From Euborellia annulipes (Eukaryota; Arthropoda; Insecta; Dermaptera; Anisolabididae), in NCBI GenBank assembly GCA_023213315.1, contig JAKCPI010003273.1, positions 1 through 64,000 of the forward strand: a stretch of DNA of 64,000 nt, in the 5' to 3' direction. The translations under genes were made by a program, and so were the position numbers. How positions within the stretch are numbered: position 1 is the first letter of the stretch; every line of letters starts with the position of its first letter. Under the pieces are notes generated by a model, which was not told the DNA's origin, searched no databases, and saw only the letters and a list, made by a program, of their open reading frames with translations. This document shows positions 1 through 64,000 of this stretch, piece by piece.

Positions 1-372
1 ATAACATTCACATCAAGTGTTTTTTACAGGAGGAAATATTTTCGCTGAAAGATAATTTAAGTCAAGACATTTTCGTGTTTTTTTTTTTTCTTAATTAATG
101 ATAGAATTGACTTTGGGGTTCTTTACGTTTCTTCACAATATAAGTTTAATATACTCTGTAGCCTAAAAAAAGAAACAACTTGAGGTAGGTGACTCTAGTG
201 TCGTCTACATACATATATGTAGACCCGACTAAATAAAATTTAACATCGTGGCTAAATTACCGAGGGTTGGAGGCCAAAAAAATACTACGACTAAAATAAT
301 TTGACTAACATTACAATTTTAATTCATAAAATTGAATGAAAAATAAAATTATTAATAAAGAAAAATAAACTA
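1..372. other. AT-rich flank 3' of the membrane-protein exon
   Basis: No gene or classifiable repeat is visible. It is homopolymer-rich, and on the minus strand an ATTAAA lies about 50 bases past the stop codon, which could serve as a weak polyadenylation signal. Confidence 0.3.
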
Positions 373-647
373 TCAGCGACCAGAAATCACAATTTTCATC
401 TTATAGTGTAGACAAAGTCGTTCCTGGAGGGCGTGCACTCCGTGCCAATCCCAAAGAGGCCAAAAAGTTCCGAGGGTCCAAACCCAAAGGCCGGTGAAGA
501 TACAATTTTGCATGGTATCACTAAAACACCAGTGACCGATGTAGATGAGAGGCAAAAGGATGCCCCCAGCCATTAGCGTCCCTGGGCGGCCAAAGAGCTT
601 TGCCAGGGGCAGGACGACGAAGGAAGCTACCCGGTGTGGCGATAAAG
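373..647 (-). CDS. C-terminal exon of an unrecognised membrane protein
   Basis: Seen: a GC-richer open stretch begins after a good splice acceptor (TTTTTCCTGTAG, exon from 647) and stays open for 91 codons to TGA at 373-375. The peptide is very hydrophobic and tryptophan-rich. It contains a stretch around VASFVVLPLAKLFGRPG, then GILLPLIYIGHWCF, then a second hydrophobic block with GLWVWTLGTFWPLWDW, and ends with a short basic tail, so one to three membrane segments are likely. The exon starts with two bases of a codon, which fits the phase-1 end of the exon at 1079 and gives an uninterrupted GAA-GCT-TTA join. I do not recognise the family. A second frame is open over the first half but stops at about 520, so this frame is preferred. 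The claim rests on openness, composition and matching splice phases. Confidence 0.5.
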
Positions 648-721
648 CTACAGGAAAAATTTAAATCATTTTGCTCAAGTTTTTTTAAATTTTTGAAATT
701 ATTTTTTAAAACCATTTACAC

Positions 722-1050
722 CTCAACACAAAAAATCTGGTGCAGAGCAAAGGACACAACTTTCGAATATTGAATTTAAGAGAAAGTTATGTACTTTGGG
801 ACTAGTCAACTTGATTTTTGAATTCAGGGGATTATTACTTTCTCTTACCTCAAAAATCAATTGTTTTTTATATCAAAATTGTGTGAAGACAACTTTACTC
901 TTATACTTCATAGGAAAGAAAGGAGAAATGGTTACCATATAAATATAATTTTACATCTTGAATTCTAATATATCGGCGGAAACTAAATATATGTCGACAC
1001 AAAAAATCTGGTGGCACAAGCACAGAACTTTCGATTACCGAAGGTAATAG
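722..1050. repeat. Decayed fragments of the CTGGTGTGAC palindromic element
   Basis: Two broken copies of the tip sequence (AAAAAATCTGGTG at about 732 and 1001, and TTTCGATTACCGAAGGTAAT at about 1029) lie inside the first intron. They match the well-preserved palindrome at 7036-7128 but with several deletions. Confidence 0.6.
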
Positions 1051-1078
1051 AAAGATAGATTTTAATTTTTTATTACAC

Positions 1079-1200
1079 CTTCCCAAAAATGACCTGGCAC
1101 GGAGGCGACAACATCCCCAGGAACGGCCCTGAGTAGATCCACTAAAACATAAATTACTCTATCATCTTCGTTTATATTATTTGACTGTTTCTCAAACTCA
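1079..1200 (-). CDS. Penultimate exon of the same unrecognised gene (upstream limit uncertain)
   Basis: Seen: an open frame on the minus strand encodes an acidic stretch (FEFEKQSNNINEDDRV) followed by IYVLVDLLRAVPGDVVAS and PGHFWE, then a donor GAAG|GTGTAA at 1078-1077. It ends in phase 1, matching the two leading bases of the exon at 647. The upstream acceptor is not clear: AG dinucleotides occur near 1188-1212, so the start given is approximate. No domain is recognised. Inference: with the 373-647 exon it forms the end of a minus-strand gene. The 430-bp intron between them is filled by decayed copies of the CTGGTGTGAC palindromic repeat. Confidence 0.4.
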
Positions 1201-1482
1201 AATGGCTTTTTCGTCCAACGTGAAAGGAATACCAAAAAAAAGTAGAAACAAAACAACAAACAAAAATAATGTTAGAAGTGTTTTTTTTTTTATTTAAATC
1301 TTGGAAACAAATTGCAGCCAAGACAAAAATAAAATTTGCACAAAAGGGGGTATATAAAATTAGATGAGAATATCATCAAGTGTAAAGACCTGAATGGAGG
1401 AACATGAGGAGGGAGAGTTGGACATGGCCTATCAACATTTTAGAATAAACTGATGTTTTTTGGCTGTGGAAATTTACTCAGG

Positions 1483-1704
1483 ATTCGCAGGGACTTTGCA
1501 GCCAGGAGATTAAATAAAAAAATCTTTTATTTAATTTTTATTTGCCGACGTTTCGACTTCATCAGGGCAATTGCAATGTATAATTGAGACTAATATTTGC
1601 CCTGATGAAGGTCGTGATTGGCGACCGAAACGTCGGCAAATAAAAAATTAAATAAAATATATTTTTTTTTAATTTAATCTCCTGGCTGCAAAGTCCCTGC
1701 GAAT
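1483..1704. repeat. Hammerhead-bearing inverted-repeat element 1
   Basis: The outer arms pair almost perfectly (ATTCGCAGGGACTTTGCAGC at 1483 against its complement ending at 1704) and continue through GCAGCCAGGAGATTAAATAA. The right arm carries an intact hammerhead motif (1595-1641). The left arm carries its antisense with stem II deleted. The same arm sequence recurs at 47862-48008, so the two belong to one subfamily. Confidence 0.8.
1595..1641 (+). ncRNA. Type I hammerhead ribozyme motif
   Basis: Seen: stem I ATTTGCC (1595-1601) pairs over 7 bp with GGCAAAT (1635-1641). CTGATGA is at 1602-1608. Stem II GGTCG/CGACC closes a 7-nt loop. GAAACGTC is at 1627-1634, where ACGT is self-complementary and stands in for stem III. 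All conserved core positions of the hammerhead are present. Known: such loopless stem III motifs, thought to work as dimers, occur in Penelope-like elements and metazoan retrozymes. Predicted cleavage follows the C at 1634. Activity is inferred. Confidence 0.8.
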
Positions 1705-2310
1705 TTAGAATAAACGTTGGTGTTAAAATTTTTGCTTATAGGATAGAGATGTTAAAATTAATTAACGCTGATTTCAAAATTTTAAGATGAATTTAATTTT
1801 TCAATTATATTGACACCACATTTATTTGTAGACAATGAAATCATAAATTAAAAGTGGAGGTGTTATTTAAAAAAAAAAATACCTCTTTGCATAATTTATT
1901 AATTGCTAATTTCGTTAAATAAATAATTAATGAGCAATTAGTTAAAAAAAAAAAAAAAGAAGGCGGAGTCTTTTTGATACATTTCAAGTTTTTATCTCTT
2001 TCTGGCAATAAAATAAAATAAAATAATATTACTAATCATGCAATAGTGTGTGTATGCAACATGTGTGTGGGTGTTGAATGGACTATTTGCCTGTTCATGT
2101 GGATCGAAATCGAAAATCAATCGAGAGTGAGAAAAATTCAATTCCCACAGAGATGAGGATGCTCCAGAAATTTTCCAGTTAGGTTTTTAGCAAAAATTAT
2201 TTATTCTCAATTGATGAGTCCTCGATTGGAATGCAGAAATCTCTTCTTTTTTTTTTTTTTTTTGTTCTTTTGAGTGGTTTATAAGCTAAAAATGTGGTTT
2301 TGATGCATTT
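1705..2310. other. AT-rich spacer without recognised gene
   Basis: Contains A and T homopolymers and a short unique stretch around 2090-2220. Nothing coding is supported. Confidence 0.3.
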
Positions 2311-2860
2311 TTACTTTCTCTTAGCCTATATATGAAATATATAGGAGAGAAAGTATTGCGATCATGTCAAAAATTCGATGTCGAGATTTTGATGGATATA
2401 CATGTTTTGAGGTCCCCTGAGTCCAAAAAAGTGGGTCCCGCAAATTGGTCTGTGTGTATGTATGTGTGTGTGTGTATGTGTGTCTGTGTGTGTGTCTGTG
2501 TGTGTGGACAGATTTTTAGCATGAAGGAGTTGAGCTAGCGGATTGAAATTTTATATTTAACTTAGGTACCTTTGAAGAATCTCAAAATAAGCTTTTGAAC
2601 AAAATCGGCCAAAAAGTACTAGTACTTTACTGATGTACTTTTTCAGTTTTTTTCGATTTTCTCAAAATTCCCTCCAAGGATTTTTTTTAAAATTCATAAA
2701 TGAACTATTTTTTAGATGCTCTTTAAAATGTATATTCTCATTTTGCCGTTGAAATCTTCTGAAGACCACTTTACTCTTGTTCTTCATAGGAAAGATAGAA
2801 ATGGTTGCCATGGTTTTAGAATGATTTCAAGTATTAAGATATGCTACCAAATGATCTATT
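2311..2860 (+). repeat. Copy of the palindromic-end element, right end missing
   Basis: Begins with the TTTACTTTCTCTTAGCC end hairpin, passes through AAAATTCGATGTCGAGATTT, a (TG)n tract at about 2444-2507 and AAGTACTAGTACTTTACTGA, then the CTTCATAGGAAAGATAG segment. It is collinear with the full copy at 6428-7131 but lacks the 92-bp terminal palindrome. Confidence 0.8.
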
Positions 2861-3012
2861 AATATAAGATATTGCCAGGAGGCCCTAGACATCTTAAGAC
2901 CTTGACTAAAATTTTCGAAACTTGGTGATAATAATTAGAATAATGGGATCAAGTCATAAATTTAAATCTTTTTCTTTTTATTAGATTAAAAATCAATTAT
3001 TATTTAAATTCC

Positions 3013-3535
3013 CATTTTTTTTTACTTTCTCTTAGCCTATATATTTTAAATTTATTTGTGTCTTTAATTGTTTCAAAGAAAACATATATGTCTCTCTCTC
3101 ACTTGCAAACATTATCGTCTCTCTCTAGCCTTGGTCTCTCTCTACTCTTTTTAAATTCCCTTTCCACCTTATCTTCGCATAGGCCTAATGTTAATTTCCT
3201 ATAGGGATTTGTATGTTAATTTCGATTCAAAAGGGGGTCCCCTTTAGAACTTTTTACGCATTTAAAATTTTTTTTTCCAATTCTTATGAAATTTTGTATT
3301 TATTTACGATTCTATATTGTGTATAAAATGTCCAAATATGAGATTAAAATTTTTAAAAATAACCATAGTTTATTTGAAGCAGTCAACATTTAAAATGCAA
3401 GTTTGAAACTAAGGTGCTATCGGAAACTAAATATATCTCGACACAAAAATCTGGTGTGACCAACACAGTGCGCAACTTTCTCTTACCGAAGGGTAAGAGA
3501 AAGTTGTGTGCTGTGCGCCAGTCACACCAGATTTT
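3013..3535 (+). repeat. Palindromic-end element, second subfamily
   Basis: Starts with TTTACTTTCTCTTAGCC and ends in the CTGGTGTGAC palindrome at 3451-3533. Its middle (AACCATAGTTTATTTGAAGC, then AAACTAAGGTGCTATCGG) differs from the 6428 copy but matches, inverted, 10350-10560. A TCTC-rich microsatellite sits at 3090-3145. Confidence 0.7.
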
Positions 3536-4150
3536 TTTTCATTATTAAATAAAATTGACAGCAAAGCGAGAGATAATCTTGATTGATAGGCAAAATATGA
3601 ATAAATTTAAAATTTAAAATAAACAAATGGGTGTTAAAAAGTAAAAAAAAGCGTTAAAAAATGCTATTCTCTAAACAAAGTTTTAACAGCGACGTTAACA
3701 TGTTGCTTTTATTTCAAAGATATCAAAATCATAACCTTACTTTTTAGGTTAAGGACGCTATTTTTATTTTAAATACGACACGACTTTAAAATATTAAAGC
3801 CACCCCCTAGACATGGCTTTAATTTTTAACACAATTTACTAAATGTTAACGCTTTGGCTTTAAATTTTTGTTTACAGAATAGCTATTTGTGGCAAGGAAG
3901 TGATTTTGAATAGCATTTTTTTAACGCTTACTTTACTTTTTAACACCCATTTGTTTATTTTAAATTTTAACGTCTGTTTTTAGAGAATAAACCTGTTTAT
4001 GTGTTAAAAATAACAAAAGTGATCAAATTCGACAAAAATCTTCTGATTAACATAGGCCGTAAAAGCAAGCCACAAGGGCCGAGATTGAAGCCTTGATGTT
4101 AGGCAACCAAAGTCGCCATAAGAGGCGTAGCCTTTCCCCTTAAGTTGCAT
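3536..4150. other. Inverted-repeat AT-rich region
   Basis: AAATTTAAAATAAACAAATG at about 3606 and its complement near 3945-3965 bracket a block rich in GTTAAAAA and TTTTTAAC words, suggesting one decayed inverted-repeat element. No coding potential. Confidence 0.4.
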
Positions 4151-4153
4151 TTA

Positions 4154-4800
4154 AAAAATCTGGTATGACTGGCCGCACAGCACACAACTTTCTCTTACCT
4201 AAGTTAATCGAAAGTTGTGTTCTGTGCTTGTCACACCAGATTTTCTGTGTCAACATATATTTAGTTTCCGCCAATATATTAGAATTCAAGATGTAAAATT
4301 TATAAGGCCCTCGGGCTTGGCGTAGTTGGTAGCGGACTTGCCTTGTATACCAGGGTCGAGGGTTCGGACCCCAGGCAGTCCGATGATTTTATTTAAGCCA
4401 TTTGGATACCAAATGGCTTAAATAAGAATGCCTGGACCCCATTATATATATTTTCATAATAACAGGTAATGTATAAAGTCTTAAATGGCCGAAATAGCCG
4501 AAAAGACTGTGTGTATATGAGTTTGAATGGGAAAAAATGTTTAAAAAAAAAAAAAAAAAAAAATTATAAGTATGGGAAAATACATGTATTTATATTCTGT
4601 TACCATGGCAATTATTTTTCCTATCTTCCCTATGAAGTACAAGAGTAAAGTTGGCTTCAAACAATTCTGAGAGCAAAATAAGAATACCATTATATACATA
4701 TGTAAGAGAAAGTAAAAAATAATTGATTTATGAATTTTAAGAAAATTGGAAAGAAATGAAAACAGTAAATTATACTAGTACTCTTTGGCCGATTTTAGTT
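4154..4800 (-). repeat. Palindromic-end element split by a SINE
   Basis: The terminal palindrome (4154-4248) and the following segment to 4305 resume after 4562. The interruption is SINE A (4306-4561), flanked by near-identical AAATTTATAAG and AAATTATAAG. The element therefore predates the SINE. Confidence 0.8.
4306..4561 (+). repeat. SINE A, tRNA-headed, full length
   Basis: Head with A box TGGCGTAGTTGGTAGCG and B box GGTTCGGACCCC, then the conserved palindrome AAGCCATTTGGATACCAAATGGCTT, the tail module AAATGGCC..GCCGAAAAGAC, a GTGTGAATG-type segment and an A run. The A and B boxes are Pol III internal promoter elements by family knowledge. A 10-11 bp target duplication flanks it. Confidence 0.85.
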
Positions 4801-4802
4801 TT

Positions 4803-4920
4803 TTTTTTTTTTTTTTTTTAAACATTCACACTTTTTTCTCATTCACACTCACACACACATTCACACAGTCTTTTCGGCAACTTAGGCCATATAAGACTTT
4901 ACGATAACCGCTATATGGAC
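4803..4920 (-). repeat. SINE A tail fragment
   Basis: The poly-T end followed by CACACAGTCTTTTCGGCAAC and GGCCATATAAGAC is the complement of the SINE A tail. The head is missing. Confidence 0.7.
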
Positions 4921-5082
4921 ACTATTACGCATTAGTGTGTCAAGCGCCATCTACCGAGTTTTGAGAAAATTAACATATTTCATAAAAAAATACTATTAAA
5001 TATAGCATTTGAAACAATATTCCGTGCTTAACTCAATTTTTTGGCGCTTGACACACAAATGCATAACAGGGTCCATATATTA
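4915..5082. repeat. GGACCCTGTTATGC terminal-inverted-repeat element
   Basis: Starts TATGGACACTATTACGC and ends GCATAACAGGGTCCATA, with TGTCAAGCGCC near one end and GGCGCTTGACACA near the other. It is a short non-autonomous element. Relatives lie at 29324-30112, 53577-53830 and 61313-61553. Confidence 0.75.
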
Positions 5083-5520
5083 ATAATATAAGTGGGCACA
5101 TTGCTTTCGGCCCCACAAAAAATTAAAATTATCAATAGAGTTTTTATAAAATTCATTTAAAAATGTTAAATTTTATTCACTTGACCTAGTTAAAATTAAA
5201 TATTCCAATTTGTTATTAAAAGATAATCTTCATAAAAATAGAAACTAATACAAATATAAATTTATATATTAAGAGGAAATTATTTGACTTCCCTCATTAT
5301 TTGATTGTATCTTTAACTATAAAAACAACGTTTTTAAATATTATAAGAAATTTTAAAACCTGTATATATATCATCATATTATCTAAATAGAATACATAGA
5401 ATAAATAATGTCATCTATGTATCATTATACAGACTTAACTCTCTCTCATTAGAACGTAAGTCTTGGTATAAACTAAAATTGTCATCTTTATTTTGAAATC
5501 AATACACTATATATGTATTC
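5083..5520. other. AT-rich spacer
   Basis: No gene or recognised repeat. It leads directly into the hammerhead at 5531. Confidence 0.3.
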
Positions 5521-5530
5521 TATTTTTAGT

Positions 5531-5575
5531 GTTCACTGAAGATGGGTGAATAAATTTTACCCGAAACGTCTGAAC
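5531..5575 (+). ncRNA. Type I hammerhead ribozyme motif (single copy, no mirrored arm)
   Basis: Stem I GTTCA (5531-5535) pairs with TGAAC (5571-5575). CTGAAGA is at 5536-5542. Stem II GGGT/ACCC encloses an 11-nt loop. GAAACGTC is at 5563-5570. A TTGGCTGC motif follows 29 bases downstream, as in the other elements, but no antisense partner is seen upstream. Confidence 0.75.
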
Positions 5576-5689
5576 GTTCACAGAGTATCGAGTGTTTTTC
5601 ATTTTGGCTGCCTGCATTTCCATATCCTATTTACATATAATTCCAGCCATTAAATATTATTATTAATAATATCTATTGAGGGGGGGGGG

Positions 5690-5822
5690 GTCCAGGCATT
5701 TCTATTTAAGCCATTTGGTATCCAAATGGCTTAAATAAAATAATCGTACTGCCTGGGATCCGAACCCGCGACGTTCACTATAGAATGTAGTCCCGCTACC
5801 AACCAGACCAAGCCCGTAGACA
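5690..5822 (-). repeat. SINE A, head half
   Basis: The complement of the tRNA-like head (B box complement GGGATCCGAACCC) and the internal palindrome TAAGCCATTTGGTATCCAAA are present. The tail is cut off at the G run at 5681. Confidence 0.8.
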
Positions 5823-6427
5823 ACCTTGTAGCTGAGATTTTTTCTAATAGCACAGTTTAGGACGTGTATTTCCATTAAACATGACCGAGAAAATAAATAA
5901 AAAGAGATCCTCCCACTCGGCTCTCAAAACAAGTCTCTCAGTTAAAATACAAATTAAATAAATAATATTAAATTTCAAAATATTTCCTTTGATCCGGAAA
6001 TGTTTCTCTTAATGGAATTAATGAGTGCATGTTTCTGTTGGTCTCCCCCCTCCCCTCCACTCGATTTCGTTTTTTTAGCCGACAAGATAAAAGAGTTTAT
6101 AGTATTAATCAAAGTCATTTAAATCTTGTAACCGTCTCCTAACTAGTTTACCCTCCCTACTTAGCGGCCTTTATTATATAAATATTCTTTTTTTCTCAAT
6201 GATTTTTAATTACCATACCAAGACAGGTAGCAGAGGGGGGGGGGCAGGGGGGGGGCGATTAATCTCTCCCTCCTTTGAGTATTAATTTCATTCTGGTAGC
6301 AATTAACAGATTGTGTGGGTTTGTTTGAGATCGACACTTTTGTGGACGCCTACTTCTTTTCTTCTTTCATTTGTCACTTGGCTAAAAATTACATTCGTGT
6401 AAATAGTCACGTGCGCGATCCAGTTTT
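5823..6427. other. Mostly unique spacer with G/C homopolymers
   Basis: Contains a G run at 6234-6255 and C-rich patches near 6048. No open frame or repeat family is supported. Confidence 0.3.
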
Positions 6428-6605
6428 TTTACTTTCTCTTACCTATGTATATATGTAATATATATATATAGAGAAAGTATTGGTTTCATGTCAAAAATTC
6501 GATGTCGAGATTTTGATGGATCTTCACGTTTTGAGGTCCCCTGAATCCAAAAAAGTGGTTTTCGCGACATGGTCTGTCTGTGGGTGTGTGGGTGGGTGGG
6601 TGTGT

Positions 6606-6638
<33 letters not shown>

Positions 6639-7131
6639 CAATTTTAAGCATGAAGGAATTGAGCTATGAGGCTGAAATTTTATATTTAAGTTAAACACCC
6701 CCCGGGACCGACAAAATAAGCTTTTAATCAAAATCGGCCAAAGAGTACTAGTACTTTACTGATGTACTTTTTCAGTTTTTTTCGATTTTCTCAAAATTCG
6801 CTCTAACGATTTTGATTAAAATTCAAAAATCAATTATTTTTTAGATGCTCTTTCAAATGTATATTCTCGTTTTGCCCTCAAAATTGTTTGAAGCACACTT
6901 TACTCTTGTGCTTCATAGGAAAGATAGGAGAAATGGTTGCCATGGTAACAAAATATAAATATTTTCCCATACTTATAAATTTTACACCTAAATTCAAATA
7001 TTTCCTACTGCCGGGAACTAAATACATGTCGACACAAAAAATCTGGTGTGACAAGCACAGTACACAACTTTCGATTACCGAAGGTAAGAGAAAGTTGTGT
7101 GCTGTGCGCCAGTCACACCAGATTTTTTTTA
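6428..7131 (+). repeat. Full-length palindromic-end element (reference copy)
   Basis: One end is the hairpin TACTTTCTCTTACCTAT...ATAGAGAAAGTA. The other (7036-7128) is a palindrome of about 92 bp running from AAATCTGGTGTGAC through TACCGAAGGTA to GTCACACCAGATTTT. Between them lie a (TG)n-rich tract (6570-6640), AGTACTAGTACTTTACTG and ATGGTTGCCATGGTAACA. It encodes no transposase. A near-complete inverted copy is at 58198-58872. Class unknown; hairpin ends and A/T flanks allow a Helitron-like or other rolling-circle MITE, without proof. Confidence 0.85.
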
Positions 7132-7254
7132 AACAATTTTGTTTTTTAATAACAAATTACAACTAATGGGATTATCATCATCGTTATTTATAAAGATATA
7201 TTTATTTGAAGAGATTATATTAATATTAAATAATCTGGTGTGACTGATTGCACA

Positions 7255-7616
7255 CAAGGGCGGATACAAGGGAGGGGGGGTAAAGGGGGTAATTACCCCC
7301 CCCCCCCGAGATTTGAAAAAAATGAGAAAAATTTAAGATACCGCGAACGGAACATGAAAAATTTTGGCTCAGCGGGTGAAAAAAATTTTGGTTCTCAAAA
7401 AAAAGGTCAAATATTTTTCTGAATGGGAAAAATTTTTGGTGCCGCGAACGGCACATGAAAAAATTTTCGGTTCCGCAGGTGAAAAAAATTTTTCGTAGAA
7501 AAACTTTTGAGAACAGGCCCCCCCTCCGAAAAAAATTTCTATATACGCCCCTGGTGCTGTGCGACGAGTCACACCAGATTACCCCCCTCCGAGAAACACC
7601 TCTGGATCCGCCCTTG
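7255..7616 (+). mobile_element. hAT-like MITE, CAAGGGCGGAT family
   Basis: TIRs CAAGGGCGGATAC and GGATCCGCCCTTG are flanked by the 8-bp duplication ATTGCACA (7247-7254 and 7617-7624), the hAT signature. Inside are a G/C run, a remnant of the palindromic-element tip (GTCACACCAGATT), and the end of a second hAT family (TATATACGCCCCTG at about 7541). It carries no transposase. Confidence 0.85.
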
Positions 7617-7756
7617 ATTGCACAGTACTCAAATTTCTTTTATATGAAGTTGATTCGTCTTTTTTTTCCACTTTTCTTGGAAATTTGATAACTAACTTTC
7701 CACCAATTAAGTTCGGTGGCTGGCGTACTTTAATCGATTCTCTTAATTGGTCAAGG

Positions 7757-8116
7757 CAGGGGCGTATATAAGGGGAGGGGGCCGAGGGGCCTCTCCCCTG
7801 AAATTTTTAAAATCCATATACATATACGAATATATAGACAATAGCGGGGTTTACAAGGGTGGTAAAAGAGGATCGCCCCCCACCCCCCCCCCACCTCCCC
7901 GAAATCATTTAAATGCATATTCATAATAGGGGTGTATAGGCAATATCTAAAATTTTCCGAAGTGGGGAAAAATTAGGCAACAAATTTCCACTAGAACTCA
8001 AAAATTTTGTTTTAACAAAAAACAAATTTCGTTTTTCTAAAGGGAAAAAATTTTCCGGGGCAGAAAAATTTTTGAGTTCGGGCCCCCTCCCCCGAAAAAA
8101 ATTTCTATATACGCTG
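7757..8116 (+). mobile_element. hAT-like MITE, CAGGGGCGTATATA family
   Basis: The left end CAGGGGCGTATATA and right end TATATACGCTG are flanked by GGTCAAGG at 7749-7756 and 8117-8124. The interior has GAAAAATTTTT words and C/G runs and is non-coding. Confidence 0.8.
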
Positions 8117-8279
8117 GGTCAAGGCGCTCATACTTCCCTATTTTGATTATGGGTGCCTTGTCTACAATGACCTTTCGGGAGAATTGAAAGAATTCTCAAT
8201 GCATATATTCGGTTTATTTTTGAACATATCACACCATTTAGTAATGGAAGTTTTTTTTAATATAGCTGGTTAATTGATG

Positions 8280-8520
8280 TAGTAGAAGGAGAATAAAAGA
8301 GAGAGCAGCTAGTTATATTTTCTTTTATTAAACACTCTGTGCTGACGTTTCAGTCCTGTTTAGGGCCATCCTCAGAGCATTAGGGTTGTCATCATAAATT
8401 TCAATTTTGAAATTGAAATTTATGATGACAACCCTACCTAAACAGGACCGAAACGTCAGCACAGAGTGTTTAATAAAAGAAAATATAACTAGCTGATCTC
8501 TTTTTATTCTCCTTCTACTA
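8280..8520. repeat. Hammerhead-bearing inverted-repeat element 2
   Basis: Near-perfect arms of about 115 bp meet at a centre near 8405 (CAATTTTGAAATTG). The outer ends read GAGAGCAGCTAGTTATATTT and its complement. The left arm carries an antisense hammerhead (8340-8379). The right arm has lost the CTGA segment. Confidence 0.8.
8340..8379 (-). ncRNA. Type I hammerhead motif, weak stem II
   Basis: Read on the minus strand: TGCT, CTGAGGA, a stem II region with CCT/AGG pairing, GAAACGTC, AGCA. Stem I is 4 bp. The core is intact, but the closing pairs of stem II next to GAAA are mismatched, so activity is doubtful. Confidence 0.6.
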
Positions 8521-9044
8521 TATCACACCATCTTATCTTAAATTAGTTTGGATGTGTCATAAAACCAGCGGAAGATACATCTTTCTTTATTTAAAAAAAA
8601 AAATGGGAGTCCTGAATACCTTCATGATCTTTTCTAAGTTTAGAGGCGAGGTGAGGGTCCCGTTCTCACCTAATTTATTTATTTATTTAATTTATTTATT
8701 TTTTATTTTTTTATAATAATTTTCTTTCTCTAAAATTTTCTTAAATTATTTTTCTGATTTGCCAACAAACGATGAATAAAATCCTACAAATATGCAAAAT
8801 ATAGCTTAAACCGCTAAATATGCCAAGCTCGTATGTCAAAACAAAACTTCATTCGCTAGACAGCTCGTATCTCAAATAACTCGTATGTTGGGGCTAGGGT
8901 TTGGACACCGGTGGAAACCGAAACCGGTAAACCGGTTTTTTGGCTAAATTTCAAAAACCGAGAAACCGAGTTTTTCCCGAAAAACCGAATTCTGTTTTTT
9001 TTTTTTAATTTTTTCTTCATTAATACTTGTATTCAAATTATAAA

Positions 9045-9225
9045 TCAGCCCGTGTTACTTGGCTCAGACATTAGCTTCTAGTGGCTTGGGGTTTCAGGTT
9101 CGCTTCCCGTCCCAAAAGAGAAAAATGTATTTCATTTGAATTGGCTATCAATCATTTGAAATAAAGTGATGGGGTATAAATGGCCTTAGGTGCCGAAAAA
9201 GACCTTAAACAAATTAAAAAAAAAA
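9045..9225 (+). repeat. SINE B, tRNA-headed
   Basis: The head AGCCCGTGTTACTTGGCTCA carries a B box GGTTCGCTTCCCG. It is followed by TTGGCTATCAATCATTTGAA, the tail module AAATGGCCTTAGGTGCCGAAAAAGAC and an A run. Family copies lie at 32561-32745 and 63005-63190. Confidence 0.8.
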
Positions 9226-9284
9226 AATTATAAATTATTTAAGTTATATTTTTTTCCCCTTTTTTCAAATACTCCAATAATCTA

Positions 9285-9570
9285 TATATAATAATAGCGG
9301 ACTGTCTGTCTATCTGTCTGTCCGTCTGTCACGCTCTGTTTGACCATTTTCCCTTTAGAATTTTGAAACGAAATTTTGCAGTCTTATAGAGGACGTTATG
9401 GAGAGTCCAGGAAAAATACTCGGGTCCCGAAATTCCTACAATTTTTTGAGTTATTAATTCCTAAAGTTTCGATTTCTCCCATATGAAATGTAAAGATAAA
9501 TTTTTATGTATTTTTTGTATTCTATGAATGTAAACAAATCCTCAAGCACTGGATTGGAATAGTAGTAATA
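9285..9570 (+). repeat. Interspersed repeat with CTGTCACGCTCTGTTTG motif
   Basis: Conserved words include TGTCACGCTCTGTTTG, AATTTTGAAACGAAATTTTG, GTTATTAATTCCTAAAGTTT and GAATGTAAACAAATCCTCAA. The same block occurs at 31910-32215 and 63235-63530 (+) and at 33600-33730, 34870-35160 and 37685-37915 (-). Non-coding; class unknown. Confidence 0.75.
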
Positions 9571-9581
9571 TTAATTTTCTT

Positions 9582-9760
9582 AGGTTCGGATCCCAGGCAG
9601 TCCGATGATTTTATTTAAGCCATTTGGATACCAAATGGCTTAAATAAGAATGCCTGGACCCTCAATAGATATATTCATTAATAGCGGTTATTGTTTAAAG
9701 TCTTATATGGCCTAAGTTGCCGAGAAGTGTGAATGGGAAAAAAGTGTGAGTGTTAAAAAA
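9582..9760 (+). repeat. SINE A, 5'-truncated at the B box
   Basis: Begins at GGTTCGGATCCCAGGCAG, keeps the palindrome and tail module, and ends in a short A run. It is nested in the hAT-like element. Confidence 0.8.
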
Positions 9761-10349
9761 AAAAATGGCGGTGCGTTCAAAATAGATTCAGATGTTGAAA
9801 AAAACCGGTTTACCGGTTTTCCGCTTTGTAAAAAACCGAAAAACCGGTTTTCAAAATTTTCCGGTTTTTTCCAAACCCTAGTTGGGGCCCTGTGGCTAGC
9901 GAGCTTAACTTAAGTATATAAATCTCTCAAAATACGTAGGTATTTTCTATAAGTGGCTAAGTGACCGATTCTAAAACGATTGTATTCATCAAATATAAAC
10001 AAATTTTAAGCCAATATCAAATTATTTATTTATTTATAGATAATATTAGTTATTGGTTTCTATTTCGGACCATGAACTATGAGTGACCTAATGTATAATC
10101 ATTTTTAAACTCTCAATATTATATAAAATTTTAAATCCATTACATAATTAGTCTATTGATGGGCTATATATATTAGTAAGTAAATGTGTCGATATCTCAG
10201 TGTATAAATGAAAGATTTCGTTAATTCATTTGCTTTTCTTAATTGCAAGATAAAAATGTTTATTATTTGGGGTAAGTAGCAAGTTCACTTTGACAGACCT
10301 GCAAAATCAGTAAATTCTTCACTTGGAATTTTTTATTTTCAAAATTAAA

Positions 10350-10905
10350 AATTCTGGTGTGACTGGCGCACAGCACACAACTTTCTCTTACCCTTCGGTA
10401 AGAGAAAGTTGTGCACCGTGCTGGTCACACCAGATTTTTTGTGTCGAGATATATTTAGTTTCCGATAGCACCTTAGTTTCAAACTTGCATTTTAAATGTT
10501 GACTGCTTCAAATAAACTATGGTTATTTTTCAAAATTTTAATCTTATATTTGGATATTTTATATACAATAGAGAATCCTAAATAAATACAAAATTTCATA
10601 AGAATTGGAAAGAAAAATTTTAAATTTGTAAAAAGTTCCAAAGTTCGCTTTTGAATCGAAATAACATGCAAATCCCCATATGGGGATTTAACATTTTCTC
10701 TATGGAAGGAAGAGCCGGAAAATGAATTTGAAAAAAATCTGAAATCTTTTCTATGAAGTACAAGAGAAAAGTGTGCTACAAAAGATTTCAATGGCAAAAT
10801 GAGAATATGCATTTTAAAGAGCATGTAAAAAATAACTGATTTTTGAATTTTTATCAAAATCGTTGGAACAAATTTTGAGAAAATCGAAAAAAAGTTATTT
10901 GTTAT
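10350..10905 (-). repeat. Palindromic-end element, second subfamily, inverted
   Basis: The terminal palindrome is at 10353-10440, followed by the complement of the 3340-3450 segment and the CTTTTCTATGAAGTACAAGAG and AAAATCGTTGGAACAAATTT blocks. A 150-codon open frame across it is a by-product of AT-rich repeat sequence. Confidence 0.75.
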
Positions 10906-10979
10906 TGTATTTAAATTTGTATTGTGTTTGTTGGACATAGCCACCGAGGACTGGTGCCTCTAAGCGGGTCGCAATAAAT

Positions 10980-11740
10980 GTATTTATTTATTTAAAAACT
11001 ATTTACAAACGTATTGTAATTTTAGAATGACATTTGAAAATATGAATGCAATTGTGTTGTAATTTTAGAATTTCCAAACTACTTTCAAAAAAAATACAAT
11101 TTTTAAAGAAAATTACTATAAAATGTTTGTAAAATTACAAGACATACTCTATTTTTGGAAGAAAATTGTAATTTTAAAATGTTTTTTAGTTGTAAATATT
11201 TGAAAGCATACATTTGTAAATTTAGTAGATAAATGCATAGTAGTTATCATTTACAAGGGAATTTTATAAATTTAGTATTCCAAAACACACTAAGATTTTT
11301 TTTTTTTACAGTGTAGTATTTTACTGATTTCCGATTTTCTCAAAATTCGCTCCAATTGAGGAACTTGAAGTAGAATCGTTTTCTGCGATGTTCGACTGTA
11401 TGGCAAGCTCCTTTGATAGTTTCTTTAAAACAACCCCTTCTGCGGAAATTATTCTGGGATGGATGGTCACCATGACAATTTTCCAGATATCTTTTAATTG
11501 AATCGCTAGTTATTATTAGGATATTAATATTGTAGGCGCGTCAATGCTTTCTAATTCTACGTCTCTTTTACGAATTTTAAGATTTTCCAAGTTACGGATG
11601 CTTGATTTTAGAAATCTTGCCAAAAAATTGATTTTTAACCAAAATCGGAACGTTTCGGCTTTGCCAGGTCCTCGGTCTAAACACTGATCTTTAAGAATAA
11701 TTCTTTCTATAATGGAGAATTGGAGATATCAGCCAAATTG
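10980..11740. other. AT-rich spacer
   Basis: Contains short TTTGTAA/TTACAA inverted words around 11000-11290 (a decayed inverted repeat) and a decayed hammerhead-like GAACGTTTCGGC at about 11649. No coding support. Confidence 0.3.
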
Positions 11741-11746
11741 GGATTA

Positions 11747-12044
11747 TCTAGGTTCAATAAAACTCTCAGAATAAGACGACGTTTTGGCCTGAATTTATTT
11801 GGCCATCTTCAGTTATTGGGAATTATACACATAGTGCAAGTGCACATGTGATCAAACCAGGACTCGTCCATAATAAAATTTATTTGCTTCAAACAAAATT
11901 ATATGGCTCCTGTGCCCAAGCCCAGAGAAAGACCAGGTTTGATCACATCTGCACTTGCATTATGTGTATAATTCCCAATAAATGAAGATGGCCAAATAAA
12001 TTCAGGCCAAAACGTCTTATTCTGGGAGTTTTATTGAACCTAGA
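11747..12044. repeat. Decayed hammerhead-type inverted-repeat element
   Basis: The arms TCTAGGTTCAATAAAACTCT and its complement enclose antisense and sense remnants of the core. The GAAA position reads AAAA on both arms (GGCCAAAACGTC). CTGAAGA survives on the left arm only, so it is predicted inactive. Confidence 0.7.
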
Positions 12045-12547
12045 TAAAACAAAAAGTATGCCCAAAAATTCAAATAATTCAAAAATTTGCCAAGAGATGT
12101 CAGAATGGTAGCTAATAATATTTAATGCATTTGGTTGATTTTCGTTGATCTTTTAACAATAAATACTTTATAAATGTTATTATATATTATGTATAATTTA
12201 TAAAAGGATAAAAATATATAAATATAGGCCAAAAGGGGATATGTGATTAATAATAACAATAAATTCATTTTTAAATTAAAAAAAAAAATTAAAGATTATT
12301 GGGACAGATTGTTTTTTTTTGTATTTGCTTGATAACAAAAAAATTAATTACGATAATTTTTTAATAAGTCATTAAACAAATTATAGCTCGATGACCCAAT
12401 AATCTCTTATGAATTTAATTCATTTAAAAAAAACCCGCATTGAAAAATTCCTTATAATAGTCTAGTTTTTTTTTAAGTACTTTTATACGTCGCTTCTGAA
12501 CCCCCTTAATAGCTTATAATATCGTATCGTTTATTTTTTTATTTCAG

Positions 12548-15204
12548 ATCTCTCACTCTTTGTTCTTCTATTTGTTTCGGCGGTGTTTGGAAATCCCATT
12601 GAAGATCAATTTGACAGTCAAACGGAAGCAATTGATCTCCATGATCGTATATTAGATGAAATAAATCTTTCTAAATTTGTACATTTAAAACGAGTAAATT
12701 TATTAAATACAAGAATCGAGGCGTTGCCAGAAAACTTTTTTGAAAACAACCACCATCTGGAGGAGGTGATTTTGGATCACAATTTCTTAACACAATTGCC
12801 AAAGGATATATTTAAAAATAATAGAAATTTAAAATCAATCTCTATGAGTTCAAATCAATTTAAAAATCCATGGAGTGTTTTAGAGAAATTGGAAAATTTA
12901 GAAAATTTAACTATAGGTTGGAATAATATCAAAGAGATTAATTGTGACGTAATAAAAAAATTGAAAAACTTAAAACTTCTATCTCTTACGAGCAATAAAA
13001 TTAGAAAAATTCCAGAATCGTGTTTTTCTGAAAATAAATTTTTAACCATTGTAAATATTGATAGCAATGATATTTTTGAATTGGATGGCGATTTATTTGA
13101 AAAAAATCTAAATCTTGAACGAATTCTTTTAAATCGCAATCCGATTAAGGAGCTTCCCAAAAATCTCTTCAAAAATAATTCTAAACTTCGTTATATAAAT
13201 ATTGATAATAAATTTTTAAAAAATCCCTGGACGGTTTTAAAAGGTCTAAAAAATTTAGAAGAATTGGTTATAAAATCGCAGGTTCTGATGAATTGCGATG
13301 TTTTAGAAACATTAGAGAAATTAAAACATTTTCAAGTTGAATTGGAAATTGAAGGCGACGATGACGTCATCATGACGTGTCCGTCTTTGCCGAATTCAAA
13401 TCTCGAAACGCTGAGCATTGAAGCATTTTCTATTAGAGAATTTCCTGAACGAATGCTAGAAAACGCCGTCAAATTAAAATCCTTTCATCTCCAAAGAAGT
13501 TATTTGAGCAATTTCTCTGACGAATTTTTTAAAAATAATAAAGAATTGAAAACTTTAAAACTTGAACTTTATTCATTAGAAAATCCCTGGACGGGTATTG
13601 AGGAGTTGAAGAATTTAGAAACCTTAGAAATATCATCTGATGATCTTGTATTAGAAGAAATCAATTGCGAGATCTTCAAGGGTTTAACGAATTTGAAATC
13701 GTTTAGCATTAAATCTAAAATGAATAATAATAGTTTGTGCTTTTCTCATAATGTGCATCTGGAAAAATTGAATTTGTATGGAAATCAAATTGATGAAATC
13801 ACTGAAACGGTTTTTGATAATAATATTCAATTGAAAGAATTGGATTTAGGGTATAATGGTCTAAAAACATTGCCAGGGAACATTTTCGAAAGGAATAAAG
13901 AATTGATTTCACTTTCGCTAAAAAATAACGAAATAAAAAATCCCTGGCCGTTGATTGGACAGTTAAAAAATTTACAAGAATTATATTTAATGAGAAATTC
14001 TATTAAAAATATCGATTGTCATGTTTTGAGAAATTTGAAAAATTTAAAAACTTTAGACGTTCAAATAAATGAAATAGAAAAAATCGATTCCGAATGTTTT
14101 AGTGAAAATATCAATTTAGAAATTTTACAGTTGCAAGGTAATTCCTTTAAAGTGTTACCCGCGGATTTGTTAGTAAATAATAACAAAATTATTAGCGTTA
14201 TGATTGGCAACAATTTGGCTGATTTGCCGACAGGGATTTTTGAAAATTCGAAAAACTTAAAGAACGTATTTATACAAGGGGAGACAGCGCTGCAGACAAA
14301 TATTTGGACAGCCCTCGGGCGAGCGCCTTCAATTGAAACCCTGACACTGCGAATACCAATGAAATCCATTTCGAGCCAAGATATCAAAGCTTTGATCCAT
14401 TTAGATGAACTTGATCTCTCTTCATGTAAAATTGAAGAAATAAACTTTAACGAAAATCATTTTTCTTTGAAATTTTTAGACCTGTCTGGTAACAAGATTT
14501 CAGAATTTTCTCCGGATTCGTTGACTGGCTTAAAGAAATTAATCACTCTTTACGCCCCGATGAATTATTTAAAATCAATGCCCCAGGGATTGCAAAATGT
14601 GCGCTATCTTTATTTGGGTGAAAATGCAATCAAGACAGTTTCCATTTCGGGAATGGATTATTTAGAGACTTTAGATATAAAAGGGAATTATATTGAGACG
14701 TTATCAAACAGTCCATTTGCTCGTTTGAAATATCTTCAAGAATTATCGTTATCATATAATCAATTGAAATCAATAGAAAAAGAAAACTTCGCTGGATTAG
14801 TTGATTTGAAATCGCTTGAATTGAATAATAATCAAATAAGCGAACTTCCTGCTGATCTCTTTCATGAATTAACATCTTCGTTTACAAATTTAGAGATGAG
14901 AAGTAACAACATCACGACACTTCCGGATGGCCTCTTCAATCAGTTCCAAGAGTTGGATGAGATTATTTTTAAATATAATAAAATTACACAAATGAATTCT
15001 AAAGCGTTCGCTGACAAGTCGACAATTAGGAAAATTTCGTTATCTTACAATCGATTGAGTTGTGATTGTCAAGGCTATAAAGATGCCATCTGGGCTAGAG
15101 AGCATGTGGGCTCTATGAAGGGAAAGTGTTATAATAGTACGCTAGAGAATCTCTATACTGAAGAGCAATGGATAGACACACTTCTTAAAAATTGTCACGA
15201 ATAA
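12548..15204 (+). CDS. Secreted leucine-rich-repeat protein, terminal exon
   Basis: Seen: acceptor TTATTTCAG at 12539-12547, then an exon open to TAA at 15202-15204. The first residues (LSLFVLLFVSAVFG then NPIEDQ) form a signal-peptide core and probable cleavage site. The initiator methionine must therefore lie in an upstream exon ending in phase 1, which I could not place; the GTG at 12583 is internal. About 34 leucine-rich repeats of 23-24 residues follow, and the C-terminus has an LRRCT-like CDC....C....C cluster (LSCDCQGYK, GKCYN, NCHE). No membrane segment or GPI signal is visible, so it is probably extracellular and binds protein ligands. An NPW-containing repeat recurs at residues 94, 213, 333, 452 and 573 (counted from 12583), revealing a super-repeat of about 120 residues. 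Family knowledge: similar arrays occur in arthropod secreted LRR proteins; the exact orthologue is not recognised. Confidence 0.9.
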
Positions 15205-15341
15205 CTAATCAAAACGTTATTCGAAAACATAAACCATCAACAAATTCTGTAAAGAATTAGTTTTACGAACTTTAAGATATTATACTTAAATAGTTTATTG
15301 TATCTGAAAAAGGTCACCGAAATGTCATATTTTTATAAAAA

Positions 15342-15351
15342 AATAAATAAA
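15342..15351 (+). promoter_or_regulatory. Polyadenylation signals of the LRR gene
   Basis: Overlapping AATAAATAAA lies about 140 bases past the stop codon, in unique AT-rich 3' UTR sequence. This is a standard distance. Confidence 0.6.
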
Positions 15352-15407
15352 GTCAAATCTAAAAATGCTTGTTTTCTTTTAAGCCTATTCCATTGCTGTT
15401 GATAAAA

Positions 15408-15510
15408 CGAATTCGCTGGTGTGACAAGCACAGAACACAACTTTCAATTACGGTAAAGGTAAGTGAAAGGTGTGTGGTGCTGTGCGACCAATCACACCTG
15501 ATTTTTTTTT
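15408..15510 (+). repeat. Isolated palindromic tip of the CTGGTGTGAC element
   Basis: CTGGTGTGACAAGCACAGAA pairs with the complement ending in CAATCACACCTGATT. Only the terminal hairpin is present. Confidence 0.7.
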
Positions 15511-15840
15511 GTCTTGGTATATATAATTCAATTAATTATAACGCCTATAACCAGGCGCTATCAATCATAAACTCCCCAGAGTGCTAAAGTGAACATGAAC
15601 CTGTCAATTGTAAATTAAAAGCTGGCAACTCTAAAGTCAGAGACAACAGCTGCGATAAAAAAATAAAATAAATAGTTTTTTTTTTATTTGACAATTAGGA
15701 AATTAATAAAAATAAATGAATATTGTAATAAAAAACAGAATGTGCTGGACTGAGAGAGAAGCTAACAGGCAAAGAAAAGTAATTTGCAGAGGTCAGGACA
15801 AAAAGTACTAAGATTAAAAAATGTATAATTTAATCTAGGC

Positions 15841-15887
15841 CAGTGATGGCGAACTTATGCACGTGTCAAAAAGTTTCGCCATCCCTG
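15841..15887 (+). mobile_element. 47-bp hAT-like mini-element
   Basis: The ends CAGTGATGGCGAAC and GTTTCGCCATCCCTG are flanked by ATCTAGGC at 15833-15840 and 15888-15895. At this size it retains little more than its TIRs. It interrupts the left flank of the hammerhead-type element that follows. Confidence 0.75.
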
Positions 15888-15892
15888 ATCTA

Positions 15893-15940
15893 GGCAGAAG
15901 TTTCGGGTGACAATAACGGTTGCCATCTTCAGTCCCAATG
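15893..15940 (-). ncRNA. Hammerhead motif, partly decayed
   Basis: Minus strand: CTGAAGA (15926-15932), a long stem II region, and GAAACTTC (15897-15904), where the expected G of ACGT is replaced. The mirrored remnant at about 16038-16064 reads CCAAAACGTC. Likely inactive. Confidence 0.45.
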
Positions 15941-16109
15941 TAAGTTTTTTTTAAGGTTTTCCTTAATATAGTAATGTACTTACAAGTACTTGCTTTGCAT
16001 TAGTATATTATTTGACAGGGAAACCTTAATTTCATTGAAGTAACCGTTAGGGTGACCAAAACGTCTGCCTTGATTAAAGTATAAAGATGTTCAATAAAAC
16101 GCTATTTTT

Positions 16110-17300
16110 TTTTTTTTTTTGGCCATCTATATGAGTCCAGATTAAAAAAATTAGTGCGTTAAAAATTAATTGTAAATAAATGTAAAGTTTGACCCTAAAC
16201 CCGAATAAGAAGGGTATATTTCAATAAATAAATAAAAACTCTCATGAAAGCATAAACCGTAGGCTCTAGTTGAAAGATTAAAATTTAAAAAACTTAAAAT
16301 ATTAGGTTATGAATTGCAAGGATTTATTAAAAAATAACATTTTAAACACTATTTCAATTCTCAGCAAGTGATTTAATAACTACTACAACTACAATTCTGA
16401 AGATGACAACATTAAGGGATACAAATGTTAATTTTTAATAAATCTTTGAAATTTATAACCTAGTAATTTTATTAATAATTTATTAATTTTCATTAATACG
16501 TAATGTTTCAAATAGAGTTATGTGATTATACTTGAAGATGTGTGTGACCAGCGCTTGAAACGATGTCAATTTTGTTTTATTTCCTACTAATGTAGATCAA
16601 ACTCTTTTGCGTATTGTCACACCATGTTGAAAATCATTATAAATAAAATGCCAATGTGTTTTTCTCTCTCTCCTAAGTGTTTATATAATAAGCCTTTTTG
16701 AAAGGCGGAGAGAAAGAGAGAGTTAAGCGAGTCTAGTGACATATAGAATTAATATTTATTACTATCACAGCTTTTAAGGAATATTGAAAAATTTTTATTT
16801 GTCAAATCAAAAGAAAGTTTTTTTTTTCTCCTGATTCCGGCATTTCTCTTTGGGAGGATCTGAATTTAAAGCAATTTGTCAAGTGAAATTTATAATTTTT
16901 AATTTAATGTTTGCTATTTGATTCAGAATCAAAAGCAAATAATGGAAATATATTTTCGACACTTTTGCACTCAAAACGTTTGCTAGGCTTAACGCAGAAA
17001 TTGAATTTTCAGACTTTCGCCACTCAGCATTCTCAGCAGGCGATATACTGTATTTATTTATTTAATATGTGTGAGATTTTTCACTTCTCTAGTGTGTTGA
17101 ATTATGAATGCACAGTGTTTTTGAGTAAAAGCCAGGACTGAAGTGTCGGCAGAAAAATACACCAAAAGCTTAAAAAAAAAAAAATAATAAAATAATAGGT
17201 AAGAGAAAATAAAAATAAACAGGGTTTTATAGAAAAGAAGGTTTACTCTCGTTTGGCAGGTGTCCTCATGTATAATGGTAATATTTATATTTGCCCTCAG
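16110..17300. other. AT-rich region without supported gene
   Basis: Holds decayed hammerhead-like remnants (TCTGAAGATGACAAC at about 16395, CTTGAAGATG at about 16531), an inverted pair TAGGTTATGAATT/AATTTATAACCTA (16303 and 16449) and some unique sequence at 16830-17140. No exon could be supported. Confidence 0.35.
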
Positions 17301-17307
17301 GCCTGAT

Positions 17308-17517
17308 CATGGGCGTACCTAGAGAATTTGGCTGGGAGGGGTCATGGGACCAGCCATCCTCGCTGGGGGAGGCACTACTAGCTATCCACCGGGGGGGGGG
17401 GGGGGGGGGCTATAAAGCCCCATATTTTCTCAATTTTTCTTTGGGCAGGGAGCTTTCTGGAGGGGGTGGGGCACGAGCCTTCTGGGGGCCCCCCAGCACC
17501 CCCTAGTTTCGCCCATG
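17308..17517 (+). mobile_element. hAT-like MITE, CATGGGCGTACC family
   Basis: The ends CATGGGCGTACCTAG and TAGTTTCGCCCATG are flanked by GGCCTGAT at 17300-17307 and 17518-17525. It is internally GC-rich with a 19-20 base G run. A sister copy is at 55041-55362. Confidence 0.85.
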
Positions 17518-17778
17518 GGCCTGATGGTGGTCACTTCTGTGATCGAAGCTGCACCTTGCAAAGAGATGCCAATCAAGAAAAATATTACAATTTCAGTAAT
17601 TGCATTTAATTATTGTATAATCTGCTCAAACAGCAACAAAACGAGAGTATACAAATCAAATCAGTTAATTTTAATTAATTTTTGTTAAAATTCTGTATTT
17701 TATATTCATTGATTAGATAATATATATAACAAGGAAGAAAAAAAAAATGATTTATTATTACTTTCTTTTTATTTTTAC

Positions 17779-17904
17779 TTTCTCTTACCTATAGGCCCTA
17801 TATCAAATACGAATATATAGAGAGAAAGAATTGATTCCATGTCAAAAATTCAATGTCGAGTTTATGAAAATAAGCTTTTGAACAAAATTGGCCAAAAAGT
17901 ATTA
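17779..17904 (+). repeat. Left part of a palindromic-end element cut by the LINE
   Basis: Begins TTTTACTTTCTCTTACC and runs to GCCAAAAAGTATTA. The rest of the element resumes at 22812, with the same 14 bases repeated there. Confidence 0.8.
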
Positions 17905-18081
17905 ATAATAATAATAATAATTTATTTACTGCTTTGAGCTAATGCTCTTTACAGGAATTCTGGTAATACATACATAATATTTAATTGATAGAAAAAAAAA
18001 GAATAAAAAAATAAAAAATTAACATGCAAACAGAGTAATGACATTGATGATGGTACCATAGCATTCTTTCGGGCCTAGGGC

Positions 18082-21000
18082 TTATTCATTCAAGGCGAAA
18101 GCTCTCAACCTCATCGCTCCCTCCATAAAGAGATATAGGGCGTTTATCCTGTCAACATCTTCGGGGTGCAGCAAGGTTTTTAACATGTCCTCCTTCCCCA
18201 GCTCCGTCAGACCGCCAAGATGGGCTCTTCTCAAGGGCTCGTACATCGGACATTCCGCCAAGATGTGGTATAAATCTTCCTGCACTTTCATGTTGCAGAT
18301 GTCGCACATGGATCCAGGCTCTATCCTATGAGACGACCCGCCCACCGAGAAGTTGAAACACCTCACATTATTCAATCTAGCCTGATGTAGGACCCTCTGT
18401 TTAGCTCTGGAGACCCCCATGCTCAAAATTCTGTTGTGGTTGTAGTTAAATAATTCGTACATTGGGCAATATTCAGAGTTGTTTGCTCTCTCAATATCCA
18501 ATCTATAGTAGTAAGTTTGGAGTTCGTTTATTAGGCTGTTTGCATTTTTTTTGAGCAATTCACCGTCCTGGGCTCTCCATAGATCTTCTTTATCCATGAG
18601 CAAGAAGTATCCCCTCATCTGCGCTACCCAGTTGTACCTGGTATCCATTCCCTCTATTTCACTCAGCAGGCGTAGTCTCTCAAAGCACAAACGAGGGAGT
18701 CTATTAGGGCCCATGGCCATCAGTTTGGTCACCCACAACAGTGCTCTCCTAAACACGTGCGTGATCAACCTCGGTCGCAGGAACTCGCACCGGATGACGT
18801 GACCCGGTGTGGATATATTGAGATGAAACAGGGACTTGAAGAACTTCACCTGGCTACATTCCAATATTTTTTCATAGTTTAGGCCCCATATTTCCGCGGC
18901 ATAGAGCAGAACGCTTAAAACAGTTGACTCGTAGATTCTAAAAGTAGCCCCATAGTCGCTCGTACCAGATCTTTTAATAACGCTTCTTATTCTTGCCATA
19001 GCTATGTTGGTTTTGCTGGTCATATGCTTCGCTGCTCTGCGAAAAAGACCCGATGAGCTGAGAACGATACCGAGATATGTATACTCGTTCACTATTTCTA
19101 ATGCTTGGAGTTTGAATGTAAACCTGAGGTCTTTTTCGTATCTCCCAGAACGCCTGAATACCAGAATTTTTGATTTGTTTGTATTGACTGTCAGATGATT
19201 CTTGCTACAGTATGATTCCAATGTCTCCAACAATTTTTGTAGTTTTCTCGGCGTGTCACTCAGTATCACAAGGTCGTCCGCGTACATGAGGGAAGTGATG
19301 TAAGTATGTGAGTCTAGGGCCACTCCCTGAGCTGTATTCGATAGGAACTCCGGTAGGTCAGCCGTGAACAGATTGAAAAGAAGCGGGCTCAAAGGATCCC
19401 CCTGCAGAACACCCCGCTCAATCTTTATGGGATCTGAGCAAATGTTGTTAATTCTGACCTGGGCTCTGGCGTCACGATATAAGTTGCTGATAATACGAAT
19501 CAGTTTTTCGCTAAGTCCCAGGTGGTACAATTTTTCCCATAAGAGCTCGTGATTCACTGTATCAAATGCTTTTTTGAAGTCGATGAAAGCGGCGTAGATC
19601 TTTCTTTTTTTGAGTCTGAGGTGAGAGCCCACAACAGCAGACAGCACAAACAGGTTATCCGTACATCCACGTCCACTCCGAAATCCAGACTGACACTCAG
19701 GTATTTTATTTTCTTCTTCTGCCCAGGTTGCAATTCTATGGGTTAGGGTAGAACTAAAAACTTTGGCGATTGTGTTCATTAAGGATATTCCTCTGTAATT
19801 ATCTGGCACCGTAAGGTCTCCCTTCTTGTGCAGAAGTATTATGTGAGTTTCCGACCATGCTTTTGGTATCTTTTCGCTTACAAGAATCTTGTTAAATAAT
19901 TTCAATACAAAACTTTTTCCTCGTGAATCAAGGTTTTTAAGAAACTCGTTGGGGATACCATCCGGGCCCGGTGATTTTCCGTTTTTGCAATTCTTGAGTA
20001 CCACTTCCAGCTCTGCCAGTTCAATTGGTCTATCCAGGAATGGATGGCCGACTCCACATCTATAAGCATGGACAAAAACACTCTTCAACCTAAACACTCT
20101 GGTGAAATGATCATGCCATATCTTCAAGTCGATGACGTTATCGATCGCTCTGCCTCTGGACAAACTTCTAAACGTGCTCCAGAACTCCCCAGGGTTTTTT
20201 AAGTTAGAGAATCTTGCGGTAATCTCGGCGAAGTAGTTTTTCTTGTTAATCTTGGTTAGTTCTTTGTACTCCTTCTTAGACTCGATGTAGCTCGACATAT
20301 ACGGCTCGACGAAGAGAAATTTTTTGCAAACCCTGTATTTTGCATGCATTTCCTTTTTGGCCCTACAGCAGTCAGCGCTGAACCAACCTCTCCTCCTAGG
20401 TCCCCCACTCCCCACCAAGTACTCCCTCCTTAGGTTTAACTCACGAGCTGTTTGTTTCAGAGCGCCGACTAGGTGTTGATAATTATCCTCTTCACTATTT
20501 GTGTAAATCAAGGAGAGATCCAGGTTATCGCTTGTACATGCTTTGAAAGCATTATTCAGCTCCTGCTTCCAGACAAATTTTTCGATGGTTCCTTTCAAAT
20601 TACTATTTGACGGGCTGTCCAAAATTTCGTCCCCAGAGATCGAGATCACATAAGGAAAATGGTCTGAATCCAGTACAGAGTCCAGCACATACGAATCCTC
20701 AATGAGCTCCGCAAGCGAGATGCCTATCCAAGCCAAATCTATCGTCGATCGTCCCTGGTTTCCAATGAATGTTGGTCTCGCGGGTGTGTCTCTCATCGTT
20801 CTGCCATTTATCACCATCATGCCATTCTCCTCCATGAACTCTACCAGTGCTCTGCCCCTAGCGTTGACGGTGGTATCCATTGTTGTTCTCGTTGGGCTTA
20901 TCATCAGACGATTTGTCAGATCATCATCACCCTGATTCAGAAGTCCAATTCGAGCATTAAAATCCCCGACGAGCATTACAAATTCAGAATTCAAAGCCTC

Positions 21001-21381
21001 CCCCAGTGCGTCCCTCAATAAGTCCAAACAGAATCCAATATTGTCGGAGGGGGGCAAATATAGGAAGCCCAGAATAAATGGCATGTTCTTGATTTTTATT
21101 CTCATGATAAGCCAGAGATAGTGTTCTTCCAAAACCTTCAAGTGGTACTGTTTTTTCACGAAAACTAAGAGGCCTCCGCTAGCCCTACCTCTTGATTTTT
21201 CTTTTTTAGCAGGAACATAAAACATATTAAACTTTTTTTCCCAGGTTTCATCCAGCGCAGGTCTTGATGTGAGCCATGTTTCATTTAGACATATTATACT
21301 ATATTCGTTATTTCTTCCAATGTCGTCATACATGTCTGAGTCCCTGAAGTTAGTGTATCCATGGCAATTCCATGACATCAT
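18082..21381 (-). CDS. LINE ORF2: endonuclease / reverse transcriptase
   Basis: An intact frame of 1099 residues. The N-terminus is an AP-type endonuclease: WNCHG at 4-8, LNETW at 32-36 with the catalytic Glu34, GDFNAR at 139-144, and a C-terminal SDHFP near 240. The reverse transcriptase follows, with GKSPGPDGIPNEFL, FRSGRGCTDN, a catalytic FIDFKKAFD near 600, LQGDPLSPLLFN, and YADD near 698. The C-terminal part holds a CCHC knuckle near 1023 (CDIC...YHILAEC). It would nick the target and copy the element's RNA in the nucleus. ORF2 begins 57 bases after the ORF1 stop. It may be read from the ATGATG at 21376-21381 or by reinitiation. No internal stop or frameshift was seen, so it may be functional. 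Confidence 0.92.
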   Translation of the reverse strand: MMSWNCHGYTNFRDSDMYDDIGRNNEYSIICLNETWLTSRPALDETWEKKFNMFYVPAKKEKSRGRASGGLLVFVKKQYHLKVLEEHYLWLIMRIKIKNMPFILGFLYLPPSDNIGFCLDLLRDALGEALNSEFVMLVGDFNARIGLLNQGDDDLTNRLMISPTRTTMDTTVNARGRALVEFMEENGMMVINGRTMRDTPARPTFIGNQGRSTIDLAWIGISLAELIEDSYVLDSVLDSDHFPYVISISGDEILDSPSNSNLKGTIEKFVWKQELNNAFKACTSDNLDLSLIYTNSEEDNYQHLVGALKQTARELNLRREYLVGSGGPRRRGWFSADCCRAKKEMHAKYRVCKKFLFVEPYMSSYIESKKEYKELTKINKKNYFAEITARFSNLKNPGEFWSTFRSLSRGRAIDNVIDLKIWHDHFTRVFRLKSVFVHAYRCGVGHPFLDRPIELAELEVVLKNCKNGKSPGPDGIPNEFLKNLDSRGKSFVLKLFNKILVSEKIPKAWSETHIILLHKKGDLTVPDNYRGISLMNTIAKVFSSTLTHRIATWAEEENKIPECQSGFRSGRGCTDNLFVLSAVVGSHLRLKKRKIYAAFIDFKKAFDTVNHELLWEKLYHLGLSEKLIRIISNLYRDARAQVRINNICSDPIKIERGVLQGDPLSPLLFNLFTADLPEFLSNTAQGVALDSHTYITSLMYADDLVILSDTPRKLQKLLETLESYCSKNHLTVNTNKSKILVFRRSGRYEKDLRFTFKLQALEIVNEYTYLGIVLSSSGLFRRAAKHMTSKTNIAMARIRSVIKRSGTSDYGATFRIYESTVLSVLLYAAEIWGLNYEKILECSQVKFFKSLFHLNISTPGHVIRCEFLRPRLITHVFRRALLWVTKLMAMGPNRLPRLCFERLRLLSEIEGMDTRYNWVAQMRGYFLLMDKEDLWRAQDGELLKKNANSLINELQTYYYRLDIERANNSEYCPMYELFNYNHNRILSMGVSRAKQRVLHQARLNNVRCFNFSVGGSSHRIEPGSMCDICNMKVQEDLYHILAECPMYEPLRRAHLGGLTELGKEDMLKTLLHPEDVDRINALYLFMEGAMRLRAFALNE

Positions 21382-21437
21382 CCTGAACCCCGAACAAGCC
21401 CCGGTCCTTCTTCCCGCCTGTTTATCGTCAGTCTGTC

Positions 21438-22308
21438 CTAATCGTTTTTTGGCACTTTATCATCTATCTTTTTCAGGACTCCTTTGTTCTCCTTCATCAC
21501 AAGCTCGTACAGGACTCCCTCTATACGTATCTTTTCATTTAATACAAATGCTCTTTTGCCATTTCTTCTCTCCTCCCCACAGATTCTGTTAAGCTCCCTG
21601 CGTATTCTTCTTGCCTCCGGTGGTAAATCTTCCTCAATATAGATCTTCGTACCCTTCAATTTTCCTCGATTTTTAATAACTTTCAATTTATCCTCTGACG
21701 TCTCGAATTTGACCAAAATTGCCCTCTTGCCTTTTTCGTTCCGTTTTCCAAGTCTTATCGCATCTTTTATGGCAGGACAGTCCATTTTCATCTGTTTTAC
21801 AATCATATCTTCCACTTTGCTCCGCGATTCGTCCTTGCTCTCTTGATCTACCTCCTCAAGGCCCCTCACTATGACGTTCGGTCTTCTTCTCTTCTCGCTC
21901 TCTGTGGAGAGCATTTTTTTTGAGGATTGCTATTTCTTCCTTCATCTTCTCCATTTCGTTTTTCATTGAGGCCAGTTCTTGACTTTCCTTTTTTCTTTCC
22001 TCACTCATTACCTCTAGTTTGTCTTCAAGCTCTTTGAATTTTGCCCGTGACTCGCTTCGACCTTCTTTAATTTCCTCCAAAATCTTCAATAATAAATTAT
22101 CTCCATCATCCAGTTCATCTCTTGACCTCTTTAGTGAATGATTTTCTTCCAGAGAAACATGTTCATTTTCTAATTCCCTCCTCTTGAGCATTTCTGCGAC
22201 GTTTCCAGATTTGATTGTTTCTTTTGGATTTGTTTTTCTTGTTGTTTCCTTCCTGGATGTTGATGTGCCAGACGTGACACTTTTCCCATGTTGATCTGCG
22301 CTTGACAT
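21438..22308 (-). CDS. LINE ORF1: coiled-coil and RRM-like RNA-binding protein, frame break in an A8 run
   Basis: The first segment (22308 to about 21914) starts MSSADQHGKS, has a basic Ser/Thr-rich start and then a long heptad-rich coiled coil (LLLKILEEIKEGRSESRAKF onward). The second segment, in another frame (to 21438), holds an RRM-like domain (RPNVIVRGLEE, RAILVKFETSEDKLKVIKN) and a C-terminal domain (EEDLPPEARRIRREL), the layout of L1-type ORF1 proteins. The two frames join inside an 8-base A run at about 21913-21920. Alternatives are a one-base indel, a sequencing error or ribosomal slippage. Role by family: trimeric RNA chaperone of the retrotransposition complex. Confidence 0.8.
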
Positions 22309-22811
22309 CTTCGTTGCGAAAACGGGCGAGGTTTATTGATGAAACGTTTTTTTTTTTTTTTTTTTTAATGATATTTAGAAGTTTTAAAATTAATCTTTTT
22401 TTTTTTTTTTTTTTTTTTTTTTCAATAGGTCACTTTTTTAATAGATAGCATATAGGAATTTATTGGGCTAATCCGCTGTTTATTTTAAAACATAAATTTT
22501 GTTTATTTAATTTTTTCTTTTTTTTTCTGAGAAGGAATTATTTTCGACTTGGCTAATTTATTTTTGAAGGAAGGATTAAATTTATATATTTTTCTTTTTC
22601 CTATTTAATCGAAAGAAGAAAATCATCGATAATCAATCAATAACAGTACAAAAAGGGGGGGAGAGTTGCACTCACGGGTCGGTCGTCACTTCCGGAGTCC
22701 ACTGGTACCACTTCCAGGTTCAAAATCACAAAATATACCACAAATAGTGTGTCACAAGGCAGCGCTCGACATAAACACGTCCGAGTCGCTTAATTCCCTT
22801 ACTCAGAATCC
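22309..22811 (-). promoter_or_regulatory. LINE 5' UTR
   Basis: Sequence between the 5' target duplication and the ORF1 start. On the minus strand it begins GGATTCTGAGTAAGGG and holds GC-richer sequence (GAAGTGGTACCAGTGG) before two A-rich runs. An internal Pol II promoter is expected by family but no motif was confirmed. Confidence 0.6.
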
Positions 22812-22848
22812 GCCAAAAAGTATTAGTACATTTCTTATGTACTTTTTC

Positions 22849-22880
<32 letters not shown>

Positions 22881-23545
22881 CGATTTACTCAAAATTCGCT
22901 CCAACGATTTTGATTAAAATTCATAAATCAATTATTTTTTTTGATGTTCTTTTAAAAAGAACTATCAGTGAAATTTTTCGTGAAAATTGTTTCCAAGTAC
23001 ACTTTACTGATGTTGAAGCATTCGTAGCTCAGTGCAATCTATGAATCGCGTGGTCAAATTTGCAACTTCGGTACTAAGGGCAATTAAATATATGTCGACA
23101 CAAAAAAAATCTGGTGTGACAAGCATAGTACACAACTTTCTCTTAACTTATAGAAGGTAAGGGAAAGTTGTGTGCTGTGCGGCGGAGAATTTCCGCCTTA
23201 ATCTTAGTTTCGGCCAAAACCGAAACTTGTATTTCCTATAAAAAAAATTCATATCATTTTACCTTTTTTTTTGAAATTTTTTTCCCCTTCTGTGAAAATC
23301 ATTTTTTTAGGGAGACTAAATTTTTTCCACACGTTTTCGGCTTTTGCAAATCATTTGACCTTTTTTCTTTTGCATGCGAGTTTCATCCCATCTTTTCAGA
23401 CTCAGGTTTCGGCTACTTTTTGGCCGAAACCAAGACTTTTGGCCGAAATTGACCGAAACCCAATATTCGATCGGTACCTAAAATTTAGTTTCCGCCGATA
23501 GGCTTCGGGTTATGTCACAGAGGGGCACCCAACTTAAATATAAAA
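22812..23545 (+). repeat. Right part of the palindromic-end element plus a second repeat module
   Basis: Resumes the element split by the LINE, continues through AGCATTCGTAGCTCAGTGCA, half of the CTGGTGTGAC hairpin, and then a GGCCGAAAC/GTTTCGGCC-rich module to TTTCCGCCGATAGGCTTCGG. The whole block recurs inverted at 24855-25930. Confidence 0.75.
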
Positions 23546-24635
23546 TTTCATCCTCCTAGATCTTTTCGTTCTTGAGATATTTTATTAACAGACAGACAGA
23601 CGGACATACCATGTCGCGAAAACCACTTTTTATCACCACTAACAGGGTCCATTTATAAGATTGTAAAATTTCGGGAAGCTGGCCAGACAGATAAAAAAAA
23701 AATAAATTCTTCTCCTTCTCTGTTGGCCTTATTAAACCCACTGTGCGGGATCAGCACATCATATTTTCTTTTTTTCGTTGCGAACTTTTTTCCCAGCCAT
23801 CTTCCTGGCGCCTGTTTAGCCTAGATATTTTTTTTTTTTTTTTTGCCAGTGCACTTGGCTCTAATTACATTTAAAGGTTAAATAAATTATTATTTACACC
23901 GTCTAGCTCGAGAAGTCTCAATTTTTAATTATATATTCATTCCCATGTTATCCTAATCTCAACGGTTAAGGCCCATAAGAATGTCATTTTTGACGTTGAA
24001 CTGATAATGATAAAAAATCGTCTATTATTGTCCTAAACATTGATTAGCCATCAAAGTCAATAAATCGCCCATCGAATCGCAATTAATCTCCTCCCTCCCC
24101 CCCCCCCACACCCTGCGATATTTACTCTAGATTATTTTTCGTGGCCGAGTTGTCACGCTTACAATAATTTCATATTAGTCACGACTTTAAAACCTAATCT
24201 CTTTTATGCCAGTTGGCGCTTTCATTAGAAATGTTTTTTTTTTTTAATCTCTTGATTAGAATATATTACACCTGTTTGATTTTTATATATATAAATATAT
24301 ATTTCAAAATTTTATTTTTTTATTAATTTCTTATCCTTTTTGAGTCAATGGTTTTAATTTACATAAAGACTCAAAAAAAAAAAAAAAAAAATAATCAATA
24401 AATAATAATATGAAAGCGTGTGTTATTTATCTGGATTGTTATTAGACTTGATTTAAAAATAAATAAATAAATAAATAAATTTGAATTTCTTTTGACTGGC
24501 CTTCTGGGGTGGAAGAAATCAATCAATGTTGAATTTAATCAAAAAATTGTTAGAAAATCAATGATCCATTTATATTACAAGTTTCTTAAGATTTCTTTTT
24601 TTTTTTTTTATTATAAAATTCGCATTCTTGTATGA
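23546..24635. other. Repeat fragments, then a unique stretch
   Basis: AACAGGGTCCATTTATAAG (23641) is a fragment of the GGACCCTGTTA family. CCCACTGTGCGGGATCAGC (23737) with CTTCCTGGCGCCTGT (23801) is an unknown repeat also seen near 61940. 23930-24200 is unique, moderately balanced sequence and could hold regulatory DNA. Nothing coding is seen. Confidence 0.4.
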
Positions 24636-24639
24636 ATTT

Positions 24640-25930
24640 TTACTTTCTCTTACCTCTATATATATGTTAATATATAGAGAGAAAGTATTGGATTCATGTC
24701 AAAAATTCGACGTAGAGATTTTGACGGATCTTCACGTTTTGAGGTCCCCTGAATCCAAAAAAGTGGTTGTCGCGACATGGTCTGTTTGTGAACAAAATAT
24801 CTCAAGAACGAAAAGATCTAGGAGGTTGAAATTTTATATTTAAGTTGGGTGCCCCCCCCTGTGACGTAATCCGAAGCCTATCGGCGGAAACTAAATATTA
24901 GGAACCGATCGAATATTGGGTTTCGGTCAATTTCGGCCAAAAGTCCTGTTTTCGGCCAAAAAGTAGCCGAAACCTGAGTCTGAAAAGATGGGATGAGACT
25001 TAAATGCAAAAAAAAATATGGGGAATGACTTCCCCGAGACTTTCTCGTATATTCTTTTGGAATTACGTCTGGGTGTGTGTGTGTGAACACGATTGCTTAA
25101 AACCAAAGCAGCTAGATCGATGAAATTTGGTATATGCTCCTTGCACTAAAATTGTAGACTTCTATCAACTTTTGGAGTAAATACGTCACTTGGAAGTAGT
25201 ACTTTACTTAAAAAGTTTTTTCAAAAATTTTGAAATTTTCAATTTTTTTTGTTATATTATGATAAAATACTCTATTTTAAAAAGTTTTTATTCTTTGACA
25301 TTTTTTCGAAAACTGAATAGTTTTTGAAATAATCAAAGAAGAAATAGAAAATATTCGTTAATTTTGATAAAAAGTAAAAACAAAATCATACAGGTGTCAT
25401 TAAAAAAAGGGTAAATATAAACAAATTCATTCTCCCTAAAAAGGTAAAATGATTTTCACGGAGGGGAAAAAAATTTCAAAAAAAAAAAAGGTAAAATGAT
25501 ATGAATTTTTTATAGGAAATACAAGTTTCGGTTTCGGTTTCGGCCGAAACTAAGATTAAGGCCGAAATTCTCCGCCGCACAGCACACAACTTTCCCTTAC
25601 CTTCTATAAATTAAGAGAAAGTTGTGTACTGTGCTTGTCACACCAGATTTTTTTGTGTCGAGATATATTTAATTGCCCATAGTACCGAAGTTGCAAATTT
25701 GACCACGCGATTCATAGATTGCACTGAGCTACGAATGCTTCAACATCAGTAAAGTGTACTTTAAACAATTTTCACGAAAAATTTCACTGATATTCTTTTT
25801 AAAGAACATCCAAAAAAAATAATTGATTTATGAATTTTAATTAAAATCGTTGGAGCGAATTTTGAGTAAATCAAAAAAAAAAAAAAAAAACTGAAAAAGT
25901 ACATAAGAAACGTACTAGTACTTTTTGGCT
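24640..25930. repeat. Palindromic-end element start, then inverted partner of the 22.8-23.5 kb block
   Basis: 24640-24850 is the TTTACTTTCTCTTACC end in plus orientation. 24855-25930 is the reverse complement of 22812-23545 (for example GCCTATCGGCGGAAACTAAA, GCACTGAGCTACGAATGCTT), with a roughly 380-bp insertion around 25070-25440 related to 31540-31800. The pair forms arms of about 0.7 kb with a 1.3-kb spacer. Confidence 0.7.
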
Positions 25931-27880
25931 GGAAATTTTTTTTTTTTGCGTATACGTTCTTATTTTGTTTATTATATTAAAAAATACCAACAAATCAAAT
26001 TTTACGTCAATCAGAGTTCATTTAGCCCCCCGACTTCCTATCTTTAATATGCAATTATTTAATTTTGTTGAAATAATTTGATTAGAAAATAATAAAACAA
26101 GAAATTAAATACCAATATTTACTTAAAAGTACAAAAAAGTAATAAATTTTGTTGATATTTCCTTTTTTTTACAGTCGGGATAAAAATGCCTCCTTTCTGC
26201 TCCAGCTCACAACGTTGAAGGAATGACTTTTGGTCTCCCTCAACGATTATTATGAAAGTTTTCTATTAGCATTACAGCCCTTTCAGCTGTATCATTCACA
26301 GCTTTTAGAGAAAGAACTGGTCTTTTGACTTCTAAATCTGCCACGAGAGAGGATTCTCTTCAAAAAGAGTGTCGTTCTACCTTCAATGGAGAATATCTTT
26401 TTACAAAATCCTATGAGAAGAAGATATAAGATATATACCCAGACAGCCTGATGCAATATTGCAGCAATTTTGCTAATCTTGCACAATATTGGAGTAAAAT
26501 TGCGGCAATTTCGCTCGGCAATATTGAAGTGAGGACATTGCAGCAATATTGCTGTGAGAGGAGTGTGTTTTCTAGTTACAATTTCTTTCAAATTTTAAAT
26601 ATTATCCTATTTTCTTCTATACAAATCAAATTCGAGTAGTAGTACTTTACTGATGTACTTTTTTTTCCAATTTGGCGGATTCTCCTAGCCAGGGGGGAGG
26701 TTCGCGCTAAAAAATCTAAAGTTTTTAATTTGGCAGCACTATCAAGCACAAAGCACACTTACAAATTTATGAAATTAAGATTAAAGTAAAGGGGATAACA
26801 AATTAATTTTGTTTTGTTTTTTCCACTAATAAATAATCCTCTGATTAGTAATAGATTATTTTTTTTTTGAAGTACAACGGTCCTCTTGGCCATGACTCAT
26901 TTCCCCTAAAGGTGTGTGTGTGTGTGTGTGAAGAGTTTGTTTAAAAAGATTTCTTTTTAAATAATTTAAATAAATTAATATTACTCATCAACTCACCTCT
27001 ATGTTAATGAGTATTTATTAAAAAAAAAGAAGAAATATTCCTCGAATGAGTAATTGAAACGTTCAAAAGCAAATCAGAGCTCATAAAGTGGCAAGAGCAG
27101 AAGGTTTGATGATTAACAGCCGCTAATAGCCATGTCAAGTTGAGATTCTCTTGTGTTCCGTTTGAATCTAACAAGAATTTGATTTACGCCTATCGAATGG
27201 CGGCGGCGGCGACTCACGAATGCTTGCTTGCTCCATAATTACTGATCCAACGAAAAGCTGGGCATAAAAACGCCGAAGGCGCCGGCTGTCCTGAGCATAG
27301 AGCTAAACGCCTCATAAAATCGACTCCCTCTCTCTCTCTCTCTCGTGGGTGTCGTTCCCTCCTCCTCCTCCTTCTTCTTCTCAATGTCCTTCCAAGGAAA
27401 ATAAATCTATTGAATTAGCCTACTTGGATGACCAGTTCACAATCAGATAACCATCAATTCATTTGAGAAGAGAATAAAATATAATCAATTCCACCTGGAG
27501 TATTTATTTATTTCCTAAGGGACAAACTTGAAATTAAAATCTGATTTCAAGTCATAGTAAACATAAGAGGGTAGGGAGGAAAAGTTTATTAGAAATTTAA
27601 AAGCTGATTAAAAAAAAAAAAGTAGATCTATGAAGTTGAAATTTTATATTTAAATTAGGCATCATGGTGATGAGATGTGCTCTTGAGCTTAGGCAACCAA
27701 AATGCTTAAAAGTAATGTTTTTAAAAAAAATTCATTTATTTTATGAATTCTAAAATATTTTTCTTAAAAAATCATTACTAGACAGTATATAAAGCGCTAG
27801 CCACTGACTTCATCTGCGTAGTGTGTATGTGCCTGTCAGGGCGCTGATTGGCCAGAGGAAAAGGAAGTAGAGGAAGAGGG
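25931..27880. other. Mostly non-repetitive spacer
   Basis: Contains a (GCAATATTGC)-rich patch at 26450-26560 related to 63790-63950, a (GT) run at 26913-26929, and a GC-richer unique stretch at 27170-27300 (GAATGGCGGCGGCGGCGACT, AACGCCGAAGGCGCCGGC) followed by (CT)n. No convincing exon; the GC-rich part could be regulatory. Confidence 0.4.
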
Positions 27881-28110
27881 GAATTTAAAACTTTAAGTTA
27901 GAGAAAGAAATTTAAAACTTTAATTTAGTGAGGGAAATTAAAAAATTAAATTAGAGAGGGAAATTTAAAACTTTAGGTTAGAGAGGGAAATTTAAAACTT
28001 TAAGTTAGAGAGGGAAATTTAAAACTTTAAGTTAGAGAGGGAAAGTTAAAACTTTAAGTTAGAGAGGGAAATTAAAAAATTAAATTGGAGAGGGAAATTT
28101 AAAACTTTAA
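27880..28110. repeat. 27-bp minisatellite, about 8-9 units
   Basis: The unit is approximately TTTAAAACTTTAAGTTAGAG followed by AGGGAAA. The outer units are more diverged, and a variant unit (ATTAAAAAATTAAATTAGAG) appears twice. Confidence 0.85.
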
Positions 28111-28442
28111 AATTTTTCAAATGCTCGCCGAGGGTGGTTCAGGGGGCGTAGTCCTCAGGGCAGGCTTTACCACTTGTAAATAAATAATTCGGCGATGGAG
28201 TCAGAAAATCAACAAGACGTTTGCAGCCAAATTTTTTTTTTTTTAATTAGATTTTTCTCCTCACGGCGGACATTTCGGCCTGAGTTTCTTGGGTCAAATT
28301 CATCTTGCGAGAAGGACGCAGCAAAACATAGAAATTTTTTTACATTATCTAATCTTGACTCGAATAGCCAATGGTCCTTAATAATGGCTTACACAATTGC
28401 GATATTCGACTATTTAAGGAGTTTTATTGACACACTTCAGCC

Positions 28443-28474
28443 CTGAAGATGGTCGCAAATCTGACCGAAACATC
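28443..28474 (+). ncRNA. Hammerhead core, stem I not pairing
   Basis: CTGAAGA, stem II GGTC/GACC and GAAACATC are present, with ATC instead of GTC. The flanks do not pair as stem I. A diverged antisense relative (GGACATTTCGGCC) is at about 28268. Probably inactive. Confidence 0.5.
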
Positions 28475-28868
28475 GAATAAAAAATAGCTGAATTCGCTCT
28501 TTCTTTATTCCTTACAACAAATTTCTTTACGTTTTGCTGTCAGCAGACCACAAGCTGAATGTTGTCGCTGTTTTTTTTTTTTTTATTTTTTTTTACTGTA
28601 TATACGGAAATTTATCAGGATACGGGATCTAACTCGGCAAGCATTAACAACAACGAAAGCCTGAATGAACTTTTTTCGAAACGATATTGTTGATAAACGG
28701 AGGCTTTTGTTTTTGGCTCCCTCCCATTATACCAGTGGTTTCCAAACTTTAGGTTACAACGCCTCCCTTAAAAATATTTTATCATACAACGCCTCCCCTC
28801 CCCCTGGATTTTGTAAAAAAAAATACAAAAACAAAAATGTTTAATGCTAAAAGATATGAATTTATATT

Positions 28869-29122
28869 AAAGCCGAGTCAAAAAAATCCAAGACGTATGC
28901 AGGCAAAATTATTTTTTTTATTGTGACGTTTCGGCCACTGGCTTAGGCCATCCCCAAAGCCAGAGGTGAGAATAAATGAAATTTTCATTTTCATTCAAAA
29001 TTAAAATTTCATTTATTCTCGCCTCCGGCTCTGAAGAGGGCTTAGACCAGTGGGCCGAAACGTCACAATATAAGAAATAATTTTGGCTGCATATGTCTTG
29101 GAATTTTTTTTGACTCGGCCTT
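28869..29122. repeat. Hammerhead-type inverted-repeat element 3
   Basis: The arms AAGCCGAGTCAAAAAAATCC and its complement pair over about 110 bp. The right arm has CTGAAGA (29031-29037) and GAAACGTC (29057-29064) with a mismatched stem II. The left arm has an intact stem II (GGCC/GGCC) but lost CTGA. The terminal motif TTGGCTGC is at 29081. Confidence 0.75.
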
Positions 29123-29323
29123 AACAATACTTTCAGCCACAAAGATATTACCTCACAATATATGTTAAACTGGAAAGTGTAATATTATTTTTTTAGCTTA
29201 TTCCTAACAAAAAAACCAGCAATCATTTAGAAAATCGCTCGCTTCGGATAATATTCGCGCCATTAGATGATCGCAATACTTTCTTTCTATTTATTTCACA
29301 TATGGACCCTGATATGCAAATGT

Positions 29324-30112
29324 GTGTCAAAGGCCACTAAAATTAAGAGTTGGGTTAAGCAGGGAATATTGTTTCAAATGCTATAATTAATAATATTTTT
29401 ATGAATATGTCCTCAAAAATTATTTTTACAATATTCAAGGCAGGATTTTATTTGTAAATGATTTATGTACCTAACACGTTGTTTTTTATGATGTTAACAA
29501 CCAATAAAAACTCATTTAACCTATATTATATATTGTTTACCCTAAATAAACCAAAATCCTTTTTTTTGAAAAATGAGATGTCAAAATTTAATTTTTAGAT
29601 ATTATTCCTGATAATGAAGATGAGGATCAGGGCGATTTCGAAAAGGCAACAAAATAAATAATATTAAGTCGATTTCATTATTATAACTTTGATTTATTGT
29701 TGCCATGTTCACTTCCCATTCAGGAATTAATTGATGAGAAAATTTTGCTAATACCTTTGTATTTATTTTAAAACATTAATACTATTTAAAATTTATTAAT
29801 GTAATTTTGGAAAAGTGCATAGATTAATTTGCAATCATGTGTCAAGAGATTTTGAGGCATTTTTACAAATATCCAGGAGTTTTGCAAAAATAATTTTTAT
29901 ATTTTATTGTTTATTCTCTAAATTAGTCGTATTTTTAGAGATAATTTATGAATATCTGCCATAATTACAGTATTTACTTGACAATTGACAAAAAAAAAGA
30001 TATATAATCTAATCAAAGCAATAAATCAGAAAAAACCTTTAATGTTAATTTTCTCAAAACTCGAAGTTCGGTCTTTGACACACATTTGCATAACAGGGTT
30101 CATATAGAGAAA
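29324..30112. repeat. GGACCCTGTTATGC element, long interrupted copy
   Basis: The ends TATGGACCCTGATATGC and GCATAACAGGGTTCATA face each other. An unrelated AT-rich insertion near 29415-29960 separates the halves. Confidence 0.6.
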
Positions 30113-31045
30113 TGGAAACTAAAAAAAAAATCAACGAATATTTTTATAAAATAACTCACACAAGCTGAAAGAAAATTGTAAAGGCTTATCCGGTTCAAAT
30201 TCTTAAATAGAACGTGTGGCAGGCCAGCCCCTGGATGCTTAGGCTACCCGTTTTCTCTCTCTCACTAAAGCGGCGGTGCTAAAAAAAACATGAAATCGGA
30301 TTTGGCAGATTTATTTTCTAATGAAAATTGAAAAACTAGATTCTGAACCAACAGTAACAAATTACTGTTGCGTAAAGGTAATATAATAATAGAAAATTAA
30401 TACCACTCGTGATATATTTATCTTGGTAAAGCCGAAATGGCCAGCCGGCTGGCCAGGCAGCCGGGAGCAGAGGCAGGTAAACAGTGCTCTATTAATTTTC
30501 TAAAGAGATCAAACACTGGTTATAAATAACAAAATTCAAGAATGCCGGGAGGGAGGGGGGGGGCAGAAGAATAATTAATAATTGTATGCCCGGGCTTTTG
30601 TGATTAATTGGGGCCGGCTCAATCTCAATGACACGAGAAGAGTCGCTCTTGGACCAGGAGGGGCTTCTCTCTCTTTTTTTCTTTTTTTAATGGGATGTCA
30701 CGAGCGTTTAATTGACTCTCTCTCTCTGACCATGGGAAAAGAGTCTGTAACACCGGTTCGGCAATATCAACTGACTACTTCAATACCAACCATCATCAAC
30801 ATCTAATGAATTTAAGTGGATTGAGAAATCCAGTTCAAATTTACAACTAGAGGGGGGGAGATAAAAAAAAAAAATGTAGTAGCATTCAAATAATGATTAT
30901 TAAGAAATTAGCAAAGCTTTGGAAATAAAACGATCTTTACTCGCAAGATAAACATTAAAAGGTTAGATCTTTTTTACTTTCTCGTATAGCATGTAAAGAG
31001 AAAGTATTGTAATAGCTCAAAAAAAATTCAAATTCGAGATTTTAA
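30113..31045. other. Partly unique region, possible regulatory DNA
   Basis: Includes an 18-bp perfect palindrome TGGCCAGCCGGCTGGCCA (30438-30455) and a GC-richer unique block at 30580-30640 (GCTTTTGTGATTAATTGGGG). Neither lies in a long open frame with splice signals. 30972-31030 starts another TTTACTTTCTC end. Confidence 0.4.
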
Positions 31046-31123
31046 TTTATTTAAGGATCAGAAAATCTCCAATGACAACGCAGCTAATCTTTTTCAATTT
31101 TTATTTAAGTTGTAAAGTGCCAG

Positions 31124-31163
31124 GGCCAACGTTTCGGTCGCATATAGGACCATCATCAGGGCC
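31124..31163 (-). ncRNA. Type I hammerhead ribozyme motif
   Basis: Minus strand: GGCC, CTGATGA (31153-31159), stem II GGTC/GACC, GAAACGTT (31128-31135), GGCC. Stem I starts with 4 G-C pairs and then opens into an internal loop, as is usual in type I motifs. The cleavage-site base is T instead of C, which is tolerated. Confidence 0.75.
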
Positions 31164-31322
31164 AAGCCATTGTCAAAATATTATTCCTCTTGGTCATATT
31201 GGCCAAAGAAATTATTAACAACGCAACAAATTCAATGACCAAATTATTAGAAACAGTGTCTGAGTTGTTAATAATTTCTTTGACCAATATGACCAAGAGG
31301 AATAATATTTTGACAATGGCTT

Positions 31323-31362
31323 GGCCCTGATGATGGTCCTATATGCGACCGAAACGTTGGCC
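31323..31362 (+). ncRNA. Type I hammerhead ribozyme motif
   Basis: Mirror copy of 31124-31163: CTGATGA 31327-31333, GAAACGTT 31351-31358, stem I GGCC/GGCC. Core and stem II match the left arm, so drift since the inversion is low. Confidence 0.75.
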
Positions 31363-31484
31363 CTGGCACTTTACACTTAAATAAAAATTGAAAAACGATT
31401 AGCTGCGTTGCTCATTGGAGATTTCCTGATCCTTAAATAAATCATATTATCAGCTATACACCTCAATTAAAACGAGATTTTAAT

Positions 31485-31800
31485 GTTTCTCCACGTTTTA
31501 GACATCCCAAAAAAACCATTTTCGCGATTATGTCTATGTGAATGTGTGTGTGAACACGATTGCTTAAAAACCAGAGCAGCCAGATCGATGAAATTTGTTA
31601 TATACTCTTTGCACTAAAATTGTAGATTTCTATCAACTTTTGGAGTAAATATGTCACTTGGAAGTAGTACTTTATCTAAAAAAATTTTTTCAAAAATTTT
31701 GAAATTTTCAATTTTTTTGTCATATTAAAGACAAAAATGTCTTTTTTAATTATTTCAAAAAACTATTCAGTTTTCGAAAAAATTTTAAAGTATAAAATTT
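31485..31800 (+). repeat. Interspersed AT-rich repeat, relative of 25070-25380
   Basis: GTGTGTGAACACGATTGCTT, GATCGATGAAATTTG and GTCACTTGGAAGTAGTACTT are shared by the two places. Such phrases are typical of old transposon 3' ends, but the class is unknown. Confidence 0.6.
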
Positions 31801-31909
31801 TTTTAAAATAAAGTAATTTGTCATAATATTTCAAAAAAAAAAAATTGGAAATCAGATAATTGCAAACAAAATACGTGAGCTGTATGTGCCATGCACATAA
31901 AAAAAAAAA

Positions 31910-32215
31910 AATTCTATATACATCTATATAATTCGCTAATGTCCATCTGTCTGTCACGCTCTATTTGGGCAACTTCCGGTTGGAATTTTGAAATAAAATA
32001 TTATATGCGTAAAGAGGACCTTCTCGGGATTACAAGAAAATTATTTTCATCCCGAAATTCCTATAACTTTTTTAGTTATTAATTATTAAAGTTACGATTT
32101 CTCCCATAGGAAATGTATAGAGAAATATTTATGTATTCTTTTCATTTGTGTATTCCATGAATGTAAACAAATCCTCAAGCAGGCACTGGATTGGGATTGG
32201 AATGGAATAATAATC
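31910..32215 (+). repeat. CTGTCACGCTCTATTTG repeat copy
   Basis: Same order of conserved words as 9285-9570, ending in GAATGTAAACAAATCCTCAA. Confidence 0.75.
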
Positions 32216-32242
32216 CGAGGGCTTTTCTTCTTATTTTTTTTT

Positions 32243-32465
32243 ATTTATCATTCACACTTTTTCTCATTCACACAGTCTTTTCGGCAACTTAGGCCATATA
32301 AAACTTTTACGATAACCGTTATTGATTAATATACATATATAGAGTCCAGGCATTCCTATTTAAGCCATCTGGTATCCAATTGGCTTAAATAAAATTATCG
32401 GACTGCCTGGGTCCGAACCCGCGACTCTTGGTATACGAGGTTAGCACTCTAACCCCCTACACCAC
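32243..32465 (-). repeat. SINE A copy, near full length
   Basis: Complement of the tail (CACACAGTCTTTTCGGCAAC), the palindrome with one change (TAAGCCATCTGGTATCCAAT), and the head with a B box complement. Confidence 0.8.
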
Positions 32466-32560
32466 AGATCATACAATCAAGATGGGACAGCTCCAGGTTA
32501 AAAATTGTTTATAAGTTTAGCGCCCTCTATACGCGTATCGACCTATTATTTTGCGCGGGA

Positions 32561-32745
32561 GACCCGTGGCTCAGAGAGAAGACATTAGCTTCTCGTGCCT
32601 AAGGTCCCGCGTTCGCGTCCCGTCCCAAGCGAGAAAAATTTATTTAATTTGAATTGGCTACTAATCATTTGAACTTAATAGGGATGGGGTCTAAATCACC
32701 TTAGATGCCGAAAAGACCTTAAATAAAAAAAAAAAAAAAACTGCT
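32561..32745 (+). repeat. SINE B copy
   Basis: Head GACCCGTGGCTCAGAGAGAA, B box CGTTCGCGTCCCG, tail TTAGATGCCGAAAAGACCTT and a 16-base A run. Confidence 0.8.
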
Positions 32746-32855
32746 CACGAAAAATTTAATTTGTTTCAAATACTGGAGTGATAGTTGCACAGGAAAAATC
32801 TCGTCCAATCCGTATTGAATTTTTGATATTTATTCAATATTTTCTGTATATTAAT

Positions 32856-33125
32856 CAAGGGCGGATCCAGAGGTGTTTCTCGGGGGAGAGGGGGTAATCT
32901 GGTGTGACTGGTCGCACAGCACGCAATTTTTTCTTTATTTCGGTAATTTAAAGGCGCATTCTGTACTTGTTTGCCAGAATATAAATACAAATCAAACTTT
33001 TAAGTATTAGTTTTTAAGATTTTTCATTAAAAATAAATTTATTTTCGAAAAAAAGTTGTTTTTTTTTTAAATCTCGGGGGGGGGGGGGGTAATTACCGCC
33101 TTTACCCCCCTGTATCCGGCCCTTG
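32856..33125 (+). mobile_element. hAT-like MITE, CAAGGGCGGAT family
   Basis: The ends CAAGGGCGGATCC and GTATCCGGCCCTTG are flanked by ATATTAAT at 32848-32855 and 33126-33133. This uninterrupted copy shows the empty site for the element nested at 42730-43919. Confidence 0.85.
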
Positions 33126-33133
33126 ATATTAAT

Positions 33134-34480
33134 ATATATGTTCATCGGTATGATAAAATAAAAAAAAAAAAAGATTAAAACAATTATTTGAAAATGAACA
33201 GTAAATGAAAAAAAAAAGAGAAATTAGTGTTAAAAAAATTTATTGAAAATTGTAAAAAAATTATAATTAAATTTAATTATAAGAGCAACAAATTAAGAAC
33301 TTACTTCTTTCTTTCCCATTTTTTAAACACTTAGGGCATATTAAAGGGCAATAATTGCGTGTGATTAATTGAGTAGGGCACGTTACAATTTTATTTAATT
33401 CAAATTTATAATATTTTTTTTTATTTGTTATTAAACTCATGAAACAATGTTATTTTGTTGGCGAATGGAACGAACTCTACAGGATAAATTTTTAACTAGT
33501 CTAGTATTGCCATCTAGCCACATATCAGACAACTAAAAACTTATAAACATTCTTCCCATAGAGCTGTCCCCCCATGCCCTACACCAAGCCCCGAGGGCTT
33601 TTCTTCTTAATTATGAAAAGAAAATTATTATTATTCCATTCCAATTCAGTGCCTGCTTGAGGATTTGTTTACATTCATGGAATACACAAATGTAAAGAAT
33701 ACATAAATATTTCTCTACGTGAAGCTTCTCATAATTAAGAAAAGGCAGGCCGCAGGCGGGCCCGAGCCAGCTGGCGGGGGTCCAGGAAAGCGAAGCCTGC
33801 CGAAGACGGGATTCGCGGCTAGTTATCTCAAAACTTTTAAAAATCGTATTTTAAAATAATTTTTTCATCATGAAAATGATTTGTACAAAAATGGTCTCAA
33901 TCTTTTTGAAAGACAAATGATCAAATAGCAGAAACGGAACTAAAATTTCAATCTAACGATATGTGTGTGTGTGTGTGTATGTGTGTGTGTGTGTTACACA
34001 AGATTACATCTTCAAAATGGGTTATATGCCGTTTGCTATCACTGCTTATTATCTCCATCATACTTGCTATAAAAAATGACTCTATACTAAATAGCTATTG
34101 TTGGATGGTAAGGAGGGGAGGGGAAAGGGGGTAGAGGGGGGAGGAGGGGGTGTGGTATTAAATTGGACACATTCATAGAAATAGATAAATCAGAAGCCAT
34201 TAACTAAAAGTTAATAGAGTAATTATTTTAAGAAGTTGATGAGTTGCTCGAAATCGATCCTTATCCTAACTTTCAACATTATAGGCGTTAGAATAATATC
34301 CTTATGGATGCTTTATTTTAGCCGCTACGCCAGCCAAAGGTTTAAGTTGAGAGATATCGCAATAAATGATTTTAAACATCCATCCCGCCCCAGTAAAAAG
34401 AAAAAACAACCTTCCATGATAGTATTATTAATTATGAATAATAATTTAATATTTTCCACATTCATTTTAACTATCGAAGG
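33134..34480. other. Spacer with repeat fragments
   Basis: 33600-33730 is an inverted CTGTCACGCTCT-family fragment, followed by a GC-rich patch (33745-33825). A (GT)n run spans 33961-33993 and G runs 34110-34150. No exon is supported. Confidence 0.4.
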
Positions 34481-34489
34481 GAAATTTAC

Positions 34490-34880
34490 TCGTTACCTTC
34501 TGGTGATGTTAAGTGTTTATCTTTTGTTACCATGGCAACCATTTCCCCTATCTTTTCTATGGAGGACAAGAGTAAAGTGGTCTTCAGAAGATTTCAATGG
34601 CAAAATGGGAATATACATTTTAAAAAGCATCTAAAAAATAATTGATTTATGAATTTTAATCAAAATCGTTAGAGCGAATTTTGTGAAAATCGAATAAAAC
34701 TGAAAAACTACATCAGTAAAGTACTAGTACTCTTTAGTCGATTTTGTTCAAAAGCTTATTTTCACGCCCTAGAGGGGTGCCTAACTTAAATATAAAATTT
34801 CAACCTCCTACCTCAATTCCTTCATGCTTTAAATTGACAATATATTACATATATACATAGGTAAGAGAAAGTAAAAATTA
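34490..34880 (-). repeat. Palindromic-end element, internal and left-end part
   Basis: Reverse complement of the reference copy, from GTTACCATGGCAACC to the GTAAGAGAAAGTAAAA end. The CTGGTGTGAC tip is missing. Confidence 0.75.
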
Positions 34881-35160
34881 TCATAACTATTCCAATCCAC
34901 TGCCTGCTTGAGGATTTGTTTACATTCATAGAATATACAAATGGAAAGAATATATAAATATTTCTCTATGCGAAAAATCGTAACTTTAGGAATTAATAAC
35001 TCAAAAAGTTATAGGAATTTCGGGATGAAAATAATTTTCCTGTAATCCCTAGAAGGTCCTCTTTAAGAATAAAAAATTTCGTTTCAAAATTCCAACGGGA
35101 GGTTGCTTAAATAGAGAGTGACAGACGGACATTAGCGAATTATATAAATAGATTAGATAA
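34881..35160 (-). repeat. CTGTCACGCTCT repeat, inverted copy
   Basis: Begins with the complement of the GAATGTAAACAAATCC end and finishes at GAGAGTGACAGACGGACATT. Confidence 0.7.
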
Positions 35161-35335
35161 TTTTAATAAAAAAAAAAAAATTTTAATTGTAAACACAACA
35201 AAATAAAATTTGTAATCCAATTGTCATGGTCATTTATATAATTTTTAGCCTGAAGATGGAGTTGAAAAATCTTCGAAACTGTATACCTGTACAGGCAGTC
35301 GCAGATATAAATTCCATCTTAACAACCCAAAAGGT

Positions 35336-35614
35336 GCCCCCGAGTTTGGCGTAGTATGTAGCGCGCCTACCTCCTATACCAAACGTCGCGGGTTCGGACC
35401 CAGGCAGTCCGAAGATTTTATTTAAGCCATTTGGATACCAGATGGCTTAAATAGAAATGCCTGAACCCTAAATACATATATAAATTACAACGGTTATCGT
35501 ATAAAGTCTTAAATGGCCAGAGTTGCCGAAAAAGACTGTGTGAATGTGTGTGTGAGTGTGAGTGTGAATGAGAAAAAAGTGTGAATGTTTTAATAAAAAA
35601 AAAAAAAAAAAAAA
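35336..35614 (+). repeat. SINE A, full length with target duplication
   Basis: Exact duplication AACCCAAAAGGT (left end at 35335, right 35615-35626). Head CGAGTTTGGCGTAGTATG, B box GGTTCGGACCC, palindrome, tail module, GTGTGAGTGTGAGTG and a long A run. Inserted next to a decayed hammerhead-like core (CTGAAGATGGAGTTG at 35252). Confidence 0.85.
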
Positions 35615-35699
35615 AACCCAAAAGGTAACGAGTAAACTTGACTTCAAAATGAAATTGATCTTCTTGTACCATGAATGATTCAATTAAAAAATTTATAAT

Positions 35700-35771
35700 A
35701 TTTATTTAAAAACAATGAAATAATCACAAGTAGAAAATGTATGGATGGGACTTAATATTGTCTCTCACTGT
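35700..35771 (-). repeat. Half of a mariner-like MITE
   Basis: ACAATGAAATAATCACAAGT to TCTCACTGTA matches one arm of the complete element at 49893-50099. Confidence 0.7.
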
Positions 35772-35794
35772 ACAATCCAATTATCCAGTTAATA

Positions 35795-35925
35795 TACCGA
35801 TGACAACCAAGGGACCTTCCACATGCTGATTTTTCGTGGTCACCCACTCGCGCTTGGAAGTGTTTAATTGCAACGGACTGTTGCTCTACTCCGTGCTACT
35901 CCCAGGCCTCCCGGCTTTTATATAC
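35795..35925 (-). pseudogene. 5S-rRNA-derived SINE head (degenerate)
   Basis: On the minus strand, CAATTAAACACTTCCAAGCG then GAGTGGGTGACCACG follows the order of the 5S gene (GTTAAGCAACGTCGGGCGCG then GATGGGTGACC). Two relatives lie at 60665-60800 (-) and 53305-53395 (+). Too diverged for a functional 5S rRNA. Confidence 0.5.
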
Positions 35926-36195
35926 AGTATATAAAAGTAAACATCATTTGATTTATTTTTCTTAATTTTCTCTAGAAATAAATCATTTTTTTTTTTTTTT
36001 TCATATATAAACATGAGATATGTGTTTTATAATTTTTGAAATAAATATATTAATGAAAATATTAGTATGGTAAAATAATAAATAAACAAAATTGATAGTT
36101 TCGAAATTTAAAAAAAAAAAAAAAAAAGTTGATTTCTGAACTCAATAATTTAAGGTGCGCGTCTCGGGGTGCTGCTAATTTTGGAAGATTCCAGC

Positions 36196-37101
36196 CAGAG
36201 GCGTACCGAGGCAGTTGGGGGCCTGGGGCGGCACTAGATGAGGGGGCCTTATATATTGAATTTTTTTTTTTTTGTGGGGGGGGGGGGGTGCTCATCTTTA
36301 AATATCCCTCTCCTCCATACACAAAAATATTTTTAAAATACCGTATATCCCTGAACCCCAAGGGCCCCGGGGCCCCTCAAAGAGAAATTTTCATTAAATT
36401 TTGTTTTTACTTGAGCCCTGAGGGCCCCGGGGCCTCTCAAAGAGAAATTTTCATTAAATTTTGTTTTTACTTGAGCCCTGAGGGCCCCGGGGCCTCTCAA
36501 AGAGAAATTTTCATTTAATTTTGTTTTTACTTGAGCCCTGAGGGCCCCGGGGCCTCTCAAAGAGAAATTTTCATTTAATTTTGTTTTTACTTGAGCCCTG
36601 AGGGCCCCGGGGCCTCTCAAAGAGAAATTTTCATTTAATTTTGTTTTTACTTGAGCCCTGAGGGCCCCGGGGCCTCTCAAAGAGAAATTTTCATTTAATT
36701 TTGTTTTTACTTGAGCCCTGAGGGCCCCGGGGCCCCCTCAAAGAGAAATTTTCATTAAATTTTCTTTTTTTTTATCTAAATTTTTCCATTTTTACTTGAG
36801 ACATGAGGGCCCCGGGGCCTCTCAAAGAGAAATTTTCATTAAATTTTCTTTTTTTTTATCTAAATTTTCCCATTTTTACTTGAGCCCCAAGGGCCCCGGG
36901 GCCCCTCAAAGAGAAATTTTCATTAAATTTTCTTTTTTTTTATCTAAATTTTCCCATTTTTACTTGAGACCTGAGGGCCCCGGGGCCTTTCAAAGGGAAA
37001 TTTTCATTAAATTTTTTTTTTATAAATATATGGGGGCCTATGCCGGCTCGGGGCCTGGGGCGGACCGCCCCCCCTCGCCCCCCCCCCTCGGTACGCCACT
37101 G
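36196..37101 (+). mobile_element. hAT-like element with internal tandem array
   Basis: The ends CAGAGGCGTACCGAGG and CCTCGGTACGCCACTG are flanked by ATTCCAGC at 36188-36195 and 37102-37109. It holds the tandem repeat described separately and no transposase. The repeated open frames through it are a by-product of the array. Confidence 0.85.
36361..37005. repeat. Tandem array changing from 60-bp to 84-85-bp units
   Basis: Six nearly identical 60-bp units (starts 36361, 36421, 36481, 36541, 36601, 36661) are followed by units starting at 36721, 36806, 36890 and 36974. All carry AGGGCCCCGGGGCC and AAAGAGAAATTTTCATT. Diverged relatives occur at 55585-55750. Confidence 0.9.
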
Positions 37102-37461
37102 ATTCCAGCGTCCACAATTTTGAAGCTATCGACCTCAAATTTTTTTTAAATTAAAGCTATTTAAAATATCTACATCTTATAGAAGCTTTTTTTTTATTTT
37201 CGAAAAAATAAAATTTTTTTTTAGATTAATCGCATTAAATAAAAGATATTTTTAAAAAATTCGCTCTATATCTTATAGAAAATTAAATTATTAAACATTG
37301 TATTAAAAAATAATTAATTTTTTATCCTTAGTTAATTAGCTGGAATCTTTAAAATGAAATGAAATAAATCCCTTGTATCTCTATGGGGAAAACTAACGCC
37401 ATCTCTTGCCGCCTAGAGTAACTCGGTACTGAATCGACTTCTAACGGTTTTTCGAGAAAGG

Positions 37462-37662
37462 CGAAAAATAAAACAAAAATCTATTTTTTGTCGAAGTTTC
37501 GGAGTGCCGATCGCACTCTTCATCAGGACAAAAATGATGTCAAGTTGTCAGGTTATTTGACATGGTAGTGTAGCAACGTTTTAACCAATTTATATTTACT
37601 TGAAGATTCTAGTATTTCGAGGTCGAAACGTCGATAAAAAATAGATTTTTGTTTTATTTTTC
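37462..37662. repeat. Hammerhead-bearing inverted-repeat element 5
   Basis: The arms GCGAAAAATAAAACAAAAAT and complement pair over about 40 bp. The left arm has a well-formed antisense hammerhead. The right arm copy has an insertion in CTGA (CTTGAAGA). TTGGCTGC follows at 37666. Confidence 0.75.
37484..37535 (-). ncRNA. Type I hammerhead motif, stem III variant
   Basis: Minus strand: stem I TTTTTGTC/GACAAAAA (8 bp), CTGATGA (37520-37526), stem II GAGTGC/GCACTC, and GAAACTTC (37493-37500). The ACGT palindrome is ACTT here, so dimer pairing would be weaker. Confidence 0.65.
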
Positions 37663-37684
37663 ACATTGGCTGCCCTTGTACTGC

Positions 37685-37915
37685 ATCCTCAAAGAATACA
37701 TAAATATTTCTCTATACATTTCCTATGAGGAAAATTGTAACTTTAGGAATTAATAACTTAAAAAGTTAAAGGAATATCGGGATGCAAATAATTTTCCTGT
37801 AATCTCTAGAAGGTCCTCTTTATGAAATATAAAATTTCATTTCCAAATTTTAACGAGAAGTTACCTAAATAGAGCGTGACAGACAAACAGACAGACAGAC
37901 GGACATTAGCGAATT
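37685..37915 (-). repeat. CTGTCACGCTCT repeat, inverted copy
   Basis: Runs from AAGAATACATAAATATTTCT to TAGAGCGTGACAGACAAACA. Directly follows the hammerhead element. Confidence 0.7.
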
Positions 37916-38790
37916 TTTTTTTTTTAATCATTAAATGAATGATTAATTTTAGAAAAGAAAATATAATTTTTTTTTTTTATTGATAAAATCAGAATTTTGA
38001 AATAAAAATCATAGAAAGCAAGCTAGGCCACCAATGACGTGACAAATGATATTCAAATTCAGGTTTATTTTTTGATAATTGGGAGAGAAAAAATAATGAT
38101 AATTAATTAATGATTTGTTGATAAATTAATGAGCTGTCTAAAATCAAAAACAGGTTCCGATAGGATTTTTTTTTTTAATCGGAATAATAGGTAATCTATT
38201 CCAAGATTATTTTTTTTTTTTGAGAAGAGCGACCACCGTACATATACTGTCATTGCTAATCAATGCAACCATTATTCGGATTTCTTTTTTTTAATTTTGA
38301 AACGTTAATTGCATATACTACTTCTGATTAAATAAAATGCAAATTACAAGCAACTTGTTTAAGAAACAATTAATTTCCTGTTAAATTTGAATAAATTATA
38401 AAAGGCTGTTTTTTTTTTTAATATAAAATAAAATTTATTATCTATTATCTTGGGAGATATATATTAGTCTAAAGAATGAATAAATCAGGTATCGGTTTGT
38501 AACCAATTGGGGACTTGTAAATCATCATGATAAAGGTTAATTACAAGCCTTTTTTTTTTTTTTTTTTTGATCGAGATGCGCTTTCCAGATATTGTCGAAA
38601 AGTAGCCAGTTGGTCGGTAGCACTAAAGAGAGAGACCATTATCACTTTAGGCGGGTTAATGAAGAGGAAATCTGAACACATAAATCTTCTGTTCGAACCA
38701 ATTTACGCTTGGGGGATTAAGAAGAAGAAAAAAAAAAAATTAAATTTATTTAATTCAGGTAAGGGAGTGGGGGACTTTTTTGATAGATGA
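37916..38790. other. AT-rich spacer with T runs
   Basis: A moderately balanced patch (38565-38720) precedes the LINE remnant and could be more of it, but I could not read a domain there. Confidence 0.3.
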
Positions 38791-39150
38791 TGATTTACAA
38801 ACGTTTGAACCATCCACTGGGATGGAGGGCAACGAAGAAGCAGATAAGCTTGCAAAAAGGGGAGCAGAAACAACACCTTTTAGCGGAATTAGGATGAACA
38901 CCAACTCTGAATTCAAAAGAAAAGAACGAAAGAGAACGGCTATCGGAAACTGAGAGCAATCCAAAGAACTTCTCGGGACATTTGAACTGCGAATTGCCTA
39001 AAACTTAGTAAGAACAAGTTGAGAATACTGACGGGTTTCTTAACAGAGAAGAAGAATATGGGAAGCTGTCATCGAAGGAGCTTCCATCCTTAGAACCGCG
39101 CCAGATCCTCAGCTTTTTGGAAGCCACCGGTCTGGAAAAGATACTCTGAA
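38791..39150 (+). pseudogene. Decayed LINE 3' end: RNase H motif and C-terminal tail
   Basis: A frame reads GMEGNEEADKLAKRGAETTP (from about 38809), the GHxGNExADxLAK motif of retrotransposon RNase H, and stops at about 38952. Another frame gives ELPSLEPRQILSFLEATGLE and a stop near 39148, a typical C-terminal tail of Jockey/R1-type LINEs. The frames are broken, so this is a relic of a family different from the 17.9-kb LINE. Confidence 0.75.
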
Positions 39151-39381
39151 CGGGGAATTGCACCGTAGGACAGGGGCGGGCAAAAGCCGGCCCGTGGTCC
39201 GTTGAAAAATCTCTTTTATGCAATTTTGTTGAAATCAGCAGTATTAGTGTGCGTAGTGTACATATAAATAATGAAATATATAAATAATAGCGAGTATTAT
39301 AATTTCGAACAGCCGTAACCATATCCCTACTTTTATGTATGCAACATATTAGGTCTGTTCGATTATAAATAAAATTTAATT

Positions 39382-39439
39382 GCAAGCTCTGATGATGGTC
39401 ATAACCAAGACCGAAACATCGGATCATCCTCAGCTTGCG
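39382..39439 (+). ncRNA. Hammerhead motif, first of a direct pair
   Basis: GCAAGCT precedes CTGATGA (39389-39395). Stem II is GGTC/GACC, then GAAACATC (39413-39420). AGCTTGC at 39432-39438 can pair with GCAAGCT, leaving 11 unpaired bases. A second, diverged motif in the same orientation (CTCAAGATGG...GAAACGTT, to 39492) follows 70 bases on, the only direct pair in the window. Confidence 0.55.
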
Positions 39440-39909
39440 GGCTGTCAATATAGGCAAACTCTCAAGATGGCTTTAACCAAGACCGAAACGTTAGCGTAGA
39501 GAGCCTAATAAATGAAATTAACGATTTTAACGATTATCCAATTATAAAATTTACATCTTGTAATAAATTTAGTAGGAGTAAGTTAATGAAAATCTTCAAA
39601 ATTCACGTTTTTTAACATTATAAGTGGAATTTTTCCATGAAATTAAATGATAATCGCAGAATTGAGAATATCAATAGAAAGCTTAGTAAAAAGGAAAAGT
39701 TTTATAAAATCTGCCAAACTCGGGCTTAAAAAATATTTATGTAAGAGAAAAATAAAACTTCAAAATTTAACGATTTAAATTTTTTTTTATTTTTAATGTC
39801 GACCATTGTAACCGTATTCAAAATAGGGATAAAATCTTTTCTCGAATGAAAATTTAATGAGCTTTCCAACATTGTTTTCAAAATTTGCTAAACGGGCAAT
39901 AGTTTAGGA

Positions 39910-40817
39910 CAGTGGTTCCCAACCTTTTTTGACCCATCGCCCCTTTCTGGAGGTTGACTAACACCTATCGCCCCCCCCCCCCCTTTACATTTTCAATGTA
40001 GGGCCTATGCCTAATTTTGAAGTAAAGTGTAAATAATAAAGCAGTTTTATTATTTTAAACAATTTTATTACCGTAGGCCTATATACAGGGCCGCAGACAG
40101 ACTTGACAAGCCCCGGGTCTACTTAGTAATACGCCCCCCCCCAAAAAAAAAAAAACTAAAGTTTTTTTTTACTATGTAAAAGGCTATTGTGGCCTTCATG
40201 CCAACACTTTTTTACACAGTTTTTGACACAACTTTTGAAATAGTTATATATAGCTTACAATATTTATTTAAATAAAGTTATTTAAATAAAGTTATATAAA
40301 ACCCTTTTAAAGTTATATAAAATTTTTTCAAAATTTCCTAAACAAAGAGTTACAAAGTTTTAATTTATCGAGGCCAGATCTGGACAGAGGATTACCGGGG
40401 GAATCTGGGGGTATGGAAAATTTTTTGAAAATTAGCCACTGAAATCTGCGTTTTTAGCTATCCTGAGTCATGAAAAAGATCAAACTTGCTTTGAGCTTAA
40501 AGGGCCCGGGCCCCCTGAAGAAAAAAAATTCAAGAAAATGATTTTTTTTAATTGAATTTTAAGATTTGAGCTAAAAGTGACTTTTCAAATCTAGATTAGA
40601 ATTATCTTAAGACTATTTTATTTTTATGATAATATTTTGTCCTCTTATATCCTGACCATCCTGTAAATAGGAGATTTTTCTCTTTGATTTTTATTTTTTT
40701 TAATTTTAGTAAACTAATAATTTTTCTCTCTTTGAATACTCATCGCCCCCCCAATCGCCCCCCGCTTATTTATCGCCCCCCTGAAAACCCAAATCGCCCC
40801 CAGGTTGGGAACCACTG
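39910..40817 (+). mobile_element. hAT-like element, CAGTGGTTCCCAACCT family
   Basis: The TIRs CAGTGGTTCCCAACCT and AGGTTGGGAACCACTG are perfect complements, flanked by GTTTAGGA at 39902-39909 and 40818-40825. The end sequence is a classic hAT MITE type found widely in animals. The inside contains ATCGCCCC words and probably another nested fragment (40090-40520). No transposase. Confidence 0.92.
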
Positions 40818-40825
40818 GTTTAGGA

Positions 40826-42029
40826 AATATCACCGTATTAAAAAAAAAATCGTCTCTTTCGGAAAAAACACAAATATTGTGATAACGGCCAAATGGTTGA
40901 GAATTGTGTGGCCCTTGAACTTATCCTCCGATTCTTATGCTACACCCCTAGCATAAGAAAATAAGATCCCGTGGGCTAATTAGGATAGAATAAAGTCCTG
41001 CGCCTTGAATTTTGATTCCAAAGAGAGATGGATTAAATTGTTTCATCTGACAAAGTTCCTCAGCATAAGAAATCTGTTCATATTTTTTAAATTTTCATTT
41101 CATAATTATTCGTCAATCGTATATATCAGTTCGATTATATAAAATTAAGAGATGAGAGTGTGACTATTTGGCTAAAAAAGAATAGGCTTTTAAGGCGACT
41201 CTTTTTGACAAATTTTTTGCTTATTAAACAACCTTTTGTTCAACATTTTTATGGTTTTTTTAAGCAATTTTTTTCTTATATACATACGGGTACATACATT
41301 TTCCCTTTTCATTTTTATATATAGAGATTATTTTAACGGTTAATTATTCATGAACTTAAGATTTTTTGTGAATCATATCCTTTCCGGGACTCTCCCGGTA
41401 CACAGACAAAAAATTTACGCCGATATTTTAGAATTAAAATGTAAATAAATAAAAAAATTGTAAACATGGGTAAATTTTTTTTTTTTTTTTTATATTTATA
41501 TTTTGTTACCATGGCAACTATTTCTCCTAATTTTTATTTTTTTCTTATTTTAACGGTTAATTACTCATTAACTTATTGTTATTTGTAAACAAAACCTGTC
41601 CGGGACTCTCACAAACATACACAAAAATTTCATCATAATTGGTTCAGTGTTTAGGAGGAGTTAGTCACATACACGTACAGAAGAATTATATACTGTATAT
41701 ATATAGAGAATAACCTCTTTTAACCTCTCATTTTTTTGACAGTTGTATGGATATTTTGAAGCGCCACGAGTTACGTCATCATCATAAACAGATCACGTGA
41801 CTTTTTTTTACAATTATAGGGTCATGTGACACATCGATTCAAATCTATTTTTTTCATTTCAAATCGAAAGAAATGTCTCATAACGATCAGGCATCAAATA
41901 AAATGTTTAAGAAAATCCACAGTGGGGCGCTCTGCCCCTTTGAAATTTACTACTGTAAATTCTTTTCTACTTTTTGGCGTATAAAAAAATTTTAAATAGG
42001 CCTATAAATTTACATTTCCCAAAAAATAA
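40826..42029. other. AT-rich spacer with old repeat fragments
   Basis: CCGGGACTCTCCCGGTACAC (41386) and GTCCGGGACTCTCACAAACA (41600), followed by AATTGGTTCAGTGTTTAGGAG, look like old transposon ends in two partial copies. No exon. Confidence 0.4.
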
Positions 42030-42330
42030 AGGCGCATCTCCGTGTGATCACCTTGTATACGCTATTTCTGTCGAACAATTCAAATAGTAAGTTGAAGAAG
42101 AGCCTCCCGTGACTCATCAAGAGATTAAATTACGAATGTGAATGGGGCCGAGAGCGTGTTTGATCAATTGCATTAGCATTCCAATCTATTCAGATTAACT
42201 CTGCCTTTGGCAGACAGAAATGGATGATCCTCTGATGCATATCAATAATTAATTCAATAGTAATTAATAATCAAATGTGATATTAACATTCATTTTAAGA
42301 ATGAATTCATCAAAATTTCAAAAAAAAAAA
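42030..42330. other. Unique stretch, possible conserved non-coding DNA
   Basis: Higher complexity than its surroundings, with TAATTAATT and CAATTAATT clusters of the homeodomain-site type (42240-42275) and no match to repeat families seen here. No open frame. The regulatory role is only inferred. Confidence 0.35.
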
Positions 42331-42729
42331 CGAATGAATGAATGAATGACCTTGGAGCATGAAAATTTTTTTGTCAAAAAAAAAAAAATCAATCATCAAG
42401 TTTTTAACTTATTACTATAATTATATAAAATAATTAAAATGTTTTTAGAATTAATGATTACTGAAATGGAAATAAATATCCACTCTGATTAGCAGTAAGT
42501 TTAAATTTAACATGGAAATTTATCATATTTAGGGCAATATTTTATAAAAATATGTAGACTATAACTGGCTGAATTTTTAATAAGACAGTCGAAATATTAT
42601 TTTTTTTTTTTAATCTTAATGTATTTCTATAGATATTAAAAAAAAAAAAAACTTTGGTGTGACTACACACAGCACACAACTTTTAACTTTTTCTTAGCTA
42701 TATATGTGCCCATAATTATGAAAGTGGTC

Positions 42730-43919
42730 CAAGGGTGGATCCAGAGGTGTTTCTCGGGGGGAGGGGGAAGTAATCTGGTGTGACTGGTCGCACAGCACAC
42801 AATTTTTTCTTAATTTCGGTAATTTAAAGGCGTATTCTGTACTTGTTTGCCAGAATATAAATACAAATCAAATTTTTAAGTATTAATATTTAAAATTTTA
42901 CATTAAAAAAATTAGGTGTTGGCGTGTCTTCTACACAGCCGGTGGTTTTTTAACGTGACAACGTCTTTTGCTTGGACTTCAAAAAAAATTTTTTCTCTTA
43001 CCTATATTGAAATATAAAGAGAGAAAGTATTGTTTTTTTTTTACTAGTAGTTTGTTTTCATAAATAAACATGTTCAAACATTTTATTGAGACAATATATG
43101 ACAGAGGTGGCTTTTTTTATCCATTAAGGGCGACTTATGCTTAAAAATGAGGTTTTTCGAGAAAAAAACTAATTTTGGAGTTAATCACTCGGGATTTTTT
43201 TATTTATTCTATTAGAGGTTATCTTTCTGCACCAAATGACATCTCATTTAGTCTGATCTGATTAGCCGTTCGGAATCTACAGGCGTTTAAAATTTCGAAA
43301 AACGAAATCCCGCCGAGGGCTCTCATGCGGTAAAATGACGTCATATCAAAAAAATGAAAAAATTACCTCTGGGCATTGGACCACTCTTTCTAAAACTATA
43401 TTTAGATTTAATGTAGCTTTTATGGTCAAGTAGCTAGGCGTTACATAAATAGGGCTATTTTTCGATATTTTTTTGCCTAAAAAATGAGGGTTTTCGAGAA
43501 AAAACTAATTTTGGAGTTAATTACTCGGGATTTTTTTATTTATCCTATTAGAGGTTTTCTTTCTGCACCAAATGACATCCCATTTAGTCTGATCTGATTA
43601 GCCGTTCGGAATCTTCAGGGGTTTATACTTCAAATTAGAATTTACCGCAGCTCGGTAAAATAAATGATAGGAAAAAATAAATGGTGAAATCTTTAGCTGA
43701 AAACTCATTCTTTCTAACCATATATTTCCCATAATTGTACCTCTTAAGACAGAGGAGATTCAAGCTGATAAACTTTTTCGTGCATGCCCCTCTAACATGA
43801 TTTGTAAGACGTTGTCACGTCAAAATAAATTTTTTTGCGAAAAAAGTTTTTTTTTTAATCTCGGGGGGGGGGGAGGGGGTAATTACCCCCTTTACCCCCC
43901 CTCCTTGTATCCGCCTTTG
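42730..43919 (+). mobile_element. hAT-like MITE, CAAGGGTGGAT family, interrupted
   Basis: The ends CAAGGGTGGATCC and TATCCGCCTTTG are flanked by AAGTGGTC at 42722-42729 and 43920-43927. Comparison with the uninterrupted copy at 32856-33125 shows an insertion between about 42913 and 43822. Confidence 0.85.
42914..43822. mobile_element. Nested element with 15-bp inverted repeats
   Basis: ACGTGACAACGTCTT (42953-42967) and its exact complement (43806-43820) lie near the ends. The interior holds an old TTTCTCTTACC hairpin and two direct repeats of about 165 bp (43141-43310, 43477-43640). No transposase frame; superfamily unknown. Confidence 0.65.
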
Positions 43920-44232
43920 AAGTGGTCTAAGTCAGATATTTCTTGTTTCGAGTTATTAAGTGAATTGCATTTGAATAAATTAAAAAATATTTTTACATTA
44001 TGCCTTATTTTATTTTATTTTTTTTATTTTTTTTATTATTAGTCTTGATTAATCGAAATTTATTATGAATATAAAATTTTGTGGAATTTCGGACGAATTT
44101 TTTAATGTTCGATATGTTTGACTTAGACCATTATCATAATTAGTTTGAATATCCTAGAAATGACTTACAAGGGGGGGTGCATGGCCTTCATGTCACCAAT
44201 TTGAACGAAAATTTTTTATGTGATTTTTTTTT

Positions 44233-44400
44233 TAAACACTCCCACTTTTTTCCCATTCACACTCACATTCACACAGTCTTTTCGGCAACTTAGGCCATTT
44301 GGTATCCAAATGGCTTAAATAAAATCATCAGACTGCCTGAACCGAACCCTCGACCTTTGGTATCAAGACAGACGTACTACCAACTACGACAAGCCCGAGG
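44233..44400 (-). repeat. SINE A copy with internal deletion
   Basis: Tail complement (CACACAGTCTTTTCGGCAAC), then directly the palindrome half GGTATCCAAATGGCTTAAAT and the head. The stretch between the tail and the first palindrome arm is missing. Confidence 0.75.
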
Positions 44401-44514
44401 GCAAAAACAAATTCCGTTGAAGCGAGAGAATGCGGCAAAGGGAAGTTGGTCAAACAGAGTGTGACAGACAGACACTCAGCTATTATATACACTGAATTTA
44501 GATTTTAAGATTTT

Positions 44515-44896
44515 CGTTTTGCGGGCCGAGGAGGCCATGAAAATATTACGGGCGGGTACGGGCGGTTAGTAAGTTTAAATAAACGGGTTCAGGCATGCAA
44601 ATGAAATCGGGCGAGCACGGACCTATATAAAAAAAAATCAAAAAATTTAAAATATTTCTTTTTTCCTACATCTGAGATCATGAAAAAGTTGAGTTTTTTT
44701 ATTAAAAAATATAAAATCAATGAAAAATTAAATATTTTTAAATAAAATTATTTTATTCGTTCATTCATTCACTAAATCTCGGGCGGGTATGGGCGGGTTT
44801 GAAAAAATTACGAGCCGGGTACGGGCGGGAAGTCAAAAAAAAATACGGACACGGGCCGGTACGGGCCAAAAAAAATCGGCCCGTGCAGGGCTCTAG
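44515..44896. repeat. CGGGCGGG-rich element, probably a hAT-like remnant
   Basis: Many GGGCGGGTACGGGCGG words lie at both ends with an AT-rich middle. The right end, read in reverse (TAGAGCCCTGCACGGGCC), resembles a common hAT MITE terminus. No target duplication was found. Confidence 0.5.
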
Positions 44897-45643
44897 CAAC
44901 TAGTAACTAAATATAAAAAGTTTTTCCAAAATATGGCCCGTTTTGACATAATTGGCTTAGAAATGAGCATTCAGATTTGTTTTGAGCTCGCAAAAATTAT
45001 ACAAAGTCACATGATTGTTTCATACCCGATTTTTATTATATTGTGTGTTTAATAAAGAAAATAAATAAATAAATAGAAGAATAGTAAATGTTTAAAGATA
45101 GATTCCAAATTTTTTTCCCCTCTCCTTCAGTCCTCCTTTAAACAAACATGAACAAAAAAAAAAAAATCAAACAAGATAAATTCCAAGATGTCAATCTTTA
45201 AATGATGGGAGAGAGAAGAAATCAAGTGGCTGCTGCAAATTCTTCACCTCCGTGGGAGTCTTTCTTTTTTCTTTCGGTCTTTTTCAAAGATGTCACCAAA
45301 AAAAAAAAAAATTGATAAGAAGAAATTAAAAATTTAATATTCAACAAAAAGCGAATGAATAAATCAATAAAGAATAAAAATTTGACTTCGAAATACGTAC
45401 TTTGAACACAAAATGATAAAATGCTTCCGATTTTTATGAATTTAAATAATATTAAAGGTTTCAGCAATTGGATTTTGTGTTAATTTATTGAAGCAATTAA
45501 AATTATCAGCGAGAAGAGACAGACAAACACCAAAAGAACACAGATACACTCTCAGATATGCACATTCGAAATATGTATATTTATAAGAAAGAGATTTTAA
45601 GAGCAAAAGAATTAGATTTTCGATTTAACTGTGGTTTATTTGT

Positions 45644-45696
45644 GAAAATTACAACGTTTCGGCCACTCATTCTGTGGGCTTCTTCAGGTACATTTC
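45644..45696 (-). ncRNA. Type I hammerhead ribozyme motif
   Basis: Minus strand: CTGAAGA (45681-45687), stem II about GCCCAC/GTGGCC with one mismatch, GAAACGTT (45653-45660). Stem I is TAC/GTA, then an internal loop, then pairing of AAA with TTTTC. Confidence 0.65.
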
Positions 45697-45753
45697 AGCT
45701 AAGATTACAAAGGCTGTTACATCTGTAACAACCTCAATTGAACTGGTTGAGAC

Positions 45754-46032
45754 CAAGGGCGGATACAGGGGGGGGGGGGTAAAGGAGGTAATTACCCCCC
45801 CCCCCCCAAGATTTGAAAAAAATATCTTTTTTTCGAAAAAAAAAAATGTATTTTTAATGTAAAATTTTAAAAATTAATACTTAAAAATTTGATTTGTATT
45901 TATATTCTGGCCAACAAGTACAGAATGCGCCTTTAAATTACCGAAATTACAGAAAAAATAGTGTGCTGTGCGACGAGTCACACCAGATTACCCCCCCCCC
46001 CCCCCCGAGAAACACCTCTGGATCCGCCCTTG
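45754..46032 (+). mobile_element. hAT-like MITE, CAAGGGCGGAT family
   Basis: The ends CAAGGGCGGATAC and GGATCCGCCCTTG are flanked by GTTGAGAC at 45746-45753 and 46033-46040. Inserted in the left arm of the hammerhead element. Confidence 0.9.
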
Positions 46033-46370
46033 GTTGAGACAACAAGATGGCTGCCGCTTCTCGACCTGCACGCCATCTACACATGAGCGATCACAGCGCC
46101 CCTACATACAATCTGACACGAAATTCAAATATTGTATTTTTTTTTTAAATATATTAGTATACACTATCTAAACTGTACAAATTACTATTGACAAATTGTT
46201 TACATACCGGTATACACACACACATACATATTTACATACACATTCATATACATATTATATATTTATGTGTGTGAATTTCGTGTCAGATTGTATGTAGGGG
46301 CGCTGCGATGCTCATATGTAAATAGATGGCGTGCAGGTCGAGAAGCGCCAGCCAACTTGTTGTCTCAACT

Positions 46371-46983
46371 AGGGCTGGGAAAAATAATCGATTAATCGTT
46401 TGTATACCGATTATTTTCTTAAAAAATAATCGATTATTATAAAAAAAATAATCGATTAATCGGGAAACCGATTGATTAATCGGAAATAATCGGAATAATC
46501 GGAGAACCGATTAATCGAAAATAATCAGAATAATCGGAGAACCGATTAATCGGAAATAATCTATTATTTTTTCATAACTGATTTTAGAGAAATAATCGGT
46601 GTTTTTTTTAACATTGATTGTATCCAAATAATCGATTGAGGTGAATATATATTCCAACTCGTTTCAAAATAAGAAATTTTTGGTAGCCAAATGTCTTAAA
46701 TAAAATCATTATAGATATAGATTATTTTCGATTAATTGGTTCTCCGATTATTCTGATTATTTTCGATTAATCGGTTCTCCGATTATTCTGATTATTTTCG
46801 ATTAATCGGTTCTCCGATTATTCCGATTAATCGGTTCTCCGATTATTCCGATTATTTTCGATTATCAGGTTCTCCGATTATTCCGATTATTTTCGATTAA
46901 TCGGGAAAGCGATTAATTGGAATAATCGATTATTTTTTATAATCGAAAATCGATTATTTTTTTCAATAATCGAACACCCCTTA
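46371..46983 (+). mobile_element. hAT-like MITE built of ATTAATCG-type words
   Basis: The ends TAGGGCTGGGAAAAATAATC and AATAATCGAACACCCCTTA are flanked by GTCTCAAC at 46363-46370 and 46984-46991. The interior is an inverted array of ATTAATCGG/CCGATTAAT words with repeated GGTTCTCCGATTATT units. Inserted in the right arm of the hammerhead element. Confidence 0.9.
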
Positions 46984-47040
46984 GTCTCAACCAGTTCAAT
47001 TGAGATTGTCACAGATGTAACAGCCTTTGTAATCTTAGCT

Positions 47041-47093
47041 GAAATGTACCTGAAGAAGGCCACAGAATGAGTGGCCGAAACGTTGTAATTTTC
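47041..47093 (+). ncRNA. Type I hammerhead ribozyme motif
   Basis: CTGAAGA (47050-47056), perfect 6-bp stem II GGCCAC/GTGGCC, GAAACGTT (47077-47084). Stem I TAC/GTA is followed by an internal loop and GAAA/TTTTC pairing, the layout expected for loop-loop contact in type I motifs. Among the best preserved here. Confidence 0.8.
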
Positions 47094-47131
47094 ACAAATA
47101 AACCACAGTTAAACCGAAAATCTAATTCTTT

Positions 47132-47860
47132 TACTGCGATATCGAATTTTTGACATGAAACCAATACATTATACATATTAACAATTATATAGGTAAGAGA
47201 AAGTAAAAAAGAAACGAGAGTAAAAAGAATAAAAATGTATTCATTACAAATTCTTTATCGAGTCTCTTTGATAAATTTTTTATTTCTTAAATTTATGTAT
47301 ATAATTGCAATTATAATCAAAAAAGAGAGATATAAAATGAAAAACGGAAAAGTTTTTTTTATGAATTTCTTGAATATTAAATTGGATCATAAATAAAAAT
47401 GAATCGAATAAAAATTGATGAGAAAGTAAATAAACATTAATCAACGAACGTGAGAAAAATTGATAAATACCAAATGCCAAAAACATTAACGAATCCCAAC
47501 CAAATGGATGACAAAAAAACAAAAAAATTAAGAAGAAGAGATGATGATGATTGAGGAATGGAAAGTAAAACGTCATAACAAAGACAATCGCTATTTATTA
47601 GAGTAATAAAAATTTATTTGATAAAAGAACAAAAACAGAGAAATTATTTTAATTTTTTTTTTTTCTTGATTAATGTCGTAAAAATTTGCATATTTTTATT
47701 ATTATCAGGGCATTAGAGCCTTTGATTCGACCCTAAAACAGCACAAAAACCGAGAGTACCCCCACTATCGAGAACAGCATGTATATTTTTTTATTATCGC
47801 CTGAAGAAAAACAAATTGCGTTTCAGCCTAAGTGATAGGCAACCAAAATGACACGTTCTC
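47132..47860. other. AT-rich spacer
   Basis: A palindromic-element end fragment (TAGGTAAGAGAAAGTAAAAA at about 47190) and otherwise unique AT-rich DNA. A long minus-strand open frame here (47280-47576) is of low complexity and is not supported. Confidence 0.35.
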
Positions 47861-47861
47861 T

Positions 47862-48008
47862 CTCAGGGAATCGAAGGACACTTTGCAGCCAGGAGATTAA
47901 ATAAAAATTTGCCCTGATGAAGGTCGTGACAGACGACCGAAACGTCGGCAAGTAAAAAATTAAATAAAAATTTTTTTATATAATCTCCTGGCTGCAAAGT
48001 GTCCTTCG
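47862..48008. repeat. Compact hammerhead hairpin, same subfamily as 1483-1704
   Basis: The arms TCGAAGGACACTTTGCAGCC and complement pair through GGAGATTAAATAAAAATTT. The single hammerhead forms the loop region instead of being present on both arms. Confidence 0.85.
47907..47953 (+). ncRNA. Type I hammerhead ribozyme motif
   Basis: Stem I ATTTGCC/GGCAAGT (one T-G pair), CTGATGA 47914-47920, stem II GGTCGT/ACGACC, GAAACGTC 47939-47946. Stem I and core match the 1595-1641 motif. Stem II is one pair longer and perfect. Confidence 0.85.
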
Positions 48009-48114
48009 GTTTCCTGATTAAATCTCCACACAGCCATAACACATTATAAAAACATGTTCTCTCTTTAATTCATTTCTTTGAGGGGTTGTCTAACAGGTAG
48101 GCCTATGTTAATAA

Positions 48115-48240
48115 TTTTTTTATTTTTTTAACACTCACACTTTTTCTCTTTCACACTCACACTGACACACCCATAAACACAACTCAAGGCAGATATTGAA
48201 GACTTTTATTCGAAATCCGTTATTGATTAATTATTTTTGT
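48115..48240 (-). repeat. SINE A tail fragment
   Basis: ACACTCACACTTTTTCTC followed by degraded AACTCAAGGCAGATATTGAA and AAGACTTTTATT matches the complement of the tail only. Confidence 0.6.
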
Positions 48241-48474
48241 CGGAGGGATAAAGCTTATTAATTTATTTTTTAATATTTTTTTCTTCCCCCCCCCACATTT
48301 AATTAATTTGTAATTAAATTTTTATTTTATAAATATGTAATTGTTACTAACTTCAGGTGTATTATTGTATTGACTATTGTTGTTGAAAAAAAATATAAAA
48401 AAATAAATAAACATCTTTTACCCGAAATAGTCTCTTTTTATTGTGCCTCTCCTCTAGAAATATACATATTTGGG

Positions 48475-48600
48475 GCCCAGGCATTCTTATTTAAGCCATT
48501 TGGTATCCAAAAGGCTTAAATAAAATCATCGGACTGCCTGGGGTTCGAACCCGCGACTTTTGGTATAAGAGGTTAGCACGCTACACCAAGGGAGGCTCTC
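48475..48600 (-). repeat. SINE A head fragment
   Basis: Palindrome TAAGCCATTTGGTATCCAAA then the B box complement GGGGTTCGAACCC and ACACCAAGGGAGGC. Confidence 0.75.
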
Positions 48601-48829
48601 AGGTATGTTATATGTTGAATATTATCATGGCTATTTTAAAATTAAATTCAAAAAAAAAATCAAAAAGTGGAAAAAAAAAAAATTTGGGAAAAAACCCGTC
48701 CGCCCTCTTGGGTAGAGATTTGCCTGTTTTTTCTTTTTCTCTATATATATTTATATATATATATAGAAAAAAAAATAATTTAATTATTAAAAAAAATTTG
48801 GTGTTGAGATTTTGATGAATTTATTCTTT

Positions 48830-49020
48830 TTTCCTCATAGTCTTTTCGACAACTTAGGCTATTTAAGACTTTGAACGATACCCGTTATTTGTAAATATAT
48901 CAATTGGGGATCCAGGCATTCTTATTTAAGCCATTTGGTATCCATAAATAAAATCTCCCCGAACCCGCGACCCTCGGTATAGAAGATTAGCACGCTAACC
49001 CATACACCAAGCCCGAGGAC
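48830..49020 (-). repeat. SINE A copy with a deleted palindrome arm
   Basis: CATAGTCTTTTCGACAAC tail, half palindrome, and head ending ACACCAAGCCCGAGG. The second palindrome arm is shortened. Confidence 0.7.
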
Positions 49021-49890
49021 ATATTTTAACTTCCGCCTCGAGCTATTGTTAAATTATAAATTCAGACTTATGCAGCATTGTTGTAGAAGGGAGAATGGGC
49101 AAAAAGAGGATGGGTGCCTTAACTAAATTTTATTACGACTCGGGTGTGAATTAAGCCTTAAATACATCCAATACCCATTTATGGAGGAACAGATGGATGG
49201 ATAGACAAGTCACTATAAACTAAAGGAGAGAGAAAATTAAATTCCGATAACATTAATGGAAAGATTTTTTTTTCTTATCAATAGCGAAATTTGATTATCT
49301 CTTTTTTTTTTCTTATCAAAGAATAATCTCAAAAGAGGAGGAGAAAAAAAAGAAGAAACCACTCACTTAACTACCATTTGAAAGTTTAGAATAATTAATT
49401 TACAAAACTAAAAAAAAAAAAAAGAGACAAGAATTCGCCATTTTGACTTTTTTTTTCTTTCGTAATGCATTCAATTATTTCTTTTTTTTTTTTTTGCTAA
49501 AGTGAACTTGGGGGAAACCACTTAATTTCTGAACTTGTTCACAGATTGGAAGAGATAAATTAAATGGAGTTTTTTTTTTTTTTATTTTGACATTCTAGTT
49601 CATTTAGATTTGAAATAATTTCTCTTTCTTTTAAGATAAACCCTCTCTCTGTCTGTGCAGTGCGATGCGACTATGTAGTTGGATTGGTCCTGCGTAACTA
49701 GCCCCTAAGGGTGGAGGGGGCAAAGCCCCCCCCCCCCACCACTCGCTTCAAATCGTCGCCCTTCTTGAGTAACATTAAAAAATAACCTCAATTCTAAAAA
49801 TCTTTTAAAATGAGTTGAGAGGAGAAATTGTAGATTTTGTGGGACGGATTAGAGAATGTGAATTGCGAAAATTTAGAAATTACTTCCAAA
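49021..49890. other. Low-complexity spacer
   Basis: Purine-rich and T-rich runs throughout, with a C run at 49729-49738 next to GTAACTAGCCCCTAAGGGTGG. No supported gene. Confidence 0.3.
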
Positions 49891-49892
49891 TA

Positions 49893-50099
49893 CAGTGAAG
49901 GACAATATTAAGTCCCACCCATGCGTTTTCTACTTGTGATTATTTCATTGTTTTTAAATAAATTTTTTTTAATGGAAACTTTCATAGTTCAAACTAGAGT
50001 AGAAAATTTCCAATAAAGATTTTCATTTTCTTTTATAAAAACAATGAAATAATCCCAAGTAGAAAACGCATGGATGGGACTTAATATTGGCCCTCACTG
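49893..50099. mobile_element. Mariner-like MITE
   Basis: Long TIRs (CAGTGAAGGACAATATTAAG and its near complement ending CCCTCACTG) of about 70-80 bp are flanked by TA at 49891-49892 and 50100-50101. Non-coding. The TA duplication and CAGTG ends fit Tc1/mariner. Confidence 0.8.
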
Positions 50100-50497
50100 T
50101 ACCTAGGTAGGATTCTAGTTTTTTTTTTCCAAATTCGGGATCTAATGCCAGTCCAGACGATTGTGACTTTGTCAAGACTTCTACAGTGGTTTCGTCAGAA
50201 AGGTCGAGTGGAGAACTCTGATTAGAAAGTCGTTAATGGGGTGCGATTCTATCAAAAAGGGAGAAAATGAACGAAATCAAGTGAAGGCAGTATATGTTTT
50301 GAGATAACGTGTTGTGTTGATTGTAAATAAATAGTTGAAATGTAACGCTGTGGTTTCATTCCTCTCTTTAAAAACCTCAAAACAAACATAGCATGAGCAA
50401 AAACAAAGCGTTTGAGCAAAGAGAAAAAAGTTACATTATAAATATCAACCGTTGGTACTAAGTGAAACATTATATAAAATTCACCAGGAAGTTCGAT

Positions 50498-50655
50498 GTA
50501 AGCCATTTGGATACCAAATGGCTTAAATAAGAATGCCGGGACCCCAATATATATATTATTCATATTAACGTATAGTCTTATATGGCCTAGTTGGCGAAAA
50601 GACTGTGTGTATGTGAGTGTGAATGGGAAAAAAGTGTGAGTGTTAAAAAAAAGTA
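50498..50655 (+). repeat. SINE A, 5'-truncated
   Basis: Starts within the palindrome (TAAGCCATTTGGATACCAAA), with the tail module and GTGTGTATGTGAGTG. Confidence 0.75.
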
Positions 50656-50850
50656 AAAATTAAATAAAAAACACGTGGTTATAAATTTCAAAGATTTATT
50701 AAAAACTCTAGTCGAGTCCTAAATCGAAAAATCTCATCAAATTCCTTTAAATTTTTTCCGTGATTTTCTACACGGAACAAGAAAACATAAAATAAAAGAA
50801 ATAAGTATTCTTCTCATCTTAGAGATCTCTAATAATTTATTTTCATATCT

Positions 50851-51075
50851 ATAAGGATAGCGGGGGGCAGCCAAGAAAAATTAAATACAATCAATTTCTA
50901 TCAGATTTTCTTAATTTGATTGTCGACGTTTCGGACGCCAGTCGCGCCCTTTTTTGACAATTGTTTGTCCTGAGGAAGGGCGCGACTGGCGTCCGAAACG
51001 TCGACAATCAAATTAAGTAAATCTGATAGAAATTGATTGTATTTAATTTTTCTTGGCTGCCCCCCTATCCTTATC
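50851..51075. repeat. Hammerhead-bearing inverted-repeat element 7
   Basis: Arms of about 95 bp run from ATAAGGATAGCGGGGGGCAG to its complement, through GCAGCCAAGAAAAATTAAAT. The right arm has an intact motif. The left arm antisense copy has lost CTGA. Confidence 0.85.
50965..51007 (+). ncRNA. Type I hammerhead ribozyme motif
   Basis: Stem I TTGTC/GACAA, CTGAGGA 50970-50976, stem II GGGCGC/GCGTCC (one G-T pair), GAAACGTC 50995-51002. Confidence 0.75.
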
Positions 51076-51580
51076 AAGTTAAACAGCCATATTCTTCATT
51101 ATTGTCATATCTTATCTTTTTCTTTTCCTTAATTCGGCTGTTGCCTGTTAATTGAATAAAAAGATGTCTCGAGATTAGCCTGTAGGCACACGCGATTGTT
51201 TTGGTGATTGCCACATCAGTTTTATTATTTATTTTTGAAAAAGTAACTCTAATTTCGTTTAGGGGAGTCCACTAATAATTCATAAATTATGTTAATTATA
51301 ATTTTTTAAAGATAATAAAATTCACATTTTATGTAAAGCCCATTCTTTTATTATAGCAATGAAAATGGTACTTAATAAAAAAAAAAAAAGTAATTTTTGG
51401 GAGTCACATTAATATAATTTATATATGCACTTGTCAGTGGTAGAGTTGCACCCAGCAGGTGATCTTAGGTTTTGTTGTATCATTTGGGCCTAATATTCTC
51501 CAACACTAAATAAATAAAAAATAAAAGGCAATGGAATTTATAGGTGTCATAAAAGGGGCTCGCTGGCTGGCTGGCTGGCT

Positions 51581-51876
51581 TACCTGGAGGACTGGCGAGT
51601 CACATGTCCAAAGTCGGTGATATTGACGGTGGGTTGTCCCCCGGGGGGTCGTTGTCTTGCTCGGCCAATACTCCCGTTGCTGCTTCCGTTGTTGCTCAAT
51701 TGGGTCCATTGAGGTCCACCAGATCCTCCAGGACCACCACGTTGAGATCGTACTGACGCCAAAAGACCGCCACCACCACCGAGGCCGAACATGCCTGACT
51801 GATAAGTGGGCGCAGGTGTTTGCATTAGTCCAGAGGCTCTTTCACGAACAGCCTCTTCGTAGCTCGGCAAAAGAGT
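51581..51876 (-). CDS. Cytoplasmic-tail exon of a single-pass membrane protein (probable last coding exon)
   Basis: The acceptor TTATTTTCTAG precedes 51876. The frame begins TLLPSYEEAVRERAS, continues through Gly/Ser/Gln/Asn-rich linker (FGLGGGGGLLAS, GGPGGSGGPQWTQLSNNGSS) and ends PTVNITDFGHVTRQSS. It closes either as SSR-TAA at 51581-51583 or by splicing at the CCAG|GTAAGC donor (exon end 51584); the sequence allows both. LPSY is an LPxY-type variant of the PPxY motif that binds Nedd4-family WW domains (family knowledge; role inferred). Its start phase 0 matches the end of exon 59208-59368. A tail of this style would fit a sushi-domain receptor such as furrowed, but that identity is a weak guess. 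Confidence 0.8.
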
Positions 51877-51899
51877 CTAGAAAATAAAACAAGCAGAAT

Positions 51900-52690
51900 T
51901 TTAATAGTTATTTGAGTTTATTCGTCAAGAATCATTAAAAGAACGTGAATAATTATTTACAAGGCAGAGAGAAAAAAAAGATAATACACTTATTTCCCTA
52001 GGTCCCTTTTTGGCTATAGAGTTTCTTACTGCATTTTATAAATTTCTTAAAGAAAAAAAAAGTATTTTAATGAAATATTGTATGAAAAAACAATAAAGGA
52101 GGAAAAAGAAAAAAAATAAAAGATAGAAACAATGTCGTGATGAAGGAACAAGAGAAGAACAGTGTTGTGAAGCTAAAAGAACAGAGAGAGAGAGAGAGAG
52201 AGAGAGAGATACAAAATTTGATATTTGGAATCTAAAACTCTATTTTTAAACTCATTCGATGGCAAAATTTGATATATTTCTAGAACAAGACACACATGTA
52301 AAGATTCCCACAGAAAAGCGCAAATTCTGCAATTGGAATCGTTACACGTGTGTCTGATCCCCTGGGAATGGGGGATTACTGTCTGGAAGAAGGCATAAAA
52401 GGCCACCCCCCACTCCCGGGCGAGATCATTCTCTCTCTCAACCTCCGAAGTATCAGACTGTATATTAATATAATAAATATAAATTTAAAAATTACAACAC
52501 TTTTACTGAAAAAACCCCAACAAAAATCCCCTGAAAGGCAGCAGACAACACTTGTGCAAAGCGATTTACAACAACAGAAACGTCTACAAATATTAATTAA
52601 AAAAAAAACGAATAATTTTTATTTTTTCAATGGATATGTGCAATTAAAATTAATATCTTGGAATGGAAGATTTATAGCATTTATTTGAAT
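51900..52690. other. Intron sequence, low complexity
   Basis: A (GA)n run at 52183-52209, A-rich stretches and unique sequence around 52220-52440. Part of the 7.3-kb intron between 51876 and 59208. Confidence 0.4.
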
Positions 52691-52696
52691 AATTTT

Positions 52697-52851
52697 TACT
52701 TTCTCTTCGCTATATGTAATATATATACAGTATATAGAGAAAGTATTGGATTCATGTCAAAAATTCAATGTCGAGATTTTGATGGATATACACGTTTTGG
52801 GGTTCCCTGAAAACAAAATATCTCAAATACGAAAAGAGTTGGGAGGTTCTA

Positions 52852-52882
<31 letters not shown>

Positions 52883-53170
52883 ATTCACACTTTTTTCTCA
52901 TTCACACTCATACACAAATTCACACAGTCTTTTTGGCAACTTAGGCCATATAAACGTTATTATCTATTGGAGGTCCAGGCATTTCTATTTAAGCCATTTG
53001 GTATCCAAATAAAATCATCGGACGGCCTGGGGTCACGTTCGGTATAAGAGGTAGGCACGCTACCAACTACACCAAGCCCGGGGTCAAGTTGGGAGGTTAA
53101 ATTTTATATTCAAGTTAGACACACCCTTGAGAGAAGCTTTTGAACAAAATCGGCCAAAAAGTACTAGATT
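52697..53170 (+). repeat. Palindromic-end element split by a SINE
   Basis: 52697-52851 and 53091-53170 are consecutive parts of the element. The SINE between is flanked by AGTTGGGAGGTT on both sides. Confidence 0.8.
52852..53090 (-). repeat. SINE A copy with target duplication
   Basis: Long T run, CACACAGTCTTTTTGGCAAC, half palindrome and head ending ACACCAAGCCCGGGG. 12-bp duplication AGTTGGGAGGTT. Confidence 0.8.
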
Positions 53171-53304
53171 TTCTTTTACTAGTGCAATAGTTTCCAACAG
53201 GTGGTCCTTGAAAAAAATTTTTTGGGAACCATTGTACTATTGCACTGTTCATATTCGTTACTATGGTAGTCTCATCTTTTTATATTCCTAAATAAAGGGG
53301 GCCG

Positions 53305-53475
53305 GCGGGCCTGGCAAGAAGAAGGAACAACAGCCACCAAGATCAATGGTGTTAAGCAACGCCAAGTGGTGCTGAAAATCGGGACGATACATGTATCTAA
53401 ATAATACCTAAATAAATAATAAATATTTATTTAAGTCAAATGGCCTCTGCAGCCGAAATGACTAAAATAAATAAA
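53305..53475 (+). repeat. 5S-headed SINE with the shared tail module
   Basis: GGTGTTAAGCAACGCCAAG (5S A-box region: GTTAAGCAACGTCGGG) then GTGCTGAAAATCGGGACGAT, followed after an AATAAATA stretch by CAAATGGCCTCTGCAGCCGA, the tail module of SINEs A and B. Confidence 0.55.
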
Positions 53476-53576
53476 TAAATCTCGTCCGAATCAGCATATA
53501 AAAATAAATAAATAAATATATAAATAGAGTTAGGGCCTAAATGATCTTAGATGCCGAAAAAGACCTTAAAATAAAT

Positions 53577-53830
53577 GGACCCTTTTACGCATTAGTGTGT
53601 GTCAAGCGCCAGCTACCGAGTTTTGAGAAAATTAACATTAAAGTTTTTTGTTTTCATTGGATTATATATAATTTTTGTTGTCAATTGTGCAAGTAACATT
53701 AAATATGAATTTTTTTAGGACATATTTCATCAAAAAATACTATTAATTATAGCATTTGAAACAATATTCCGTGCTTAACTCAATTTTTAATTTTTTGGCG
53801 CTTGACACACTAATTCATAACAGGGTCCAA
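53577..53830. repeat. GGACCCTGTTATGC terminal-inverted-repeat element
   Basis: TGGACCCTTTTACGCATTAG at the left, CATAACAGGGTCCA at the right, with TCAAGCGCCAGCTACC and GGCGCTTGACACAC inside. Same layout as 61313-61553. Confidence 0.75.
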
Positions 53831-55030
53831 ATAAAAAATTAGTGACCTATTTTTAAATCATATTGACTTTTGGTGGGTCCAAACGAACCTTTTTTACCAA
53901 CACTTTTTCAATTCTCTTTGTAAATTAAAAAACGTTGTATTGTTATACCAAAATTTAAAGAATAACTCATCCTCTAAATATAGAATATTGTGTAAGAAAG
54001 CATTTCTTTGTTAGAATCAAGGATATAAATTTTATAACAAAAAAAAAAAAAAAAATGAATTTAAGACACCATCAATGAGAAGGCACATTACGACTCTTCT
54101 GGAGAAAATAATCTAAATAGCCAACGCCCTGAAAAATACAGGAAAAAAAAAGCACAATGTTTATGTGTTTTTCTCTCGTTAAGGGAGTTTATTTTTTCTT
54201 CTTCTCTATATGAAGCATTAATGCACAACGCGTGTACATGTTTAGAGGAGATGGAGCATAAAATTGATTAATCTCGCAAGTGGATGAACAGAGAGCCGTT
54301 CAAAATGAAGTTTATGCCTCACCGCGCGCCTAAGGCCAAGTGTTATGAATGATTATTATTATTGGCACTATGACAGTCAAAATAAATACAAGTGGATTAT
54401 TTTAGAAATTAAAAGAGGAATATCGATGCGTATAAAGATGTCAGGTGAAGACTGTAGAGGCAGCCATTGACTGGAGGATATTAGATAACGAGATAGAGTC
54501 TGCCAGCCAGCTAGAAGAACGAATAACGATGACAGTATAGTTAGATGACATCTATTTTATTATTTAAATTTCATTCAATAGACGTTCTTTTTTTTTTTTA
54601 ATATGAACGCCTGTTAACAACATCCCATTTACTAATTTAAATATTTTTCTAATTTATAACTTAATCAAATAATTTTATACTAATTTTATATTATAGAATT
54701 AATCATTTTTATTGGAGACTTTCGAAATTTTAAAATAAATCGTAAGAAATTTGCATTTATTTATGTATGTGTGTGTGTGTGTGTGAGCTAAAAAATATAA
54801 ATTGGAATTTTGAAATTAAAGAATGAGAACAGGAAAAGAAAGATTCAAGGAATAAGTTAAGAAGGGAAAAAAGATGAAGATTTATGTATATGTAAATAAA
54901 TAAATGCATTCGCGATTATTTTCAATTTAAAATTAAATCCAAATTCTTTTGGAAAAGGATTATTAAAAAAAAAAAAATTATTTAATTATTGATTAAAGGA
55001 TTTATTTGAGTGTGAGTGTTGATAATCAAA
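53831..55030. other. Intronic, largely unique DNA
   Basis: 54190-54345 is relatively complex (ATGCACAACGCGTGTACATG, GCCTCACCGCGCGCCTAAGG) and free of the repeat families here, so it is a candidate intronic regulatory element. A (GT)n run is at 54769-54785. No exon with splice sites. Confidence 0.35.
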
Positions 55031-55040
55031 TAAGTAGAAT

Positions 55041-55362
55041 CATGGGCGTACCCAGCGAGGGGCAAGGGGGCAGCTGCCCCCCCATAGAAGCAACAAAAAA
55101 AAAATTAAATGTTTATAAGGGGGGGGCAGCTGCCCCTCCCCCCTAGAAGCAACAAAAAAAAATTAAATGTTTATAAAGTGATGAAACGAAACAAAATTGG
55201 TGGATGGCGACGGGGAATGATTCTTTTTGTTAGGACTCGAGGGTTTTTAGGCCTTTAATTCGAAGGCTTCACCTCTCTATATAAAAAATAGCTATGTCAC
55301 AATCTGGACGACCATGATCAGACCATGCCCCCCCCCTAGATTTGATCCTGGGTACGCCCATG
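55041..55362 (+). mobile_element. hAT-like MITE, CATGGGCGTACC family
   Basis: The ends CATGGGCGTACCCAG and CTGGGTACGCCCATG are flanked by AGTAGAAT at 55033-55040 and 55363-55370. It contains a direct repeat of about 66 bp with GGGGCAGCTGCCCC. Confidence 0.9.
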
Positions 55363-55415
55363 AGTAGAATGAATGAGAGGGCAGCTAGTTATATTTCAAT
55401 TTATTAATAAACCAG

Positions 55416-55456
55416 GGGCGACGTTTCGGTCACATATGGGACCATCTTCAGGGCTA
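55416..55456 (-). ncRNA. Type I hammerhead motif, weak stem I
   Basis: Minus strand: CTGAAGA (55445-55451), stem II GGTC/GACC, GAAACGTC (55420-55427). Stem I pairs poorly. The flank GGGCAGCTAGTTATATTT is the same terminal sequence as at 8303. No mirrored arm. Confidence 0.6.
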
Positions 55457-55499
55457 CAAATGATGAAAAAGAACATTTAACAGATAGATAGTGTCGTAA

Positions 55500-55830
55500 G
55501 GTTTTTTAGCTGGACCCCTCGCAAACTTAATTTCGGGCCCCATTATTAGACCTTACAAAAAATATTTTTAAAATACCGTATATCCCTGAACCCTGAGGAG
55601 CCCCGGGCTTTTTCCAAGACAAATTTTAATTATTTTTTTTTTTATCTAAATTTTTCTGTTTTTACCGGAGCCCTGAGGGCCCCGGGCCCTTTCAAAAACA
55701 AATTTTCTTTAAATTTTTTCGTTTTTATCGGAGCCCTGAGGAGATACAGTTTTTTAGAGCGGCCCGGCCCGTGGGTCCCCCACGCATCGCGGGGTTTGCG
55801 GGGGGTGTACGTTACGCTACTGGATAGAAC
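55500..55830. repeat. Probable hAT-like remnant with the GGGCCCCGGG tandem unit
   Basis: TAGTGTCGTAAGG at the left and TACGTTACGCTACTG at the right, with diverged copies of the 36361-type unit inside. The target duplication (GATAGA-like) is imperfect. Confidence 0.45.
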
Positions 55831-55929
55831 AATCATTTACATAAATAAAAGTGTAAAATAGCTGTTATTTATTAAACTTAAGGAAGGTAAATCTGCAGCC
55901 AGGAGAATAAAAAACTATTTTAATTTCTT

Positions 55930-55972
55930 TTGCTCGACGTTTCGGACGCCAATCGCGTCCTTCTTCGGGACC
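55930..55972 (-). ncRNA. Hammerhead motif with a core mutation
   Basis: Stem II GGACGC/GCGTCC is perfect and GAAACGTC (55936-55943) is kept, but CTGAAGA reads CCGAAGA (55962-55968). The change at the invariant U4 should abolish cleavage. Confidence 0.55.
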
Positions 55973-56099
55973 AAAGATTGTTAAAAAGCACACATGGATT
56001 TTGTTATGGCATGTATAAAATATTTGAACAATATTGACAAAGGGATCTTTTTGTGTACGAGAAGAGCTCTCTGTGCTTTATTTTTTCCAATCGGATTGA

Positions 56100-57190
56100 A
56101 TGGAAATGAAATCTCCCAAAATTATAACCCCGAGACGCGCACCTTAATATATTTTTAAATAAGAATAAGAAAAGAAACGCATTTCCCTTGGCTTACAACT
56201 ACAGAGATGCGATTATCAAAAAGCAAAGAACCAACATGTAAAAAGCTCTAATAATAATTATTTTGTAATAAATCTTTATTTTTTTTTTTTTTTGCGGAAC
56301 ACTCACTCACTCTCTCGTTCTCCCACCCCAATCATTAGATTGCGGCACATCGCTTTGAAAAGCGATTGATATATTTAGAAATATCGATCTATATATAAAA
56401 TATTATACCATTGCGGTTTGGAATAGTTATATTTTTTTTGCATCAATTCTTTAGAAAATAATCACCAACATCCATCATCATCATCTCTCAAGGAGAAAAA
56501 GAAAAAAAAACATTCAAATAAATAAAAAAAAAAATTCATCTTTTTCCTATTTAAGAATTTTGAAAAAAAAAAAGTCATAACTCAAATGTTTAAGTATTTA
56601 CTTGTCGCAGTTTGGCGCGCGCCAAAGAAATTTATGCGTCAATACTTTGCAATTATAGGTAAAGTCAATGAATTGCATGTTGTTGTTGTTGTTGTTTGTG
56701 CCTCATAAATTCTAAAATGGCAGTTAATATTAGACAAGAGTGTGTGACGTGTGTTCAGGTCAGGGAAATTGTTGATTTTCACTTAAAACACACTTTTATT
56801 TTTTATTTTTTTTTTTTCTCCAAATCAACCAATAATAATTAATACAAGATGTCATTTTTCCTTATAACGCCGTTAATTTAGTAAAAAAGAGAAAGAATAT
56901 TAATGGTCTTAAAATTGGGAAGAAAAAAATACTTTTTTTTAACTATAGAATAAATCATTTAATGTTATGACGTTTTGAAAATAATTTAAAAAAGTATAAA
57001 TCAATTTTAAATAAAAATTTCTGAAGATTTTATTGTAATTCGTAAAAATGAAAAATAGGAAAAGGGAGGAGGAGGCTTTTCGGGTATACAGGGTATGCAA
57101 CTCTGTTAGAAATAGTTTATTTTTGTATTATCACATTGTATTATAGGAATATAATAATCTGTACTTTTCAACAATTTATTAATTAAATAA
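56100..57190. other. Intronic, largely unique DNA
   Basis: 56590-56770 has balanced composition (TTGTCGCAGTTTGGCGCGCG, AATTGCATGTTGTTG) and may be regulatory. The rest is AT-rich. No splice-flanked frame was found. Confidence 0.35.
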
Positions 57191-57192
57191 AT

Positions 57193-57447
57193 GCCCTCGG
57201 GGTTTGGTGTAGAGGTTAGCGTGCTAACCTCGAATACCAAACTTCGCGGGTTCGGACCCCAGGCAGTCCGATGATTTTATTTAAGCCATTTGGATACCAA
57301 ATGGCTTAAATAAAATGCCTGGACCCCTAATATGTATATTAATCTCTATAACGGATATCGTAAAAGTCTTAAATGGCCTAAGTTGCCGAAAAGACTGTGT
57401 GTATGTGTGTGTGAATGAGAAAAAGTGTGAGTGTTTAAAAAAAAAAA
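57193..57447 (+). repeat. SINE A, full length with target duplication
   Basis: ATTAAATAAAT at 57182-57192 and 57448-57458. Head GGGGTTTGGTGTAGAGGTTA, B box GGTTCGGACCCC, palindrome, tail module, A run. Confidence 0.85.
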
Positions 57448-57602
57448 TTAAATAAATAAAAATATTACAATTAGGACTTTTGCTGGATCATATACATATA
57501 GAAGGAACCGGAGAATAAAACCAGCAGCTAGTGGACGCCTCTCACTTCAATTTAATTTGTAACGTTCGCTCGGGCTGGCATTAGTTCCCCGCTTCTCTGA
57601 AT

Positions 57603-57872
57603 TTCTAAGAAAATATTTTTAACATTTTTGAATTTTAATCAAAATCGTTGGAGCGAATTTTGAGAAAATCGAAAAAAAGTGAAAAAGTACATCAATAAAG
57701 TACTAGTACTTTTTGGCCGATTTTGTTTAAAAGCTTATTTTCACGCTGCCGGGGGGTGTTATATATAAAATATTAAATATAAAAATTCAGCCTCATAGCT
57801 CAATTCCTTCATGCTTAAAATTGAACACAGACCATGTCGCGAAAACCACTTTTAGGTAAGAGAAAGTAAAAA
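57603..57872 (-). repeat. Palindromic-end element, left-end part
   Basis: Complement of the reference copy from AAAATCGTTGGAGCGAATTT to GTAAGAGAAAGTAAAAAAG. The (GT)n tract is deleted. Confidence 0.75.
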
Positions 57873-58197
57873 AGTCTAAGATGCTGATAAAACTTGAAAA
57901 AAATACTCGATATTTTCTGATATCGATACTTTTCTTCCGATATAAGTACAGTACAAATTAAACTGAGGACACTTTATTTCGATACCACATCCCTAATTAC
58001 ATTTTTTTACAAGAGACTCCCTGTCCCTTGATAGAGGTTGAATTCAAAAAGTTTAGCTGGATACCCCAAGCCTTTTAAATAAATACTAAAAAGTAAAAAT
58101 ATAATCTCATTCATTTGAAGAAGGAAAATAGTTGAACTCGTAGCTGAAACCCTCAATATAGAACCCTACTGCTAATAAGTCTAACACAATTCATGTA

Positions 58198-58872
58198 AAA
58201 AAATCTGGTGTGACGGCGCACAGCACACAACTTTCTCTTACCTTCGGTAATCGAAAGTTGTGTACTGTGCTGTCACACCAGATTTTTTGTGTCGACATAT
58301 ATTTAGTTCACGACAGTACGGAACATTTGAATTCAGATGTAAAATTTATAAGTATGGGAAAATATTTATATTTTGTTACCATGGCAACCATTTCTCCTAT
58401 CTTTCCTATGAAGCACAAGAGTAAAGTGTGCTTCAAACAATTTTGAGGGCAAAACGAGAATATACATTTGAAAGAGCATCCAAAAAATAATTGATTTTTG
58501 AATTTTAATCAAAATCGTTAGAGCGAATTTTGAGAAAATCGAAAAAAACTGAAAAAGTACATCAGTAAAGTACTAGTACTTTTTGGCTGATTTTGATTAA
58601 AAGCTTATTTTTCCGGTCCCGGGGGTGTTTAACTTAAATATAAAATTTCAACCTCGTAGCTCAATTCCTTCATGCTTAAAATTGAACACACACACACACA
58701 GACACACAGACACACACACAGACAGACCATGTCGCGAAAACCACTTTTTGGATACAGGGGACCCAAAACGTGAAGATCCATCAAAATCTCGACATCGAAT
58801 TTTTGACATGAATCCAATACTTTCTCTCTATACATATATTACATATATACATAGGTAAGAGAAAATAAAAAA
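58198..58872 (-). repeat. Full-length palindromic-end element, inverted
   Basis: Near-complete reverse complement of 6428-7131: terminal palindrome 58201-58288, then GTTACCATGGCAACC, a (CA)n tract at about 58687-58720 and the closing TACATAGGTAAGAGAAAATA. Confidence 0.85.
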
Positions 58873-59207
58873 ATAAAGATTTATAACAAGGAAAGATGGC
58901 AAGCAAAATAAAAGTCAAACTGAAATCGAAATTCCTATCTAAGAAAAAAAAAAGAGAATTTGCGAAGATCATTAAAATTTTCTTAAATAATTCCATTTTG
59001 TTTTTGTTGACATTTTGAATGTAATATAAAATCTCTTAACTCTATTTAACTGACATCCTTATGAGACTTATTTCTTGATTTTTGTATTTTTTATTTTTTT
59101 TTTTTTTAAGAGATTTCATTTCTATTGGCATTCAGAAAATGTCTTTTCTATTCGGATCGAAAAAAAAAAAAAAGAAAATGTAAAATGTGTTTAGGAACTG
59201 AACTGAC

Positions 59208-59368
59208 CTCGCTGAGTTGTACGCCGTCCGCATAAGCGATAAGGGCAACCCGGTCTGGATCATGTCCGAATTGGGGATGGGAGACTGAAGCCGCTGCAGC
59301 CACTGCAGAGGCCAAGTGGTGAGGTGGAGCTGACGGACCTCCATTTGGGCCTACGCCGCCGCCGCAAA
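59208..59368 (-). CDS. Internal cytoplasmic exon of the single-pass membrane protein
   Basis: A strong acceptor (TATAATTTTCAG) and donor (GCGAG|GTCAGT) bound a 161-bp exon. The single open frame has a Gly/Pro/Ala-rich start (CGGGVGPNGGPSAPPHHLA) and then FGHDPDRVALIAYADGVQLS. It starts with two bases of a codon and ends in phase 0, joining directly to the 51876 exon (QLSE-TLLPSYEE). The preceding exon (60886-61142) ends in phase 0 if the best donor is used, so a small exon or another donor is needed between them. Likely an intracellular segment between the membrane anchor and the LPSY motif. Confidence 0.8.
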
Positions 59369-59400
59369 CTGAAAATTATATCAAAATTAAGAATATGAAT

Positions 59401-59546
59401 TAATTAAAGGAGAGGCAGCCAAGAAAGAATGAATGCTTTACCAATCAACCAAATGAACCATTCTCAGTCCATTAATGGGACCGAAACGTCTCAGGCTGAT
59501 TGGTAAAGCATTCAGAGAATTTTCTTTCTTCGCTCCCTCTTTAATT
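59401..59546. repeat. Decayed hammerhead-type hairpin in the intron
   Basis: The arms TAATTAAAGGAGAGGCAGCC and complement. GAAACGTC remains (59474-59481), but CTGANGA has become CTCAGTCC. Confidence 0.7.
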
Positions 59547-60400
59547 ATCTACACAGGTACAACTTATATCTCAACTTGTCATCGTAATATCCTCAATGAT
59601 TGACATTAATTTATCACCTTTTCGGCTAAAATATGAGAGAAATTCTATATCCGATTTTTTTATTTTAAAATAAAGTAATTAACATACCGTAATATTGGGT
59701 TGTTATCGTAAAATGTGTTAAGTAAGGCCTACCAATTTTTTAATCAAAAAACTTGACACAAATAAAACAAAATTTTGATTAATTTTCTGATCTATGGGAA
59801 TGATATTGGATCAATTCTTCTCTTTTTAATATTATTAAATCAAAATTTTGTTCTCCCCCTTTCGTGTGACAAATTTCAACAATTTTCGAAGGTTTACTTT
59901 GAAGTTTGCAAGGTGGACGTGCAGATTTTTAAATAATTTTAAACAATTATTTTCCAGAAATTTTATTATACTTTAAATTACAGGACATTAACATTTTATT
60001 CCAATTGCATTATTTTATTTTATACAATATTTGTCTTAATACGAAATTTTATAAATAGCCAATATTCTCAATTCCAATCAATATTTTAAAAATAGAGCAG
60101 ATATTATTAAAAATATATAATTACCTAAAATTTCTTTTTTTAAAAATTTCTGAAAAATAATTGTTTAAAATTATTTAAAAATCTGCACGTCCACCTTGTA
60201 AACTTCAAAGTAAACCTTCGAGAATTGATGAAATTTCTGCTTGAGCTGTTTCTTAAATAGACAAATTTCAATATTGATAACCCCAAAATCCAATGGAAGT
60301 TAAAAGCAGCTTGGAAAAATAATAATCTCGTATGGCGCCGCCTTCAGCCCTGGCGCCTTGATGCTAGGCATCAAAGGCATCGTAACCTGGGTCCAGGCGA
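59547..60400. other. Intron sequence with a decayed inverted repeat
   Basis: GTTTACTTTGAAGTTTGCAA (59892) and TTTACAAGGTGGACG-type words pair with 60179-60228, and TTTTAAACAATTATTTTC pairs with 60150-60175, giving an old inverted-repeat element of about 380 bp. Confidence 0.5.
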
Positions 60401-60416
60401 TCGCACCTAATAAAAT

Positions 60417-60570
60417 GAAGGTACCAAATGGCTTAAATAGAAATGCCTGGGCCTCCAATAGATAATATAAATAACGGTTATCGTCAAAGTTTTGAATGGC
60501 CTGGGTTGCCGAAAAGACTGTGTGAGTGTGAGTGTGAAGAGAAAAAAGTGTGAATGTTTAAAAAAAAAAA
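60417..60570 (+). repeat. SINE A, 5' part replaced
   Basis: Starts at half of the palindrome (GTACCAAATGGCTTAAAT) and keeps the tail module and GTGTGAGTGTGAGTG. The head is not recognisable. Confidence 0.7.
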
Positions 60571-60664
60571 ACTTAAATTATACTTTATCCAAGTACCCAT
60601 TTTAAATTTTATATTCAAAATTTTGGATTTTTAATATATATATTTAAATGATATATACCAATGA

Positions 60665-60800
60665 CAAACGAGGGACGTTCAACATGCTGATTCCTTGGGA
60701 CTACCCATCTGAATTTTCGCCGCGCTTGGCATTGCTTAACTGCAATGATATTTACAGCTGTTGGTCTAATTCGTTGCCAGGGCCCCCAGTTTAAAATATT
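60665..60800 (-). pseudogene. 5S-rRNA-derived SINE head
   Basis: Minus strand: TTGCAGTTAAGCAATGCCAA then GCGCGGCGAAAATTCAGATG and GGGTAGTCCCAAGG follow the 5S gene order (GTTAAGCAACGTCGGGCGCG, GATGGGTGACC). Diverged; not a functional 5S gene. Confidence 0.6.
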
Positions 60801-60885
60801 TAATTGGTGGATCATCAGACATCAACAATAGCAACAGAAAACAATAATGAAATTTATAAAGGCAGAGATTTTATTTAAAAGTTAC

Positions 60886-61142
60886 TTGAAACATGATGCG
60901 GAGATTCGGAAATTGGATTTGAAGAGGAGACGGCAGTAGAGGTCCGCCTGGACCCTCTGAGTGCCCCGGCAGGGCCCCCGCTGAGGTGCCACTTCCTCCT
61001 GCTCCATGATGGTGATGATGGTGATAATGGCGACGACAGATGATCACCAAGCAAACGCCCACCAGGATTAACATCACACCCAAAGCAGTGGCTAAGCTAA
61101 CAAGAAGAGTCGAACTAAAGCTGATATAATCCTGGGCAGTCA
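60886..61142 (-). CDS. Transmembrane exon of the single-pass membrane protein
   Basis: The acceptor TTTGTTCTCAG precedes 61142. The frame gives ACTGCCCAGGAT (TAQD), then a clear 25-residue membrane helix (TLLVSLATALGVMLILVGVC followed by LVII), a stop-transfer CRR, a His cluster (HYHHHHHHG) and a Gly/Pro-rich stretch ending RIMFQ. The donor CAA|GTAACT at 60885 is the best available. The orientation (helix, then basic residues, then the exons that continue downstream) makes this a type I anchor with the ectodomain encoded upstream of 61142, beyond the part I could resolve. Confidence 0.8.
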
Positions 61143-61249
61143 CTGAGAACAAAAAAAAAAAAACAAATTTATTAAAATTTGATCTGTTGAATTAATTTAA
61201 AAGAAAAATACAACAATTTGCAATAGAATAAAAATCTTCTATCTGCTGT

Positions 61250-61270
61250 CACACCAGATTTTTTGTCATA
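61250..61270. repeat. Fragment of the CTGGTGTGAC tip
   Basis: TGTCACACCAGATTTTTTGT only. Confidence 0.5.
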
Positions 61271-61312
61271 TTTAACTTCAGTTTATCAGAAGCTTACAAA
61301 TAATTGGACCCT

Positions 61313-61553
61313 GTTATGCATTAGTGCGTCAAGCGCCAATAAAAATTAAAAATTGAGTTAAGCACTGTATATTGTTTCAAATGCTATAATTAATAGTATT
61401 TTTTTATGAAATATGTCCTAAAAAAATTTATATTTAATGTTACTTGCAAAATTGACAAAAAAAAATTATATATAATCCAATGAAAGCAAAAAACTTTAAT
61501 GTTAATTTACTCAAAACTCGGGGGGCTTGAAACAATAATGCGTAACAGGGTCC
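61313..61553. repeat. GGACCCTGTTATGC terminal-inverted-repeat element
   Basis: TGGACCCTGTTATGCATTAG and TGCGTAACAGGGTCCA ends, with GCGTCAAGCGCCA and CTTGAAACAATAATGCG inside, about 240 bp. The closest relative of 53577-53830. Confidence 0.8.
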
Positions 61554-62770
61554 AATTAATCAGAAGTAAATATTTTCATTTTAGAACCTTGGCAACAATT
61601 TCTCCGATAATTTTGGACGCACAAATTTGGATTCAGGTTCCCTCAGCATCATCGTATTTTTAGCGAGATCGTTATGCTTTCTCTATGTCTATACTAATCT
61701 GTAAAAGACAAAATGTGTTTGTCTGACGTTTTGTTTGTTTGTGCGCATAGACACCGGAATCTACTGGCCGGATTTTCATAATTTGTTTTTTAATAGGTAG
61801 GGAATTTACCAGGGGGTGGTTTAAGGTTATCATCAATACAGGGTAGGATATAAAATAATAATATTTAACCCATGATAATTCTCTTCAAGTCTGAACGTCT
61901 ATATATAGATCTTCTTCTTTCTTTGCCGTTATTATTCCCGCAGTGCGGGGTCGGCGGTAAAGGGGGGTCTGGCGCCTGTTGAAAATATAGAAGGAAAGGA
62001 CTGACATGTAAAGAATAGAAGGACTGCCAGTCCCAGCTCGGGTAGCTCGTGGTCGCCACGTACCCACAAGATGTGGGGGATAACCGAGACGGAGTTCGAT
62101 GGTTTTTTCTTTTAATAAAATTGAAATAAAAAAAAAAGTATTATATCTCAGTAAAGTACTCAAAATATCCCAAAAACAAAACCTAGCTTAATTTCATATT
62201 GTTACTTAACATTTGAAATAAATCAGACTGAATTTTTAAGAAAATTGGAAAAAACTAAAAAAGTATTTGGGGTTTTTGGGAAATAGTACATGTGAATTTT
62301 GTATATAAAATTTTAAGTAGGGGGGCAGCAAATTAAATTTTGCCCCCCTCCCCCTAAAAATCTCCTAGTTCCGGCCGCTATGTTGAGACGATTGCAATTT
62401 TCTCAACTCTTTGCGAAAAAGTGCCACTCAGATTTTGTATTTTTTTTGGTTACAAAGCATCTATGAGGATAAAATCTTTTGCAAAAATAGAAGTGCCTCA
62501 TAAGCAATATTTTTTAAATTCATATTAGTATATTCCCTGCTTTTAATTTTCCAGAGAGCAGGGTGCTCTCTATATAATTCTATAAATTTTGTGACAAAGT
62601 CTTTTGAGAATACTCAATACATATCCATGTCCTAAAATCGTGTATTATACTCGGCGGGATAAAACTTGCCAACTATGTTGTCGAGTCTCAGATTTCCTAT
62701 ATTATAATATAGGCTCGGCAACATTATATATATAACATATATTATATGACAGGGACACTTTAAGAAACTT
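61554..62770. other. Spacer with unknown GC-rich repeat
   Basis: 61915-62100 (TTCCCGCAGTGCGGGGTCGG, GGTCTGGCGCCTGTTG) is shared in part with 23737-23815. 61690-61810 and 62300-62370 look like transposon debris. No exon supported. Confidence 0.4.
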
Positions 62771-62779
62771 AGATTGGCC

Positions 62780-62814
62780 CTGAAGATGGCAACTGTTATA
62801 GTACCCGAAACGTC
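62780..62814 (+). ncRNA. Hammerhead core with poor stems
   Basis: CTGAAGA 62780-62786 and GAAACGTC 62807-62814 are intact, but stem II closes with only two or three pairs and stem I does not pair. Adjacent to the hAT-like composite. Confidence 0.45.
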
Positions 62815-62853
62815 CTTCATTAAATATCAGGTTTCATTCCTCTCAGTTCGAAT

Positions 62854-63769
62854 TAGGGTTTGGACACCGGTGGAAACCGAAACCGGTATACCGGTTTTTT
62901 GGCTAATTTTCAAAAACCGAGAAACCGAGTTTTTCCCGAAAAACCGAATTCGGTTTTTTTTTTAAATTTTTTCTTCATTAATACTTGTATTCAAATTTAT
63001 AAATTAGCCCGTGATCCATGGCTCAGAGAGAAGATATTACAATAGCTTCTAGTAGCTTGGGGTTTCGGGTTCGCTTCCCGTTCCAAGCGAGAAAAATTTA
63101 TTTCATAGGAATTGGCTATCAATCATTTGAAATAAATAGGGATGGGGTTTAAATGGCCTTAGATGCCGAAAAAGACAAATAAAAAAAAAATTATAGATTA
63201 TTTATATTTTTTCTCCCATTTTCTAATACTTAAATAATCTATATATAATAATAGCGGAGTGTCGGTCTATCAGTCCGTCTGTCTCGCTCTGTTTGGCCAA
63301 CTTTCCGTTGGAATTTTGAAACCGAAATTTTGCAGTCTTATAGAGGACGTTATGGAGAGTCCAAGAAAAATAATCGGGTCCCGAAATTCCTACAATTTTT
63401 TGAGTTATTAATTCATAAAGTTACGATTTCTCCCATAGGAAATGTATAGAGAAATTTATGTATTTTTTGTATTCTATGAATGTAAACAAATCCTTAAGCT
63501 GGCACTGGATCAGAATAGTAGTAATAATAATTTTTTTTGGGTTCGGATCCCAGGCAGTCCGATGATTTTATTTAAGCCATTTGGAGTGGCAGGCAGGGGC
63601 GCGGTTATTAAAAAATAATTCTATAAAATTTTGATTTGAGTATTTTTTTTTTTTTTCCTTGATTTACATTTGAAAAAAAAAACGGTTTAAAACCGGTTTA
63701 CCGGTTTTCCGCTTTAGTGAAAAACCGAAAAACCGGTTTTCAAAATTTTCCGGTTTTTTCCAAACCCTA
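62854..63769 (+). mobile_element. hAT-like composite element with nested SINEs, copy 2
   Basis: The ends TAGGGTTTGGACACCGG and TTTTTTCCAAACCCTA are flanked by GTTCGAAT at 62846-62853 and 63770-63777. It contains SINE B (63005-63190), the CTGTCTCGCTCTG repeat (63235-63530) and the beginning of a SINE A 3' part (63540-63585) in the same order as copy 1, followed by a different GC-rich join (GGCAGGCAGGGGCGCGG). Confidence 0.88.
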
Positions 63770-63789
63770 GTTCGAATCAAATCCCACAC

Positions 63790-63957
63790 AGCACGGAATA
63801 TTGCAATCTTGCTCAATGTTGACAATATTGCGGCAACATTGATGCAATATTGCAGCTCAAACAGCAATATTGCTAGTTTGGATATTGCCGCTGCAATGTT
63901 GCCAAGATTCGCAATGTTTCTGCAACATTGCTGCAATATTTTGTGCTGTGTGGGATA
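63790..63957. repeat. Inverted GCAATATTGC element
   Basis: The termini CCCACACAGCAC and GTGCTGTGTGGG are perfect complements around many CAATATTGC and GCAACATTG words. A diverged relative is at 26440-26565. Confidence 0.75.
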
Positions 63958-64000
63958 TACCCAGCATTCCCCCGAATTCAAATATGAATTATTAATTTGG

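What the first reader, a model, noticed from the sequence alone, without database searches (positions are those of the whole stretch)
1595..62814. A scattered population of type I hammerhead ribozyme motifs on both strands
At least twelve places match CTGANGA + stem II hairpin + GAAAC + self-complementary ACG(T/C) with a base-paired stem I in the better copies (1595, 5531, 8340-, 31124-, 31323, 37484-, 45644-, 47041, 47907, 50965, 55416-, 39382). Five or more decayed ones also occur. Stem II sequences differ between elements but keep pairing (GGTCG/CGACC, GGCCAC/GTGGCC, GGGCGC/GCGTCC, GAGTGC/GCACTC), which is covariation evidence for RNA function. The ACGT in place of stem III implies action as dimers or multimers, as proposed for Penelope-like elements and metazoan retrozymes. 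No Penelope-type reverse transcriptase is in the window, so these would be non-autonomous.
Basis: partly seen in the sequence, partly recalled or inferred. Interest (0 to 1): 0.88.

Follow-up and report, generated by a model that had tools for sequence, protein, structure and literature searches.

The report
Mirror-image Penelope insertions with ribozymes
This genome holds thousands of copies of a motif predicted to let RNA cut itself, many of them paired in short mirror-image insertions; at least one such family matches the repeated ends of a Penelope-like jumping gene in the same genome, and the insertions were likely copied from that gene's spliced or unspliced RNA at both cut ends of the target DNA.

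Summary
All 12 listed places match a covariance model; a descriptor finds 13 window hits against 0.08 expected; genome-wide one exact pattern has 20,468 matches, its reversed control none. (1) The core is not canonical: one extra base follows CUGANGA (47 of 51 hits, 13 of 13 in the window), and Rfam's hammerheads do not match. (2) 46 of 64 strict motifs lie in head-to-head inverted insertions; 24 of 38 insertions have a target duplication of about 12 bp and 24 of 38 a tail on one side only, the published anatomy of Penelope-like elements. (3) The genome encodes such elements; L071 has RT and GIY-YIG domains between repeats carrying this motif and is kin to a window insertion. (4) In five families an intron ends 2-6 nt before the core. 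Short copies exist spliced and unspliced, and both arms agree in 28 of 28 pairs. Ribozymes in Penelope-like elements are known; the splice junction inside stem I and the arm agreement I did not find in print, key papers not being held. Self-cleavage was not tested.

The parts
1451..1703 (.). short head-to-head insertion, family GGTCG..CGACC; motifs 1592-1644 (+) and a shortened one 1537-1575 (-); tail on the left; 12-bp target duplication TTTAGAATAAAC on both sides
   Evidence: palindrome 1483-1704, motifs, tail box, duplication; exact ends inferred from the duplication
5456..5529 (+). retained intron GTAAGT..TTTTTAG, 74 nt, ending 6 nt before the ribozyme core (unspliced copy)
   Evidence: spliced relative in L028 (exon-1 end 9 of 12 letters alike)
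5526..5580 (+). hammerhead-type motif of the unspliced copy; no inverted partner found
   Evidence: 48.9 bits
8275..8525 (.). head-to-head insertion; motif 8334-8385 (-), partner arm lacks the 5' part of the motif; 12-bp duplication ATATCACACCAT; tail box on the left
11744..12047 (.). old head-to-head palindrome with two decayed motifs (11778-11812 -, 11972-12026 +); no clear duplication, no tail box
15887..15942 (-). decayed motif, single
   Evidence: 19.1 bits
28433..28484 (+). motif, no inverted partner found, ACAT instead of ACGT
28867..29124 (.). head-to-head insertion of the family of the coding element L071; motifs 29021-29074 (+) and 28915-28967 (-, decayed); spliced form (intron absent) in both arms; tail box on the right; no clear duplication (score 8)
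31045..31442 (.). head-to-head insertion, 92% self-identity; motifs 31317-31368 (+) and 31118-31169 (-); both arms spliced; 12-bp duplication CGAGATTTTAAT; box seen on both sides
37483..37536 (-). motif, single, strong stems I and II, ACTT
39379..39430 (+). motif, no inverted partner found, ACAT
45602..45759 (-). left arm of a long head-to-head insertion; motif 45643-45697 (-)
   Evidence: 96% identical, inverted, to 46978-47135; no duplication or tail box seen
46978..47135 (+). right arm of the same insertion; motif 47040-47094 (+)
47863..48017 (.). head-to-head insertion; motif 47904-47956 (+); the left arm stops at the stem I / predicted cleavage-site sequence; tail box on the right; 9-bp repeat GTTCTCTCT
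50851..51074 (.). head-to-head insertion, 91% self-identity; motifs 50960-51012 (+) and 50915-50965 (-); tail box on the right; duplication TTATTKTCATATCT
55410..55461 (-). motif, no inverted partner found
55926..55978 (-). motif, diverged
   Evidence: 45.5 bits
62770..62824 (+). decayed motif
   Evidence: 24.7 bits

Best explanation
The motifs are small hammerhead-type sequences, most likely all from Penelope-like retroelements and predicted but not shown to self-cleave, and most of those examined sit in the arms of short head-to-head insertions that were likely made by reverse transcription of element RNA started at both cut ends of the target. Shown here: inverted arms with the motifs pointing outward, a target duplication of about 12 bp in most insertions, one arm ending at a first site and the other 19-37 nt further on (the tail), and a coding element with RT and GIY-YIG domains whose terminal repeats carry the motif and match one short family. 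Also shown: in five families an intron ending 2-6 nt before the ribozyme core, absent from many short copies at its GT..AG ends, and the same spliced or unspliced state in both arms of the pairs looked at. Inferred: the element protein cuts both strands; one end primes copying at the tail site and the other at the inner site of the same RNA, or of RNAs from one locus; the two copies meet at their 5' ends. Inferred: splicing completes stem I, and cleavage works through paired ribozymes (ACGU with ACGU in place of stem III), probably helped by the element protein as published for PAc.
For: 20,468 exact pattern matches against 0 for the reversed pattern. Orientation: 17 of 18 neighbour pairs within 1 kb among the 100 places listed are head-to-head; 46 of 64 strict motifs have an inverted upstream partner, outer end 43-132 nt past A9, median 95. 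Tail box on exactly one side in 24 of 38 insertions, both 2, neither 12, background 6% per flank; the box was defined after looking at these flanks. Direct repeat of score 10 or more in 24 of 38 against 3.4% in permuted flanks; in 21 of these 24 it lies within 6 nt of one arm end and 19-37 nt from the other. 118 GIY-YIG matches in the genome, 150 of 710 candidates scored. L071: 822-aa frame with RVT_1 35.4 bits and GIY-YIG 26.8 bits between direct repeats holding the same motif, 53.8 bits each (the second repeat runs off the contig end); homologous to L036 2016-2340 (91% over 152 nt) and window 29028-29159 (74%). Introns in five families, spliced counterparts held for four; the last 12 letters of exon 1 agree in 12 (F2), 7 and 11 (F3, two arms), 8 (F4) and 9 (F1) of 12. 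Family F2: 733 copies; of the 100 listed 56 spliced, 40 unspliced, 4 unclear; 10 of 10 head-to-head pairs agree. Family F3: 744 copies; of the 100 listed 81 spliced, 16 unspliced, 3 unclear; 18 of 18 pairs agree (a 19th dropped as unclear), and 15 of 18 share the exon-1 subtype against 3.3 expected, 0 of 20,000 random pairings; subtypes were defined from the same list. Position 17, not required by the scan, is never G (0 of 61); on the motif strand G-U exceeds A-C (stem II pairs 5-6, 23 to 1, summed from the table; stem I pairs 1-6, 38 to 19). PMC11167929 (main-text section read, and passages): a Penelope-like protein cuts and extends both strands, starts at two internal sites, and its hammerhead is cut 26 bp after a start codon at stem II, which fits the extra base.
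Against: Fourteen of 38 insertions lack a clear duplication and 12 lack the tail box; the first duplication test, with shorter flanks, was null. Seventeen of 64 strict motifs have no inverted partner within 1.7 kb and one has it downstream. A relaxed scan is less clean: of 60 neighbour pairs within 800 bp 30 are head-to-head, 12 ++, 11 +- and 7 --, though 44 hits appear in one Markov control against 151 observed. Only one short family was tied to a coding element by sequence; of the three other elements fetched, L068 and L069 have weak motifs (24.5 and 16.5 bits), L070 none in sense near its ORF, and RVT_1 in L069 is under Pfam's cut-off. The extra base breaks the canonical hammerhead core, and Rfam does not match. 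Splicing does not strengthen stem I in F5 (-2.5 both ways); in F1 contiguous pairing is longer unspliced (8 against 6) though the duplex energy is better spliced; in F3 the whole fold is slightly better unspliced (-18.9 against -17.6); the spliced window copy at 29021 has only one contiguous stem I pair. Truncations at the predicted cut site are seen in only a few arms (by eye). L064 has arms differing by a 7-nt deletion that recurs elsewhere, which hints at two templates or a later deletion. Fetched loci were chosen by an exact pattern, so the extra base, stem II pairs 1-2 and ACGT are biased there; the window is not.
Confidence: 0.78

Rival explanations
1. The palindromes come from self-priming: one cDNA folds back and copies itself, as proposed for Adineta Penelope elements.
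For: Palindromes with variable centres; arms share splicing state and mostly subtype; PMC3846280 (passages read) favours self-priming on an antisense template.
Against: Copying arm 1 back to the target would give both arms the same outer end, yet in 21 of the 24 insertions with a clear duplication one arm is 19-37 nt longer. Spliced copies point to a sense RNA template.
Confidence: 0.15
2. Metazoan retrozymes: non-autonomous tandem repeats with type I hammerheads that spread as RNA circles.
For: Type I-like core, low GC, high copy number; retrozymes are thought to use Penelope machinery (PMC7761336 passages).
Against: Close pairs are head-to-head in 17 of 18 cases, not tandem; stem III is missing; arms stop at fixed outer sites with a one-sided tail in most; one family matches the repeats of a coding Penelope-like element.
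Confidence: 0.04
3. DNA transposons (foldback or MITE-like) whose terminal inverted repeats happen to hold a hairpin motif.
For: Inverted arms and target duplications.
Against: Spliced and unspliced forms of one family need an RNA stage; one arm is regularly longer; centres vary; match to an RT element. No transposase was sought.
Confidence: 0.03
4. The hairpin is kept as a landing site for the element protein, not as a ribozyme.
For: The core has an extra base; in PAc, mutations that kill the ribozyme leave insertion unchanged and natural RNA ends at the cut site were not seen (PMC11167929).
Against: Position 17 is never G in 61 copies with different stems although the scan left it free (the core letters themselves were required by the scan and prove nothing). 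PAc RNA is cleaved when its protein is present.
Confidence: 0.2

Closest known systems
Small hammerhead variants of Penelope-like elements (Cervera and de la Pena 2014; Lunse et al. 2017; neither paper is held; known here from passages of reviews PMC6155905 and PMC7761336, and recall)
   Same: Hammerhead core without stem III, in pseudo-LTRs of Penelope-like elements, thousands of dispersed copies in animal genomes, expected to act as dimers
   Different: I could not check whether the extra base after CUGANGA, the intron next to the core, or the head-to-head layout are described there
PAc, Poseidon element of Anolis (PMC11167929, main-text section read)
   Same: Cut 26 bp after a start codon at stem II (fits CUGANGAUG), two internal RT start sites making a tail, both target strands cut and extended, terminal repeats with the motif
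   Different: PAc starts copying inside its ORF; in L071 the start sites inferred lie about 70-100 nt before the first ATG of the frame; a word search of the PAc paper finds introns only in its reference list
Adineta vaga Penelope families (PMC3846280, passages read)
   Same: Inverted pseudo-LTRs head-to-head, optional 31-bp tail on one side, 8-10 bp target duplications, introns kept
   Different: There very low copy and self-priming on antisense template proposed; here 20,468 exact motif matches, duplications of about 12 bp, and spliced copies that point to a sense template
Metazoan retrozymes (PMC7229834, passages read)
   Same: Type I hammerhead, short non-coding repeats
   Different: Retrozymes are tandem and have loop contacts or a short stem III; these are inverted pairs without stem III

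Membership tests
Penelope-like element (Penelope/Poseidon type) | single ORF with RT and GIY-YIG endonuclease | tested here: met
   in the genome, not in the window: L071 and L068 have both domains over Pfam's cut-offs; L070 RVT_1 over and L069 RVT_1 under the cut-off, their GIY-YIG only by the genome search
Penelope-like element (Penelope/Poseidon type) | pseudo-LTRs with a hammerhead motif | tested here: met
   L071: direct repeats 330-689 and 3280-3631 (contig end), motif hits 554-606 and 3505-3557, 53.8 bits each; weak or absent in the other three fetched
Penelope-like element (Penelope/Poseidon type) | inverted head-to-head repeats with an optional one-sided tail | tested here: met
   tail box on one side in 24 of 38, both 2, none 12
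Penelope-like element (Penelope/Poseidon type) | short target site duplication | tested here: met
   24 of 38 against 3.4% permuted
Penelope-like element (Penelope/Poseidon type) | RT groups with Penelope-like RTs in a tree | not tested
   only homologues listed (best named hit Coccinella septempunctata, 36%)
Hammerhead ribozyme, type I | core CUGANGA and GAAA with NUH cleavage triplet | tested here: met
   core letters present but required by the scan; position 17, left free, C 50, T 10, A 1, G 0 of 61
Hammerhead ribozyme, type I | stem II directly after CUGANGA | tested here: not met
   one base between in 47 of 51 hits, 13 of 13 in the window
Hammerhead ribozyme, type I | stem III | tested here: not met
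   only ACGT (9 of 13 window hits), self-complementary between two copies
Hammerhead ribozyme, type I | Rfam hammerhead model above gathering score | tested here: not met
Hammerhead ribozyme, type I | self-cleavage | not testable with these tools
   needs RNA
[quoted passage not shown]
   17 of 18 close pairs are inverted
Metazoan retrozyme | circular RNA | not testable with these tools
   no RNA data

The most novel reading that the evidence does not exclude
In this genome's Penelope-like elements a spliceosomal intron ends 2-6 nt before the ribozyme core, so the ribozyme's stem I is built across an exon-exon junction: splicing arms the ribozyme. Each short insertion is then one RNA molecule, spliced or not, read twice, once from each cut end of the target and from two different start sites, leaving a head-to-head palindrome whose two arms carry the same splice state as a natural barcode of the template.
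Probability: 0.3. Interest if true: 0.8.

Novelty: new variant of a known kind. Interest (0 to 1): 0.62.

Why it matters
How Penelope-like elements insert, why they keep introns and what their conserved ribozyme does are open in the papers seen (PMC3846280, PMC7761336, PMC11167929). Here one genome gives spliced and unspliced copies of the same families side by side (56 and 40 of the 100 listed out of 733 in one family, 81 and 16 of the 100 listed out of 744 in another), a one-sided tail and clear duplications. The tail pattern argues for two separate starts of copying, the spliced copies for a sense RNA template, and the agreement of arms for one RNA or one source locus. That turns three old questions into counts that can be made on existing genomes. 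If stem I depends on splicing, the ribozyme would be one that becomes strong only in mature RNA.

Tried and rejected
Tandem retrozymes and DNA transposons: see rivals. Chance: rejected. The same motif in viral contigs: 19 matches, about what I reckon for chance over that collection (my arithmetic, not a call); not followed. A first test for target duplications with 22-nt flanks found nothing (mean 4.75 against 4.69); with 55-nt flanks, after the tail was noticed, it was clear; this is a second look after a null result. Arms ending at the predicted cut site: only a few by eye, not claimed. TTTNAG before the motif genome-wide gave 1,662 matches, but some are not introns (for instance TTTCAGACATTAA is exon sequence in L064), so it is not used as a count of unspliced copies. 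Literature: phrase and sequence-word searches (listings, then passages of the papers named) found no paper stating that the ribozyme lies on a splice junction. Cervera and de la Pena 2014, Lunse 2017, the Terminon paper and Schostak 2008 are not held, and Arkhipova 2003 was not looked up, so absence in print is not established. PMC3088659 (section 8 and passages) treats natural insertions elsewhere in the hammerhead core; I saw none between A9 and stem II in that text.

Full report
Observation. The letters are there all the same. A descriptor scan (CTGANGA, stem II of at least 4 contiguous pairs, GAAAC) over the window and 200 kb of the same genome gives 51 hits, 13 of them in the window; Markov copies of the window give 0.08 on average. 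Forty-seven of 51 hits have one base between CTGANGA and stem II (46 with nothing unpaired on the 3' side, one with a further base there); 2 have none and 2 have two. In the window it is 13 of 13, the base being A or T in 12. In 61 distinct copies the base is A 31, T 28, G 1, C 1, but the fetched loci were chosen with A/T at this place, so the window is the unbiased part.

Structure. Sixty-four copies were aligned. For stem I (8 pairs) and stem II (6 pairs) 81.5% of cells pair, and the covariation score is 0.600 against 0.210 +- 0.015 in shuffles and at most 0.173 when partners are slid. Four stem II pairs were required by the scan; stem I was not. Position 17, left free, is C, T or A and never G in 61. 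G-U pairs exceed A-C mismatches on the motif strand, as expected if RNA of that sense was under selection.

Copy number. The window lies in an unnamed 903-Mb assembly. The exact pattern CCTGANGAWGG(6-25)CCGAAACGT has 10,205 + 10,263 matches; the reversed pattern has none. Of the 120 relatives listed (220 found) for the genome's Penelope-like protein, the few with a species name are mostly insects, so an insect host is likely but not shown.

Anatomy. Self-comparison shows motifs inside palindromes. Among the 100 places listed, 17 of 18 neighbour pairs within 1 kb are minus-then-plus, that is head-to-head with the motif reading outward, and one is plus-plus. A relaxed scan with many false hits (151 hits, 44 in a Markov control) is less clean: 30 head-to-head, 12 ++, 11 +- and 7 -- of 60 pairs within 800 bp. 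Of 64 strict motifs 46 have an inverted partner upstream, 1 downstream and 17 none within 1.7 kb. These make 36 distinct insertions, 122-1533 bp long; two more from the window were added for the next tests (38 in all). The outer end lies 43-132 nt beyond A9, median 95, while the centres vary. A short box AGCYA, defined after looking at these flanks, lies within 45 nt outside the palindrome on exactly one side in 24 of 38, on both in 2 and on neither in 12, against 6% per flank by chance. A direct repeat of score 10 or more flanks 24 of 38 against 3.4% in permuted flanks; in 21 of the 24 it lies within 6 nt of one arm end and 19-37 nt from the other. Ten of 23 such repeats tabulated are 12 bp, the rest 10-17. 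An earlier test with shorter flanks had failed to see it.

Source. The genome has at least 118 GIY-YIG matches, many in long open frames. L071 (contig 13254) has an 822-aa frame with RVT_1 and GIY-YIG between direct repeats 330-689 and 3280-3631 (contig end) that hold the same motif, 53.8 bits each. Its repeat is 91% identical over 152 nt to the short insertion L036 2016-2340 and 74% to window 29028-29159; a further 72 nt of 5' part match L036 at 99-100%. Reading together, the two start sites lie near L071 681 and 711, before the first ATG at 783. L068, L069 and L070 are other coding elements with weak or no motif in sense.

Intron. Against L071, the short copies in L036 and in the window lack 110 nt that begin GTATGT and end TTTTTTAG. 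The same is seen in F3 (L072 against L067), F4 (L073 against window 31317 and 31118) and F1 (window 5526, unspliced, against L028); F5 (L078) shows the intron alone. The last 12 letters of exon 1 agree in 12 of 12 for F2, 7 and 11 for the two arms in F3, 8 for F4 and 9 for F1. The introns are 74-164 nt and end 2, 3, 2, 6 and 6 nt before C3 in F2, F3, F4, F1 and F5, so stem I runs across the exon junction. Stem I duplex energy, spliced against unspliced: -13.4/-3.1, -5.9/-2.0, -10.8/-4.1, -8.6/-4.5 and -2.5/-2.5 kcal/mol in the same order; the whole fold is better spliced in four of five, but slightly worse in F3. In family F2 (733 copies) the 100 listed places have either the exon-1 end (56) or the intron end (40) before the motif, 4 unclear; 10 of 10 head-to-head pairs agree. 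In F3 (744 copies) the figures are 81, 16 and 3; 18 of 18 pairs agree, one pair dropped as unclear, and 15 of 18 share the exon-1 subtype against 3.3 expected. By chance agreement would be 0.51 and 0.72 per pair.

Mechanism. The anatomy fits what was measured for PAc: the protein cuts and extends both strands and starts at internal sites that define the tail (PMC11167929). Different outer ends of the two arms argue for two starts rather than one cDNA folding back. Agreement of arms argues for one RNA or one source locus. Spliced copies argue for a sense RNA template, at least for these short products. PMC3846280 left this open and preferred an antisense template. The role of the ribozyme is not settled: PAc RNA is cleaved only with protein present, and cleavage is not needed for insertion in vitro.

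Comparison and novelty. Penelope-associated small hammerheads that lack stem III and may act as dimers are known (reviews PMC6155905 and PMC7761336, passages), as are introns in the pseudo-LTRs (PMC11722881, passages), inverted repeats, tails and duplications (PMC3846280). What I did not find, in the searches listed and with the key papers not held, is the intron boundary inside stem I and the splice-state agreement of the arms. I file the find as a new variant of a known kind. Self-cleavage, circular RNA and transcription were not testable.

Noticed in passing
window 18085-22332 (-): LINE-type element: 1124-aa frame with RVT_1 and exonuclease-type endonuclease domains, nearest relative an unnamed protein at 44%, with further frames upstream to 22332
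   Followed up: partly
window 12520-15204 (+): 894-aa open frame of leucine-rich repeats, probably a host gene
   Followed up: partly
window 27875-28110; 36361-37021: tandem arrays with 27-bp and 60/84-bp units
   Followed up: no
window 6424-7143 and 58183-58873: inverted pair of another 0.7-kb repeat, 92% identical, with partial copies at several other places
   Followed up: no
window 49891-50101, 59871-60236, 46449-46829: palindromes of similar size without a recognisable motif; could be old or differently truncated members or other elements
   Followed up: no
L064 910-1369: the two arms differ by a 7-nt deletion before the core; the deleted form recurs elsewhere, in some places in both of two inverted neighbours, so it may be a subfamily, a hot spot or a second splice form
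   Followed up: no
G000, GIY-YIG places: of 11 neighbouring pairs of GIY-YIG matches within about 6 kb on one contig, counted by eye from the list, 9 are minus-then-plus and 2 minus-minus, so coding copies also often lie head-to-head
   Followed up: partly
L046 1188-1440: insertion with a 17-bp imperfect target duplication and no tail box on either side
   Followed up: no
window 37483-37536 (-): motif variant with an A opposite C at the base of stem II instead of a clean one-base insertion, and ACTT in place of ACGT
   Followed up: no
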